From NCBI RefSeq assembly GCF_042453785.1, contig NC_091674.1, positions 27,911,501-27,975,500 on the forward strand: a stretch of 64,000 nt of DNA, written 5' to 3'. The translations under genes and the position numbers were made by a program. The stretch comes from Malus domestica (Eukaryota; Streptophyta; Magnoliopsida; Rosales; Rosaceae). The notes beneath the pieces were generated by a model, which saw only the letters and a list, made by a program, of their open reading frames with translations, was not told the DNA's origin and did not search any database. Shown in pieces: positions 1 through 64,000 of this stretch (its first letter is position 1; every line of letters begins with the position of its first letter).

Positions 1-339
1 TTACAACTCGTAGAAAGCTTCACACACTCTTGATCAAAACTGTTCGAAGCAAATTCAATTTATATGGTTCATCCAAACCTTCCACTACTACAAGGTGTGG
101 CTTGCATCACAATCTCTTGCTCAACAGTGTGGAAGTAAAATTTGTATATGTTGTCTCTCCCACATTTTCAAATTTCTAATTTTCCCAAAAAAAAAAAAGA
201 AAAAAAAGAAAGGAAATTGGGAAATTCAACAAAGTTTCATCACAAAAGCTTCATCAATAGAGGACAACTACAAATTCTCAAAAGCTTCACACTATCTTGA
301 TCAAGATAGTGTGAAGCAAAATCAATTCATGGTACCCAA

Positions 340-720
340 CAAAAGATTCAACTCCAAAGCTTCACCTACAAAGCTTCAACTCCAAAGCTTCACCTACAAA
401 AGCTTCAACACAAAAGCTTCACCTACAAAAGCTTGACCCACAAAAGTTTCACCCACAAAAGCTTGACCTACAAAAGCTTGACCCACAAAAGCTTCACCTA
501 CAAAAGCTTCACCCACAAAAGCTTGACCCATAAAAGCTTCACCCACAAAAACTTGACCTACAAAGCTTCAACACAAAAGCTTCACCTACAAAAGTTTCAC
601 ACTATCTTGATCAAGATAGTGTGAAGCAAAATCAATTCATGGTGTCCAACAAAGCTTCAACCTCAAAGCTTCACCTATAAAGGTTCAACACCAAAGCTTC
701 ACCTACAAAGCTTAAAATAT
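340..720. repeat. AAGCTT-rich short tandem repeat
   Basis: Imperfect tandem units of about 15 bp (CACCTACAAAAGCTT and CACCCACAAAAGCTT variants) repeat more than 20 times. A 30-40 bp segment with the inverted motif CTATCTTGATCAAGATAG occurs before (about 293-335) and inside (about 600-640) the array. The frames translate as S-F-T-H-K-type repeats, which come from the array and are not a gene. Confidence 0.85.
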
Positions 721-1207
721 ATATATATTTGGAAATTCAAAAATTCAAAAATTCGAAAATTCAAAAAAAAAATTGTCTAGGCCTCCTCTTTTTTGGGCCT
801 AACAACTTTCATAACAAATATATATATGAAGGAGGAGTTTTGGGCTACCACTTAGAAAGGAAATGCCTCATTCGTCAACTCCCTCGACCGGAAACTTGGG
901 AGACTCCTACCATATGCTACTACACCTTGATACTCAGAAGTCTCACGACCACTCAGTGACTTGGATTTTTCAAGTCTCCAATCGAGAAGTTTTCCTCACT
1001 CGGGAAATTAAGGGAGCACTACCTTAACATACATACTTCACTCTCAAAGCTTCAACAAAAGAAAAAAATCAAAGAACTTAGTGAAGAAGGCCTTGGTGTA
1101 TTTAACACAATACGTTGAAATGAAGCAAAGCTTGTTTATTCATATCTCCGATAAGTTACAAATATGTACATATACATGAATCAAAATAAACAAACAAGAG
1201 AGAGCCT

Positions 1208-1991
1208 TCACAAAGGTTGCTCATGGGAAGTCTCAGCAGTTGGCAGAGCCCTAGAAAGAGTAGGCACCGGAGGGTGATCATTCGGAGCCTTAGCACTGGG
1301 CATAACCCCAGAAGGAGGAGGCACCGAAGGTTGATCATTTGGAGCTTCATTACGCGGTACAACCCCAGAAGACAAAGGGAATAAATGCCTTTGGAACAAA
1401 CCTACAAACCTCTGATGATCAAGTAAAATCTGACCCTTAGATTCATGCAGCTGGTCAAGCTTTCTCTTCATGTTTGTAGCATAGTTATGTGCAAGCCTGT
1501 GCAACTGTTTATTCTCATGCTTGAGCATTCTGATCTCCTAGTTTGAGACTTATCACTTCAGCCGCCAATGATTCAACTTGTCGGGTTCGAGCAAATAGGC
1601 GTTGGGCTATATTAGACACAGAACCTGCACACTGAACACTGAGGGCCAGAGAATCCTTAACATCCAACTCATCAGACCGTTTGGAAAGTAGTCTGTTATC
1701 TTTAGGAGTGAGAAGGTTCCTGGCCACCATCGCAGCGGTCATATCATTCTTCATCACGGAGTCCCCAACGGTAAGAGCACCAGTATGGGATAAGAATGAT
1801 GGGCGCCATATGTTGTCATGAGAATGCATGACCGCCTCTTCACTAAAGTTCAAGTCAAAACGACGATCGGATATGCCAGACATTCTCAGAAATGATGAAT
1901 GAGAAATGAGGTGCAATAAATCTTTTAAGTACAAAAATAAGGGGAAAATTCTTACAAGCAATAACTCTCTGAATGTACTTCTTGCACACAA
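1208..1991 (-). pseudogene. Antisense coiled-coil ORF of an LTR retrotransposon, frameshifted
   Basis: On the minus strand, two frames join near 1515-1528. The first (1515-1991) includes the SLALSVQCAGSVSNIAQRLF and RTRQVESLAAEVISLK segments. The second (1208-1528) continues with LKHENKQLHRLAHNYATNMK, giving a heptad-like coiled coil followed by a proline-rich tail with repeats of the type APNDQPSVPPPSG. The frame shift falls inside the coiled coil, so the copy is broken. I recall similar proteins annotated as uncharacterized in Rosaceae genomes, and their function is unknown. The frame runs against the LTR's TATA box, so it is antisense to the element's own transcript. Gag was considered, but there is no zinc knuckle. 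Confidence 0.6.
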
Positions 1992-2311
1992 TTGGTGCCT
2001 TTATAAAAGAAAAGGTAACATGGCCGTTGGTTCTAAAATCGAAGAGGCATCACTCTTCGGATTTCGAAGAGGCAACATTCTCCACACGCAACATCAGCTC
2101 CTCGGGTACCACATATAACTTTGCCAAAGATCACTAATAAAGTTTAGACACATAAATTTTGAAGGTCCAGCTACCATACTATTACCCACAAAGGTAAAGG
2201 AACAGCACCACTGCTTGATAACTAGAAAGTCCCTATGTGTGTCAACCTCTGTGCTCCGTGGCAAGGTAGACTAGCAAAAATGCCCAACATTTACTCACAT
2301 TCGATAAAACA

Positions 2312-2822
2312 CTCCCAACAAGATTGCTTGCTAAAAAATCTAAGAGGTATCGCTCTCTGAATCTCGAGAGCCAAACTCCCAACATAATTACGTGCTCAAA
2401 AATTGAAGAGGCACCGCCCTCCGAATCTCGAGAGCCAAACTCTCAACAAGATTACTTTCTTAAAAATTGAAGAGACACTGCTCTAATAATCTCAAGAGTC
2501 AGACTCCCAACAGGATTGCTTTCTCAAAAATCGAAGAGGCACCGCTCTCCAAATCTCGAGAGCCAGACTCTCAACAGGATTACGTTCTCAAAATTGAAGA
2601 GGCACTGCCCTCCGAATCTCGAGAGCCAGACTCCCAACAGGATTACTTTCTCAAAAATCGAAGAGACACTGCTATCCGAATCTTAAGAGTTAAACTCCCA
2701 ACAGGATTGCTTTCTCAAAAATCGAAAAGGCACCGTTCTCTGAATCTCGAGAGCCAGATCCCTGACATGATTGCTTGTTCGAAAACCGAAGAGGCACCGC
2801 TTTCCGAACTTCGAGAACTAGA
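2312..2822. repeat. 64-bp minisatellite, 8 units
   Basis: Eight head-to-tail units of about 64 bp, each with the pattern CTCCCAACAGGATT, then CTCAAAAATCGAAGAGGCACCG, then GAATCTCGAGAGCC. The array length, 511 bp, fits 8 x 64. The units differ by a few substitutions and small indels. A partial related motif sits at 2037-2080. The open frames here are products of the repeat. Confidence 0.85.
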
Positions 2823-4144
2823 TTTCTTTGGATAAAGCTTGTCTGCAATCTTCACACGAAACATCAGCTTTCCAGATACCACAGACCACTTTTTCAAAGT
2901 GCTCTGACAAAGTTAAAACACGTGAAGCTTGCAGCTCCCATTAGATTGCTATGACTAAGAAGGGTAAAAGAATAACACTACTACTTGTTGTTAGGGAAAC
3001 TCATATATATATCGACATTCATCCTCCACAGCCAGGCAGACCTGCAAATAAAAAAAATGCTCAACTTCTCTTCACATCCGAGAGGGCACTCTCAGCAGAG
3101 TTTCTCGAAATACTCAGCTTTTTTTCCTCCCGATAATACCTCTGCAAACAAGCCACACAAAAGCAAGAGTATCTCATATCATCAGGGTTAAAAGCAAGAG
3201 TATCCTATATCATGCTTTTTCCCTGTCTTTTCCTTTGACCTTGTTCTTACCTACAAGACAAGGAGAAAGAGAGCAATCAGTCAGCACTTGGAATCAAGCT
3301 TCCAGTCAGAAACTGACTGCCTGGAACCCCTTGCCTGATTACTTACCTGGCATTGCTCTCGAGTACTCATCTTCAACATCTTATGCTTCCAGAAAAGATA
3401 CCACATCTGTTTGAGGAACAGATAGGGAAAGTGAGAAGGATACAAAGAAGCATGTGGAGACAAACGTAACAGAACGCGTGCCGATACATCCACTACTTTG
3501 TCAACAACAAAAGTATTCCATATCATCAAGGTCGAACGTACTCTAGATTTGATGGACTTGTTTTGACCCTCAAATTCTTGAGTCGGCCTTATACTCTGGA
3601 GGAAACCAGAAAACCCTCCAGCCCAGTTCAAGAATAAGCCTGTGGAAAGTTACTTCTTCAAAAGCACAAGTATCTCATATCATCTCTTCTCCATTTGCTT
3701 ATCCTTATCTTTATTGCTGTTTACGACACAAGGAGAATGAGAACAATCTACCGGAAGCCGAAGTCGAACCTCCAATCCAGGTTGCTTGCTTGGAAGTCTG
3801 ATTGCTTACCTTGTCTGTTACCTCATTCGGCAAATCTCCTAGCTCGGCGACTTGGGGGACTCCTACTATAAGGTTTGTATTGCACTTAACCAAGCCCGAA
3901 ACTACAAGTAATCTTCAAGTGAAATTGATACATTACCTTGTGCATCTTCATCGGTTAAAGATACCACCCCTGGATGGAGGAAAAGTACTTCCAGAGAAGA
4001 TGCTACATCTACATATGAGACAGATAAGGCAAGTGAAAATGATACCACACTTTGGTACTTAGAAGTTTCGTGATTACTCAATGGCTTGGATCTTGCAAGT
4101 CCCCAACCGAGGAGCTTCCCTCACTCGGGAACTTAGGGCAACAC

Positions 4145-4661
4145 TGTTTATACCATACTTGACCAATCCCAAAACTACTGAGCACCGGTCAATGTTATAC
4201 CGTCAAGGACCCAGAAAAGTTTCCCTCCACCTAGGAAGCCAATCACAGTGCGACACGTGTCGACATCAGAAGCCAATCATAGCGCAACACGTGTCAACAT
4301 CAGAAGCCAATCACAACACGACACGTGTCAATGTCAGAATGAAACTAGAAACTCTCTTCTATAAATAGAGATCATTCTCTCACAATATTTCCTAATGTCA
4401 TTTGTACTAAATCATTCACTAGTACTCACTAAAGGAGAGCTTGAACCTATGTACTTGTGTCAACCCTTCACAATTAATGAGAACTCCTCTACTTCGTGAA
4501 CGTAGCCAATCTGGATGAACCACGTATACATCTTGTGTTTGATTCCCTGTCCCTGTCCATTTACATACTTATCCACACTAGTGACCGGAGCAATCTAGCG
4601 AAGGTCACAAACTTAAACACTTTCTGTTGTTCCAAGACCCCTCCAATTTTGTGCATCAATA
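4145..4661 (+). repeat. 3' LTR with CCAAT/G-box triplet
   Basis: It starts TGTTTATACC and ends near GTGCATCAATA, and is colinear with the solo LTR at 24458-24973. A TATA box (TATAAATAG) lies at 4360-4368. Upstream are three 34-bp repeats, each carrying CCAAT and ACACGTGTC, with CACGTG at 4254, 4288 and 4322. This gives the plus-strand transcription direction of the element. Confidence 0.75.
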
Positions 4662-4669
4662 GACATAAT

Positions 4670-4960
4670 TCCTCACTTTGGTCCCTGAATTTGAAATTGA
4701 TATAATTGGTTCCTGAGTTTGTCCACTGTCAATCATTTTGGTCATTTCGAAAAAATATCTATTAAATAAGGATCAAAATGATAAAAATATCCTTAATTTA
4801 ATAAATAATTGGCCAAAATGATTTGACAAAAAATTGAGAGTATTTTCGTAATTTTCTTCTTATTTAATGGAGATTTTTCACCGAAATACTAAAATGATTG
4901 ATAGTGGACAAACTCAGGGCTAGTCATGTTGATTTTTAATCTCAGGACTGAAGTGAAGAG
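4670..4960. mobile_element. MITE with about 80-bp terminal inverted repeats
   Basis: The left end (CCTCACTTTGGTCCCTGA...TTTGTCCACTGTCAATCATT) is the diverged reverse complement of the right end (AATGATTGATAGTGGACAAA...CAGGACTGAAGTGAAG). The centre is AT-rich and has no coding capacity. It directly abuts the end of the LTR. The superfamily is not clear from the sequence. Confidence 0.7.
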
Positions 4961-5221
4961 TCATGCCATCTCAAAGATCAGTTTGGCTAAAAAGCCTTAG
5001 TTAACAATATAATGTTATTCATGAACGTTGCAGGCTCAGTTGCACATTTTAAGTTTTGAGAATACATATGAACAAATAAACCAATAAGCTACCTAATCTT
5101 TAATTAACAATGTTATTCATGCGTGCATTAGGAGAACAACTTGTATGACAGATTCACCGTTATGGTGGCATTCCATACTAATAACATAAAGACATGTAGA
5201 AAAAATGAACACTTTGGATGC

Positions 5222-5444
5222 GGTCCCTAACTACTAATGTTCTTTGACTGAAACGTTGGTGGTTTTTAGTTTTTGATCGAAATCCTTGACATTAATGTAA
5301 TAGTGTATTTCTATGTAGGTTATTATATTTTTAAATTAAAAATGAAATTTGTAGTTATTTATATTAATGAGATTTTAAATAAAAACCCATAATTTATGGG
5401 ATTAAAAATACTAAAGATGAATTATACTCTCCAATTTATTGTAT

Positions 5445-5484
<40 letters not shown>

Positions 5485-6050
5485 GTATGTTCATCAAAAC
5501 TAACAAAAAATTATTGTACCAAAGCATGGGTACATTTTTCAAAAGCACAAAAAAAAAAAAAAGAAGAAGAAGATATTAGGCTTAATAACATTATTAAATT
5601 TTCTCTATTAAACTTGACATGGATACATTCTCAAATCAATGGAATAGAATGTACCCATATAAGTTTAAAAAATGGATTAGAGAAAAAATTGAATGAAATT
5701 TTATATAAAAAATGGGTACATTTTAAATTAAAAAAAGGTACATTTTGAACAAATTGGTATATTTAAGAATGGATACATGTAAGATTAAAAAATTATAAAA
5801 AAATTATAAAAATTTAATGGTTACAAACTTATTCTAATTTTATTTTTTATATTTGGGAAATGCTTGAATTGAAAATTAATTAGGAGTTTAATACGGGTGT
5901 GAATATTAAAACTCTAAATCAATTACTAATTTTTTTTATAAAAATTATGTAACTTACATGTAATTCATTAATATATTAATGCTAGAGACTTTGATCAAAA
6001 TCTAAAAACTGATAAGGTCTTAGTCAATGAATATTAGAAACTAAGGATCG
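5222..6050. mobile_element. Non-autonomous TIR element, about 830 bp
   Basis: The ends form a diverged inverted repeat of about 80 bp: GGTCCCTAACTACTAATGTT on the left, against the reverse complement of AATATTAGAAACTAAGGAT on the right. The interior is AT-rich and contains several GGGTACATTTT motifs and a TG microsatellite. There is no transposase. Confidence 0.45.
5441..5482. repeat. (TG)n microsatellite
   Basis: About 17 uninterrupted TG units after an imperfect GTATGTGTATG lead. Confidence 0.9.
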
Positions 6051-6156
6051 GAAACTAATTTTTCCTAGAAAACAACTAACATATGTTCTTATATTGTTGG
6101 CACAGAATGCCATATGACATAAACTTGTGTCATGCAAGTCTTTTTCGTTCATTGGG

Positions 6157-6447
6157 GTGCATGGCATGATATAAAGTGTGTGGCCATGCAATTTCCACCA
6201 AATCTTTTGCATGCATTGTGTTTTTCATATGCAAATCATTCTGGAACTTGAGAGTCGTGATCTCCAGCTATACAGAAGCTAATGTCCACTACTAGACTGC
6301 AGGGTGCGTAGCATGATATAAAGTGTGTGGCCATGCAATTTCCACCATATCTTTTGCATGCTTTGTGTTTTCATATGCAAATCTTCCTGGAACTTGAGAG
6401 TCGTGAATCAAGCTATACAGAAGCTAATGTCCACTACTAGGCTGCAG
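6157..6447. repeat. Tandem duplication, two units of about 146 bp
   Basis: GGTGCATGGCATGATATAAA... at 6157 and GGTGCGTAGCATGATATAAA... at 6303 start two units of about 146 bp that are more than 90% alike by eye. Each ends in ACTACTAGRCTGCAG. No coding function is visible. Confidence 0.85.
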
Positions 6448-8539
6448 TTAATTACTGCAGAGGTCGTCTTTCATGGATGGACCACTTGAGCAATTTATAT
6501 TACCGGGATTGAGTCATAGTGATCATATACTTGTAAATGAGCCAGACAAGAGACTGATATGTGATGGCAGGTGGATTAATTTGATCACTCCATATATAGG
6601 GTGAGTCTGAAGGGATATCTCAAGTCTGGTCAGTTTATGCATGTTCGATCCTTTATTCGACTCAGAGTGTGAGTTTTTTCACATGTAAAAGAGTTATAAT
6701 TTACAGTTTTCCTCACCTTACACACGCTGCTGTTGTCCACCAGCGTCCTGCATTGCCATCTTTGCAAACTCGTGTTTATTTCTAACTTTGAATTGAATAA
6801 TTCAAAAGAAAACAATGGAACATTGGAGAACAATTTAGAGTTTTATTAACATTTAACCAAATTTGATATACTTAGCATTACTCAAATTTAAATACGTTCG
6901 ACCACTTATTCACCCCATCTAAGAACTTTATGACTATTAAAGTCTATCGTTTAGGACGTATGCCCTAGCCAGAATTGCAATTACTTCTCATGGTTTAGGG
7001 TTACCTGGCCTACTGTGTTTTTTTACTGTGCTAGCTCGAAGGACATTCTACTGCACTGTATCTTCTGCACGCTACAATTAACCAGTCATGCATGTTGGCC
7101 CTGCCCTATACAATGCATAGGATAAGGGCAACACGTAGGGCAGTCGTCCTCATGGAAGTGCCACGTGAAAGATGCAGAGCATGTTAGTGTTGAGACGGTA
7201 CTGTACCTGAGTTTTGGGTACGGGAAATTTAGGGTCCAAAATGAGGAGGGTTGGTAAATAATGCCAAAGAGCAATTTCTTGGCATTGTCCAGGCCAATTC
7301 CTCACCACCTCAGGTGGCGCCTTCATAAGCATGTCTGTTTAGTTTAGTCACTCGCCCACTTGTGCTTGCTTTGTCACATCACTTCGCGAGAAAAACTTAC
7401 CCATCGCATGCTGCATGTACATTCTTGTATATCTCGCCGACTTAATCATAGAACCTACAGTTCCAACGCCTTCAAAATCACCATTCGAGTTCTATATATT
7501 ACTGCTGTTAGAAATCTTATTTTTCCTTGAGTTAGTTTGGTCGGTGAGTAATTAAATTCTAATAAAATTACCTCACGGGGCATTCGCTCATTCTCTTAAT
7601 CTGTCTACTGCACAATCATAATCAAAGTAAATGCACCAGTCAACAAATTTAGGGTTTTACAATCTAAATATTGTTGAACTTTGGTTTACCATATGACATT
7701 TTCTTCGGGAAAAAAATGGGCAAAGACTGTGATTGGACTGCATATGATCACGCTGATGGGATTGTTCCTAAGTTAAAAGAAATTGCTCATATCAATAATC
7801 ATAATAATAGAGAGATTAAAAACATAGCCAATCATACAGGCTTGTTTGGGCTAGCGAATAAGATTTGCTACAATGTTGCACTATTTAATAACAATAACTC
7901 AACTACTACGATTAGTTGGCTCGATCATATTTCTCGAGATATTATTATCATTTAGCAGCATGGAGGAAGGGGAGACTGCAATTTTTACGTGAATGCTTAA
8001 GCAAAATGTTCTACCGTTGATGTTATAAGCCCGACGTGACATGTTTAAAACAAGAAATTAATCATGTCTACCAAACTTACTATCCTTTAAAATTATTGGT
8101 CTCCCAACTAGTGTAAGACTCGACATACATTTTTAGTTTACGACCTTTTTTATTTTTCTATGTTTTTGTTTTTCCTGAAATAAAAACATGAAGAGCATCA
8201 CTGTACTGTGATGTTTAACCAACTCACTGATTTCAAAAGCGTTTTTTTTCCACAATATTTCCCAACTTCAAAACCAAATTAAACAAAGTGTTTTCAGTAG
8301 ACAAGAGAGGAGAAAGAATCCGAAAAAAAAACAAAAATAATAATAATTAAAGATAGAAAGGCAATGCATGAAACAAAGAAACCCCATCGACCTTAATCAT
8401 AAAGTATCTTTTGGTAGTATGTAACATCTAACATTAAACGGGGTGATTAACAAACTAAAATAGGCCTCTTGTCCAAATGGGATTAGATGCGATGCCCTAA
8501 TTAAAAACCATGTGAAGGTGTTTGGCTATTTTGATGATG
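6448..8539. other. Intergenic, no recognised gene
   Basis: I find no gene with recognisable domains. A 94-codon frame at 7671-7955 (+) has no known family, ends in low-complexity N-rich sequence, and has no splice or conservation support. The rest is AT-rich and without clear repeats. Confidence 0.5.
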
Positions 8540-8700
8540 TTTTTTTTTTTAACAAACGACATTTTTTATACTAAAAGAGTGGGAGAATAGGTTAAGTTTT
8601 ACAATTGGTTATAAATAATGTGGTTCAAATTCACCTTTAGCGATAATCGAATCTAAAACTTTTTACCTACAAGTGAAGAGGAATATCACTAGACCGTATA
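8540..8700 (-). mobile_element. tRNA-derived SINE, minus strand
   Basis: The minus strand reads ..GGTCTAGTGATATTCCTCTT.., a box-A-like start common to the other SINEs here, then a degenerate TTCGA box-B region, and ends in an A tract (the T run at 8540-8550 on plus). It belongs to the same family as 12400-12556, 25536-25704, 52650-52775 and 57040-57178. Confidence 0.55.
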
Positions 8701-8811
8701 ATACTAAATAACATTTTGATGATTCTTTTTAACCAAGAAATGAGAAACTTGTAGTGCCAAAATGTTGTTCAAATGGGGCCTCAACGACATACCAACATCG
8801 TTGGTGTCTTA

Positions 8812-9013
8812 TTCGCACGGTTCTAAAAAACAGCTTAGGCGGGTCCAATGACGGCTTTAGGGGAACGAAAGTGCAATCACAAGCATCTATTCAATCAATT
8901 GTAGTCACTTATTTATATGTTTTTATTATTATATAATAAATTTAATTAAAATTAAAAAAAAACATCTAAGCTCTTGTTTGCTATCTGACTAGCACTAGCG
9001 GTTTTTAGAACCT
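8812..9013. mobile_element. MITE-like inverted-repeat element (copy 1)
   Basis: The ends are inverted: ACGGTTCTAAAAAACAGC on the left, and on the right the reverse complement gives AAGGTTCTAAAAACCGCTAG. The same element exists at the orthologous place in copy 2 (22038-23153), where two further insertions interrupt it. It therefore predates the duplication. Confidence 0.5.
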
Positions 9014-9210
9014 TGGCTTATTCTTACTAAAAAGATTTGTGTCTCGACCTCGTTTTCCCATACTAAAAAGATTCGTGTCTCCACCTTGCCTTCCCACTCT
9101 TTTTAAGCAGCTTTGGCGTCGTACTTAAAACTTCCCTCCTACCATTTGATAGTGTAAAGAAGCTAAAAGCTATAAGCAGAAAATAAGCAAAAGTGCTTCT
9201 TCAACCAGCC

Positions 9211-9608
9211 ATGTCAAGCAGAAGATCATCATCATCATCAAGAACTTCTAAACCCTCAGATGATGAGATTAAGGAGCTCATCTCAAAATTACAACCTCTT
9301 CTTCCTCAGCTTCATCATACGCGTAATGCTCCGGTACGCGCCTAGGGAGATAGTCATGCATGCATTTGTACCTAAGGCAAACTATTGGGAGTTTTTCTAT
9401 ATTTAGGGTTTTTATCACAAATGGAATTCTGACGGTTTCAAATTTTACGCAGGTATCGGCGTCGAGCATTTTGGAAGAAACTTGCAGTTACATAAAGAGG
9501 CTGCATAGGGAGGTGGAAGATCTGAGCCAAAGAATATCTCAACTCCTGGATTCTGCAGGCATCTCTGATGTTGATGAAGAGCTTATTAGAAGACTTTTGC
9601 AGCATTAA
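9211..9608 (+). CDS. PRE/ILI-type atypical HLH protein, copy 1
   Basis: Two exons, 9211-9333 and 9453-9608, with a 119-bp GT-AG intron, give 92 aa. The protein starts MSSRRSSSSSRTSKPSDDEI and has helix 1 (about 17-37), a short loop and helix 2 (about 43-67: SILEETCSYIKRLHREVEDL). There is no basic DNA-binding region. Length, the Ser/Arg-rich start and the ETC.YI..LHREV.DLS core match the PACLOBUTRAZOL RESISTANCE / ILI1-BINDING family. Known members heterodimerise with inhibitory bHLH/HLH proteins such as IBH1 and promote gibberellin- and brassinosteroid-driven cell elongation. The start is the first ATG, and copy 2 keeps the same start and splice sites. Confidence 0.88.
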
Positions 9609-9704
9609 TAATCGCTCTCTCTCTCTCTAGGCTAGCAATTTTAATTACATGAGTTAAGTTTTGGTTGGACTATCCAACCAGTGAGAGATTATATATATGA
9701 GGAA

Positions 9705-9706
<2 letters not shown>

Positions 9707-9756
<50 letters not shown>
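9707..9756. repeat. (TA)n microsatellite in the 3' region of PRE copy 1
   Basis: About 24 TA units roughly 100 bp past the stop codon. The copy-2 counterpart (24004-24044) is also TA-rich but of different length. A CT microsatellite (9615-9629; longer at 23920-23941 in copy 2) lies between stop and TA tract. Confidence 0.9.
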
Positions 9757-9757
<1 letters not shown>

Positions 9758-10485
9758 GTGTATATATGTTTGTAATCTTCAGTGTACCTTCTGATATCTT
9801 ATGTGTTGTTAAAATGGTATCTAGTCATTGATCTAGCTCCAAACTAAATATTAAAATAATTTTTGGTTCCACATATATCGTGATTTGCTGCAATATACTG
9901 ACCAGAAGCAATGTCTTGGATTTACAATATTTAGTATCATAAATCAATCATTCAATGATTAGGAGTGAAAACAAGAAAATGAAAGCAATCACCATTGTCA
10001 GCTAAAATGGATCTGAACCTGTTTCAATCAGGGGAGTATAAAGTTGAAATGGTAAAGTCTGGTTATTACTGTTAGATAACTCCATAATTTGGTACAAATG
10101 TTAAAATTTTTAAAATTAAAATACAGTTGGAACATTAAACTGGTAATAAGCTGTTTATAAACTAAAATTTTAGTGTTCCTTCAATTCATTGACGGCAAAG
10201 TCTTCTTGAGTTTTACATATATCTATGACATGGTTAATCGCCAACTTAGAATCCCGCTTCCACCCAAATATCTTTTTTTTTCAGAATAACAAACTTAAGT
10301 CATCACAAAGAGTGACAGCTCACACAATAGGAATAGAAACCCTTTTTTGGGAAGATAGTAATTTATTGAAACCGGCAAAGAGAAATACAAGTAGCAGTCA
10401 CACTACGACTCCCAATCCCGCAACGGAGAGGAACCTACCTTATTAAAAGCTTAAGATTATTAACCACATATATCAGAGTTAATTC
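9757..10485. other. PRE 3' flank, shared by both copies
   Basis: Noncoding DNA with continuous homology to about 24045-25530 in copy 2, apart from the MITE and solo LTR inserted there. No further gene is recognised. Confidence 0.6.
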
Positions 10486-10490
10486 CAAAA

Positions 10491-12392
10491 TGTTGTAGGC
10501 ATAATTTACTGAACAATTATGGAGGCCAGAGAAAGAGAGTTGCGGCATAGATAGAGAGAAAGAGAGAGAGATGTGTAATTGTGGGTGTGTTCTATTCCAC
10601 CTCATGGTGCCTTCATTTATAGTAGTAGGATATGAAAAAACCTTTCCCTTTAGGATTACAACATTTAATAGGTAATCTACTCCTAATAGGAATATAAGAT
10701 ACATTCCCATATCTACTAGGATTTACACAATCACATTCTCATTCCAATAGGACTGCAACACTCCCCCTTGAGTGTGTAAATACTCAAGTAAATGGCGCAT
10801 CAAGTCTTCAGTGATGAAGCAAGTATAGTTGATGAAGTCGTCGGCACAATGAGCGAATGCAAGTCTCAGATCAACAGAAGAATGCATAAAAAGTAAAACT
10901 CACAAAACCTCGCTATGGTAAAACCCATAGTCTAAGGAGAAATGTGAGAATTTGCATTAAGTCAAAACTATACGTCTTTTGGACGCAAGTAGAATAACTC
11001 ACAAGGGTATGATCAGGCCATGATGGATGCCTCGTTAAAACCTAGTAGATATGGGAAACTTTCAAGCCATATTTTTGGGCTAGATGGCTGCAGGCCATAC
11101 AAAAGAAACACCCTAAAATTGGTTAAGGCTGTGAAATTGGGCACCAAAATATTTATTTATTTATTATTATTATGGGTGCGGGCTGAAAAAAAAAGCCAAA
11201 AAATGGCTTTGGGCCAAGAAACAAGGGCATCCCAGCATTGAAAGTGCTGGCTGCTGCTTTAGACAAGGTCCTGCAGCATTAGGCCTTGGGCTGGGCTCTT
11301 GTAAGGCAGCTGCAAGCAGCCCATCAATCTGCACAAACAAGCTTGCAGGCTTGCTCCAGTCACGGGCTAAGAGGAACAGCCCAACAGCAAAGGGAAGAAG
11401 AAACCCTGGCCGAAGTGGTTGAGCCGAGTTCTCGGGACAAGCCCAGCACAGGCTGGCTCGGTCTGGCGCGAGCTGGATTGTGAGAAAGCCCAGCGAAAAA
11501 AACGCTGGCTCTATGTGTTTGAAAGGGCATAGGCCCAGCAAGTCAAACCCAGGCCTAGGGCCTGATTTGCACACGCAGTAAAACCCAAGCAGGTCGGTGA
11601 GGTTAGTTCCCCTTTTTTCTTTATTTTTTTTTCAGATTTTAGTATTAGGGTTTTCAGAACCCAAAAAAAATATGCTTCTATTTTATTTCGTTTCTTTGAC
11701 TCACAAATTCCACATAACAAAATTTGCGTAATGCATGAAACAAATATATATATTGACAAATATATGAACATATACAATATATATATTGGAAGGAAAATAT
11801 AAATATAGGGGGGTTCATGCATCATGGGAAATGTTTTCATGCTTCAAGGTCGTTTCAAATATCTTACTTTATTTTAAGCGTACCTGATTGGCAGAAAACA
11901 AATAAAAGCCTTTGAATTTGTAGAAGATCCATCTTGGAAAGCCTGAATTGCATCTCCAATGCGTTGTATCTGCAACATAGAAAAATTAAATTGAATCAAT
12001 AGCATGTATATCAATCCAATAAAATAATAAGTTAACCACAAAAAGAATGATTAAAACGTAATACTCCCCAAATTGAAGAATAAATTCTCTTAGTAGCGCA
12101 GTGTCAAGTGCGTGCTGATAACGTGTTGTAGGCATAATTTACTGAACAATTATGGAAGCCAGAAAGAGAGAGGTGCGACATAGATAGAGAGAAAAAGAGA
12201 GATGTGTAATTGTGGGTGTGTTCTATTCCACCCCCATTGTGCCTTTATTTATAGTAGTAGGATAGGTAAAAACCTTTCCCTTTATAATTACAACATTTAA
12301 TAGGTAATCTACTCCTAATAGGAATATAAGATACATTCCCATATCTATTATGATTTACACAATCACATTCCTATTCCAATAGGACTGCAACA
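10491..12392 (-). mobile_element. Complete non-autonomous LTR retrotransposon
   Basis: Two LTRs of about 270 bp (10491-10760 and 12124-12392) start TGTTGTAGGC and end ACTGCAACA. They are flanked by the 5-bp target duplication CAAAA (10486-10490 and 12393-12397). On the minus strand a purine tract (AAGGGGGAG) precedes the LTR at 10760, and a TTATCAGCACG primer-site-like motif follows the LTR at 12124, so the element reads leftward. The 1.36-kb interior keeps a copia-like 3' end but no protease, integrase or RT. Copy 2 has the uninterrupted CCAAAA site near 25530. LTR differences are few, so the insertion postdates the duplication. Confidence 0.88.
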
Positions 12393-12399
12393 CAAAAGA

Positions 12400-12556
12400 G
12401 TTTTTTATTTTTATTTTTATTTTTGAGTACATGGAGGGAGAGTTTGGCTAACCCACGTAATGGGCGGCTTAATTTGGTACCAAATTCGCCATTCATGAGA
12501 TTCGAATTTAAGACCTCTTACTTCTAAGCGAAAATGAATATCACCAGACCGTTGGA
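12400..12556 (-). mobile_element. SINE, copy 1
   Basis: On minus, a GGTCTGGTGATATTC start and a degenerate TTCGAAT box-B-like motif end in an A-rich tail (the T/ATTTTT run at about 12400-12424). It is orthologous to the SINE at 25536-25704, so it was there before the duplication. The adjacent LTR element landed at its tail. Confidence 0.6.
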
Positions 12557-12917
12557 TGTAAATATTTACATTTTGTTCATACATACATTTCAAATTTCAC
12601 AACTGAGCAAATGCAAATATATCAATAAATGAAAAACACAAATCATACAACAAAAGAACTTCATTTATAATTGAAGAAGAAAAATCAAACGGAAAACATT
12701 TAACACCTCTCATTTTTTTTTATACAATTAATTTAGGGAATTGTTATTGGTACTCTAAAAATCTTATTTTATATTTAAAAAAAATTAATAATTAGAAAGA
12801 AAATTACACTTGTAAGGAGTGTAAAATGAAATTTTTGAAATGATGATAACAGTTCTTTAATTTAAAGTTAGCCACAATTGCCTAGCTGTTGCTGCTTTAC
12901 TCCATTGTCTTCTCCAT

Positions 12918-13415
12918 CTAGCTCTTCACCGCATCCACAGCCGTCGATCCCATCTCTTCCAAATCATCCAAGCACGTCTCCTGATCTGTCACCGCGCTGC
13001 TTATCCACGTCTGTATGTCGTTGACTTTATCCCCGGTCAATGCCTTCTCTCCCGGGCCCACCCTCATCGCCGACGCCGAGTCGTTGACCCGGTTCATCGC
13101 TTCCCCCAGCTGAGAAACGCAGTCCTGGGTCGCCGCATCGGAGTTCACGGTCATCAACAGCGCCGAGAGGCGGGTGAGCTCGGCAGCGGAGATTTCGAGG
13201 GAGAGCTTGAAAATGGCTTCTGGGTCGGGATTTGGAGAGCGGTTGGGGACGGATATGGAGGTGAAGCACGAGGCGGGGTACCGAGTTACGTTGCAGACGG
13301 TTTTGATGGTAGACTCGGCCTAGTTGGAGCGAGATTGGGGTTGGAACTCGGCGGGTGACTGGGTAGTGGAATGGTGGATGACGGCGGCGATTGCGAGGGT
13401 GATCACTAGTGTTAT
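12918..13415 (-). pseudogene. Pectinesterase pro-region (PMEI-like), copy 1
   Basis: Reading from the RPS9 stop codon in the same frame: a hydrophobic anchor (ITLVITLAIAAV), a premature TAG after QPQSRSN, then TIKTVCNVTRYPASC, a helical stretch, DCVSQLGEAMNRVNDSASAM, and WISSAVTDQETCLDDLEEMG, ending VDAVKS at a TAG. The four cysteines and the TWISSAVTDQETCLD block are typical of the inhibitor-like N-terminal domain of type-I pectin methylesterases. The catalytic PE domain is missing. The premature stop (near 13320) is also in copy 2, so decay began before the duplication. The last TAG sits where copy 2 reads GAG and continues. Confidence 0.8.
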
Positions 13416-14505
13416 TCAATCTTCATCCTCTTCGTCTGCGTCTCCGCCAGCAGCCTTCTTAGCAGCCGCGTTCGTGTTCCTTCGCTTCACTCTGCCAGGG
13501 CGTCCGCCGCCTAACGGGCTTGTAAGCGAGAAATCGATGTGCTTCTCGGTGTCACATCTCACCAGGAATGAGGGAATGTTCGCCACTTGCCTCCCAACTC
13601 TGTCCACAATAAAAGAACAAGGTATAGTGAGGATGAATGTTCACCTTGCAGCTCAAGCAACCGAAACAATGGTTGGTGTTATATAATATGTAAACAGTGT
13701 GATCCATTCAAACACTAGAGCATCTTCTCTACTAGCAGGAATCGAAATAAAACATGAAGTACAACAGATATCGAATCATCAAACCGATAGACTCCTCCGT
13801 TCAACTCTATAACATAATTAGCTCCAAGTTTTTCCTTTCTCCGAAAAGTCAACAATCCGGCACGACAAATTGTTGGTATAATAACAAACCATTTATCAAG
13901 TACTTCCATTTGTTTCTAGATCAAACATGAAGTACGAGCAAATAGAACACTTTTCAGTAGAATTAATACCATCACATGAAATGTAAATCCGTAAATGTGA
14001 TGCACCAAAATATCCGCATTTTCCCGGACATTACGCATTGAGATTGACCATATAATCACATTGAATCAGTGATTTTAGATCAATAGCACTAAATCAAATA
14101 AAAGCACAATAAGAAATAAGTTTACCTGATATGCCTCAGCCTGATGAGCACACGAGCATGATGGATGGACTTTGCCATACCAGTCTTGAACACAATCGTC
14201 TGCAGGCGGCGTTCAAGGAAGTTCTCGACATTCAAAGCCAAGACATACTCGAGCTTGTTCTGCCCCTCGTCCAAAAGCTTATAACGGTTCATCCTCCTGA
14301 GGAGAGCCTCACCCTCAATAATCCGACGAGGGTTCTTCTCATCAAGGGTCAGAAGCTCCCTGGCATTGTTTCGGATACGGCTCTGGGATGCTGAAACCCT
14401 CCACAGCTCTCTTGGACCGAAGCCCGAACTCACCCACGAGCTTCAGCTCAGCATCCAACCGTTCCTTCTCGTAGGGGCGGCGGGGCTTCTTAAGCGTCTT
14501 GCCAT
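13416..14505 (-). pseudogene. 40S ribosomal protein S9 (uS4) pseudogene, copy 1
   Basis: Exon 14126-14505 codes for the [20 protein letters not shown] region through [21 protein letters not shown] intron follows, then exon 13416-13599 with [15 protein letters not shown]...HIDFSLTSP and an acidic end DADEEDED. This is the cytosolic RPS9 that binds 18S rRNA in the small subunit. A 2-bp deletion at about 14400 (between LRSKR and ELWRV) breaks the frame, and the first short exon is not found upstream. Because the intron is kept, this is not a processed retrocopy. Copy 2 shares the deletion. The frame passes straight into PME sequence after the stop. Confidence 0.85.
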
Positions 14506-14736
14506 CTAAAATTTTCACAATTCAGTAAACTTTTTCATAGTTTACCATTACAAATTCAGAACCCAACACTAACCACCTAAGATGTACCTTTAAATTCCGT
14601 TATAAAAATAAAAAAATTGTCATCGAACAATGTAAATTCAGAGACTTTGAAATGTATATCATTTAACCCTGAAAATGTAAATCCCACGTCAGGAACAACA
14701 AAAGTTTCTCAATGATTTCGATATAATAAGTATCAG

Positions 14737-14737
14737 A

Positions 14738-14780
<43 letters not shown>

Positions 14781-14836
14781 CACACACACGTGTGCGCGTG
14801 TATATATATATATATGTGTGTGTGGGGGGGGGGGGA
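14737..14836. repeat. Compound microsatellite (TA)n / (CA,TG)n / poly-G
   Basis: A TA run, CACACACACG, TGTGCGCGTG, a second TA run, TGTGTGTG and ten G's in a row. The orthologous place in copy 2 (31988-32071) has TA then a long TG run. Confidence 0.9.
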
Positions 14837-14970
14837 GATTAAACATCAGAGAAAGCGAGATGGATCGTTGGAAATAAAAACTAATTTTCTAAACTCTGTC
14901 TATAAAGAAAGAGAAGCTCAAAAACCCTAGTGAAGTTGTTGGCTAGCTAACCTAGCGTCGAGTCGAGGCA

Positions 14971-15218
14971 TGCTCTCTTAAGGTATTCATTTTGAGGACA
15001 AATGCATATTAGCCATATGATTGTATTAATTTGTATCCAAAGATTTAAAATATTTGACAATTTAATAAAGAAAAACAGGATGGTTCATGGAATTTAAGTT
15101 GATTTTACTTTATTAAGTTATCAAATATTTTAAACCTTTGAATCTGAACTAATTTAAGCATGTAGCTAATATGCATTTGGTCCTTATAAGTCCTCAGAAT
15201 GAGGACCTTAAGAGAGCA
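14971..15218. mobile_element. MITE with TGCTCTCTTAAGG ends, copy 1
   Basis: The ends TGCTCTCTTAAGGT and ACCTTAAGAGAGCA are inverted. Homology extends inward through GAGGACAAATGCATATTAGC and its inverted partner. The copy-2 counterpart is at about 38929-39182, so it was already present in the ancestral unit. Confidence 0.75.
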
Positions 15219-15867
15219 AAACTGGCGTCACCCAATAGAATTCATCAATCTCTCGTTTGGAATTGCTTTTGGAGTAAGCACTTCTGTTAGAACTACTTTT
15301 ATTAGGAGCACGTTGAATGCAGTTGTGGATTCTTGTGAATGCTTCTTCGGTGCTTTACGAAAGGCTTCTATAAATCAGAAGTACTTTTAAGTTTTTCCGC
15401 CAAACCTAGTTGAAAGAATTTTTAGTTGATATAAACCACTTTTAGCCCATCAAGAACAATCCTAAACTTGTCCACATTTCTTTTAATTTTACTCAATCGA
15501 TGATAAAATGGATAATTTCGGAGGTCAATTTCAACTTAGGTGATAATTCAAGGGGTCAATGGCAATTTACCTTTTTTATATACCTCAAGGTCCTCAACCC
15601 ATAAAGAAGGGGAATGTTTTCTCTTTCCAACCATTTTTACTTTTCATACGTTCTTCTCAATTTTCGATCGTCAAATCGAATGAATTGAAAAAAATCAATG
15701 ACTACAAATTAAAAAGGGTGTATAAAAAGTAAAAAAAAAAATGTAATTAACGCTATCCATTCATAATATGAAGGATAGGTGAAACCGACGAAAGCTATAA
15801 AGGTTGCAAACTTGCAACCACCAAGAGTTGGCTGTGGAAACCCAAGTGAATTTGTTACCAAATCTGC
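15219..15867. other. Shared noncoding backbone with a degenerate MITE (copy 1)
   Basis: Homologous to about 39290-39915. Positions about 15610-15755 contain a diverged member of the hAT-type MITE found at 23213-23360 (TTTTTACTTTTCATACG..., CGATCGTCAAATCGAATGAATTG). No gene is recognised. Confidence 0.5.
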
Positions 15868-15944
15868 ATTCAGTTAGGTACACACAAACACACTCATATA
15901 TATTGAGAATAATTCAGTTAGGTACACACAAACACACTCATATA

Positions 15945-18900
15945 TATTGAGAATAATATTTCTCTTCTCTTTTCATTAATCTGAAAGATAATTTTACACA
16001 AGTATATATAGTTACACTTCGGGGTAAAAAGTAAAAGAATATTCCCTACAGTAACTATCTAACTAAATTGGTAATTGTCATGAGTTACTATTACAATGAG
16101 TTATTATATTATGCTTATCACACCCCCTCAAGCTGAACAGAGAAGGGTGAAGAGAGAGCTTGGATCGAAGTTGGGGAAATCGTTGTCGAGGAAGTGACTT
16201 AGTATGTATGTCTGCAAGTTCATCTTGGCTGCAAACAAACTGAACTTGAAGTAATTGTGCTAAAACCAACTCACGAATGTAGTGATAATCAATTTCTACA
16301 TGCTTAGTGCGAGCATGAAAAACAGGATTGGATTTTAAGGCAATATCAGAGACATTATCACACCAAATATGAGGAATGGTAGGCAATTTGAAACCAATAT
16401 CAATAAATAATTGGTAAATCCAAGTAATTTCTGCTACAGTATGAGCTAGAGAATGATACTCAGCCACTGTGGATGATCGAGCAATTGTGTGTTGCTTCTT
16501 TGCACTCCAGCCCAGTTAGCATCAGAGAATGCCTTAAATGTTAGGGAAGATGAGGATTTGGGAAACCATAAACCAATTCCAACTATGCCTTTTAAGTATC
16601 GTAAAATCCGTTTCACTGCTTGAAAATGTTGTTCTCATGGTGAATGCATGAACTAGCATACCAAATTAACAGTAAAGGATAAATCAAGTCGAGTCCAAGT
16701 TAAGTATTGGAGAGCCCCGACAATGGATCTGTATTCTGCAGGATTAGATAGTAAGGGCCCAGAAAGATCAAGCTTGGCAGAACTAAGTGGTGTGGTGCAT
16801 GGCTTAGCTCCATCCATATTTGATCTTTTAAGCAAGTTCATAAAGTACTTGGATTGATGAATAAAGATACCTGATGAAGATCATTGAACTTTGAGCCCAA
16901 GAAAGTAATGGAGATCACCCAAGTCCTTGACTGGAAACTGAGCATTGAGCTTGGAAATAACAGCATTGCAGTGAGAAGAAAAGGGGCCAGTAATAATTAT
17001 ATCATCAACATACACTAGAACCAAAACTAGAACATGTTGATGAAGAATGAATAAATTGTGATCAGATTGTGATGCTTGAAACCCCAATGAGAGTAGAGCA
17101 GATTGAAGTTTCTCAAACCAAGCTCTAAGAGCTTGTTTAAAACCATAGAGAGATTTCTTTAAGTGACAAACATAACTGGGATGATCTTGGTCAATGAATC
17201 CAGAAGGCTAAGACATACACAAATTTTTTTTTAAGGAACCATGGAGAAAAGCATTACTAACATCCAACTGATGTAAGAACTAATTAGACTGAACTGCTAA
17301 GGTGAGTAGGATTCTAATGGTCACAAGTTTAGCCACTAGACAGAAAGTATCACTAAAGTTGATACCTTCATGTTGATTGTAACCCTTAGCCACTAAACGA
17401 ACTTTATAGCGATCCACAGAGCCATTTGGTTTGTGTTTAATTCTGAAAACCCACTTACACCTAACTAAGTTGTTTGAGGGAGAATGAGGAATAAAAGTCC
17501 AGGTTCCTGTATTCTGCAAAGCATTGAATTCATCTTGCATAACTGCCCTCTAAATGGATACTTAGATGCTTGGAGATAGGTAGAAAGAACATATTCACTG
17601 TCTAAATGTGACTGTAAAGGGTGTTTGGTAGCTATATAAGCCTTAGATTTAAAGATGCCTGACTTCGACCTAGTTTGTATAGGGTGAATAGAAGGAATAG
17701 GTGGAGTGGGAGAAGTAGATGGAGGAATAGGCTAAGAAGTGGAAGAAGGTGCATTTAATGCAAGGTATAGAGGTGTGGGTGTAGGTATGGTAGATGAAGG
17801 GAATTGCAATTCAGGTGGGATAGCATGACAGAGTGAGGATAGGGTAAGATATAGATGGGGAAAGTCAAGAGAGAAGGGAGATGAGGCAGTATGAGAAATA
17901 GTTGATGAAGTAAGGGAATAGGCAAGTGTGTGAAAAGGAAAATAAGTCTCATCAAAATGCACATGTTTGAAGATGTAGACCCAAAACTAATGGGGCACAT
18001 TAGAAGCTATCAATAATGTCTTAGCAGTTTCGACAATATGTCGGTGCTTCCTTTTAGCACAACCGTTTTGCTATGGTGTGTAAGGACAACTGAGATTTTG
18101 TTGAATGCCACAAAAAGCAAGATGTTTTGAAAATTAGAGCTAAGAAATTCACCCCCTAAGTCTATTCTTAAAGTACCGATCTTGAAACCAGATACATTTT
18201 CAACCAGAGCTTAAAATTGGACAAATGTAACAAACATATCTGATTTATTCTTAAGAGAATACAACCAAGTATATTTAGTGAAATCATAAACAAAGAGAAC
18301 ATAGAAATTGTAACCACTAACAGATAACAATGGTGTTGGACCCCAAACATCAGCATGACCAAGTTTTAGTGGTCTAGATGTAATACTAACAGAGTCATGA
18401 AATGACAATTTTGTACACTTGCCCAAGATACAATTTAAACAAAACAACTTATCAATAGAAGTAGTAATAGGCAGGGAAGACTTAGAGATAACAGATCCAA
18501 AAGTCTTGAATGTTGGATGTCCCAAGCGTTGAAATATGAGGTAAAGTCCTTATTGCAGTAGTTGCAAGATACCTTCTGGAATGATTAGGATATGCATAGA
18601 AGGGATAGAAACCTTGGTAAACAAGACCTCTAAAAAGCATCTTCCCTGTAGTAAGATCCTTGACAATGAAGTCAAAAGGATTCAGAGTCAAAGAACACTA
18701 ATTATCCAGGGAAAACATATTTGCAGAGAACAGATCATGTTTCAATTGAGGAACATGTAAAACATTCTAGAAAAGTAGCAGAATGAGTTCAAATTAAAGA
18801 AGAGCTAGAGTGGAGAATCGGCAAACCTTGGCCATCTCCAATGTAAACTTTGTCAAGTCCATGATATGGTTGTGGATTCTGCAAATTCTGAATGTTATTG

Positions 18901-20355
18901 GTCATGTGTGAGCTTGCTCCAGAGTCAATGAGCCATGAAGGAGAGGAATTGACTGGAGGATTAGCATACATGGCAAGCTTAGCAGAAGGAACACGACCTT
19001 GAAAATTAGGATTCATACGATTGCTGCAATCAATGGCTTGTTGGCCTGGACCTTCATAGATTTGACAGGGAGCATGCTTAGAATTGTTGTGATAGCAATT
19101 TCCTCCACGATTTCCACCATGATTATGAGAATTGTTGTAGCGATTAAATTGATTTCGATTGTTGTTGTTGTAACTTCGCTGATTGTTGTTAGGTCATTGA
19201 TAACTGCCTAGATTAGAATTGGGGAACTGTTGAGGGTGAACACTATAGGCTTGTTGTTGAGGTGGAACATGCGTTGTAGGGAGAAAATAAGCATTGGTTG
19301 ATGATGCTTGAACATTGAATGCCTGAAAAGGTTCAGTAGATGAGCCTTGAATATGCTGCTTTCTTGCAAGCGCAATTTCTTTGTTGAGCAAGAAACCATG
19401 AAGATAATCAACAATTGTATCAGTGAGATGAAATTGCACATAATTAACAAAGGCATAATCATCAAGAAGTCCATTGAGAATTATTAGAAGAATATCATGA
19501 TCGTCAAATGGTGCGCCAGCAGCAGCGAGAGCATCTGTAACTTCCTTAATACGCTGGAGGTACTCAGAGGTAGGGGAATTTCCTTTGGTCATAGATTGAA
19601 GATTTGACCTAAGTTGATGAATGTGAGATCGTGAGACACCACTAAATCGTCATTCAAGATTCTGCCATAATTCTGAGCAGATTGAACACCAATGGTGAAA
19701 TGAATCAAATCCTCAGAGAGTGTAGAGTTGATCCAGATGATGATATTATGATCTTTCTCATACCATAACTCGAAGGCAGGATTAGGAATAGAAGTCAAAT
19801 TTCCTGAAGAATCAGTGAGAATTTGAGGCGGTGCAGGTTCAGATCCGTCAACAATTTCAACGAGCTTGTAGTGGTGGAAGATCGGATCAAAGAGAGACTT
19901 CTAGATGAGATAATTGTGACGTTTCAGCTTTGTCTGGACCATGCTACCGATATTCTGGATCGTGATGGAGTTGATCGAGGCCTGAGTAAAAGAAAGAGGT
20001 GGTGCAGCGCCCTGAGGAGAAGAATTAGGATGTGAGATCATCGGAGATGAAGAATCGGAAGAGTTAGCCACCATTGATGCGCAAGATCAGAGAGGAAAAT
20101 AGCGAAAGAGATTTGTTTGGTTACTGAGAAAATGAAGAAAGCGTAAGGAGAAAGCTAAAGGATCGAAGTCGGTAGACTTTTGGCGGAAGATACCATATTG
20201 AGAATAATATTTCTCTTCTCTTTTCATTAATCTGAAAGATAATTTTACACAAGTATATATAGTTACACTTTGGGGTAAAAAGTAAAAGAATATTCCCTAC
20301 AGTAACTATTTAACTAAATTGGTAACTGTCATGAGTTACTATATTATCCTTATCA
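15945..20355 (-). mobile_element. Ty1/copia retrotransposon, full length but dead
   Basis: Short LTRs at 15945-16120 and 20196-20355 bound a minus-strand copia interior. On minus the right LTR is followed by TGGTATC (start of an initiator-Met tRNA primer site), and the left LTR is preceded by a purine tract (GAGGGGGTG). Flanks ATATA and ATATG may be a target duplication with one change. Copy 2 lacks the element. The two LTRs differ by several substitutions and by an indel near the 16100 end. Confidence 0.85.
16078..20075 (-). pseudogene. Copia gag-pol remnant
   Basis: In element order: gag (about 20075-19194, from MVANSSDSSSPM), a degraded zinc knuckle, protease with SWLIDSGASSHM (about 18940-18880), integrase core (18691-18168, with LGHADVWGPTPL and VYDFTKYTWLYSLK), reverse transcriptase (17540-16653, with RCKWVFRIKHKPNGSVDRYK and the VYVDDIIITG catalytic box) and RNase H (16467-16078, with [13 protein letters not shown] and IHTKSLP). 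Frameshifts and stops separate the pieces, so no complete polyprotein can be made. The order gag-PR-IN-RT-RH places it in Ty1/copia. Confidence 0.9.
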
Positions 20356-20358
20356 ATA

Positions 20359-20362
<4 letters not shown>

Positions 20363-20416
<54 letters not shown>

Positions 20417-20623
20417 AATTGCTTAAGGGGAGGGATCCCCATTTTTTCAAAAAAATGGGGACACGCTCCCCACCGTTGGATTTGAATTAAATGAAATCCT
20501 GTGGTTGAGATTCTATGGCCTGTGTTTTAATCTCAACCACACAATTTCATTAAAGTCAATCTAACGGTGGGGAGCGTGTTCCCATTTTTTTTGAAAAAAT
20601 GGGGATCCCTCCCCTTAAGCTCC

Positions 20624-20672
<49 letters not shown>
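20363..20672. mobile_element. Fold-back MITE embedded in a TA microsatellite
   Basis: A near-palindrome (about 20415-20623) has arms GCTTAAGGGGAGGGATCCCC..ACGCTCCCCACCGTT and the reverse, and it is flanked on both sides by long TA runs. This matches the architecture of Micron-type MITEs, which sit in (TA)n. The microsatellite flanks hide any target duplication. The matching region of copy 2 lacks it. Confidence 0.65.
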
Positions 20673-20677
<5 letters not shown>

Positions 20678-21374
20678 ATGCAATAGATTTCATGGATTTC
20701 ACATACATATATGTGCATGCAATTTGTCTAAAAAAGTATGAGACGTTATGTTTTTTTTCTTCTAGTTTGCATGTTAGTGCACAAAATGTTCAAAGCCTTT
20801 ACACTTCTATGAAGCATGTCTCGACAAGAGTTTTTGTAATAGTCCTTAGTCTGTTTGGAATTGCTTGTGTACGAAACATTTGTGATTTATTTGTATCAAC
20901 ATGATTTGTCTTATTTGGAGAATACCAAAAAGACATAGAAAATGGGAATACTTCTAGTTATTTATAACCAACATTATAAGCAACAATTTTGATCATCTAA
21001 GAGCGTTTTTAACCGTTGTAAAAGCAGTCAGAGAACATGCCTCTTCATTCAATGAAAAAGAAAAAGAACAACTTAAAGTTGGGAAAACAGATTGGACGGC
21101 AGGCTTTACTTTCGAGCATTGCTTGCACACAAGAGAGATGCCTTTTGAATAAACAATTCCACCCAATTGCCAATTCCAATTTTCAATTAAATAACAAGTA
21201 AAATAAAAATCTCAATTGCTGTCTTGGTCTCTCACTTTTGCAGGCCATCGTCAATTGCTGTCTACAACTAATGATGCTAGTGAAAAAAATCACCATCAAT
21301 CCGACAAGGCATCAAACAATAAACAATTCTCATCAAGCACTAAAATATAAAAAATAAAAAAATAAAAAAAATAA
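20673..21374. other. Shared noncoding backbone upstream of the truncated EB1 promoter
   Basis: Homologous to about 39960-40360 and 44690-44836 in copy 2. AT-rich, with no gene recognised. Confidence 0.5.
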
Positions 21375-21540
21375 AAAAACTAATGAAAATTGTTTAAAAA
21401 CTTTGAATTTTAACGACAAGAACAAAATGAAGAGTAAAGTGAATAGTACTATGATTGACTTTTTAATGTAAAAATGTAGTTTTTCGTTAAAATGAACAAT
21501 AACAGAAGTTTTTCGTTAAAATTTCTTAAAAAAAATCTAG
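21375..21540 (-). mobile_element. MITE, CGTTAAAA family
   Basis: It carries the family core AAAAACTACATTTTTACATTAAAAAGTCAA on the minus strand and TTTCGTTAAAA ends. Relatives are at 25908-26075, 52780-52925 and 60640-60790. There is no coding capacity. Confidence 0.5.
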
Positions 21541-21599
21541 AAAAAAAAACAAGATAAAATAAAAGGGAATAAGCTTATAAGAAAAGGGATTAGGCTAAA

Positions 21600-21984
21600 C
21601 TAATATAAAAACAAAATAAAACCCTCTCTCCTCTTCGCACGCTTGTATTTGCCAGAGTATCAAAAAAGTTACCTCATTTCAGCGCCCGCCAGTCGTGCAA
21701 ATTTCCAATTCCGTTTCTTTTTCTCTCTTCTTTCTCACCATTCAATTTCCATCTTCCATCAGTTTCTCATAATTTCCACATTCCTTTTTTTTTTCGATTT
21801 TTGTTTGAATTTTAATTTTTTTTTCTCGAAAAGCCGATTACCCCCTAATCCTCATTGGTTTAAATACTTAAACAAGGTTTGTTTCTTATCCGACTCTATT
21901 TTGGCATTTTCTTATCTCCTTTCTATGTCTCTGGGTCTGTGAAAATTGTGGAAGAATTGGGAAAAATCTGGGGGAAGAAAAATG
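21600..21984 (+). pseudogene. Truncated EB1 promoter, 5'UTR and start codon
   Basis: This stretch is closely similar to 45720-46103, the region just upstream of EB1 (shared AAAACCCTCTCTCCTC, GTATTTGCCAGAGTATC, GGCATTTTCTTATCTCC). It stops exactly after GGGGGAAGAAAAATG. The EB1 coding sequence is absent. Instead the sequence continues as TTGCTCAAATGGGGCC, the start of copy 2. The frames seen here are 5'UTR and promoter, not coding. Confidence 0.85.
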
Positions 21985-22079
21985 TTGCTCAAATGGGGCC
22001 TCAACGACATACCAACATCGTTGGTGTCTTATTCTCACCGATCTAAAAAGCAGCTTAGGCGGGTCCAATGATGGCTTTA

Positions 22080-22436
22080 GAGGTGGTTTGGAAGTGAGGT
22101 GCTTAAAAAAAAAACACCCATGAAAAAAAACTGTGAGGGTTTTAGGCGTTTAGTAAACTGAAAAAAAATGGCTTATTTTGGAAGCTGCTGTGAGAATAAG
22201 CTGAAATCAAAGGAAAAAGCTGAAGCTGCTATTTGCAGCTTTGGAAAACTGGCTTTTTTTCAAAGCACACGGAGCTACAGTGCTCCTTTAATGAAAAGAC
22301 TCACTATCAGACTGCTTTTTTTTTTTCCAAAAGCACTTTTACAAAAAAGTTTACCAAATACTCTGCTAATTTATTTCACAGCCGCTTATTCTCACGGCAG
22401 TTTTTTTTTCAAAGCACAGCAATACCAAACCAGCCC
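22080..22436. mobile_element. PIF/Harbinger (Tourist-like) MITE
   Basis: The TTA target duplication lies at 22077-22079 and 22437-22439. Ends are GAGGTGGTTTGG and CCAAACCAGCCC, with further inverted similarity inward (GCTGTGAGAATAAGC and GCTTATTCTCACGGC). Copy 1 has the empty site near 8862. No transposase. Confidence 0.75.
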
Positions 22437-22461
22437 TTAGGGAACGAAAGTGCAATCACAG

Positions 22462-23025
22462 GGCTCTAAATTTAAAAAAGCTCCAATCATTTAATATTTA
22501 TATGTAAATGTAATAATGCTATATATTACAAAAATGTTGCTTGTATTAGCACTTAAAATGTCATTGTGCATTTTCATAAGTGTAAACTCATTTTTTTAAA
22601 TGTAAAAATTTGGAGTGCTAATAACAACACCCTAAAAATAAATTTTTTTCTTTAATTTTATTTTATAATAATGTTATATATTTAAGTGAAACTTTAAAGT
22701 TGGAGTTTTTGAAGCTTTTTTTATCTTGTTTGTTTGTTTAAAATTGAACTGCTTTTGATTATTTAGTAAAGGTTATTGTAGCTCTTTTTACTTATTATTT
22801 AATGACATTTATAAACTTATAATCAATGAGTCATAAAATTTGTTTTGATTTAAGTTATTGCTTTCTAACATCAATCATTGTCCTATTTTGTTTGGAAAAC
22901 TATCTAATTAAAGATGGACCTTTTATAAATTTCGTACATGGCCCCGAGACAGCTCTGGCGAGGCATAGGCACTAGGCAAAGGTCAGACGCTCCGATTAGA
23001 GCTTAGGAGTTTAGATTATCGATGA
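22462..23025. other. Unidentified 560-bp insertion specific to copy 2
   Basis: Copy 1 reads straight through here (GCAATCACAAGCATCTATTC near 8872). The inserted DNA is AT-rich. Its right part (GGCATAGGCACTAGGCAAAGGTCAGACG) resembles termini of elements with AGGCGCTAGTCGG-type ends. I cannot assign a family. Confidence 0.45.
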
Positions 23026-23212
23026 AGCCTCTATTCAATCAATTGTAGTAGCTTATTTATATGTTTTTATTATTATATAATAAATTTAATTAAAATAAAA
23101 AACGTCTAGGCTCTTGTCTGCTGCCCGACTAGCGCTAGTGATTTTTAGAACCTTGGCTTATTCTTACTAAAAAGATTTGTGTCTCGACCTCGCTTTCCCA
23201 TACTAAAAAGAT

Positions 23213-23360
23213 GGGATGTGATATCCACACACCTCTTTTTACTTCTCTCACATCCTTTTAATTTTCGGTCGTTGGATGGGATGAATTGAAGAAGATCAAA
23301 TGACAGAAATTAATAAGGAGTGTGGGAGAAGTAAAAAGGGATGTGTGGATAGCACACCCC
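23213..23360. mobile_element. hAT-type MITE, upstream of PRE copy 2
   Basis: 148 bp with inverted ends (GGGATGTGATATCCACACA and its partner in GGATAGCACACCCC). The perfect 8-bp target duplication AAAAAGAT lies at 23205-23212 and 23361-23368. Copy 1 has a single AAAAAGATT at the matching place. It sits about 150-300 bp before the PRE start codon. Confidence 0.85.
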
Positions 23361-23508
23361 AAAAAGATTTGTGTCTCCACCTTGCATTCCCACTCTCTTT
23401 TTAAGCAGCTTTAGCCTCGTACTTAAAACTTCCCCCCAACCATTTGATAGTCTAAAGAAGGTAAAAGCTATAAGCAGAAAATAAGCAAAAGTGCTTCTTC
23501 AACCAGCC

Positions 23509-23914
23509 ATGTCAAGTAGAAGACCATCATCATCATCATCATCATCAAGAATGTCTAAACCCTCAGATGATGAGATTAAGGAGCTCATCTCAAAATTACA
23601 ACCTCTTCTTCCTCAGCTTCATCATACGCGTAATGCTCCGGTACACGCTTAGGGAGATAGTCATGCATGCATTTGTAACTAAAGCAAACTATTGTGAGTT
23701 TTCTATATTTAGGGTTTTTATCACAAATGGAATTTTGATGGTTTCAAATTTTACGCAGGTATCGGCATCGAGCATTTTGGAAGAAACTTGCAGTTACATA
23801 AGGAGGCTGCATAGGGAGGTGGAAGATCTGAGCCAAAGAATATCTCGACTCCTGGATTCTGCAGACATCTCTGATGTTGATGAAGAGCTTATTAGAAGAC
23901 TTTTGCAGCATTAA
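23509..23914 (+). CDS. PRE/ILI-type atypical HLH protein, copy 2
   Basis: Exons 23509-23640 and 23759-23914 with a 118-bp GT-AG intron give 95 aa. The serine run near the N-terminus is longer (seven TCA codons) than in copy 1. The HLH is intact and nearly identical, with K/R, Q/R and G/D changes in or just after helix 2 and T/M and S/P changes near the start. As in copy 1, no basic region is present. Both copies look functional. Their upstream regions differ: this one has the truncated EB1 promoter 1.5 kb upstream, a Tourist MITE and a hAT MITE within the flank. Confidence 0.88.
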
Positions 23915-24001
23915 TAATCTCTCTCTCTCTCTCTCTCTCTCCGGGCTAGCAATTTTAATTACATGAGTTAAGTTTTGGTTGGACTATCCAACCAGTGAGA
24001 G

Positions 24002-24046
<45 letters not shown>

Positions 24047-24105
24047 GTGTATATATGTTTGTAATCTTCAGTGTACCTTCTGATATCTTATGTGTTGTTT
24101 AAATG

Positions 24106-24337
24106 GGAATTGGATCCTCGCCGGATCTAATGGCTGGGGATCCTAAGGATCAACCCACGTGGGCCGTTGATCAAAAATCGTGCGGCCACAATTTTTTTCT
24201 TTTTTATATTTTTCACGTAAAACGAGACTGTTTTACTTTTAAATCATTTAATTGTGACCGCACGATTTTTGATCAACGGCCCACGTGGGTTGATCCTTAG
24301 GATCCCCAGCCATTAGATCCGGCGAGGATCCAATTCC
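24106..24337. mobile_element. MULE-type MITE, near-perfect hairpin
   Basis: 232 bp, with about 90-bp arms that are almost perfectly complementary (GGAATTGGATCCTCGCCGGA at the tip). The 9-bp target duplication GTTTAAATG is at 24097-24105 and 24338-24346, as expected of Mutator-like elements. Copy 1 has the empty site near 9812. The 65-codon frame across it is not a gene. Confidence 0.88.
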
Positions 24338-24457
24338 GTTTAAATGGTATCTAGTCATTGATCTAGCTCGGAACTAAATATTAAAATAATTTTCGGTCCC
24401 ACGTATATCGTGATTTGCTGCAATATACTTACCAGAAGCAATGTCTTGGATTTACAA

Positions 24458-24973
24458 TGTTTTTACCATACTTGACCAATCTTGAAAATAATGAGTATCG
24501 GTCAACGTTATACAGTTAAGGATCCAGAAGAGTTTCCCTTCAATTAGGAGGCCAATCACAGCGCGACACGTGTGGACATCAAAAGCTAATCATAGCACGA
24601 TACGTGTCAACATCAGAAGCCAATCATAACACGACACGTGTCAATGTCAGAATGAAACTAGAAACTCTCTTCTATAAATAGAGATCATTCTTTCACAATA
24701 TTTCCTAATGTCATTTGTACTAAATCATTCACTAGTACTCACAAAAGGAGAGCTTGAACCTATGTACTTGTGTAAACCCTTCACAATTAATAAGAACTCC
24801 TCTACTTCGTGGATGTAGCCAATCTGGGCGAACCACGTACATCTTGTGTTTGCTTCCCTGTCTCTATCCATTTACATACTTATCCACACTAGTGACCAGA
24901 GCAATCTAGCAAAGGTCACAAACTTAACATTTTCTTGTTGTACCAAAGTCCTCACTGATTTTGTGCATCAACA
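24458..24973 (+). mobile_element. Solo LTR (same family as 4145-4661)
   Basis: 516 bp, starting TGTTTTTACC and ending CATCAACA. The perfect 5-bp target duplication TACAA lies at 24453-24457 and 24974-24978. A TATA box lies at 24673-24680 and two intact CACGTG motifs at 24567 and 24635. Copy 1 has the empty site (GATTTACAATATTTAG near 9921). It arose by LTR-LTR recombination after an insertion that postdates the duplication. Confidence 0.92.
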
Positions 24974-25535
24974 TACAATATATAGTATCATAAATTAATC
25001 ATTCAATGATTACGAGTGAAAACAAGAAAATGAAAGCAATCACCATGCTGTTGTCGGCTAAAATGGATCTGAACCTGTTTCAATCAGGGGAGTATAAAGT
25101 TGAAATGGTGAAGTCTGGTTATTACTGTTAGATAACTCCATAATTTGGTTCAAATGTTAAAAATTTTAAAATTAAAATACAGTTGAAACATTAAACCGGT
25201 AATAAGCTGTATATAAACTAAAATTTTAGTATTCCTTCATTGACGTCAAAGTCTTCTTGAGTTTTACATATATTTTTTCCATCGTTAATCGTCAACTTAG
25301 AATCCCGCTTCCACCCAAAAATCTTGGTATTTTGTTTTTTAGAATAACAAACTTAAGTCATCACAAAGAGTGAATAGGAATAGAAACCCTTTTTTGGGAA
25401 GATAGTAATTTATTGAAACCAGCAAAGAGAAATACAAGTAGGAGTCACACTACGACTCCCAATCCCGCAACGGGGAGGAACCTTATTAATGGCTTAAGAT
25501 TATTAACCACATATATTAGAATTAATTCCAAAAGG

Positions 25536-25704
25536 TTTTTTTTTTTTTTTTTGAGTACATTGATATTTTTACACTAGAAGAAGAGAGAGTTTGGCTAACC
25601 CACGCAATGGGCGCAGTTTAATTTGTTATCGAATTCGTCATCCACGAGATTCGAACCTAAGACCTCTCACTTATAAATGAAGAGGAATATCATCAAATCG
25701 TTGG
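25536..25704 (-). mobile_element. SINE, copy 2
   Basis: Orthologue of 12400-12556. On minus: GATATTCCTCTTCATTTATAAG, then AGGTCTTAGGTTCGAATCTC (box-B-like), ending in a 17-base A tail. This is the clearest member of the family in the window. Confidence 0.7.
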
Positions 25705-25907
25705 ATGTAAATATTAACATTTTGTTCATACATACATTCAAATTTCACAACTGAGCAAGTGCAAATATATCAATAAATGAAAAACACAAATCATACAACA
25801 TAAAAATTTCATTTATAATTGAAGAAGAAAAATCAAATGTAAAACACTTAACACCTCTCATTTTTTTTTGTTTATACAATTAATTTAAAGAATTGTTATT
25901 AGCACTA

Positions 25908-26075
25908 TAAAATTGGGAACTTTAACGAAAAGCTTCCCGTACTGTTCACTTTAACGAAAAACCACATTTTTACACTAAAAAGTCAATCCTGATACTATTT
26001 ACTTTACCCTTTATTTTATCCTTATCGTTAAAACTCAAAGTTTTCAAGTATTTTTCATTAGTTTTCTTTATAAAA
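25908..26075 (+). mobile_element. MITE, CGTTAAAA family
   Basis: GGAACTTTAACGAAAAGCTT...CACATTTTTACACTAAAAAG...TCGTTAAAACTCAAAG. Same family as 21375-21540 and 60640-60790. Copy 1 lacks it at the matching place (about 12765), so it is private to copy 2. Confidence 0.55.
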
Positions 26076-26145
26076 TTCTCATTTTGAACTCCAAAAATTT
26101 TATAATTAGAAAAAATAAGATTTTTGAAATTCTGATAACAGTTTT

Positions 26146-26707
26146 TTAATTTAAAAAATTAGTGGAGGGGAATATATTGAACTTGTCTAGAATTCCCTTA
26201 AAGTTGGCGGCAATTGCCAAGCTGTTGCTGCTGTACTCCATTGACTTCTTCATCTCGCTCTTCACCGCATCCACAGCCGTCGATCCCATCTCCTCCAAAC
26301 CATCCAGGCACGTCTCCTGATCCGTCACCGCGCTGCTTATCCACGTCTGTATGTCGTTGACTTTATCTCAGGTCAACGCCTTCTCTCCCGGGCCCACCCT
26401 CATCGCGGACGCCGAGTCGTTGACCCGGTTCTTCCCCCAGCTGAGAAACGCAGTCCTGGGTTGCCGCATCGGAGTTCACGGTCATCAACAGCGCCGAGAG
26501 GCGGGTGAGCTCTGGGTCGGGATTTGGAGAGCGGTTGGGGGCGGATATGGAGGTGAAGCACGAGGCGGGGTACCGAGTTACGTTGCAGACGGTTTTGATG
26601 GTAGACTTGGCCTAGTTGGAGAGAGATTGGGGTTGGGACTCGGCGGGTGACTGGGTAGTGGAGTGGTGGATGACGGCTGCGATTGCGAGGGTAATCACTA
26701 GTGTTAT
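26146..26707 (-). pseudogene. Pectinesterase pro-region (PMEI-like), copy 2
   Basis: Same domain as at 12918-13415, with the shared premature TAG near 26612. It also has a deletion of about 40 bp that removes the AELTRLSALL-type helix, a 5-bp deletion that shifts the frame after QLGE, and a GGG-to-TGA stop inside KALTGDKVND. The C-terminal end extends beyond that of copy 1 (SEMKKSMEYSSNSLAIAANF, then ILDKFNI), so copy 1 lost its end separately. No PE catalytic domain follows. Confidence 0.8.
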
Positions 26708-27086
26708 TCAATCTTCATCCTCTTCGTCTGCGTCTCCGCCAGCAGCCTTCTTAGCAGCCGCCTTCGTGTTCCTTCGCTTCACTCTGCCAGGGCGTCCGCC
26801 GCCTAACGAGCTTGTAAGCGAGAAATCGATGTGCTTCTCGGAGTCACATCTCACCAGGAATGAGGGAATGTTCACCACTTGCCTCCCAACTCTGTCCACA
26901 ATAAAAGAACAAGGCATAGTGAGGATGAATGTTCACCTTGCAGCTCAAGCAACCGAAATAATGGTTGGTGTTTTATAATATGTAAACAATGTGATCCATT
27001 CAAACATCAAAGCATCTTCTCTACTAGCAGAAATCGAAATAAAACATGAAGTACAACAGATATCGAATCATCAAAATGATAGACTT

Positions 27087-30000
27087 TGTTAAAAGTACAG
27101 CACTAGTCCAAAGACAATGGATCCAGCCCATGCACATGCTATAAAATTCTAGCAAAGTTCAAGTTGGTGGAAGAGTTTAGAAGAATGGTGAGGATTCCAC
27201 CAACATGCAAGATTAGTGTAGATAATTCTAGCTTAGGAAGGTAGTGGAATTATATAGATATCTCTAGCATGGTGTTTCCATGCTTCTCCAAGGTTCCAAC
27301 CATGCCTATAAAAGGAGAAGGCATCCACACCATTTGTATCAACCAATCAAGAAAGAAGTAAGAATCAAGAAGAGAGTAAGCAAGCAAGAAGGCAACCAAG
27401 TGAGAGTGAGAAGAGTAGTCTTGTGAGGAGCGTGAGTGGTCTAGAGTGTGTCTCTAGAAAAAGTGAGTGTCATAGCTTTTAAAGTGTGTCTTTGAGAGTT
27501 TTGAGTGTTGTAATATTTTGTGTGTGTAATATAAGTAATTTGTTTACTTATGTTGTCTCTCCAACACTTGTGTTAGAGTTGTGTACTCTAATTTTTCCTC
27601 AACAATTGGTATTAGAGCGGTACAATCAGGGGACCATCTCTAGTGAAGCTTCCCAGAATCGTGAGAAGTTTAGTACTTCGCAAGATTGTTGACTAGTCTT
27701 GTTCTGCTTATCGAAGTTCTGTCGACACGATGGGAGATCTTCAAGTTGTTGGAGGAATCAAGAAGCTTAATAACAAAAATTACAACACATGGGCGACGTG
27801 CGTTGAGTCTTACCTACAAGGCCAAGATCTTTGGGATATTGTCGGCAGTAATGAAGTTACGTAGCCGGAAGAAGACACCAGCGGCACTTTGCGAAAGTGG
27901 AAGATCAAGGCAGGTAAGGCCATATTTGCCTTAAAAACTACAGTTGATGATGACATGTTGTAGCATATATGGAAGTCTAAGACACCGAAAGAAATGTGGG
28001 ACACCTTCACCACACTCTTTTCAAAGAAGAACGATACATGACTGCAGCTTCTCGAGAATAAGCTATTATCAGTGGTCCAAAGGGACATGACGATTGCCCA
28101 GTATTTCCATCAGGTAAAGTCTATTTGCCGTGAAATTTCTAAGTTAGATCCTAGTGTTGCCATTGTAGAATCCAGGATAAAAAGAATAATTATCCATGGA
28201 TTGAGACCCAAATATTAAGGCTTCGTTGCCGCTGTACAAGGATGGCCGACCTAACCATCACTTGTTGAATTTGAGAATTTGCTTGTCGATTAAGAAGCTT
28301 TGGCAAAGAAAATGAGAGGGGTCTCGTTAAAAGGTGCGGAGGAAGTGCTCTACATCGAAAGTAAATGCAGCTTTAAGCAACGTGTTGGTGGAGAATCTAA
28401 AACAAATGGTGACAAGGTGAAAAGTCATCACGGATGAGGGAGTTCTCGGCCAGGGGAAGCTCTGAAGTATCAAGGCAATCATGGTCAATCTTAGAACAAT
28501 AAAAGGTTTGAGGGAAAATGTTACAATTATGGAAAGAATGGCCACATGGCGAAGGATTGTTGGTTCAAAAAGTCCGCATAGAGTAATGTCGCCAACTCAA
28601 AGGAGAAAATTGAAGATGATTGGGACGTCGTTGCGTCTCTAGCCCTAGAGGAAGAATGGGACACTGAAGCATCCGTTGTTATGGAGTTGCAAGAGTCAGC
28701 TCTTACAACAGCAAGTTTGGATTTGATTGACTAACAGAATGATTGGATCGTGGATTCAGGCTGCTCAAACCATATGATATGTGATAAGAAAAAGTTACAA
28801 AGTCTGACTAAGTACAAATGAGGCCGCTTAGTGGTGACGGCTAACGACTCGAGGCTACCGATTACTCACATCAGTAAGACAGTAATTGAGCCTCGATACA
28901 ACACTAACCATGTGCTGCTTCAAGATGTCTACCATGTTCCAGGTATGAAGAAAAATCTGTTTTCAGTGTCGCAACTAACGTCATTAGGAAATTATGTCTT
29001 GTTTGGTCCACGAGATGTGAAGGTGTATCGACACCTCAAGATCTTAAGGATGCCAACAATGGAGGGACGGTGACTGCAATCAGTCTATGTAATATCAGCA
29101 GAAACTACATACGTAGACAAGATAAGGAAGAATAAGACAACAAATTTATGGCACATGACATTGGGTCACATTAGCTATCACAAGTTAAATGTGATGATGA
29201 AGAAGTCAATGCTTAAGGGGCTACCTCAGCTTGATGTGAGAACATACATGGTTTGTGCAGGATGCTAGTATGGTAAAGCACATCAACTGCCATACGAAAA
29301 GTCGAAGTTTAAAGTAAAAGAACTGTTGGAGTTGGTTCATTCTAATGTGTTCGGGCTTGTCAAGCAACCATCGATAAATGGGATGCGGTACATGGTGACA
29401 TTCATTGATGACTTATCCAGGTATGTATGGATTTTCTTATGAAAGAAAAATCTGAACATTTTCAAAATTTAAAGAGTTTAAGGAAACAGTTGAATGAGAA
29501 GTGGGAAAGAAGACCCGTTGTATACGCACGGATAATGGAAGAAAATATACCTTGAATGAGTTTTCCCAGTATCTATGAGAATGTAGAATACGTCACCAGT
29601 TCACATATGTCAACATGCCGCAACAGAATAACGTAGCGGAAAGAAAGAACTTGCATCTTATAGAAATATGTCGAAGTATGCTCCATACCAAGAATGTACC
29701 AGGAAGTTTTTGGGTCGAATCTATGAGAATTGTAGCTCATGTGATCAACAGGCTTCCTCAACCAAGGTTAGAATTTGTCTCACTTTGAGAAACTATGGGA
29801 TATAAAACCTACAGTTAGTTACTTTCGAGTATTTGGCTGTGTGTGCTACGTATTTGTTCCAAGTCATTTACGTAGCAAGTTTGACAAGAAGGTAATCAGA
29901 TGTATCTTTGTGGGATACGACCACCAAAGAAAATGGTGGAAATGTTTTGATCTTAAGAATTGAAGGTGTTACACATCACGAGATGTGGTATTTGATGAAG

Positions 30001-31036
30001 CATCTTCTTGGTGGTCTTCAGAAAATGAGGTGTTGCCCGGTTTAAGAGAAATTAAAGATAAGTTGCAGCAAAAGATGGAGGAGCAAACTGTTTGAATCTA
30101 GTTGAGACTAGGTGAGTCTAAGGATTCACTTGATGGTAATGATGTTGAGCATGCAGTATCTCAAAACCCTTGGCAAGCTAGCGTATGTTAACAACCAAAA
30201 GAAGATAGACCTAGTGAAGTGAAAGTATCAACTCCACAATCACAACTAAGGAGGTCAACAAGAATCCGGAAGCTAAATCCTAAATACGCCAATGGAGCCA
30301 TAGAAGAAGAAGCAATTGAACCTAAGTGGCTCAAAGTTGGGAGAAGAGGTCACTGCAGTGGAGCTAAATCAGGCTTGGAATCTAGTGCCAAAGTGAAGAG
30401 ATGTGAAACCCATATCATGCAAATGGGTGTGCAAGAAAAAGTTCCATCATCAACTCAGCATGGAGAAAAGAATGAGCTGGTGTTGAGGGGGAGTGTTAAA
30501 AGTACAACACCAGCCCAAAGAGCCCAAAGACAATGGATCCAACCCATGCACAAAGAAAGATCCATGCACATGTTAGAGAATTCTAGCAAAGTTCAAGTTG
30601 GTGGAAGAGTTTAGAAGAATGGTGAGGATTCCACCAACATGCAAGATTAGTGTAGATAATTCTAGCTTAGGAATGTACTGAAATTATCTAGATATCTCTA
30701 GCATGATGTTTCCATGCTTCTCCAAGGTTTCATCCATGCCTATAAAAGGAAAAGGCATCCACACCATTTGTATCAACCAATCAAGAAAGAAGTAAGAATC
30801 AAGAAAAGAGTAAGCAAGCAAGTAGGCAACCAAATGAGAGTGAGAAGAGTAGTCTTGTGAGGAGTGTGAGTGGTATAGTGTGTCTCTAGAAAGAGTGAGT
30901 GTCATAGCTTCTAAAGTGTGTCTTTGAAAGTTTTGAGTGTTGTAATATTTTGTGTGTGTAATACAAGTAATTTGTTTACTTGTGTTGTCTCTCTAACACT
31001 TGTGTTAGAGTTGTGTACTCTAATTTTTCCTCAACA
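27087..31036 (+). mobile_element. Ty1/copia element with RT/RNase H deleted
   Basis: LTRs are 27087-27604 and 30494-31036, TGTTAAAAGTAC...CCTCAACA. The 5-bp target duplication GACTT is at 27082-27086 and 31037-31041. The primer site TGGTATTAGAGC starts at 27607 and the purine tract (TTGAGGGGGAG) ends at 30493. The LTRs differ by a few substitutions and two short indels. Copy 1 has the empty site near 13790. The interior is only about 2.9 kb because the polyprotein stops at the start of RT. Confidence 0.92.
27730..30480 (+). pseudogene. Copia gag-protease-integrase with many stops
   Basis: It starts MGDLQVVGGIKKLNNKNYNT (gag), with a zinc knuckle CYNYGKNGHMAKDC near 28520, protease DWIVDSGCSNHM near 28742, a pre-integrase HMTLGHISYHKL, and integrase core [14 protein letters not shown] near 29400. 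It ends just after the first RT residues (KPISCKWVCKK, about 30410-30440), where a deletion joins the 3' flank. There are more than twenty in-frame stops or frameshifts. Many stops stand where CAG, CAA or CGA is expected, i.e. C-to-T changes. Confidence 0.88.
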
Positions 31037-31987
31037 GACTTTTCTGTTCAACTCTATAACATAATTAGCTCCAAGTTTTTCCTTTCTCCGAAAAATCAAC
31101 AATCCGGCACGACAAATTGTTGGTATAATAACAAACCATTTATCAAGTAATTCCATTTGTTTCTAGATCAAACATGAAGTACGAGCAAATAGAACACCTT
31201 TCAGTAGAATTAATACCATCACATGAAATGTAAATCAATAAATGTGATACACCAAAATATCCGCATTTTCCCGGACATTACGCATTGAGATTGACCATAT
31301 AATCACATTGCATAAGTGATTTTAGATCAATAGCACTAAATCAAATAAAAACACAATAAGAAATAAGTTTACATGATATGCCTCAGCCTGATGAGCACAC
31401 GAGCATGATGGATGGACTTTGCCATACCAGTCTTGAACATAATCGTCTACAGGCGGCGTTCAAGGAAGTTCTCGACATTCAAAGCCAAGACATAATCGAG
31501 CTTGTTCTACCCCTCGTCCAAAAGCTTATAACGGTTCATCCTCCTGAGGAGAGCCTCACCCTTAATAATCCGACGAGGGTTCTTCTCATCAAGGGTCAGA
31601 AGCTCATTGGCATTGTTTCGGATACGGCTTTGAGATGCTGAAACCCTCCACAACTCTCTTGGACCGAAGCCCGAACTCACCCACGAGCTTCAGCTCAGCA
31701 TCCAACCGTTCCTTCTTGTAGGGGCGGCGGGGCTTCTTAAGCGTCTTGCCATTTAAAATTTTCACCATTCAGTAAACGTTTTCATAGTTTACCATTACAA
31801 ATTCAGAACCCAACACTAACCACCTGAAATGTACCTTTAAATTCCGTTATAAAAATAAAAAAAATTGTCATCGAACAATGTAAATTTAGAGACTTTGAAA
31901 TGTAAATAGTTTAACCCTGAAAATGTAAATCCCACGTTAGGAACAACAATAGTTTCTCAATGATCTTGATATAATAAGTATCAGAGA

Positions 31988-31989
<2 letters not shown>

Positions 31990-32068
<79 letters not shown>

Positions 32069-32072
32069 GGGG
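31990..32072. repeat. (TA)n(TG)n microsatellite
   Basis: About 12 TA units, then about 25 TG units and a G run. Orthologue of 14737-14836 with different unit composition. Confidence 0.92.
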
Positions 32073-32396
32073 ATTAAACATCAGAGAAAGCGAGAGGGAT
32101 TACAGTCGTCCTTGTGCTTCGTTGGAAATAAAAACTAATTTTCTAAGCTCTGTCTATAAAGAAAGAGAAGCTCAAAAACCTTAGTGAAGTTGGCAAACTG
32201 AGAAATCCATTCCAGGGCCAAGAGACCAAAGCAAACACCGAAAGCCTACACAAAAACAAACACATACAAACCATTAACACAGTGCAGAAGGGTACAACAA
32301 GGAGGACGCTGCAGCAAAGCGAAGACGTCGCCCTCTACACTGCCAAAAGGTGAAACTAATGAGGACATGGTAATCCATCATTGTTCAAGACAAAAA

Positions 32397-35300
32397 TTAA
32401 CGAAGATGGGGGTCGATTGACCCAAACAACATTACACATCTCCAAATTACAAAACGACGCAAGAGAATCCACCGCCATATTGGCCGATCTTGGAACCTAA
32501 GACCAGCGACAATTCTGGAAAGTTTCACCCAAATCCCAAGCATTTGCCAAGATAGGGAAAGCCTCCCAATTGCCATTCTGTAGTGAATCAGATTCAACAA
32601 TGACCGAGCTAATACCCAGGGAGACCGCTAACTCGCAACCACGGAGCAGAGCCAAAGCCTCTACCATCGCAACACAAGAAGCAGAAACGGGGTACCTCAC
32701 CGCAGCAATGAAATCCCCCCTTGCATCCCGAGCCACCACCGCAACAAACCCAGATTTAGTCAACCTAGACCAGCTTGCATCCACATTCACTTTAACAAAA
32801 TAGGAGACATTGGGGGTCCACCTTGTAACTTGCCTGACCCGACCTAATTCCACCGTCCTCGAGTCCTCAGGGACCAACCGAGCATTAAAGAACTCAGCAA
32901 CTGAATTACAGATACCCAAAATTACCTTTGAGGGAATGATAGGGACATGGTTAAAGATAAAATCACAACGGGACTTCCAAATATGCCAACAAGTGAAAGC
33001 CACATAAGTTTGTACCCATTATCTACTCGCCGAATACCCCAAATTAGTAGTGAAGACAGAATGTAGCCAAAAAACCCAGCTAGAAATGCTCTCATGATGG
33101 ATATTGTACTTAAAAGCCTTACCAAACCAAATTGAATTGACCCAAGGGTAGAAAAGAAAAAGATGCTCAATAATTTCCTCATGACAAAAATAGATTGGGC
33201 ATGTAAGGGTTGGGGAAGAACGTTTCCTAAACAGCACAGCCAAAGTTGCTAAAGCATTGTGGAGAGAATTCCAAATAAAGTGTCTAACCTTAGCCGGCAT
33301 CTTGACCCTCCATATGCCCTTCCACAGCTTCTCCGGAACAAAACGAGTGAAGGGGGGACGGTGATCTCTCAACGCTAGGGATCACAACTGTACACATAAA
33401 TAACCTGACCTTATTGAATAGCTGTCATTTTAGTTAGCCGCCCCCACCAATCTATCATTCCTCTGAGGGTTCCCAATTAGGGTATCCCTAATTGCCGCAC
33501 AATCCTCCGTCGACAGGAAGGGCATGAGAAAATCAATGTCCCAGGTTTTGGAAATTGGGAAAATTTCCAAAACTTACCCTTGTGCCTCTAGTTACTGAAG
33601 CATCACCCAAAGGAGTGGGATGTCCCGTCGATAATGTGATGAGCCATCTATCAACCCAAAGACGAACCTCCTCCCCACCTATGATCTACTAATGAGCCCC
33701 CTTTTGAATCAATTCCCTTCCCACAAGAAGGCTTGTCCAAGCCCAAGATGCGCGACCCCCTTTCGTAGCATCCAAAAAAGAGCAAATTAAAAAAATAACA
33801 AGCCTTCATCACTTGAGCCAACAACGAGTCTGGTTCAACAATCAAACGCCAACACTGCTTGGCAATGAGAGCATCATTGAATTCCTGGAAGATTCTGAAA
33901 CCCATACCACCCAAATGCTTTGGTAAACCCATAGTCTTCATAGAGACCCAATGAGTTTTCCGTCTCCCACTAACATCTTCCCACCAAAATTTGGCAATCA
34001 AAGCATCCAATTCCTTACAGAGGACAGCAGGAAACTTAAAGATATTCATTGGGTATGCGGGAATGGCTTGAGCAACGGCCTTGATCATCATTTCCTTTCC
34101 CAATTTTGATAACATGCTTTGCTTCCATCCTTGTAACTTCCTCAAGGTCCGGCCCTTCACATAAGCTAATCCTCGTTTCTTCGAGCGACCCCAAATAGAG
34201 GCACCCCCAAGTATGTACCCGGGTTCTCCACAACAGTCATTCCCAAGATGTTTCCCAATTCATCGGACATATTCGAGGGAATGTTGGTCCCGAAAAAAAC
34301 ACTAGATTTTTGCATATTAATTTCCTGTCCTGAGGCTGTGTAGTATTCCTTAAGGAGGTCAACCAAGCTATTACAATTTTTCCTATCCGCATTTAGGAAG
34401 ATTAACGTGTCATCAGCAAAAAAAAGATGTGTGAGATGACCGGCCCAGACACACTCAACTTCACCCCCTTCAAGAGTCTCATTTGAACAGCCCCCTGTAT
34501 CATTCTAGAAAGAACCTCTCCCACCAGGAGAAATAAGTATGGCGATAGGGGGTCTCCTTGGCGAAGACCACGAGATGGAGCAAACTTCTCACCTAGTTAT
34601 CCATTTAGAATGATCGCAAAGTTAACTGATGACACATAACCCATTATAAGCTTCCTCCACAAAATCCCAAAGCCCATCCTTTCCATGACCGCATCCAGGA
34701 AGTCCCATTCCACCCTGTCATAAGCCTTTTGTATATCAAGCTTAATACCAACCTCGAACCTACACTTTGTTTTCCAGACTTTTAGAAAGTGAAACACCTC
34801 ATAGGCTATTCCAATATTGTCTTGTATCTGTCTACCCGCAACAAACGCATTCTGCATAGGGGATATAATTTCTGGCAAGATAGGCTTTAATTGATTCACC
34901 AACACTTTGGATAAAATCTTGTAAGAATAGTTGCATAGACTAATGGGACGAAATTGCGACACCGTCTCAGGATTTTGCACCTTTGGAATCAAAACAATGT
35001 GGGTGGAGTTTAATTTGCTAGGATTGTCCTGCCCGTGAATCAAAGATCGGACAAGAGCATTTACATCACCCACAATGTTCTCCTAGAACGTATGATAAAA
35101 CACCCTTTGAAAACCATCAGGGGCCGGAGCTTTCAGTCCACCCATATTAAGGGCCGCATTTTTTACCTTCTCTTCCAAAACCGGCGCCATAAGCACTGCA
35201 CTACATTCATCTCTTCTGTCACCGTCGGGGTTAAGCAGTCAAGAGTTGTCCCTCAGTTCCGAATCCTCCCAGACCTGAAAGTATTCATAAAATGCTCATC

Positions 35301-36432
35301 CACCAGCCTTCGGACCTGATTGGGGTTCTCCACCCAGTCACCATTAGTATTTCTTATTTTCAGCACCTTATTCCTTCTGCGACGTTGAAGCGTGGTCTGA
35401 TGGAAGAACTTGGTGTTAGCATCTTCATCCCGTAACCACTTTACCTGAGATCTTTGTTGCCAAAAACTCTCCTTTTGTGCCCAGAGACCATCAACCAATC
35501 TAGACCTCTCCTTAATTTCCTCCTTATGAGTTCCCTAATTTTTTTGTAACTCCCCCAGTTAATCTAACAGATACTCAATCTGATGGCCTCTCATCTTAAA
35601 CTTATTACAACTCCACCGAATAAGATGAGAACAGCAGTCATTAATCTTTTTTAGTCATCTCATTGGGGCACACCCATCTTCCAGACAATCCCAACACTTC
35701 CTCACCACTTCTTTGCACTCTTCTTCCTTAGCCCAAAACGCCTCAAACCGAAATAGTTTTCTGCCCCTCCTAACTTCCGATTCGGTTTGGATAATAATTG
35801 GGCAATGATCTGATCCCAAAACCGTCCCGTGAGTAACCGTCATATTAGGCCAAAGATCTTGCCATAGCCTATTACATAATCCCCTGTCCAAACGTTCTTT
35901 CACCAATGATCCATTTCTCGTGCCTCGCCAAGTAAAAGCTGGACCATTAAAGTCCAAATCCATCAGATCAGATGAGTTCAAAAAGCTTTCAAGGTACCTA
36001 GGCCGATTGTATAACACCTGAGATCCACCTGCTTTCTCTGAATCCCACATGAATTCATTGAAATCCCCTCCGCATAACCAAGGCATATTTGAATGTGTGA
36101 AGTAAGTGTTCATCCAATTCCATAATTCGACCTTTTTCACATCTATAAGAAGTTTCATAAACTTCCGTAAATCGAACCCACATTTGACCTCTCTCCTCCT
36201 TCATTCTGGCATCAATTATATGTTTTGATGAAAAGAGAATTTCAACCTTCAACGAGTCGTCCCACCACAAACTTAAACCACCCGCTCTCCCAATTGGAGT
36301 CACATTGAACCCATTTGAAAAACCCATATGTCTCCTAACTCCATCAATTCTATGATCTTTCATTTTTATCTCCGCTAGAAAGATCATAGAGGGTCTACGA
36401 TTCCTTATTAGCCCATATAGGGCCCGAACCAC
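32397..36432 (-). pseudogene. LINE ORF2: endonuclease, RT, RNase H
   Basis: Endonuclease at 36432-35655 (FLAEIKMKDHRIDGVRRHMG, WLCGGDFNEF, GSDHCPII). Reverse transcriptase about 35073-33650 ([35 protein letters not shown], an FFADDTLIF box near 34400). zf-RVT domain at 33372-33019. Plant-type RNase H at 33003-32497 (VNVDASW, MVEALALLRG, IVESDS). Frameshifts and stops separate the segments. This is the plant L1 layout with a C-terminal RNase H. Confidence 0.88.
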
Positions 36433-36896
36433 CTTGTCTAACCCAAGACCCCATCAGTTCCAGAATATGTGTATCATGGCAAGCGTGCGGCTGTTGTAGG
36501 CCAGCCGCCACCACCCCGAGCCACATTGCCCGTTCTTCTTGTCAGATTATTGTTCCTTTCTGTTTCCGAGACCCCAACCACATATTCCCACAGATTTTGA
36601 TACTCAATCGGGACATCCTGTAACTCTTCATCTGCATCTATAACACGTTCCATCATTAAACTTTGCTCCTTAATGCTCGTGCCTCTCATGTTTTCTGTCA
36701 TCTTTCATTTTCATACCTCCCCATCCCCGAGGCTTTTCATTTTCTTATGGGAGGGACTGAACCATTTCGAGACTCTGAAGATCTCCTCATCTTTTCGTCT
36801 GATTTGCCTCAGCCTGATTGGTATTGATAGTCTCCCTCACCATACCTTGTGATTCCACCACTTTATTCCCCCATTCAAATGCATCTTGCATGTGGT

Positions 36897-38096
36897 TCAT
36901 CCCCTCATTGATTTATTCAATTCTAACTGACTGATTATTCCCCATCTGCCTAGGAATGGCAAAGTTGGTTGATAGTAGGATGGTATTATGCCCAAAGAGC
37001 CAGGATGACTGCCTTCATCTAGCCGGCACGATCCATTCTTGTGTGAAGTTCCTTGTCCCAACCATCGTACGTGGCCTTCTATGCCACTTCTTTCTTCCAT
37101 GATGGTTTGGGAGTGGTGTCTTTCTGGGTTCAATATATGTAGCAATGCTCCTAAAGTCCCTTTGTCCACCTGATCCAGTACCGGTTAAGCTTCCATGTGA
37201 GGAAGATGGTGGGTCATCTCTCACAGCACCCGTCTTTCTCTTCTCTCTTATCCCTAGAGGCATCGGTCTTCTGATCTCTACCTCGTCTCTGATCGGCCCT
37301 ACTTTAAGCCATTCCCCATACCCTGCTGCACCTCTCCTGTTTGGTGCGAAAGAGCACTCAGTATTGGCATGGCCTATACGTCCACACCTATAGCAAAAGT
37401 CATGTAGGCGTTCATATCTAAATTCCACCCAAGTATCTTTATTAGTTTCTCCTTTCAACCAATAACCGTTGATTAGTGGATTCGCAGTATTGACATTGAC
37501 TTTAACCCTTAGAAATCCACGGGCTTTAGCTGGGTCCTCTAGCTCAATGAATTCCCCCACATTCACCATTAGGCGTTTGACATTAGCGTTTGTAGTGAGA
37601 CTTAGAGGGACCCCCTGATCTGGACCCAAAAGGGAACGACTGCCATCTTAACTTCCTCTAGCGCTAGCTCTGGGGGCCGTTTCTTGACAGAGAAATTTTG
37701 CTTCATCACTGCCCACGGAACTTTAGCTAAAATCCTTGTTGCCATGGTTTCATCTTGAACTGTAATGACAAACATATTATCCCTAACCCACTTTATGTCC
37801 ACCTCCCCAAAATCCTTCCAAGCAGAGTAAAGAATATTCCTGAATCCTCATTTGTTCAACTTTCTGTCTACCAGGGCCTCACCCACCAATTTAATGCCAT
37901 GTTCCATTGATGATAGATCCATTGAGTGCTCAAGGTGGACCACCAACTCCTCTAGTTCTTGACGAGCCATTTGTCTCCACGCCTTTCCTGTTAATTGTCC
38001 CGTATGCACAATTGGGTTTAACGGGTACACATTATTTTCTTTATCTAAGATTTCAGCAGAATCACACTTTCTTTCTAATTCATCGGAAACATTCAC
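36897..38096 (-). pseudogene. LINE ORF1 (gag-like, zinc knuckle)
   Basis: Three frames in order: 38096-37848; 37802-37602 (VRDNMFVITVQDETMATRIL, DUF4283-like RNA-binding fold); and 37629-37015 with FCYRCGRIGHANTEC, a CCHC zinc knuckle. Broken by stops between frames. Confidence 0.78.
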
Positions 38097-38928
38097 ATGT
38101 TACTGCAATAAACAGATCATACTCACCATAAAGACAGTTGTTAGGGCGTACCTTCAACTATAGAAAATTGAATTTGTTGAGCTTCCAGAAATCAAATCGA
38201 AGGTAGGTGCGCTTTCTGCGTCCTCATTTATTGCCGAAGTTGGACAGGTCCAAACATCCTCTATTCTTGTGTCGGATCTCACATATCTGAAAGGTGCGCT
38301 TTCTGCTTCCCCATTTATTGCCGGAGTTGGACCGTTCCAAACATCTCCCATTCTTTTGCCGAGTCTCACAGATCTGATACTTGTCATTCTGTCATAACCA
38401 ACCTCCAGAATAGCTAGTAGAGATAGACCCCACAACACCGGAGGTCGAAAACATTTACACCCTCATTGGGCAATAACTCAAGTAGGATTGGGACAATGGT
38501 GGATAATAAATAGAAATTGGGACTGGTAAGAGAGGAAATAAATGGGGTAATAACTCTAAATGCGGCCACGAGTATCCACTCCTTCAAAGCAATGCAGACT
38601 TGACAAGATGTGGTCATTAACCAATTCATAGTGCCACATCACAAATGTAGTTACGAGTTAGGTTGGGTAGGTAAAGGGATAGACGAAATCCTCCGGGAGA
38701 AAGCATTTACCATCCACCAGATCTAATAGAATGGGATAAAATCAGGCTTTGGAATGGAAAAATGAAGGGAAAGGAAACACACCCACATATTTACTCTAGG
38801 GAGAAGGGGCTCGCACTCAAGCAAACTCTCACGAATGAGAGAAAAAAAAGTAAATGTGCACTATGTTTGTTTGATCTCTCACCCTAGTGAAGTTGTTGGC
38901 TGGCTAACCTAGCGTCGAGTTGAGGCCT

Positions 38929-39182
38929 GCTCTCCTAAGGTATTCATTTGGAGGACAGAACCAAATGCATATTAGCCGCATGATTATATTAATTTGTATC
39001 CAAAAGTTTAAAATATTTGACAACTTAATAAAGAAAAACAAGATGGTTCATGTATTTTAAGTTGATTTTACTTTATGAAGTTGTCAAATATTTTAAACCT
39101 TTGAATTTGAACTAATATAAGCATGTAACTAATATGCATTTGATTCTTATAAATCCTCAAAATAAGGACCTTAAGAGAGCAA
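38929..39182. mobile_element. MITE with CTCTTAAGG-type ends, copy 2
   Basis: Orthologue of 14971-15218. The left end has drifted (CTCTCCTAAGG), while the right end keeps CCTTAAGAGAGCA. Confidence 0.65.
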
Positions 39183-40364
39183 GACTGGCATCGAGTGATA
39201 TCAAATTGCTTGCTTTCGTTAGATGGATTGACCCATATTTTATAAGACGACCCATTTTGGGCCTACAGACCAAACCCAACTTTTTTGTTATGCCCAACCC
39301 ATTAGAATTCATCAATCTCTCGTTTGGAACTGCTTTTGGAGTAATCACTTGTGTTAGAACTGCTTTTATTAGGAGCACGTTGAATGCAGTTGTGGATTCT
39401 TATGAATGCTTCTTTGGTGCTTTACCAAAGGCTTCTATAAGTACTTTTAAGTTTTTTCCGCCAAACCTAGTTGAAAGATTTTTTAGTTGGTATAAATCGT
39501 ATAAATCACTTTTAGCTCATCAATAACAATCCTAAATTTGTCCACATTTCTTTTAATTTTACTCAATCGATGATAAAATGGATAATTTTAATATCGGAGG
39601 TCAATTTCAACTTAGGTGATAATTCAAGGGGTCAATGGCAATTTACCTTTTTTTTATACCTCAAGGTCCTCAATCCATAAAGAAGGGGGAGGTTCTCTTT
39701 TCACCCATTTTTACTTTTCATACGTTCTTCTCAATTTTCGACCGTCAGATCGAATGAATTAAAGAAGATCAATGATCACAAATTAACAAAGGTGTATAAA
39801 AGGTATAAAAAAAAGTGTGTAATTAACGCTATCCATTCATAATATGAAAGATAGGTGAAACCGACGAAAGCTATAATTATAAAGGTTGCAAACTTGCAAC
39901 CACCAAGAGTTGGCTGCGGAAACGTGTATATAAGGCACCCACCATATCTATCATTTCTCAATAGATTTCATGGATTTTACATACATATATGAGCATTCAA
40001 TCTGTCTAAAAAAGTATGAGATGTTATGTTTTTTTTTCTTCTAGTTTGCCATGTTAGTGCACAAAATGTTCAAAAGCCTTCACACTTCTAATGAAGCATG
40101 TCTCAACGAGTGTTTTTGTAATAGTCCTTAGTCTGTTTGGAATTGCTTATGTACGAAACATTTGTGATTTGTGCTTTATTTGTATCAACATAATTTGTCC
40201 AATCCGAAGAATACCAAAAATGACCAACACTATAAGCAACAGTTTTGATCATCTAAAAGCGTTTTTAACCGTTGTATAAGCAGATTGGGAGCATGCCTCT
40301 TTATTCAATGAAATAGAAAAAGAAAAACTTAAAGTTCGGGAAACAAATTGGACGGCAGGTTTTA
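39183..40364. other. Shared noncoding backbone (copy 2)
   Basis: Homologous to 15219-15867 and 20673-21100 in copy 1, without the copia and fold-back insertions. It includes a diverged member of the 23213-type MITE near 39690-39825. A short stretch (about 39195-39295) is absent from copy 1. No gene recognised. Confidence 0.5.
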
Positions 40365-41046
40365 CTTTTTTTTTTTTTGGTCAAGGGAAAGATTTTATTC
40401 CAACCAAAACACAAACTTATAAATAGACAAGGGTCCAACTACACCTATACACAACCAAAAAGGGCCTAAACAGAAAGAAAACAACAAAAACAGAAAATGA
40501 GCCCAAAACCTAAGAACATCTTAGAAGCATCACTGCCTTCTCCACCGACGATCCAAGGAATTGTCAACCATCCGATTCCCCGACAATCGCCAATCATCTT
40601 CTTCACTGACGTCTCATGCGCACAACCATAAGTTATGGGTAACTGGCATCCAAGCGAGAGAGGCCAATCACCAGTTGGAAGCTCAGAACAAGTCCCGAGC
40701 AACACTGCCGCAAGCAGCAAACACAATGGAGAACATGGTGGTGTGGAACAAACTCGAGCCGGTCCAAGCGCCGGAACTCTACACAAGATCTCGACAAAAG
40801 ACATGGTTGAAAAACAAAGTAAGGAAGAATCAGGAAGAAGAGAACCCACAAAGTTGGAGGAATTGAAAAGGCCGAATTGAAAATTGGGGAGAACCAACAG
40901 TAGATGTAGGCAGTGGCGGAGCCAGGAATCTTACCACAAGGGGTCATAATGTAAAAGTTCAAAAAAAAATTTAGGATGGAAAAACATTTTGAAAATGAAA
41001 TCATAGTAGTTTCATTCATAATTCATAACGGAAACAATATTACAAG

Positions 41047-43422
41047 CTATAATTGTCCACGACGAGGTTTCATATTTTGAAAACGAAGCATTATAGCTTC
41101 ATTTTCAATACAAGCAAAAATATCTCTCTCAATATAAACAAGCAAGCTATCACTCAACCATTGATCTCCCATTTTGTTCCTAAGTGGACCCTTAACAATA
41201 TTCATGACAGAAGCTCTCTCCACTGAAGCAGTTGCAACTGGTCAAACTAAAGACAATGTAATGAGCAAATATACATAGTTGAATACTTGATGCATCCTTG
41301 TCTCCACCATTTTTTTTGCAAGATCACCAATCCCTTCCAATTGAGAGAAATCACTACTGGAACGCACATAATGAATAAAAATCTCAAGTTGATCTTCAAG
41401 TGCCAAATGATCCTCATCCGAAAAGTCTTGAGGATAAAATTGAGCAAGACGAAGTAACTTTGGTTTATCAAAAGCTACAAATGAATCTTTCGGACTCAAA
41501 CATGCCAAACAAATAAGCAACTCTGTATTTACCTCATTAAAGCAATCCTCTAACTCCGTAATTTGCTCATCAATGACATAAATAAAGAGCTCCACACAAT
41601 AATGATGACGATTTGTCTTTATTGGAGCATTACGCCTTGACCTCCCTGGAAGTATAAATGCCTCTTCCATGTTAGGAATATCAATATAATGTTTTTCACA
41701 AAAAGAAGATACTTCATCAACCAATGCATCAAACCCATTATTCCTCATCCAATGTAGCCTTTCCTTGCATGATTTCACTAAAGTTATTGCATTCACAATT
41801 TCTTGATCTTTCCTTTGCAATGCTTGTGACAAATCATTTGTGAGTCCCAATATGACTTTCATCAAGAAAAGGTGAAACACAAACTCAAAAGTACGTATAT
41901 CTCTCATTAACTTATTTGCTTCACCCGCACTTTCATTGGGATTATCATCAATAACCATTTGAAGCACATGAACCACAGATGAAAACATGGAAATGATGCT
42001 AATCAAGGTACCATAGTGTGAGTTCCATCGTGTGTCACCGGCACGTTTGAGACTTGTTTCTTGATTTAAGCCTCGCCCCGTTATAAGACAATCATTTTCA
42101 AAAGCTATCACAAGCTCTTCTTGAAGTTGCTTTCTAAGTAAATCACGCTGCTTACAAGATGCTCCAACATGATTAACCACACTATTAGCCGTTGCAAAAA
42201 AAGAGGCAATGTCTATATTCTTCTTTGCTACGGCAACAAGAGCTAGTTGAAGTTGATGAGCAAAGCAATGAACATAATATGCACAAGGTTGTTCTCTCAA
42301 TATCTTTGTTTTAAGGTCATTCAACTCACCTCTCATATTGCTAGCACCATCATAACCTTGTCCTCGTAGCTTGGAAATGCTCAAACCGCAGCGAGAAAAT
42401 AATGTGTCAATAGCATCCATTAGTGAACTTGAAGTAGTGTTGGTAACATGTTGGATACCCACAAATCTTTCAATTACATGCCCGTTGTCATCCACATAAC
42501 GCAACACCATAGCCATTTGCTCTTTCACCGACACATCACGTGCTTCATCCACCAATATTGAAAAGAATCTATCTTTTAGACCATCCATGATAGCATCAAG
42601 TGTTTCAAGGGCACATGAATTCACAATTTCTTTTTGAATGCTAGGAACTACTAATCTCAGATTCCCCGGAGCATTTTCCATCACAACTTCTCTAACTTTA
42701 TCATTATTATCTGCAAGGAATTGCAATAGCTCCAAGTAATTTCCCCTATTACTTGAAGTGGCACTTTCATCATGGCCACGAAAAGGAAGACCTTGCCGCA
42801 ATAAAAACTTAGTGCACTTGATTGATGCATTCAAGCATGTGCAATAAGCCTTACGAGCTTGGTCAGAGTGTTTGCTCACTGCCGTTTCAATATGTGTAGC
42901 TTGATTCATCAAATTTGTAGCAGCTTCTCTAGCCTTATTATGAACACTCCCAACCGGTCCAACATGCATCTTAAATCTTTCTCTCCCTTTCTTCCAAGTC
43001 TTAAATCCATCTCCAGTGAAAGCTTCACTACCCACTTGTGCAAAATTGGTTTTAAAGAGATAGCAATAGAGACAAAATGCCGCATCTTTAGATATACTAT
43101 ACTCCAACCAATCAAACTCATCAAACCATTGGGGAATGAAGCGTCGATTAATTCCCGACATATTAGTTATTGGGAAATTATGACCTCTAGGTTGACAAGG
43201 TCCTTTTTGTAGATATGATCTTCGGACCTCATCTCTCATATTAGCATCATAATCTATTATTCGAGTTCTCAATCCAGGATCCGCTTCAAGATTACCCAAA
43301 ACATCATCTAACTGACTTTGCCTTGAATTTGGAGTTCTTGAACTACCAACAGTATTTGAACTATCAACATTATTCGAACTACCCGAACCCGATGATGACT
43401 TTCTTTTAAAAAACCGTTCCAT
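41047..43422 (-). pseudogene. hAT transposase (ZMYM/TTF-type, DUF4371), one internal stop
   Basis: The start at 43422 gives MERFFKRKSSSGSGSSNNVD. A further in-frame ATG upstream only adds translated repeat DNA. A zinc-finger-like N-terminus (FDWLEYSISKDAAFCLYCYL) is followed by a DUF4371 RNase H-like core (RFFSILVDEARDVSVKEQMA, LRGQGYDGASNMRGELNDLK, YYVHCFAHQLQLALV). The frame is open for 726 codons, then a TGA at 41242-41244 interrupts it. The hAT dimerisation end continues in frame after it (PVATASVERASVMNIVKGPL...IMLRFQNMKPRRGQL, stop at 41047). The usual F-S-A after VERA is missing. So the core is complete, but the dimerisation domain is cut off by a single stop. Confidence 0.9.
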
Positions 43423-43427
43423 AATAA

Positions 43428-43996
43428 TTCTACATATACAAAATAATGAAAATAAATACTCACAATATAAACAAACCATCAACATAATCAAAATAAATAT
43501 GAATTGGATTTCAATTAAATTAAATATCTCATCTTGCATTCTACATATACAAAATAATGAAAATAAAAACTCACAATATAAACAAACCATCAATATAATC
43601 AAAATAAATATGAATTGAATTTCAATTAAATTAAATATATTCTACATATACAAAATATTCAAAATAAATACTCACAATATAAACAAACCATCAACATAAT
43701 CAAAATAAATATGAATTGGATTTCAATTAAATTAAATATCTCATCTTGCATCCTACATATACAAAATAATGAAAATAAAAACTCACAATATAAACAAACC
43801 ATCAATATAATCAAAATAAATATGAATTGAATTTCAATTAAATTAAATATATTCTACATATACAAAATATTCAAAATAAATACTCACAATATAAACAAAC
43901 CATCAACATAATCAAAATAAGTATGAATTGGATTTCAATTAAATTAAATATCTCATCTTGCATTCTACATATACAAAATAATGAAAATAAAAACTT
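43428..43996. repeat. Alternating A/B tandem repeat in the hAT leader
   Basis: Units of about 110 and 100 bp alternate (A with GGATTTCAATTAAATTAAATATCTCATCTTGC, B without the CTCATCTTGC tail and with GAATTTC), giving a higher-order period of about 211 bp over five-plus units. It lies in the transposase 5' leader, and its translation explains the spurious N-terminal extension of the frame. Confidence 0.85.
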
Positions 43997-44836
43997 ACTT
44001 GAATTGTGAAATTTCACAATAACAATGAGCAAATACAAAGAGCAAAGCTGGTGGAGCAAGGGAGGAGATGGAGTTGGAGGCACCTTAATGGCGACAGCAA
44101 GGGAGGAGATGGAGTTGAGGGTTTAGGGGGGATTGAGTTTGGAACTTAGGGTTGGAGGAGGAGAAAACAAAAGAAATTTGGGGGTTTTGGAATGAAAGGC
44201 TTCGAATCTGTGTGAAATAGGGCTGAAAAGGACACGGTCGGTATTTTTTTTCTGTTCAGACCTGCCCAGGACACGCTGGGCATTTTTTTTTGTTCAGATC
44301 ATTTTAAAAAAATTCCTGGGCCAAAACGACGTCGTTTTGCCCAGGTTTTAAAAAAAAAAAAACAGGCGCGCGCCTGCGCCTTCGTCTTCCTCTTGCCCAG
44401 CCGAGAATTCTTTCGGACCTTTCGTCGAACACTTGGTGTGCAGCCAAGGGGTCGCACCAGCAGCTCCAAGGGTCTCTAAGGTTGTTTCCATGGCTTCCAA
44501 GGGGTCGTGCGACCCCATTGACCCCACTGTGGATCCGCCACTGGATGTAGGGAGAAAGGAAGGAGAAAAGGAAGAAGATGACACAACACTCGACCCCAAT
44601 CGAAGCTAGAATCGATGCCACCGAAGAGCCTGGAAGAAGATCTCACAGAAATACTCACAACAGAGAGAAAGAAACTCTCACATAGCATTGCTTGCTCACA
44701 GGAGAGATGCCTTTTGAATCAACAATTCCACCCAATTGCCAATTCCAATTTTCAATTAAATAACAAGTAAAATAAAAAGCTCAATCGCCGTCTTGCTCTC
44801 TCACTTTTGCAGGCCATCGTCAATTTTGGACAAATG

Positions 44837-45344
44837 GAGACCCAAAACAGACCCAAAACTTTAAATTATACACACAGCCTGATTGATTATTAACTTACAA
44901 AAGTAATAGAATAATGTTGGGAAGATCAAAATTTTAAATCAAATTTGTAAATTAAATGATGTGTCACCAAAATAAACACGCTAATCAACATTCAATTAAT
45001 AATTCAATCATCAACCACCAAATTTGATTTAAAATTTTAATCTCCCTAACACAAATGTCAAAATGTTGATTTTTAATTCTTGCAACATTTTTCATTTGTT
45101 TCACATACCTACCATACTATTTTGGGACTAAATTTTACAAAAGACATTAACGTGCCAATTACAAGGCGATTTGGTTAGAACACTACTTGGCTGCTGCAAA
45201 TTCAGCACCAACTTCTGCTTCTACCTAACAAATGAACACGTATCCAAATAATTAAAAGTGTAAACACCAATTAAACACGTGTATATCTGTAAGTTGAATA
45301 AAAACAGAAGCTGCTGATAAATTTCCGCAGCCAAGTAGTGGTGT
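44837..45344. mobile_element. Composite MITE insertion specific to copy 2
   Basis: Copy 1 is uninterrupted here (CGTCAATTGCTGTCTACAAC near 21250). Two inverted-repeat elements are visible: about 44914-45055 (GTTGGGAAGATCAAAATTTTAAATC and its inverted partner) and about 45180-45344 (ACTACTTGGCTGCTGCAAATT and inverted AATTTCCGCAGCCAAGTAGT). Confidence 0.6.
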
Positions 45345-45482
45345 ACAACTAATGATGCTCATGAAAAAAGTCACAATCAATCCCACGAGGCATCAAACAA
45401 TAAACAGTTCTCATCAACTACTAAAATATAAAAAAATCTAGAAAAAAAAAGATAAAATAAAAAGGAATAAGCTAATAAAAAA

Positions 45483-45697
45483 GGGAGGCAGATTGTCTGC
45501 TGTCATGTTTGAGTGTCCCTCTTATCTTTTTTTATTTGTGTGATCACTATTAAGTTATGTCAATATTTTATATTCTTATTGTTTTATATCTTATTATTTC
45601 TATAAAAAAAATTAATATAAAATATTAACATGATTTAATGGTGTTGCACAAAATATAAGGGAATGGGAATGACATCAGGGCAGACAATCTGCCTCCA
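45483..45697. mobile_element. MITE with GGAGGCAGATTGTCTGC ends
   Basis: The terminal inverted repeat GGAGGCAGATTGTCTGC is perfect, and inward similarity continues. Flanks AATAAAAAA and AATTAAAAAA may be a target duplication of 9-10 bp, suggesting MULE type. It is absent from copy 1, and lies about 400 bp upstream of the EB1 start. Confidence 0.75.
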
Positions 45698-45719
45698 ATT
45701 AAAAAAGGGATTAAGCTAA

Positions 45720-46100
45720 ACTAATATAAAAACAAAATAAAACCCTCTCTCCTCCTCGCACGCTTGTATTTGCCAAAGTATCAAAAAAGTTCCCTCATTT
45801 CAGTGCCCGCCAGTCGTGCAAATTTCCAACTCCGTTTATTTTTCTCTCTTATTTCTCACCATTCAATTTCCATCTTCCATCAGGTTCTCATAATTTCCAC
45901 ATTCCTTATTTTTTTCGATTTTTGTTTGAATTTTAATTTTTTTTTTCTCGAAAAGCCGTTTACACTCTAATCCTCATCGGTTTAAATACTTAAACAAGGT
46001 CTGTTTCTTCTCCGACTCTATTTTGGCATTTTCTTATCTCCTTTCTGTGTCTCTGAGTCTGAAAATTGTGGAAGAATTGGGAAAATCCGGGGGAAGAAAA
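45720..46100 (+). promoter_or_regulatory. EB1 proximal promoter and 5'UTR
   Basis: The sequence between the MITE and the EB1 ATG is conserved almost base for base at 21600-21983. It has AATATAAAAACAAAATAAAA followed by a pyrimidine-rich leader (CCTCTCTCCTCC). Exact transcription start is unknown. Confidence 0.55.
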
Positions 46101-49100
46101 ATGGCTTCCAACATTGGGATTATGGACAGTGCTTACTTTGTTGGGAGGAATGAGATTTTGACGTGGATCAACAATCGCCTTCAGCTGAACCTCTCTCGCA
46201 TTGAAGAGGTTCTCTCTTTCTCTCATTTTTTGGTTATTTTTTTGGGATTTTTGAGAATTTCTGTGTTGAAAAGAAACGATCTTGATCTTGGGTTTGTCTG
46301 TCTGAGCATTACCCATTTGTTCAATTTGTGAAATGCTTTCTGGGTTCCTTTTTTTTTTTTTTTTTTTTGTGAAATTTTTTTTTAATCCACTAAAATTGGG
46401 TGCATTAATTCGTAAATGGAAGTTAATGTATGACCCAACTGAACTAATTGTGTTTATGATTGGAAAGTTGAATGCTTTATCTGCTTTGAAATATGAAAGT
46501 TTGTTAATTATGCTACTTAGGAGTTGGCAACCTGTGTAATTTTGTTGACCCATTTGATTAGAGGTGACACTGCAGTGTGGGTTTCTGTTGTGTTTCACTA
46601 ATTAAGTGATAGGAAGTAGTATACTGCTTCTGGATGAGCTGTGTATGGGGTGAGCCCATGTCTCACGTCGAAACCTTTAACATCATTAACCCTTGTCTTG
46701 AACTCAACTCAGAGTTTCGCCTTTTGAATAATTTATAGCAGTTCTGTACTCTTCGTAACATGGATGGATGGAACTAAAGCAGCTTTTGCGGTGAAAATTA
46801 AATTGTGATAGGCATTCATTGGTTTGTTCCCTAGGATATACGTCACATTGTGCGATTTTGATCCTTTAAGTTTCCTTCATTTGAAACGAACACTAAACTT
46901 CTTGTATTTATAACCGTGCAAACAAATGTGGCTAGGCTGCATCTGGTGCTGTGCAATGTCAAATGATGGATATGACCTATCCTGGTGTTGTTCCAATGCA
47001 CAAGGTATCTGCGTGCCTCTGCATCTTTTATTTATTTGATCAGCACATTGTGGTGGGATTAACATTTTTATTGCCGGACTGGCACCCCTCTTCGATTTCC
47101 TTCTATTTGGTTTATTGCAGGTCAATTTTGATGCGAAAACAGAATATGATATGATCCAGAATTATAAGGTTCTACAGGAAGTATTCAACAAGTTAAAAAT
47201 TGCGAAGGTATTTTCATTACGATGCTCCTCCACTCCTCGTCTTTTTTTTCATAATTGGCTTTTGAGGAATAACCTTATTTTGAAAGTTATTTACAAAAAC
47301 CTCCAATACATGCACTCACTTTTAGAATAAAGAATTATCCAAGTCAAAATTCTGTTTGTAGGGCTTGTATTGATCTTCACCACATATGGGAATACTTTAT
47401 CTTGTATAGATGAAAACTTATGACATAGGTGCTGGAATGAATTGTGGGAATTCTTTATGTCTTGGAACTGTTCATAAGGTTTCGTAGGTCCATACCATGC
47501 TATGGTGTTGTTTGGTCTAAATTGTCTCCCACTCATTTGTGGTACGTTTACAAGTTGGTTGGTCTTAACATTATTTGGGCTATTAGGAAAAAGCGAATAT
47601 CACTCTGCATGACCAGTTTGCTAGGACAACGCTAGCATATACATGTGTTGAGATTCTTTGGTATTAATGATCGAAGAGTAAGGTTGAGATGTACCTCTAC
47701 TGTAATTCTTTATTCCAGTATGGTTCCATGACTTGGGATTGTTTGTGATATTGCAAACTTTAATATAGGTGAGTCGGGAAACCAGACAGAGGTAATCTTT
47801 GGAACAAGAACAACCAAGATGTTTGTATTCTTACCGATCTCAATACTTGTGCAGCATCTTGAAGTCAATAGGCTGGTTAAAGGCAGGCCTTTGGACAACT
47901 TGGAATTCTTGCAATGGCTGAAACGCTACTGTGATTCTGTAAATGGTGGCATTATGAATGAGTATGCTCGTTTTTCTAACATTCTCCTCTCCTTTCAAAG
48001 CTTTGGGTTCGTTGTTGGTATTACATCAATGCCCTTTTTCTTACATTTTTTTTCTCCTTGTAGAAACTATAACCCTGTGGAGCGAAGGAGTAAGGGTGGG
48101 AAGGATCGGCATCCCAAAGGTGCTCAGAAAATCTCAAAATCTCTGCAATCAAGCAATTTACATAACCCTGGCTCTGGAGATACAGTTGGTCTTAATAAGA
48201 CCTCAGGTCAGATCCCCTCCCCCCCACCGAAAATTTTATTTCTACTCCTTTTGATTAATTTTTAAGACTTAAGAGTGCTTCTCATTGCTTGATGCTTATT
48301 TCTTTAGGACCAAAGCAAGGGAGACCTTATGCAGCTGCAGGCGGTGCTAATTCTTCAGAAGTTCAGGCTTTGTCTAAGGAGGTATCAGTATCTTGCCTTG
48401 TCCGAGGAAAATCATTCCTCTCCTAGTATCTGGCTTTGCCTGTGGAATTATTCATCTTGCTTCGTTATTTTGTCTGATTCTTAGTAGTTTTCATTCTATA
48501 CTTCTGTTTGACAGATTACAGATCTCAAGCTCTCTGTGGACCTTTTGGAAAAAGAAAGGGACTTTTACTTTGCAAAATTAAGGGATATTGAAATTCTTTG
48601 TCAGACATCGGAGTTGGAGGATATCCCGGTATGAATTTCTGCCATGTTTTTCATATATGACTTATGGTTTTGTAATCAATGTATACAATTACGTACTTGC
48701 ATGGTATTCGTACGATGTATATTTCTTTCCCGTTATCATGCCTCCTTTTCAAATCTCATGGTGCATCTAAAGCTGACGACAGAAGTTTGTATTTGCTGGA
48801 CGTTACAACATTTCATAATTTCTGAAGCAAATTACAGGAATTGTTAATGGATCTTGAAACTATGAGTACGCTAGACTTGGGTTTTCTTTTCTTAGGGAGC
48901 TAGGTTATGCCTTTTTCCTTTTCTCTTAGGCTGGCATTTCTTGCTAGTATTGACTAGAACAAATTCCGTCCGTTCGTCCGTCCTCCTCCTCCTGTGCTTC
49001 TGCCTCTGCCCCTTCCTCTTGAAATTGAGTGATTTAGTAGGTTTACGCTTCCGTGTATGAATGTTGGATGTTGTTAACTGATGTGGTTAACCAACTTATC

Positions 49101-49271
49101 GTCAATTTCATGCAGATGTCGGTGGCGGTAAAGAAGATATTGTATGCAGCTGATGCGAAAGAATCACCACTTGCTGAAGCCCAGGAGTACCTCTACCAAA
49201 CGTTAAATGTCGGCGAAGCCGAAGATGAAACCGAAGCAGAAGCTGAAGCCGAAACAGATACCGGTCATTGA
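46101..49271 (+). CDS. EB1 microtubule plus-end-binding protein
   Basis: Eight exons: 46101-46208, 46936-47004, 47121-47207, 47855-47961, 48064-48206, 48308-48381, 48515-48628, 49116-49271. All have GT-AG borders and consistent phases; the sum is 285 codons plus stop. N-terminal calponin-homology domain (about 12-115: [52 protein letters not shown]) binds the microtubule lattice. A basic linker ([20 protein letters not shown]) follows, then the EB1 homology coiled coil (about 195-250: [30 protein letters not shown]). The acidic tail [18 protein letters not shown] resembles the EB1a/b type, not the basic-tailed EB1c. The protein tracks growing plus ends. The start codon is also the breakpoint of the duplication upstream. 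Confidence 0.95.
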
Positions 49272-49918
49272 GTTTTGAGGCCAACATTGTAGGCCATTGC
49301 CTGTGCTACAAACTAGCGTCTAAACGGGACGATGAATTAGCGGTCTCTGTCCGGGAATTGAACAACTTATGCCTTCTCCCGTATGTGTGCTGAATTGTGC
49401 TAGGCCTTCTAGCTTTTGTCAAATCAACTAACTTCTCTTGAAAGTACTTTTTGACGACTTTTGATGTTTGATAAGCAACTATTAGTTTGTGCATCGTATT
49501 GAACTGCTTAAGTTTCAAACCACGCCAGATGTTCGAGTTTCACGGTTAATCCCGCTTAATCCTGGCTTATGTCAGGGATTTTCTATGCTGCTTCAGAGTA
49601 TCGGATACTTACAAGATTTTTAACACTTAGATCTCTAGTCAAAAACACAAAAATCAAGATCTAATGGTTGAAAATCACGAAATATTCTATACTCTAGAGC
49701 ACCCTAAGAATCAGGCAAATGGACTAGCTGAATTTAAGAAGCAAAGAACGAGAAAAGACATCGTCGAACCATGATAACTACATGTTAATAAACTAGGAAC
49801 ATTCAGTATCCCTTACAAAACCGAAAGATATAGATACGCTATCAGCTACGGAAAAGGTAACAGCAACATTGTATTCTCTACAACACCGCAGGACAAGATG
49901 CAATGAAACGTACCACAA
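49272..49918. other. Intergenic between convergent EB1 and HVA22
   Basis: 3' flanks of both genes; no feature recognised beyond ordinary AT-rich sequence. The 69-70 codon frames here are not supported. Confidence 0.5.
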
Positions 49919-51482
49919 CTAATATTCTCGATAGTACTTAAGGTCCTCATCAAAGACAGATCCCCTATGATAGACGGATCCCCCGCTCCTCTGGTTGTTA
50001 TCAGCCTACAGAAACGGAAAGATCACGTCAAGCCAAAATATGCTGGTTGTTATTCAGTGGGATATGTAACATTATAAGTATATTACTACGAATTATTCAA
50101 GTGTTATGGTTAATAAGCATACCCTGTGGATGATCTTCTCGAAAGCTTCAGTCCCGTTCTCTGCAATGTATTTCTCCGCAGCAACTAAAATGTCATCTGG
50201 GTCATCCTTCTTCCTCGGAACATACCAAATGTTAATTTTATGCGGGTTGAGAAAGAAAGGTCGGATATAATGTTCATAAACGTATGCAGCACCATTCGTG
50301 TACGGGAGTACCAACCAACAAGTCGCAATCAGCTTAGCGTACGACCAGATTGGAATCCTGCCAGAAAAGATCAGAACATTACACACACCAAATTATATCA
50401 AATGCAGCAACGGCACATCATTCGTGAACTACAACAGCTTGAGAGTTAATTGAATGTCACATCCCAACCCGAGGTCCACCACATCCCAGGCCCGCTCCAC
50501 CACCGTAGCACGATATTATCCGCTTTAGCCCTAACTACTCCCTCACGGTTTTGTTTCTGAAAACTCAAACGAGAACTTCCCAGTAGGTCACCCATCATGG
50601 AGGTGTTCTTGTGCGCTACTCGCTTAACTTTGGAGTTCCTACGGAACCCGAAGCCAGTGAACTTCCAAAATGCCTCGTGCTAGGTAGGGATGAGAATATA
50701 CATTTAAGTATCACTCCCTGGACGACGTGGGATGTTACATTGAATCTAATGCAAGATAACTATTTACAGCCCCGACAAGGCGGACTAGGCAACGCAAACC
50801 TAGCAAACTCAAACATAAGTTTTCATAAATCTTCCTTGAAGCACAAGTAAAAAACTGGTAAAAGTTCATCACACAATCGGAACCGCTTTTCTATACAAGT
50901 TCAAGAATGTAAATGCAGCAAGATGAAATCTTCACCCGAAAACTTAACGAATGATCGCATACAACGCAGACCCGGATTACAAACAAGTAAAAAAGGAACT
51001 AAATTTGGAAAGTAGAAAATAATTTACCACTCAATGACTTTGGCAAAGGTGAGTTCAATCAGAGTAATCATGGAATACAGAATCCAATATGTCAGCCATT
51101 GGCGATCGTCGGTCGTAGACTGCGTCTCTATCGCTCGAATCGATGCGTATCTATCGAAAACAACCCAAATTTCAACTTCCCAGTACAAAAAAACTTCAAA
51201 TTAAGCACAAAAACAAGGCAAAAAATAGATAAAACTGGAAAATAAAACTTAAAAAGTTGCCTTTGAACCCAACTTACAGTGGATAAACAAGGCTAAACAC
51301 AGGCCTGCAAGAACCAAAAAAAAAAAATACCCATAAATCGAATTGGAGAAGGAAAAGAAAAATATCAAAACTTTTTGGAAATTTGGTAAAGTAAGTGAGA
51401 GAGTGAGAATGTGGGTGTACCCAGCAAGAACGTCGAAGTTCTTGAGAAGCACTTTGAGGAAGCTGCCGGCGCCAGATCCCAT
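49919..51482 (-). CDS. HVA22-like protein (HVA22a type)
   Basis: Five exons on minus: 51482-51421, 51304-51278, 51150-51028, 50357-50123, 50005-49919. Phases fit and the sum is 177 aa plus stop, the length I recall for Arabidopsis HVA22a. The TB2/DP1/HVA22 (reticulon-like REEP) domain contains YASIRAIETQSTTDDRQWLT, a hydrophobic hairpin YWILYSMITLIEL, and WSYAKLIATCWLVLPYTNGA with YEHYIRPF. Family members shape ER membrane and act in vesicle traffic; barley HVA22 was found as an ABA/stress-induced gene. The third intron holds a solo Cassandra-like LTR. ACGTGAC/ACGTGGC motifs lie upstream. Confidence 0.95.
50455..50739 (-). mobile_element. Solo Cassandra-type TRIM LTR with 5S-like core
   Basis: 285 bp. 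On minus it starts TGTAACATCCCACG and ends GGGTTGGGATGTGACA, with the perfect 5-bp target duplication TTGAA (50450-50454 and 50740-50744). The part about 50572-50690 resembles 5S rRNA on minus: CTCCAAAGTTAAGCG and GATGGGTGACCTACTGGGAAGTTCTCG match the 5S internal control region and 3' end. That is the hallmark of Cassandra elements. It lies in intron 3 of the HVA22 gene, same strand as the gene. Confidence 0.88.
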
Positions 51483-51658
51483 CTCCCGATTTCCCAAAGC
51501 AACTCTATCACCCTCTGAACTGAAACTATGAGCTTCTGGAAAAAGTGCTTCTGGAATAAGCTAGGGTTTTTTGTCAGTTTGTGTGTGAAGGGTCGGTTGG
51601 AGGAGGGAAAGTGAGGAGCGGACAAGTGTGGTTAACAACTTACAGCACTACCAAATAT

Positions 51659-51670
51659 ACGTGACGTGGC
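51659..51670 (-). promoter_or_regulatory. Paired ABRE-like ACGT cores upstream of HVA22
   Basis: Overlapping ACGTGAC and ACGTGGC (reverse complement GCCACGTCACGT) lie about 180 bp before the HVA22 ATG. bZIP ABF/AREB factors bind ACGTGGC. The pairing fits ABA-induced HVA22 promoters, but activity here is inference. Confidence 0.5.
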
Positions 51671-51774
51671 AAAAGCTAAGGCTTTGAGAGGAACTATCGG
51701 GTCTCATGGGAGTTACTGTGGTCCTCTTTAATCAAAGGACAATGATTGAATCAAAGAGAGCATGCTTGTGGCCA

Positions 51775-52640
51775 CTTAAACCATCTCCAACCGAACAAAG
51801 GCCAGATAATTCGTTTTAACTTTCTGGTTCTCAAAAAAATTAATATTTTAATAAATAGTACATGATCATATTTCTTACCATCTCAAATCGAGAGCCAAAA
51901 GGTCATAGGACTCGTTTTAGCCATATCACAAAAAACGGTCTCCAACCGAGAGCCAAATGGCCAAACATAATTTATTATTTAAATTTAAAATCTACAACAA
52001 CTTAAATTTAAAAACTACAACTTATATATAAAAACTACAACTAAAATTTAAAAAATACAACTTAAATAATACTACTTATACATTTCAAGTCAAATATGAG
52101 AGGTTATATTTAGAGTATAAAAAAGTAAAAAATAAATAAAATAAATAAATAAAAAAGGGAAGTGGGTGATAGAGTCCCACATTGGCTATGGGAGAGGAAG
52201 TAGAAAAAAAAAAGAAAAGAGGAAGTGGATGGGAAAGTCCCACATTAGCTGTGGGAGAGGAAGTATAAAAAAAAATGGAAGTGGGTGGGAGTCTCACATG
52301 AGCTGTGGGAATGATTTGAGCAAGCACTAAAGCCTATAAAAAGAACACCACCCAAACATTCAACCAAACATACTTTTTGGGCCTATAATTAAATATTTTA
52401 AAAAATTTTGGCCTAATTTTTTTTTTAAATAACAGTAATTGATGTCAACTAGCCGTTGGTTTCAAATTTATGGCCTGGGACGGGGCTAGCTAGCTGGCTC
52501 CTTTGGGCCAGTCAGTTGGCCCTTTGGCCTTTTTTTGTCCAGTGAGATCCACAAGCTCTTTGGCCTAGTCCTCAGTGGGAGACGGTTTTTGGGCTATTTT
52601 TTGCCCTTTGGCCCTCTGAACCCTTCGGTTAGAGATAGTC
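51775..52640. mobile_element. Non-autonomous TIR element, about 860 bp
   Basis: Left end ACCATCTCCAACCGAACAAAGG, and right end, reversed, GACTATCTCTAACCGAAGGGTT. Sub-terminal repeats of CTCCAACCGAGAGCCAAATGGCC type occur inside. No coding capacity. Confidence 0.55.
52155..52315. repeat. Three short tandem units (TCCCACATTGGCTATGGGAG)
   Basis: Units of about 55-65 bp with GGAAGTGGGTGGGAAAGTCCCACATTRGCTGTGGGAGAGGAAGT, three copies, separated by A runs. Inside the TIR element. Confidence 0.75.
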
Positions 52641-52649
52641 TTAGTATTA

Positions 52650-52775
52650 CGGTACGGTAGTATTTCATTTCACTTGTAAGTGAGAGATTTTATGTTCAAT
52701 TAATGCCAAAGGAGAATTTAAACCACATTATTGCTAGCCCATTGTGAGGCTAAGTTCACCAATTTTCCTTAGGGA
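52650..52775 (+). mobile_element. SINE remnant
   Basis: CGGTAGTATTTCATTTCACTTGTAAGTGAGAGATTTTATGTTCAAT corresponds to the box A-to-B stretch of the SINE family, followed by AATTTAAACCACATTATTG and GGCTAAGTTCACC. Degraded box B. Confidence 0.5.
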
Positions 52776-52779
52776 GTTT

Positions 52780-52925
52780 TAACAAAACACTCCCGATACT
52801 ATTCACTTTTAACGAAAAACCACATTTTTACCTTTAATTGACATTATTCACTATACCTTTAAAAATAGCTTTTCGTTAAAAAAGAAGGTTTTTTTAGATT
52901 TTTCTTTAGTTTTCTTTTTTCCTTA
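52780..52925 (+). mobile_element. MITE, CGTTAAAA family (diverged)
   Basis: AACGAAAAACCACATTTTTACC and CTTTTCGTTAAAAAAG match the family at 21375, 25908 and 60640, in shortened form. Confidence 0.45.
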
Positions 52926-53264
52926 ATGTAGATAGTAAATCGAGAGATCATTCGGCCCCTTGTCCCTGAATATGGGTATTTGTTAAAAAAAATATGCACA
53001 TGCTTGTGTACGGACTTATGTGGGCGTCAAGGGTTGTCTAATAGATTGTCAAGTGGATTGTCCAAAAAAACCTCCGATTTATTAAAAATTCTACTATGCT
53101 CCGACCTATGTTATGCATCAGATAAATGAAACGTTGAACGTGCGATAAAAAATCTAACAATAAAAAATACAACGATAGAAATCTAACAGCCTACAAAATA
53201 TGGGGCATTGTCAATTATACCCAGCAAGAGGTAAAGGGCACATAAACCATTTCGATTACGAAGT
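52926..53264. other. 3' flank of the POPEYE-like gene
   Basis: AT-rich, noncoding; nothing recognised. Confidence 0.5.
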
Positions 53265-55215
53265 TTACATATTACTAGGGTCGCTTTTACCACTTTGTCG
53301 AAATCCTTTGCCTGCGGTTGTTTTCTCGCCGAGAAGTTGGAACGGCCAAGAATCCACCGAGGTCGGATACCTAGCATGCGGTTTGCTCACATGTGAGGTG
53401 GTGTTAGATGTGGGGTGGGTGGCATCCGGCAGTGGATAAGCTTGGAGATCAGGGCAGAAGGGCATAACAAAGACAGCAGGTGCTTGCTGCAAGCTGGGTT
53501 CTTGAGTGGGCAAACTGATGCAATTTCCGGTAAAATGGGAGGGAACTTCTGGTCTCAATTCTCCTCGAGGTGGTGCATTCAGGTTCGGTTTAGACTGTGC
53601 CACCCTCTCTTGTATCTCACTTTGCAATTTCTCAATCTGAGTTTCTAAGGCAGAGTTATCGTCTCTCAGCTCATTCTTCTCGAGAGTCATCTGTTCAATT
53701 TTTAAAGAGCTTTCATGAAAATATGATGGATTAAAGGAATGCACTACTAGATGTAGAAGTGTTTCACAGTTCTAACAAGTAGGAACTTCGCTAAGATATC
53801 CACATAAACAAGTACACATAGAAAGTTTAAATGTTGTATAAACATTAAACGAGCAAAATGTTTAGGGGGTGAAGAAAGATGTCGGGTGCCTTACATAGTT
53901 CGATTCAGACAACAGGGATGCATTTTCCTTCTGTAAGCATTCAATCTGACCACACAAGTCCTTTAACAGTCGAGTAGCTTCACTTATTATGGAGGCCTTT
54001 CCACTGTTCTGCTCATTCAGTTCTGCACAAGAGTTATCGCAAATTAAGAACGACCCACCATCATAAAAAAAAAAATTACACCAAAAACTGAAGCTAATTA
54101 TCAATGTAAGATGAACTGCAGACAAAAACAAAATTATAGTGAAGTTCGCATAAATAAAAGAGAAGTTACCAAGGGCATCAGCCAGCCCAAGAAAAAGCTC
54201 GTTAAACTGCTCACGCTTCCGTCTCTCCCTCTCAGCCTTGCGGATTCTCTTAGGAATTTTCCCCTGTTTCTTTATTCCAGGACAAGCCCTGCACATCAAA
54301 CAGCCTCCTAAACATCTAACCAAGAAATCTGAGTGCTTTTTCATCCCGATAAATAGTCATGCTATATCCACAACTCTAAGAACCTCACACAAATTGATTA
54401 TGGCCAGAGGATATATTGTTAGAAGACCCTCTTAAACATTTTATAAAGCATAAACATATCAACCGTAAACTGTTGTGAAGTTCAAAGTCAATAAAAGACT
54501 AGTGCTCATTATATTTTTGTTTAACTAAAAAACACAATATTACCACATCAGAAAGAGATATAGCCGAAGTGCATCAGATTGATTTATGAACAGGAGTTAA
54601 GTGCTTGCTGACAATATTCCACCTTATTTGAATCGTTTGGTCAGTTAGAAAGGCAATAAGTAGACACCACTATTAACCTCGATGATGCGAGTCTACCAAC
54701 CATAGCATTCTTTCTTTCACATAAATACCAAAACGTTGAGCACATTTAATCCAAAATTTATCCATCACTAGTTGCAGCTATTTCTATTAAAGCTAATTCA
54801 TGATCGGTAACTAGTGAGCAACACATCCAACATTCCAGAAAGTTACGTAGATTTCACCAGGTACAACGGTTATATTGATGCTACAACATACATAGACCCT
54901 GTAACTTCAAACAACATTTCAGAAATCGCATTTCTGCATTTTCATTTTACAAATCGTTTTCTAAATGCTACACTAATTCGCATCAAGTTTCTAAGGCAAG
55001 ACAAGTTTTACCGTTCCTAAGTACACCTGAACTTCCACCCTCTAATTGATACTCCAAGCACTAGATCCAATCAAGGTAGTAGAAAATTGCTAGCACACGT
55101 AAGAATGCTTATACAATCATGCCAAACCTAATATCTCTAGAACTTACCGGCGCACTGATGCCTCCGTTGCCACATTACCCTCTTCAGCTGCCGGCAAAGG
55201 ATCCGGTGAACCCAT
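53265..55215 (-). CDS. POPEYE / bHLH47-like transcription factor
   Basis: Four coding exons on minus: 55215-55148, 54288-54170, 54022-53895, 53690-53265. Phases fit and the sum is 246 aa plus stop; Arabidopsis POPEYE is about 240 aa. A basic region (KIPKRIRKAERERRKREQFN) leads into helix 1 (ELFLGLADALELN), the loop (EQNSGKASII) and helix 2 (SEATRLLKDLCGQIECLQKE). A leucine-zipper-like coil (EKNELRDDNSALETQIEKLQ) follows, with a Pro/Gln-rich end and SKPHARYPTSVDSWPFQLLG, which matches the conserved tail of bHLH47. POPEYE is a nuclear repressor in iron-deficiency responses, partnering IVc bHLH factors. A 5'UTR intron (about 55672-55252) is likely. bHLH121 is the nearest alternative. Confidence 0.93.
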
Positions 55216-55756
55216 GATTATCTCGATGAACTGAATAAGGCTCTATAGCCTACAAATCATCCAAACAACGCGTAAATTTTTGCACTTCCTTATATAAAGC
55301 ATGCTGTATTTAACAGAATCGAAATACACAATCAACATTCAAAGTGAAACCCTAGTTTTCTTTTTCCCCAACTACTTCTACCTCATTGCCCACTAAAAAT
55401 TCAATAAATTGAAATTATATTTACATGTTTCCAGTCCAAAATCATGAATCCAGCTTAGCAGATACTAAAAACTATTAAAATGCAGAATTAGCCATTAAAG
55501 TCAAACCCAAATCCAACAAAACTACAAAAGATATATGCTTTTCAGAAATCACATACTTCCAGAGACGCTAGATCACAAACAAATCAACTATACTGAACAA
55601 AAATACAAACAAAAAACTGCATAATTTGATCACAAAATGTAGAATTACAGATAACAAACCCTAGCTACCTGCAGATGGAAATGGCGGGAACAAAAAATTG
55701 GGACTTGGATCAAGAAAAGTTGAGGAATTTTGACGGAATCTGAGGAAAATTGGAGA

Positions 55757-55767
55757 TTTTATATATC
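55757..55767 (-). promoter_or_regulatory. TATA box of the POPEYE-like gene
   Basis: Minus strand TATATAAAATC lies about 80 bp before the likely 5'UTR exon whose donor (CTGCAG/GTAGCTAG) is near 55672. Confidence 0.5.
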
Positions 55768-55913
55768 CGGAGATGAAATGTAATGGATTGAAAGAGGTAA
55801 CTGTTACGCTTGGCGTTTAGGGGAGGAGGAAGACAGAGAGTGTGGCGGGAGAAAACGAGGCAGCGGAAGGCGTGTGGCGAGCGCTTGCCTCTTTGCTGTG
55901 TAGTGAACCCGGA

Positions 55914-55919
55914 CACGTG
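55914..55919. promoter_or_regulatory. G-box (CACGTG) upstream of the POPEYE-like TATA box
   Basis: A palindromic CACGTG (GGACACGTGAAC context), about 150 bp upstream of the TATA box. bHLH factors of the iron network bind E/G-boxes in POPEYE promoters in Arabidopsis, so this site is a candidate. Inference. Confidence 0.45.
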
Positions 55920-55989
55920 AACTTCCTTCTCGTGAGCTGTGGCTTGTGTCCCTGTATATTTTACGATTTTCTTCCCTCGTGCCATCTTC

Positions 55990-57039
55990 GCCCTTTCGTG
56001 CTAATTAGGAATTGTACTCTGCCCGCGATCACGATTAAGCAAATTTACAATTTACAACGTATTGAATTGTCTGTACCTTATTGTGATTTGTCTTGGTTAA
56101 TGTTTGATTATATGTAAGTTTTTAAGACAACACATGATAGCATCTCAAGCAAACAACGAGGATTGGTTGAATGAGTAAAGATCATTCTCTTTGCTGGACA
56201 AGGTTTATGTTTGAGTCATGTTGCCGACAATCCTTTTTGGTAACCGATCCGTAAAAACCAAAAAGGAGGTTAAGACCTTATTTATAAGTCTTCAAATAAA
56301 CTTATGGTATACCCTGACCCAGAGATAGGATAGTCTCCCTTCCTCCGAAACGATAAAAAAAAATTAAGCATATAACATTGTGCAACAAGCTCGAGATAGA
56401 CATTGCATCTCAGTCTTTTCACATGTAGAAAATTTATCCGCCAGTGGATTTGAGTTAATTTTTGTAATTCAGTTATGCTACAAGCAATCATCTACTTGCA
56501 TGTGTGTGGTTTCTGAGCAATGATCATTTTTTGTGCCATTGTCATTCGTACGCACACACATACTTTGATCAATGGTGACAAATTGACGTTTGACTTTAGC
56601 AAAGAAAATGTGCACGGTCTAAAATTAAAAAGAAAAAAAGACAACAAGGACTTGTTTGGCAAGAGAGGGTTGTGGCATCCACAAGGAAGCATACGTATTT
56701 TCCAAGCGTTACTGAAAGTGACTGCAATTTTTTAATTTGTTTTAGGAAAGCTTAGGAGGCTAAAATGCCTTTGTAAATCTTTTCGACCCCCGAAAATGAT
56801 GGATAACTGTGGCTTGCCACACCAGTTGTTCCTCCCTTGTAAGAAAAAAAAAGAAGAAGGAAAGCTTAGGCGTGTGCCATCCATGAGAACATCCATCTAC
56901 AGGACAATGAATGACAGTGATCATGTTGTCACCCCAACTTGATGCAGTGGATGGATGCAGTGAATTTTACACCTCAATTTTCAATTTCTTGTTCTACACT
57001 TCCTTCATATTTATTTATTGGTTCTCTTTGTCACCCAGT
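55990..57039. other. Intergenic, no gene recognised
   Basis: AT-rich with scattered short repeats. The ORFs of 60-90 codons here have no family features. A possible degraded tRNA-related repeat lies near 56150-56290. Confidence 0.45.
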
Positions 57040-57178
57040 ACTATAGTCTTGTGGTATTTCTCTAAACTTGTAAGCGAGAGGTCTTAGATTCGAATTTGGT
57101 GAATGGAGATCGCTACCAAATTAGGTTATCCATTATGTGACTTTAACCGAACTCCCCATCTTCCGTAGTTTAATATAT
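57040..57178 (+). mobile_element. SINE
   Basis: TCTTGTGGTATTTCTCTAAACTTGTAAGCGAGAGGTCTTAGATTCGAATTTGG shows the box A-like start and box B (ATTCGAAT). Same family as 25536-25704, opposite strand. No clear A tail. Confidence 0.6.
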
Positions 57179-57691
57179 ATCGTTGTAGATCGAGATTGAC
57201 GAATAGTGGTTTCAGGTGGACTTGGGCTCTCATTATTGTGGGAGAAGCTTTTCCAACGTGATTTATGGAGAGCGGCCACTTGGGCGGTAATGGCGACTCT
57301 CCGACAGTCAAGCTGGTCGCTAAATGCTCAAACCACTCATCCAGCCTACCATCTGTTGGTGCGCTTATGCCGCAATGCGTCTGTTTAAGTTGGCTAATGT
57401 TCTGCTTTCAGCGCTCAAGCATGCACCATTTTAGTACGTTACATGCCGATCATATATGTCGTTACGCGTTCCTTTATCATAAGGTAATTTCAAGTTCGAG
57501 AAACGTTCATCAAGTCCACAACATCAATCATTTTCTTTAGATTTTCAGTTTAGAAGAACAAGATGCGAATTTACACGCCAACACGGAGAACCTGCTTCGT
57601 TGTAAAACAAGGCGATTTAAGGACACATCCATAACTAGCGTTATTTACTTGAATTCTGGGTTTATACTAGTGGAACTGGCGAATCGTGATG

Positions 57692-60517
57692 TCAACTTCT
57701 TGAGCAGCCAAGTTGGAACCTGCGCGCCTTCATTCTTCCGTTCAATGCTAGAGCCAAAACGTCAAATTCCTCCACATACCAGAGTTCAGATACCACTGCC
57801 TGAATTCAATTGATTTTAGAGGATCTTGAAAGACTAAGATATTATGGATACACATGCCATAAATTATGTACGTAGAGTGATATATACGGCATAACAACTC
57901 ACCTCAAATCCTTGGAGTTCGTTGTTTAGACGATGAACAAGCTCTTGGAAGAAGTGGATTTGATCTGAAGTATTAGATAGCACCTGAACACGACAAAAAC
58001 TACGTAAATAACAGAACCTACATGTACATAGATGCAGTGGCAATCAATATTAGAATGATATGAGACATGTTTCTTCAACTCTAGTCGATGAATTGTCTCT
58101 AGTCGATGAATGGTTCTGGATCAATCTTATAAAGAGTTGTCAAATTTCACAAACTACGAAAATTGAAAAGCAATTAGAAAACTCCTATTTTCTGCAAAGA
58201 TTAGAAGCACGTTTGGGAATAAAATTTTCAGCAGATCGCCAGATAAATTGGAACCGCAATATTAAAACAGGTGCCTACAATGCCAAGCAATGAGATAGGC
58301 AACTAACAGTCATTAGATGTACTACCTTGGATGATGCTTTTGGGTGACCAAGAAGCCTTGTAAATGAAGTATGAAGAATCGCAGCATCATACTGCAGGAG
58401 ACAACGGCTGCAGATTAGCAAGTGCTACAAGCATAAGATACAGGGGGAATTTTACTGTCAGTCTACCAATAATAATTCATAACGCACTAATGAGGGGATC
58501 TGCGATGCCACAATAAGTTCCGCATCAGGATTTATCATGTATTTCTTATAGTTTAACAAAATTGGAATAATGCACCTTCAGACTACTTATCCTTTCATAG
58601 CAGATATTTGGTAATAAGAAGGTATTCATTGCCACATGCAGGAAAGCTCTATTCTAAATTCTAGAACTTGAAAAAGAATGAAATAACTTTTGCCGGAACA
58701 CATGCACCCCACAGACAGCCAATAAGATAAATCAGAAAGGAAGAAGTTTCATAGCAGGAGAGAGTCACCTCAAGCAAGTGTTACAATCGTTCACTTTCAA
58801 ACATATACTAACCATTAAAACCTCGGTTCTTCCATGATCTCAACTCATTAAGAGTAAGTCTATTGGTAAACTTAACAACTCTTAGTTTGCATAGTATTGG
58901 GCTACTGTACTTGTGTAAAATGAATAAAGATAGATATATGGTTCTTACAAGTTGCTTTTCTGGTGCATGTGGAAGTGCGGTCCTCAATTTTGCTCGAATG
59001 GTTATAGGATCTGATCCAGAGGTTACCTACAATGAAAACAAAAGATTGATTCCAGAAAATAGATTCTCGGTTATATCATTCCCTTGATGGTTATGAAATT
59101 GCGACCTTTCTAAACATCTATATTTACAAGGATCAAATATTCTTATGTGACATACATTACGAACAGGAAGAAAGAAAAAGGTGAGCATATAGGTTAAGGA
59201 AAATAACCTGCCAGCACCCAAGAAGCACACCTGTTGAGGTCAAGACCACTCTGTCCAAGACAATTTTTAAAGGGCAGAGACCCTGTGCAATAGTCCTAAC
59301 GGCAGCTACTTCGGTTTCAATCTGAGGGAAAATAAAAAACAGGGTTCAAAACCTAAACTGACATTTAAGTGCAAATTACAAGATGTTAAGAAACACATGA
59401 ATGGCTCCAGAAGTGCAGTCTACCTCGTCTTGAGTAGCAGGAACGGGTGAAATATGATGCGAGGCATGAAACATACTAAAATGATACAAGCTCGAGTTCT
59501 GAAACCAGATTGCTAGCCAAGATAGACACATAAGCATACCAACAAATAGTAAATGTGCGAGTTAAAAAATAGATAAATTACTCCGTTATTCGTAAGCTAT
59601 AATCATATAATCTGTCAAAGACATTATAAATTGGCAAACAGTAGCTTACCCTTATCGAAGTAAGGATCGAGAATAGGTTTGAGCGCCTTCCTGCAACAAG
59701 CCAAGCATGGATATACGACATAAACGAAAGAGCATTAAGCTAAGGCTATGAAAATTGTACCTAATCTTATAATCTTGCAGCAAAACGCTTCCCCGAACAA
59801 AATTTCTAAACTTTATTGTGCACGATGTCAATTCGACGCTCCATCCCGAATCACACATATAATTAATAACCAAAACCATACATACATTGCTCATACATTG
59901 CTAATATCAACCCTAAAAATTGTTTCTTTCCCATACCATCATTGACCATTCGAATTCGAAAAACACAATGAAAGAACAAAGCTAAATACTTACGAAATCG
60001 GAAGCGAGTACTGCGTGCTCAGATACAACACATTAGCACGAACAGGAGGATTTGCTGCCTACATAGAACACACACATGAAAAAATATCCAATTAGCCAAA
60101 TCTCCAAAGTTTAACTCTTTAATCAACGAATTAGGATTACCTTAAGTACAGGTGCTACAGATCCATCCCTTATCGTAAAAATATCAGAAAGTGACAGAGA
60201 CTGAGAGGTCCGGCCGCCGCGGTTGAGAAAAACCGGTCCGTGGTCTTTCAAATCCCGACCCATCTGATCGTATAATGCAGACCTCCGGTCCTTATTCGAA
60301 ATCACAGCATCTGCGGCGGGAGATTGTGATTTATGTAATTTTCTCGGGAACCAAACAGGAGATAGCGGGAGAGTGAAGGGAAAAGGAATTGGAATTTACC
60401 GGAGGCGGAGGAGTAATTGCGTGAGGAGTCTGAGTTCCTGAGGGCCACTCGGAAGAGTGAGTAGAAAAACAAGGCATAGAGGAGCCAGATGAAAGCTACG
60501 GTCTTGGGGCGATTCAT
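57692..60517 (-). CDS. RNA ligase / cyclic nucleotide phosphodiesterase-like (2H) protein
   Basis: Ten exons on minus: 60517-60400, 60310-60141, 60058-59994, 59690-59650, 59512-59424, 59321-59208, 59026-58949, 58391-58326, 57983-57903, 57799-57692. All have GT-AG borders and matching phases; the sum is 309 aa plus stop. The N-terminus is a signal anchor (TVAFIWLLYALFFYSLFRVA). The body has NVLYLSTQYSLPI, a histidine-rich YHFSMFHASHHIS, VLTSTGVLLGCWQ, and a second histidine motif DAAILHTSFTRLLG. The two H-x-S/T motifs are the basis for the 2H-type call. I recall related plant proteins labelled RNA ligase/cyclic nucleotide phosphodiesterase family. Substrate is unknown. The anchor implies membrane or secretory location. 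Confidence 0.8.
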
Positions 60518-60539
60518 TCCGCCACGTCGTCGGCGCCAC

Positions 60540-61433
60540 CCTACCCATCACCGCCGTTTAGCCGTCGCCATAGCTCACCAGTGGCTGCGAGACTGGTAAC
60601 TTCCTAGGAGAAGCTGGTAACGGTTTTTTAACAAGAAGTACAAGAGAAAGATTCACGAAAAATTATATTTTTACACTAAAAAGTCAATTTTTATATTATT
60701 TATTTTACCATTTATTTTATCATTTTCGTTAAAATTCAAAGTTTTCAAGCTCTTTTAATTAGTTTTTCTAAGAATTTAAGGGTGATGCGAATATATTGAA
60801 ATATTGAACTTACATTAGTAGTGGTATATATAGGTATTAAACTCAAATTACGTGATTTCTATATAAATATCACACGGACTCAAACTGTTGGGGAAGACTT
60901 AAGTTAGTCACTTTTTTAGAGTAAAACAGTAAATACGTGCACTAGTGTTCACACAAGTTTAATTAACGAAGTCTCGTTTTATGTAAGTTGTCTTATAAAT
61001 CTTGCAGCATAGTTCATCTCTTTTTATTATATGTGTTCCACCGAATAACTCTAATTTTGAGCCATAAAATTCCCTGCATTCAGCGATCAAGTGATACGAT
61101 CAATGGGTTAAGAGTCACATTTCAAACCAATAACGTCCCTAACTGCTGATTTAAAGTGTTACATTTCTCCACATCTTACATTCAATAAGAAACGCTACAT
61201 TTCATCTGTTTAGTGTTTTATTACAAATTGTGTTTATGTTGTATATGGAGTTGTTGCCTTCCCTTGTTTCTTTTCTGCATTTTTTTTCTGTTTCTCCTTC
61301 TCTTTGAATAGCTACTGTATCTATCATCTGTCGCTTGAATAGCAGTATGGAACAAATCAAGGGAATGTTTTGTAAATATGATGATCTCTGTGACTTTGAG
61401 TTGAATTTTGCATGTAATTATATATAGCTTACA
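60540..61433. other. Intergenic upstream of the 2H gene
   Basis: Contains a CGTTAAAA-family MITE (60640-60790) and otherwise unannotated AT-rich sequence up to the copia LTR. Confidence 0.5.
60640..60790 (+). mobile_element. MITE, CGTTAAAA family
   Basis: Shares ATTTTTACACTAAAAAGTCAAT, ATTTACTTTACC-like and TTCGTTAAAATTCAAAG with 25908-26075. Confidence 0.55.
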
Positions 61434-64000
61434 TGTTAAAGGAAGAAAATTGTTAATGAGTGATTATAGGAATCAGGAAGATAGTCAACGATTTGGCTCC
61501 AGAGATTTTAGGAGTAAATGTAATTAGCATCAAATTAGGATTCTTTTACCTATAATAGTTCTCAGCTGTTTGTATAAATCCTTGTATTCTCTGTACAAAG
61601 TCATATCAGTAAAAATCACTAATTCTACATTTTTACATGGCATCAGAGCACCGATCCTGGTGACTCTAGAGGCTCATTCACCTTCCGCTACAAACACAGT
61701 CAATCTTCCCTGCAAACAGCTTACATGGGTGACGAGAAACCAACAGACGTGATGCCAAATGCATCTGATCCTCTCACCCTTCACCACTCGGATTCACCGG
61801 GTCTTGTTTTAGTCTCAAAACCCCTTGACGGACACAACTATGGACAATGGAGCCGTTCTATGCGCATTGCTCTCAGCGCAAAGAACAAGCTCGGATTTAT
61901 TGATGGGTCTATTAAGGCTCCTGCACCCAGCGATGCAAAGTTTTCCATTTGGCAGAGATGCAATGACATGGTACTATCATGGATTTGGCAATCGGTGAAT
62001 GCTGCTATTTCGAGTAGCATACTCTACTGCAAAACCGCATCTGCTGCCTGGAAGGATCTGGAGGATCGTTTCTCGCAAGGGAACGATTCAAGGATCTATC
62101 AAATTCGACAAGAAATTGCCGAATACCGACAAAGGCAGTCATCTGTATCCGACTACTACACCAAACTCAAGGCTTTGTGGGACGAATTGGGTTCATATCA
62201 TGAGCCCATTGCATGTGATTGTGAGGGATCGAAGACACTTGCCGAAAGGGAGGAGAAGGAGAGAGTCATGCAACTCTTGATGGGATTAAATGACTCGTAC
62301 TCGACCGTACGAGGATCGATCTTGATGATGAGTCCTCTCCCAGACACACGGCGAGTCCATGGCTTAGTCCTTCAACACGAAAGACAGTTGGATGTGGCAA
62401 ACAGTCGTGAGCCACAATCTGGTGTCCACGCGATGCAGGCTAGTCGCTCCACAATGGCAAAGGGCAGTTCCAGTACAGGCGGTTCTACCTCGCGCAAGCT
62501 GCTGAAATGCAGCTATTGTGATGGTGATGGACATCTAGTGGATCGCTGCTTCTATCTCATTGGCTTCCCAGTGGGCCATAAATGGCACGGAAAGAATGTT
62601 ACACCCAAGAATAAACGCACATCCCATGTTGTTCACAACGTTGAAGCACCTCAGCCAACTAATACCGTAACTGACACAACAAGAGCAACCACCACCAACG
62701 GCCCAATGTTCACAACTGAGGAGTATAATCAAATCATTGCCATGCTTCGAAATGGGAACGGTAATGGCCAGCAACTTGCAAATGCAACAGGTATTTATAC
62801 ATCCATATGTAATATTGCACAACATGATCCACATTCAACACTTTACTGGATTGTTGATAGTGGGGCGACTGATCACATCTCCCGCTCACCACCGACGCAC
62901 AATAAAACTGATACTTGCCATGATTTTGTGGGCTTACCTAATGGGGGACAAGCAGAAATTAAAGGAATTGGCTCTGTCAAGTTGTCTCATGATCTGACAC
63001 TTGATGGAGTTCTTCATGTTCCAAAGTTTCAAGTCAATCTATTGTCTGTAAGTAAAATGACACGGGCTCTACGATGTTTCGTAATTTTCTTTCCGGATTT
63101 TTGTGTTGTGCAGGACGTGGATACGAAGAGGACGATTGGCCTGGGCAAGCATTTTGATGGGCTCTATTATCTTACACCAAGCCAAAACCCGCATCTAGCC
63201 AACCATGTTCGCCACACTACTGACCTATGGCACCAACGCCTAGGACACCCTTCATCTGCACCTTTACATTCCTTGTCAACAAGTGTTCCAGAAATAATGT
63301 TTGAGTCCAAACACATGTGTGAAATTTGCCATTTGGCAAAACAAACTAGATTGTCTTTTCCTTCAAGTTCAATTAAATCTATTGCACCTTTTGACTTAAT
63401 TCATTGTGATATTTGGGGGCCTCACAAAATTCATACACATTCAGGGGCACGTTATTTTTTAACCATTGTAGATGATTTTACTCGATTTACATGGGTGCAT
63501 CTTATGCGTTTCAAGTCTGATACACAATCCTTGATAAAATCATTTTTTTCTTGGGTCAAAACTCAATTTCATTATGACATTAAAATCTTACGCGCCGACA
63601 ATGGTGGTGAGTTTCTATCCATGCACAATTTTTTGGAAACAAATGGAACCATCTTCCAACATTCTTGTACACATACCCCTCAACAAAACGGAGTTGTTGA
63701 ACGTAAACATCGGCATCTTTTAAATATTGGACGTGCCCTCCGTTTTCAAGCCAATTTACCACTAAAATTTTGGGGGGAAAGTATCCAAACCGCTTGTTAC
63801 CTCATCAATCGACTTCCCACACCATTATTATGCCACCAATCTCCCTATGAACGTTTACATGGTCAACAACCCAATTATTCCCATCTACGAGTTTTTGGAT
63901 GCCTTTGTTATGCCACAAATCTTCTTCCCACACACAAATTTGATGCACGTGCACGACGATGCATTTTCCTTGGCTATCCCCTAGGACAAAAAGGTTATCG
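61434..64000 (+). mobile_element. Ty1/copia retrotransposon, 5' part (runs off window)
   Basis: The 5' LTR is 61434-61637 (204 bp, TGTTAAAGG...TTTTTACA), followed directly by the primer site TGGCATCAGAGC (61638-61649), which matches initiator-Met tRNA. The flank TTACA (61429-61433) would be the target duplication if the missing 3' side agrees. Confidence 0.9.
61725..64000 (+). CDS. Copia polyprotein: gag, protease, integrase (partial, open)
   Basis: The frame runs from ATG 61725 (MGDEKPTDVMPNASDPLTLH) without a stop to the window end, over 750 codons. Gag: PLDGHNYGQWSRSMRIALSA, then a zinc knuckle CSYCDGDGHLVDRC. Protease: YWIVDSGATDHIS. Pre-integrase zinc region: LWHQRLGHPS...MCEICHLAKQ. 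Integrase core with acidic residues in LIHCDIWGPHK, RADNGGEF and QNGVVERKHRH. It continues into the CFLG-like region at the edge. The unbroken frame suggests a recent insertion. RT and RNase H would lie beyond 64000. Confidence 0.93.
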   Translation, partial: MGDEKPTDVMPNASDPLTLHHSDSPGLVLVSKPLDGHNYGQWSRSMRIALSAKNKLGFIDGSIKAPAPSDAKFSIWQRCNDMVLSWIWQSVNAAISSSILYCKTASAAWKDLEDRFSQGNDSRIYQIRQEIAEYRQRQSSVSDYYTKLKALWDELGSYHEPIACDCEGSKTLAEREEKERVMQLLMGLNDSYSTVRGSILMMSPLPDTRRVHGLVLQHERQLDVANSREPQSGVHAMQASRSTMAKGSSSTGGSTSRKLLKCSYCDGDGHLVDRCFYLIGFPVGHKWHGKNVTPKNKRTSHVVHNVEAPQPTNTVTDTTRATTTNGPMFTTEEYNQIIAMLRNGNGNGQQLANATGIYTSICNIAQHDPHSTLYWIVDSGATDHISRSPPTHNKTDTCHDFVGLPNGGQAEIKGIGSVKLSHDLTLDGVLHVPKFQVNLLSVSKMTRALRCFVIFFPDFCVVQDVDTKRTIGLGKHFDGLYYLTPSQNPHLANHVRHTTDLWHQRLGHPSSAPLHSLSTSVPEIMFESKHMCEICHLAKQTRLSFPSSSIKSIAPFDLIHCDIWGPHKIHTHSGARYFLTIVDDFTRFTWVHLMRFKSDTQSLIKSFFSWVKTQFHYDIKILRADNGGEFLSMHNFLETNGTIFQHSCTHTPQQNGVVERKHRHLLNIGRALRFQANLPLKFWGESIQTACYLINRLPTPLLCHQSPYERLHGQQPNYSHLRVFGCLCYATNLLPTHKFDARARRCIFLGYPLGQKGY

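Follow-up and report, generated by a model that had tools for sequence, protein, structure and literature searches.

The window, that is, the whole 64,000-nucleotide stretch of Malus domestica DNA analyzed here, carries on apple chromosome 14 two adjacent direct copies of one segment, arranged as a head-to-tail tandem duplication. Each unit comprises a PRE4 gene, a PMEI-domain pseudogene, an RPS9 (uS4) pseudogene, and an EB1 promoter, while the single EB1 body follows the second unit (Table 1). A self-comparison of the window yielded 18 collinear blocks, all on the same strand, with AT-microsatellite, inverted, and dispersed-element matches left out of the block set. The preliminary description of this DNA had proposed two units with the same backbone, order, and orientation and had suggested such a self-comparison, which confirms the duplication to the base. 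With two short blocks omitted and gap columns excluded, the remaining 16 of the 18 blocks show differences between the units at 342 of 5891 aligned sites (p = 0.058, K2P 0.061). Unit 1 is 13.2 kb and unit 2 is 24.1 kb long, mainly because of insertions private to one unit.

Table 1. Features of the duplicated segment and its right flank (positions in the window).
Feature	Position	Strand	Remarks
AAAATG, left end of unit 1 (left breakpoint)	8759–8764	+	446 bp from the PRE4 ATG
Unit 1 of the tandem duplication	8759–21984	+	18 collinear blocks shared with unit 2
PRE4 copy 1 (MdPRE4.2), 92 aa	9211–9608; exons 9211–9333 and 9453–9608	+	Pfam bHLH_ILI, 1e-21
LTR element, unit 1 only	10491–12392	.	5-bp target repeat CAAAA, by eye; LTR K2P 0.070 (SE about 0.015)
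PMEI-domain (pectinesterase N part) pseudogene, copy 1	12862–13412	-	Pfam PMEI 1.5e-25 (translation read by hand, with small slips)
RPS9 (uS4) pseudogene, copy 1	13416–14509, edges approximate	-	Frame broken at a place common to copy 2
Complex extra stretch of unit 1	15842–20680	.	Retrotransposon-gag-like frame scoring below the Pfam cut-off; script search gave no convincing target repeat
Orphan EB1 promoter, leader, and ATG	21582–21984	+	94.3% identical to 45703–46103
AAAATG, internal junction: EB1 start codon joined to PRE4 upstream region	21979–21984	+	Its ATG opens a 29-codon ORF
Unit 2 of the tandem duplication	21979–46103	+	Self-comparison, collinear blocks with unit 1
MITE-like insertion, presumably PIF/Harbinger-like, unit 2 only	22080–22436	.	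TTA target repeat and inverted termini, by eye
MITE-like insertion, presumably hAT-like, unit 2 only	23213–23360	.	8-bp target repeat AAAAAGAT
PRE4 copy 2 (MdPRE4.3), 95 aa	23509–23914; exons 23509–23640 and 23759–23914	+	Pfam bHLH_ILI, 8.1e-23
Insertion with long inverted termini, taken to be MULE-like, unit 2 only	24107–24337	.	10-bp target repeat
Solo-LTR-like insertion, unit 2 only	24458–24973	.	Target repeat TACAA; relative at 4141–4665 (89.9%)
PMEI-domain pseudogene, copy 2	26198–26704	-	39-bp and 5-bp gaps relative to copy 1 and chromosome 6
RPS9 (uS4) pseudogene, copy 2	26708–31757, edges approximate	-	Interrupted by LTR element
LTR element in RPS9 intron, unit 2 only	27087–31036, edges by eye	.	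Target repeat GACTT; LTR K2P 0.054 (SE about 0.010)
LINE, unit 2 only	32193–38880	-	15-bp target repeat (one mismatch); RVT_1, RVT_3, zf-CCHC_4
Insertion, unit 2 only	40369–44683	-	DUF4371, 799-aa frame at 41245–43641; no convincing target repeat in the script search
EB1 promoter and leader (intact gene)	45703–46100	+	
AAAATG, right end of unit 2 (right breakpoint), real EB1 start codon	46098–46103	+	
Intact EB1 gene, eight exons	46101–49271	+	GT/AG edges of seven exons checked by script, eighth by eye

On the right, the self-match of the entire window ends at 21984/46103. On the left, the match starts at 8759/21979 in a comparison whose unit-2 text itself started at 21979; that it extends no further left follows from the flank test, where the 300-bp flanks beyond the unit ends were no more similar than simple shuffles in all four comparisons. 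Long homology at both ends, as in NAHR, is thus not found, a result that speaks against recombination between terminal repeats. Instead, a short identical run occupies both ancestral ends and the junction, as in microhomology-mediated duplications: the left site reads GTGCC-AAAATG-TTGTTC, the junction GAAGA-AAAATG-TTGCTC, and the right site GAAGA-AAAATG-GCTTCC. Reading all three sites bears out the 6 bp of shared sequence previously noticed at the EB1 start codon. Among random pairs of positions in the window, about 0.2% share a run at least this long; when the junction arose, the run may have had fewer or more bases than now. The sequence therefore supports a tandem segmental duplication whose copies are joined by microhomology at the EB1 start codon. 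A new chimeric gene was one candidate reading of the 29-codon ORF, but the ORF was judged incidental, since unit 1 has an ORF of 29 codons at the equivalent place behind its own ATG, chromosome 6 offers no aligned sequence at that point, and there is no support for a protein.

The intact gene to the right of unit 2 has both the CH domain (Pfam 4.2e-10) and the EB1 C-terminal motif (8.9e-17) of the EB1 microtubule end-binding proteins. This, together with the self-match, upholds the view that one intact EB1 gene is accompanied by one EB1 promoter with its ATG. The orphan promoter is homologous to the EB1 promoter on chromosome 6, and a genome search with the EB1 promoter and exon 1 gave four matches, three of which span the promoter (the two sites in the window and one on chromosome 6). 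The orphan copy shows no faster decay: over 390 sites, 7 changes fall on the orphan branch and 11 on that of the real EB1, with 1 unassigned.

Both PRE4 copies, small growth-regulator genes, bear the ILI-type HLH domain (PF23174) of the PRE/ILI atypical bHLH proteins, and both can be equated with genes of the published apple PRE family. The computed mass and pI are 10450.62 and 6.41 for copy 1 and 10866.09 and 6.41 for copy 2, as compared with the published 10450.75 and 6.41 for MdPRE4.2 and 10866.22 and 6.41 for MdPRE4.3 (PMC8987198). Copy 2 also has the published MdPRE4.3 span of 406 bp (PMC8987198); the published MdPRE4.3 forward primer matches only unit 2 within the window, and the reverse cloning primer matches both copies. 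The PRE4 gene on chromosome 6 has the mass and pI of published MdPRE4.1, so that all three PRE4 genes found here correspond in these values to MdPRE4.1, MdPRE4.2, and MdPRE4.3 as reported (PMC8987198). A search of the whole genome with the PRE4 protein yielded 14 matches, six of which represent the two exons at each of the three PRE4 loci (64–94 bits), and the remaining eight lie elsewhere at no more than 45 bits. In GDDH13, MdPRE4.2 was assigned to Chr14 and MdPRE4.3 to the unplaced Chr00, whereas here the latter is the tandem copy on chromosome 14; the main text of that paper contains neither "tandem" nor "duplicat" (PMC8987198). The preliminary description, correct as to the structure, had overlooked the gene content and the likely consequence that PRE4 copy 2 stands behind an EB1 promoter.

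RPS9 and PMEI were rejected as working duplicated genes, each being damaged in both units. The first exon of RPS9 copy 1 was not found, nor did the 5′ part of RPS9 align on chromosome 6; copy 1 matched uS4 in the PDB when a frame-joined read-out served as the query. An in-frame PMEI stop is present in both units and absent on chromosome 6. This stop and the common RPS9 frame break indicate that the units descend from one already damaged segment, and PRE4 was thus the sole intact gene to be duplicated.

Target-site repeats accompany seven private insertions, three of which were read or edge-set by eye. The script search for such repeats was convincing in 5 of 15 candidates, including 27087–31036 with its eye-set edges; those of 10491–12392 and 22080–22436 were assigned by eye, the script having favored other matches, and the remaining 8 of the 15 gave no convincing repeat. 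The LTR divergences of the two LTR elements, compared with 0.061 for the duplication, fit insertion soon after it.

The single-copy state, which the preliminary description had hoped to find in related species, is kept within the same genome on homoeologous chromosome 6, where PRE4.1, PMEI, an RPS9 remnant, and EB1 follow one another in the order and orientation of the units. Over five regions (2035 sites), the units differ from each other at 83 sites and from chromosome 6 at about 12%, i.e., their mutual divergence is about one third of that to the homoeologue; 36 of the changes fall on unit 1, 41 on unit 2, and 6 are unassigned. Of 11 private insertions that were compared with the 8.2-kb chromosome 6 counterpart, nine have no match in it. 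Insertion 23213–23360 matches there at another place, between PMEI and RPS9, and a putative private insertion at 44826–45343 has a partial, inverted match upstream of EB1, likewise elsewhere. The counterpart is an imperfect picture of the ancestor, because 15230–15841 and 20681–21112, present in both units, find no match in it. Moreover, its homology begins only at about 8771, nothing at the corresponding place matches the DNA to the left of 8759, and the left-flank stretch 6972–8507 matches chromosome 6 out of order, 16–18 kb left of PRE4.1; the ancestral left flank read from chromosome 14 is thus putative.

The arrangement is most simply read, with a probability of roughly 0.86, as the result of one head-to-tail duplication that took place in an apple ancestor, on chromosome 14, once this chromosome and its homoeologue, chromosome 6, had separated. 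The ancestral segment would have measured roughly 6–8 kb and contained the proximal PRE4 upstream region, PRE4, the PMEI remnant, the RPS9 pseudogene, and the EB1 promoter up to its ATG. As the unit ends share no longer homology, the join was presumably guided by microhomology, either by template switching during replication or by microhomology end joining. The copying event looks real and some millions of years old.

It had been pointed out beforehand that two haplotypes of one locus might have been set in tandem by the assembly. Apple is indeed heterozygous, and the separate placement of the two genes in GDDH13 could be taken in the same sense; however, GDDH13 is a homozygous doubled haploid and is nevertheless reported to contain both PRE4 genes, with masses matching the copies described here. 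Given also the 6% divergence of the units, their seven private insertions with target repeats, the single EB1 body, and the exact microhomology of the join, such an artefact is very improbable.

The tandem duplication might at first have been larger and have taken in the EB1 body, with a later deletion then joining the start codon of the first EB1 to the upstream region of the second PRE4 through the 6 shared bp. This would leave an identical final sequence, and deletions at short shared runs occur often. Such a course, which requires two events and has left no trace of a longer duplicated tract within 300 bp on either side, is unlikely, albeit less so than an artefact. A transposon-driven origin, by alternative or reversed-ends transposition or by recombination between transposons at the ends, has a precedent in a mechanism of this kind described for maize (PMC3744419). 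The unit is rich in transposons, and a dispersed repeat covers 8601–8732 near the left end (38 of the 42 matches listed; 40 of 2556 candidates scored), but no transposon end was recognized and no repeat is shared at 8759, 21979, or 46103; with flanks devoid of similarity, this origin is hardly probable.

With a single duplication as the preferred reading, the left breakpoint just upstream of PRE4 accounts for the position of PRE4 copy 2 behind the EB1 promoter. The copy keeps 446 bp of native upstream DNA resembling that of unit 1, and the captured promoter stands in place of the distal upstream region of unit 1. An EB1 promoter is expected to be broadly active. Further insertions totaling about 1.1 kb now interrupt the native 446 bp between the EB1 and PRE4 ATGs, and 25 ATG triplets follow the EB1 ATG up to PRE4 copy 2, as compared with 3 in the unit-1 equivalent; both features count against the capture having mattered. 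Published qRT-PCR detected MdPRE4.3 in flower only and MdPRE4.2 at its highest in fruit (PMC8987198). The flower-only pattern, unlike that of a broadly active promoter, likewise counts against an effect. These data of another group no more than suggest a change in MdPRE4.3 expression, which the duplication may have brought about. At the protein level, copy 2 has acquired a K-to-R and a G-to-D replacement and a three-residue insertion, copy 1 has no assigned change, and two replacements can be ascribed to neither. It is a tentative and rather doubtful proposal that MdPRE4.3 might be a regulatory neofunctionalized gene, in which the captured promoter, or the new combination, shifted the site of expression before the protein began to evolve faster.

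Promoter capture by tandem duplication is already known from CsACS1G at the cucumber Femaleness (F) locus, and the apple case resembles it in layout. In both, the second copy retains a short proximal promoter (to -410 in cucumber, 446 bp before the ATG in apple) and acquires distal sequence from the gene at the opposite end, which is complete after the second copy (PMC7072070). What was captured in cucumber is the end of BCAT (exons 9–10, reverse strand), as opposed to a sense-strand promoter up to the ATG in apple; the 30.2-kb cucumber duplication is very recent and has a phenotype (PMC7072070), while the apple units are about 6% diverged and are not known to have one. Microhomology/microsatellite-induced segmental duplications in yeast similarly show short shared runs at the junction, intact original genes, and chimeric or frame-shifted ORFs at the join, but were demonstrated experimentally, whereas apple preserves only the footprint (PMC2518615). 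In Drosophila yakuba, too, breakpoints of tandem duplications shuffle 5′ regulatory parts among genes, which can alter expression; those are young polymorphisms studied by RNA-seq, in contrast to the old apple duplication, deduced from DNA (PMC5460883).

MdPRE4.3, already studied for its responses to hormones and salt, thereby gains a clear origin as the chromosome 14 tandem copy of MdPRE4.2, which had been hidden because one reference left it unplaced. The locus provides a base-precise, datable case of promoter capture in a plant, and since the single-copy state is kept on the homoeologue, the effect of the swapped distal promoter is directly testable.

As the preliminary description had it, the window carries a tandem segmental duplication: self-comparison of the window gives 18 collinear blocks that make up two direct units of the same order and orientation (table below). 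Over 16 of the 18 blocks, the units differ at 342 of 5891 ungapped sites (K2P 0.061). The 6 bp of shared sequence proposed for the join are also present, AAAATG being common to all three sites with a different next base outward; within the window, ~0.2% of random position pairs share a run of at least 6 bp. In the 300-bp flanks, similarity stays at the simple-shuffle level in all four comparisons. The outcome, too, is as described, namely one intact EB1 and one EB1 promoter with its ATG alone.

Features of the duplicated region and its flanks (window positions; C6, homoeologous chromosome 6)
Feature	Position	Remarks
Tandem array, left flank	2311-2823	units ~64 bp
Left-flank segment	6972-8507	aligns out of order to C6:31490171-31491898, ~16-18 kb left of PRE4.1, order broken relative to neighbouring matches
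Dispersed repeat	8601-8732	stops ~26 bp short of the left breakpoint; 38 of the 42 genomic matches listed for 8600-9000 (40 of 2556 candidates scored)
Unit 1	8759-21984	
Segment in both units	14940-15226	matches the other unit in inverted orientation too
Orphan EB1 promoter with ATG	21582-21984	stands without EB1 body
Unit 2	21979-46103	
DUF4371 frame	41245-43641	uninterrupted, 799 aa
Tandem repeats	43423-43998	overlap start side of DUF4371 frame
Inserted segment	44826-45343	either polarity possible, because C6 match is partial, inverted and upstream of EB1
EB1, intact	from 46101	single copy; Pfam CH and EB1
IRO3-type bHLH gene, minus strand	53862-54353	domain PF23177; matching DNA adjoins EB1 on C6 too

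The single-copy state, to be sought in a relative, is found on C6 of the same genome. The PRE4 protein has 14 matches in the genome (651 Mb, 19 contigs): six exon rows at three PRE4 loci, two on chromosome 14 and one on C6, and eight weaker rows representing other PRE-like genes. Within the 70 kb of C6 compared, collinearity with the window (C14:27911501-27975500) runs from ~31502378 to 31531627, and this part holds the duplicated content in one copy, in the order PRE4.1, PMEI, RPS9 remnant, EB1 promoter, EB1, and then a match to the IRO3-type bHLH gene. RPS9 also looks truncated on C6 (31514244-31514485), which suggests that this RPS9 copy decayed on either homoeologue. Since C6 holds one copy, the duplication arose on chromosome 14 after the homoeologues parted; we give this reading, a single head-to-tail event, a probability of about 0.86, lowered slightly, as C6 has no counterpart to the left flank or to parts of the unit.

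The small genes, one per unit, are PRE/ILI atypical bHLH genes whose computed properties agree to 0.13 Da with those printed in PMC8987198 for MdPRE4.2 on Chr14 (copy 1: mass 10450.62, pI 6.41) and MdPRE4.3 on Chr00 (copy 2: 10866.09, 6.41), while the C6 gene (10353.59, 6.06) corresponds to MdPRE4.1 (10353.71, 6.06). Copy 2 has the 406-bp span printed for MdPRE4.3, whose forward primer fits the window at a single site, 23509, and whose reverse primer matches both copies. By these agreements, the window belongs to chromosome 14 of apple, Malus domestica or a very near relative. These identities bear on the possibility that the assembly collapsed two haplotypes or placed them in tandem. This is hardly the source, because both genes are present in another apple reference, GDDH13, a homozygous doubled haploid (PMC12917252), although they lie apart there, since it assigns MdPRE4.3 to unplaced Chr00. 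Between the two assemblies, the spacing of PRE4 and the next PRE-like gene on chromosome 14 agrees (~59.5 kb by the printed GDDH13 positions, ~59.8 kb here). That a transposon drove the duplication is very improbable, no transposon end being recognised at the junction.

Across five regions, 83 of 2035 sites (4.1%) distinguish the two units, and each unit differs from C6 by ~12%; PRE4 dS is 0.041 between units and ~0.26 to C6. Divergence between the units is thus about one third of that between the homoeologues, and less by PRE4 dS. One paper's figure legend gives the recent whole-genome duplication a peak of Ks 0.2 and a date of 14.69 Ma. This dating would give the head-to-tail duplication an age of ~5 Ma or less. 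Older whole-genome duplication datings would put it at 10-17 Ma.

A ~210-250 bp insertion upstream of PRE4 and a stop in PMEI are common to both units and absent from C6, and an RPS9 frame break is common to both units in a part unalignable on C6; judged by this distribution, all three changes preceded the duplication. The 8.2-kb counterpart on C6 lacks a match to the segment at 14940-15226, which was therefore perhaps also inserted earlier. Insertions private to one unit came later. Seven of these have target repeats (three read or edge-set by eye): three MITE-like, one solo-LTR-like, two LTR elements and one LINE, the classes being named from termini, target repeats and Pfam matches and in part presumed. 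Of the private insertions, 11 were compared with this counterpart: nine lack a match there, and two match it at other places, one of these being the segment at 44826-45343. LTR divergences of 0.070 (SE 0.015) and 0.054 (SE 0.010) fit insertion of both LTR elements not long after the duplication.

The event type is well known; the apple PRE4/EB1 case itself appears new. By gene ID, the literature searched has MdPRE4.2 and MdPRE4.3 in PMC8987198 only, and neither 'tandem' nor 'duplicat' occurs in that paper's main text; by gene name, MdPRE4.3 occurs in six other papers as well, and neither search found its tandem origin in print.

The right breakpoint is the EB1 start codon, and the left one lies 446 bp from the PRE4 start (~200 bp once the shared older insertion is left out), so the join sets the EB1 promoter and leader ahead of the proximal PRE4 upstream region. 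The layout resembles that of cucumber CsACS1G, where the proximal promoter is kept to -410 (PMC7072070). Translation from a long EB1-started transcript is unlikely today, since the stretch from the EB1 ATG to the start of copy 2 contains 25 ATG triplets, versus 3 in unit 1. Faster change in the orphan promoter is not seen over 390 sites (7 changes versus 11 on the real EB1 promoter, 1 unassigned). Polarised by C6, the protein changes, small in number, are K-to-R, G-to-D and a three-residue insertion in copy 2 and none in copy 1, with two more replacements fitting either copy. In published qRT-PCR, MdPRE4.2 is highest in fruit and MdPRE4.3 is expressed in flower only (PMC8987198), a difference that fits regulatory divergence of the two copies, with the EB1 promoter as a putative driver only.
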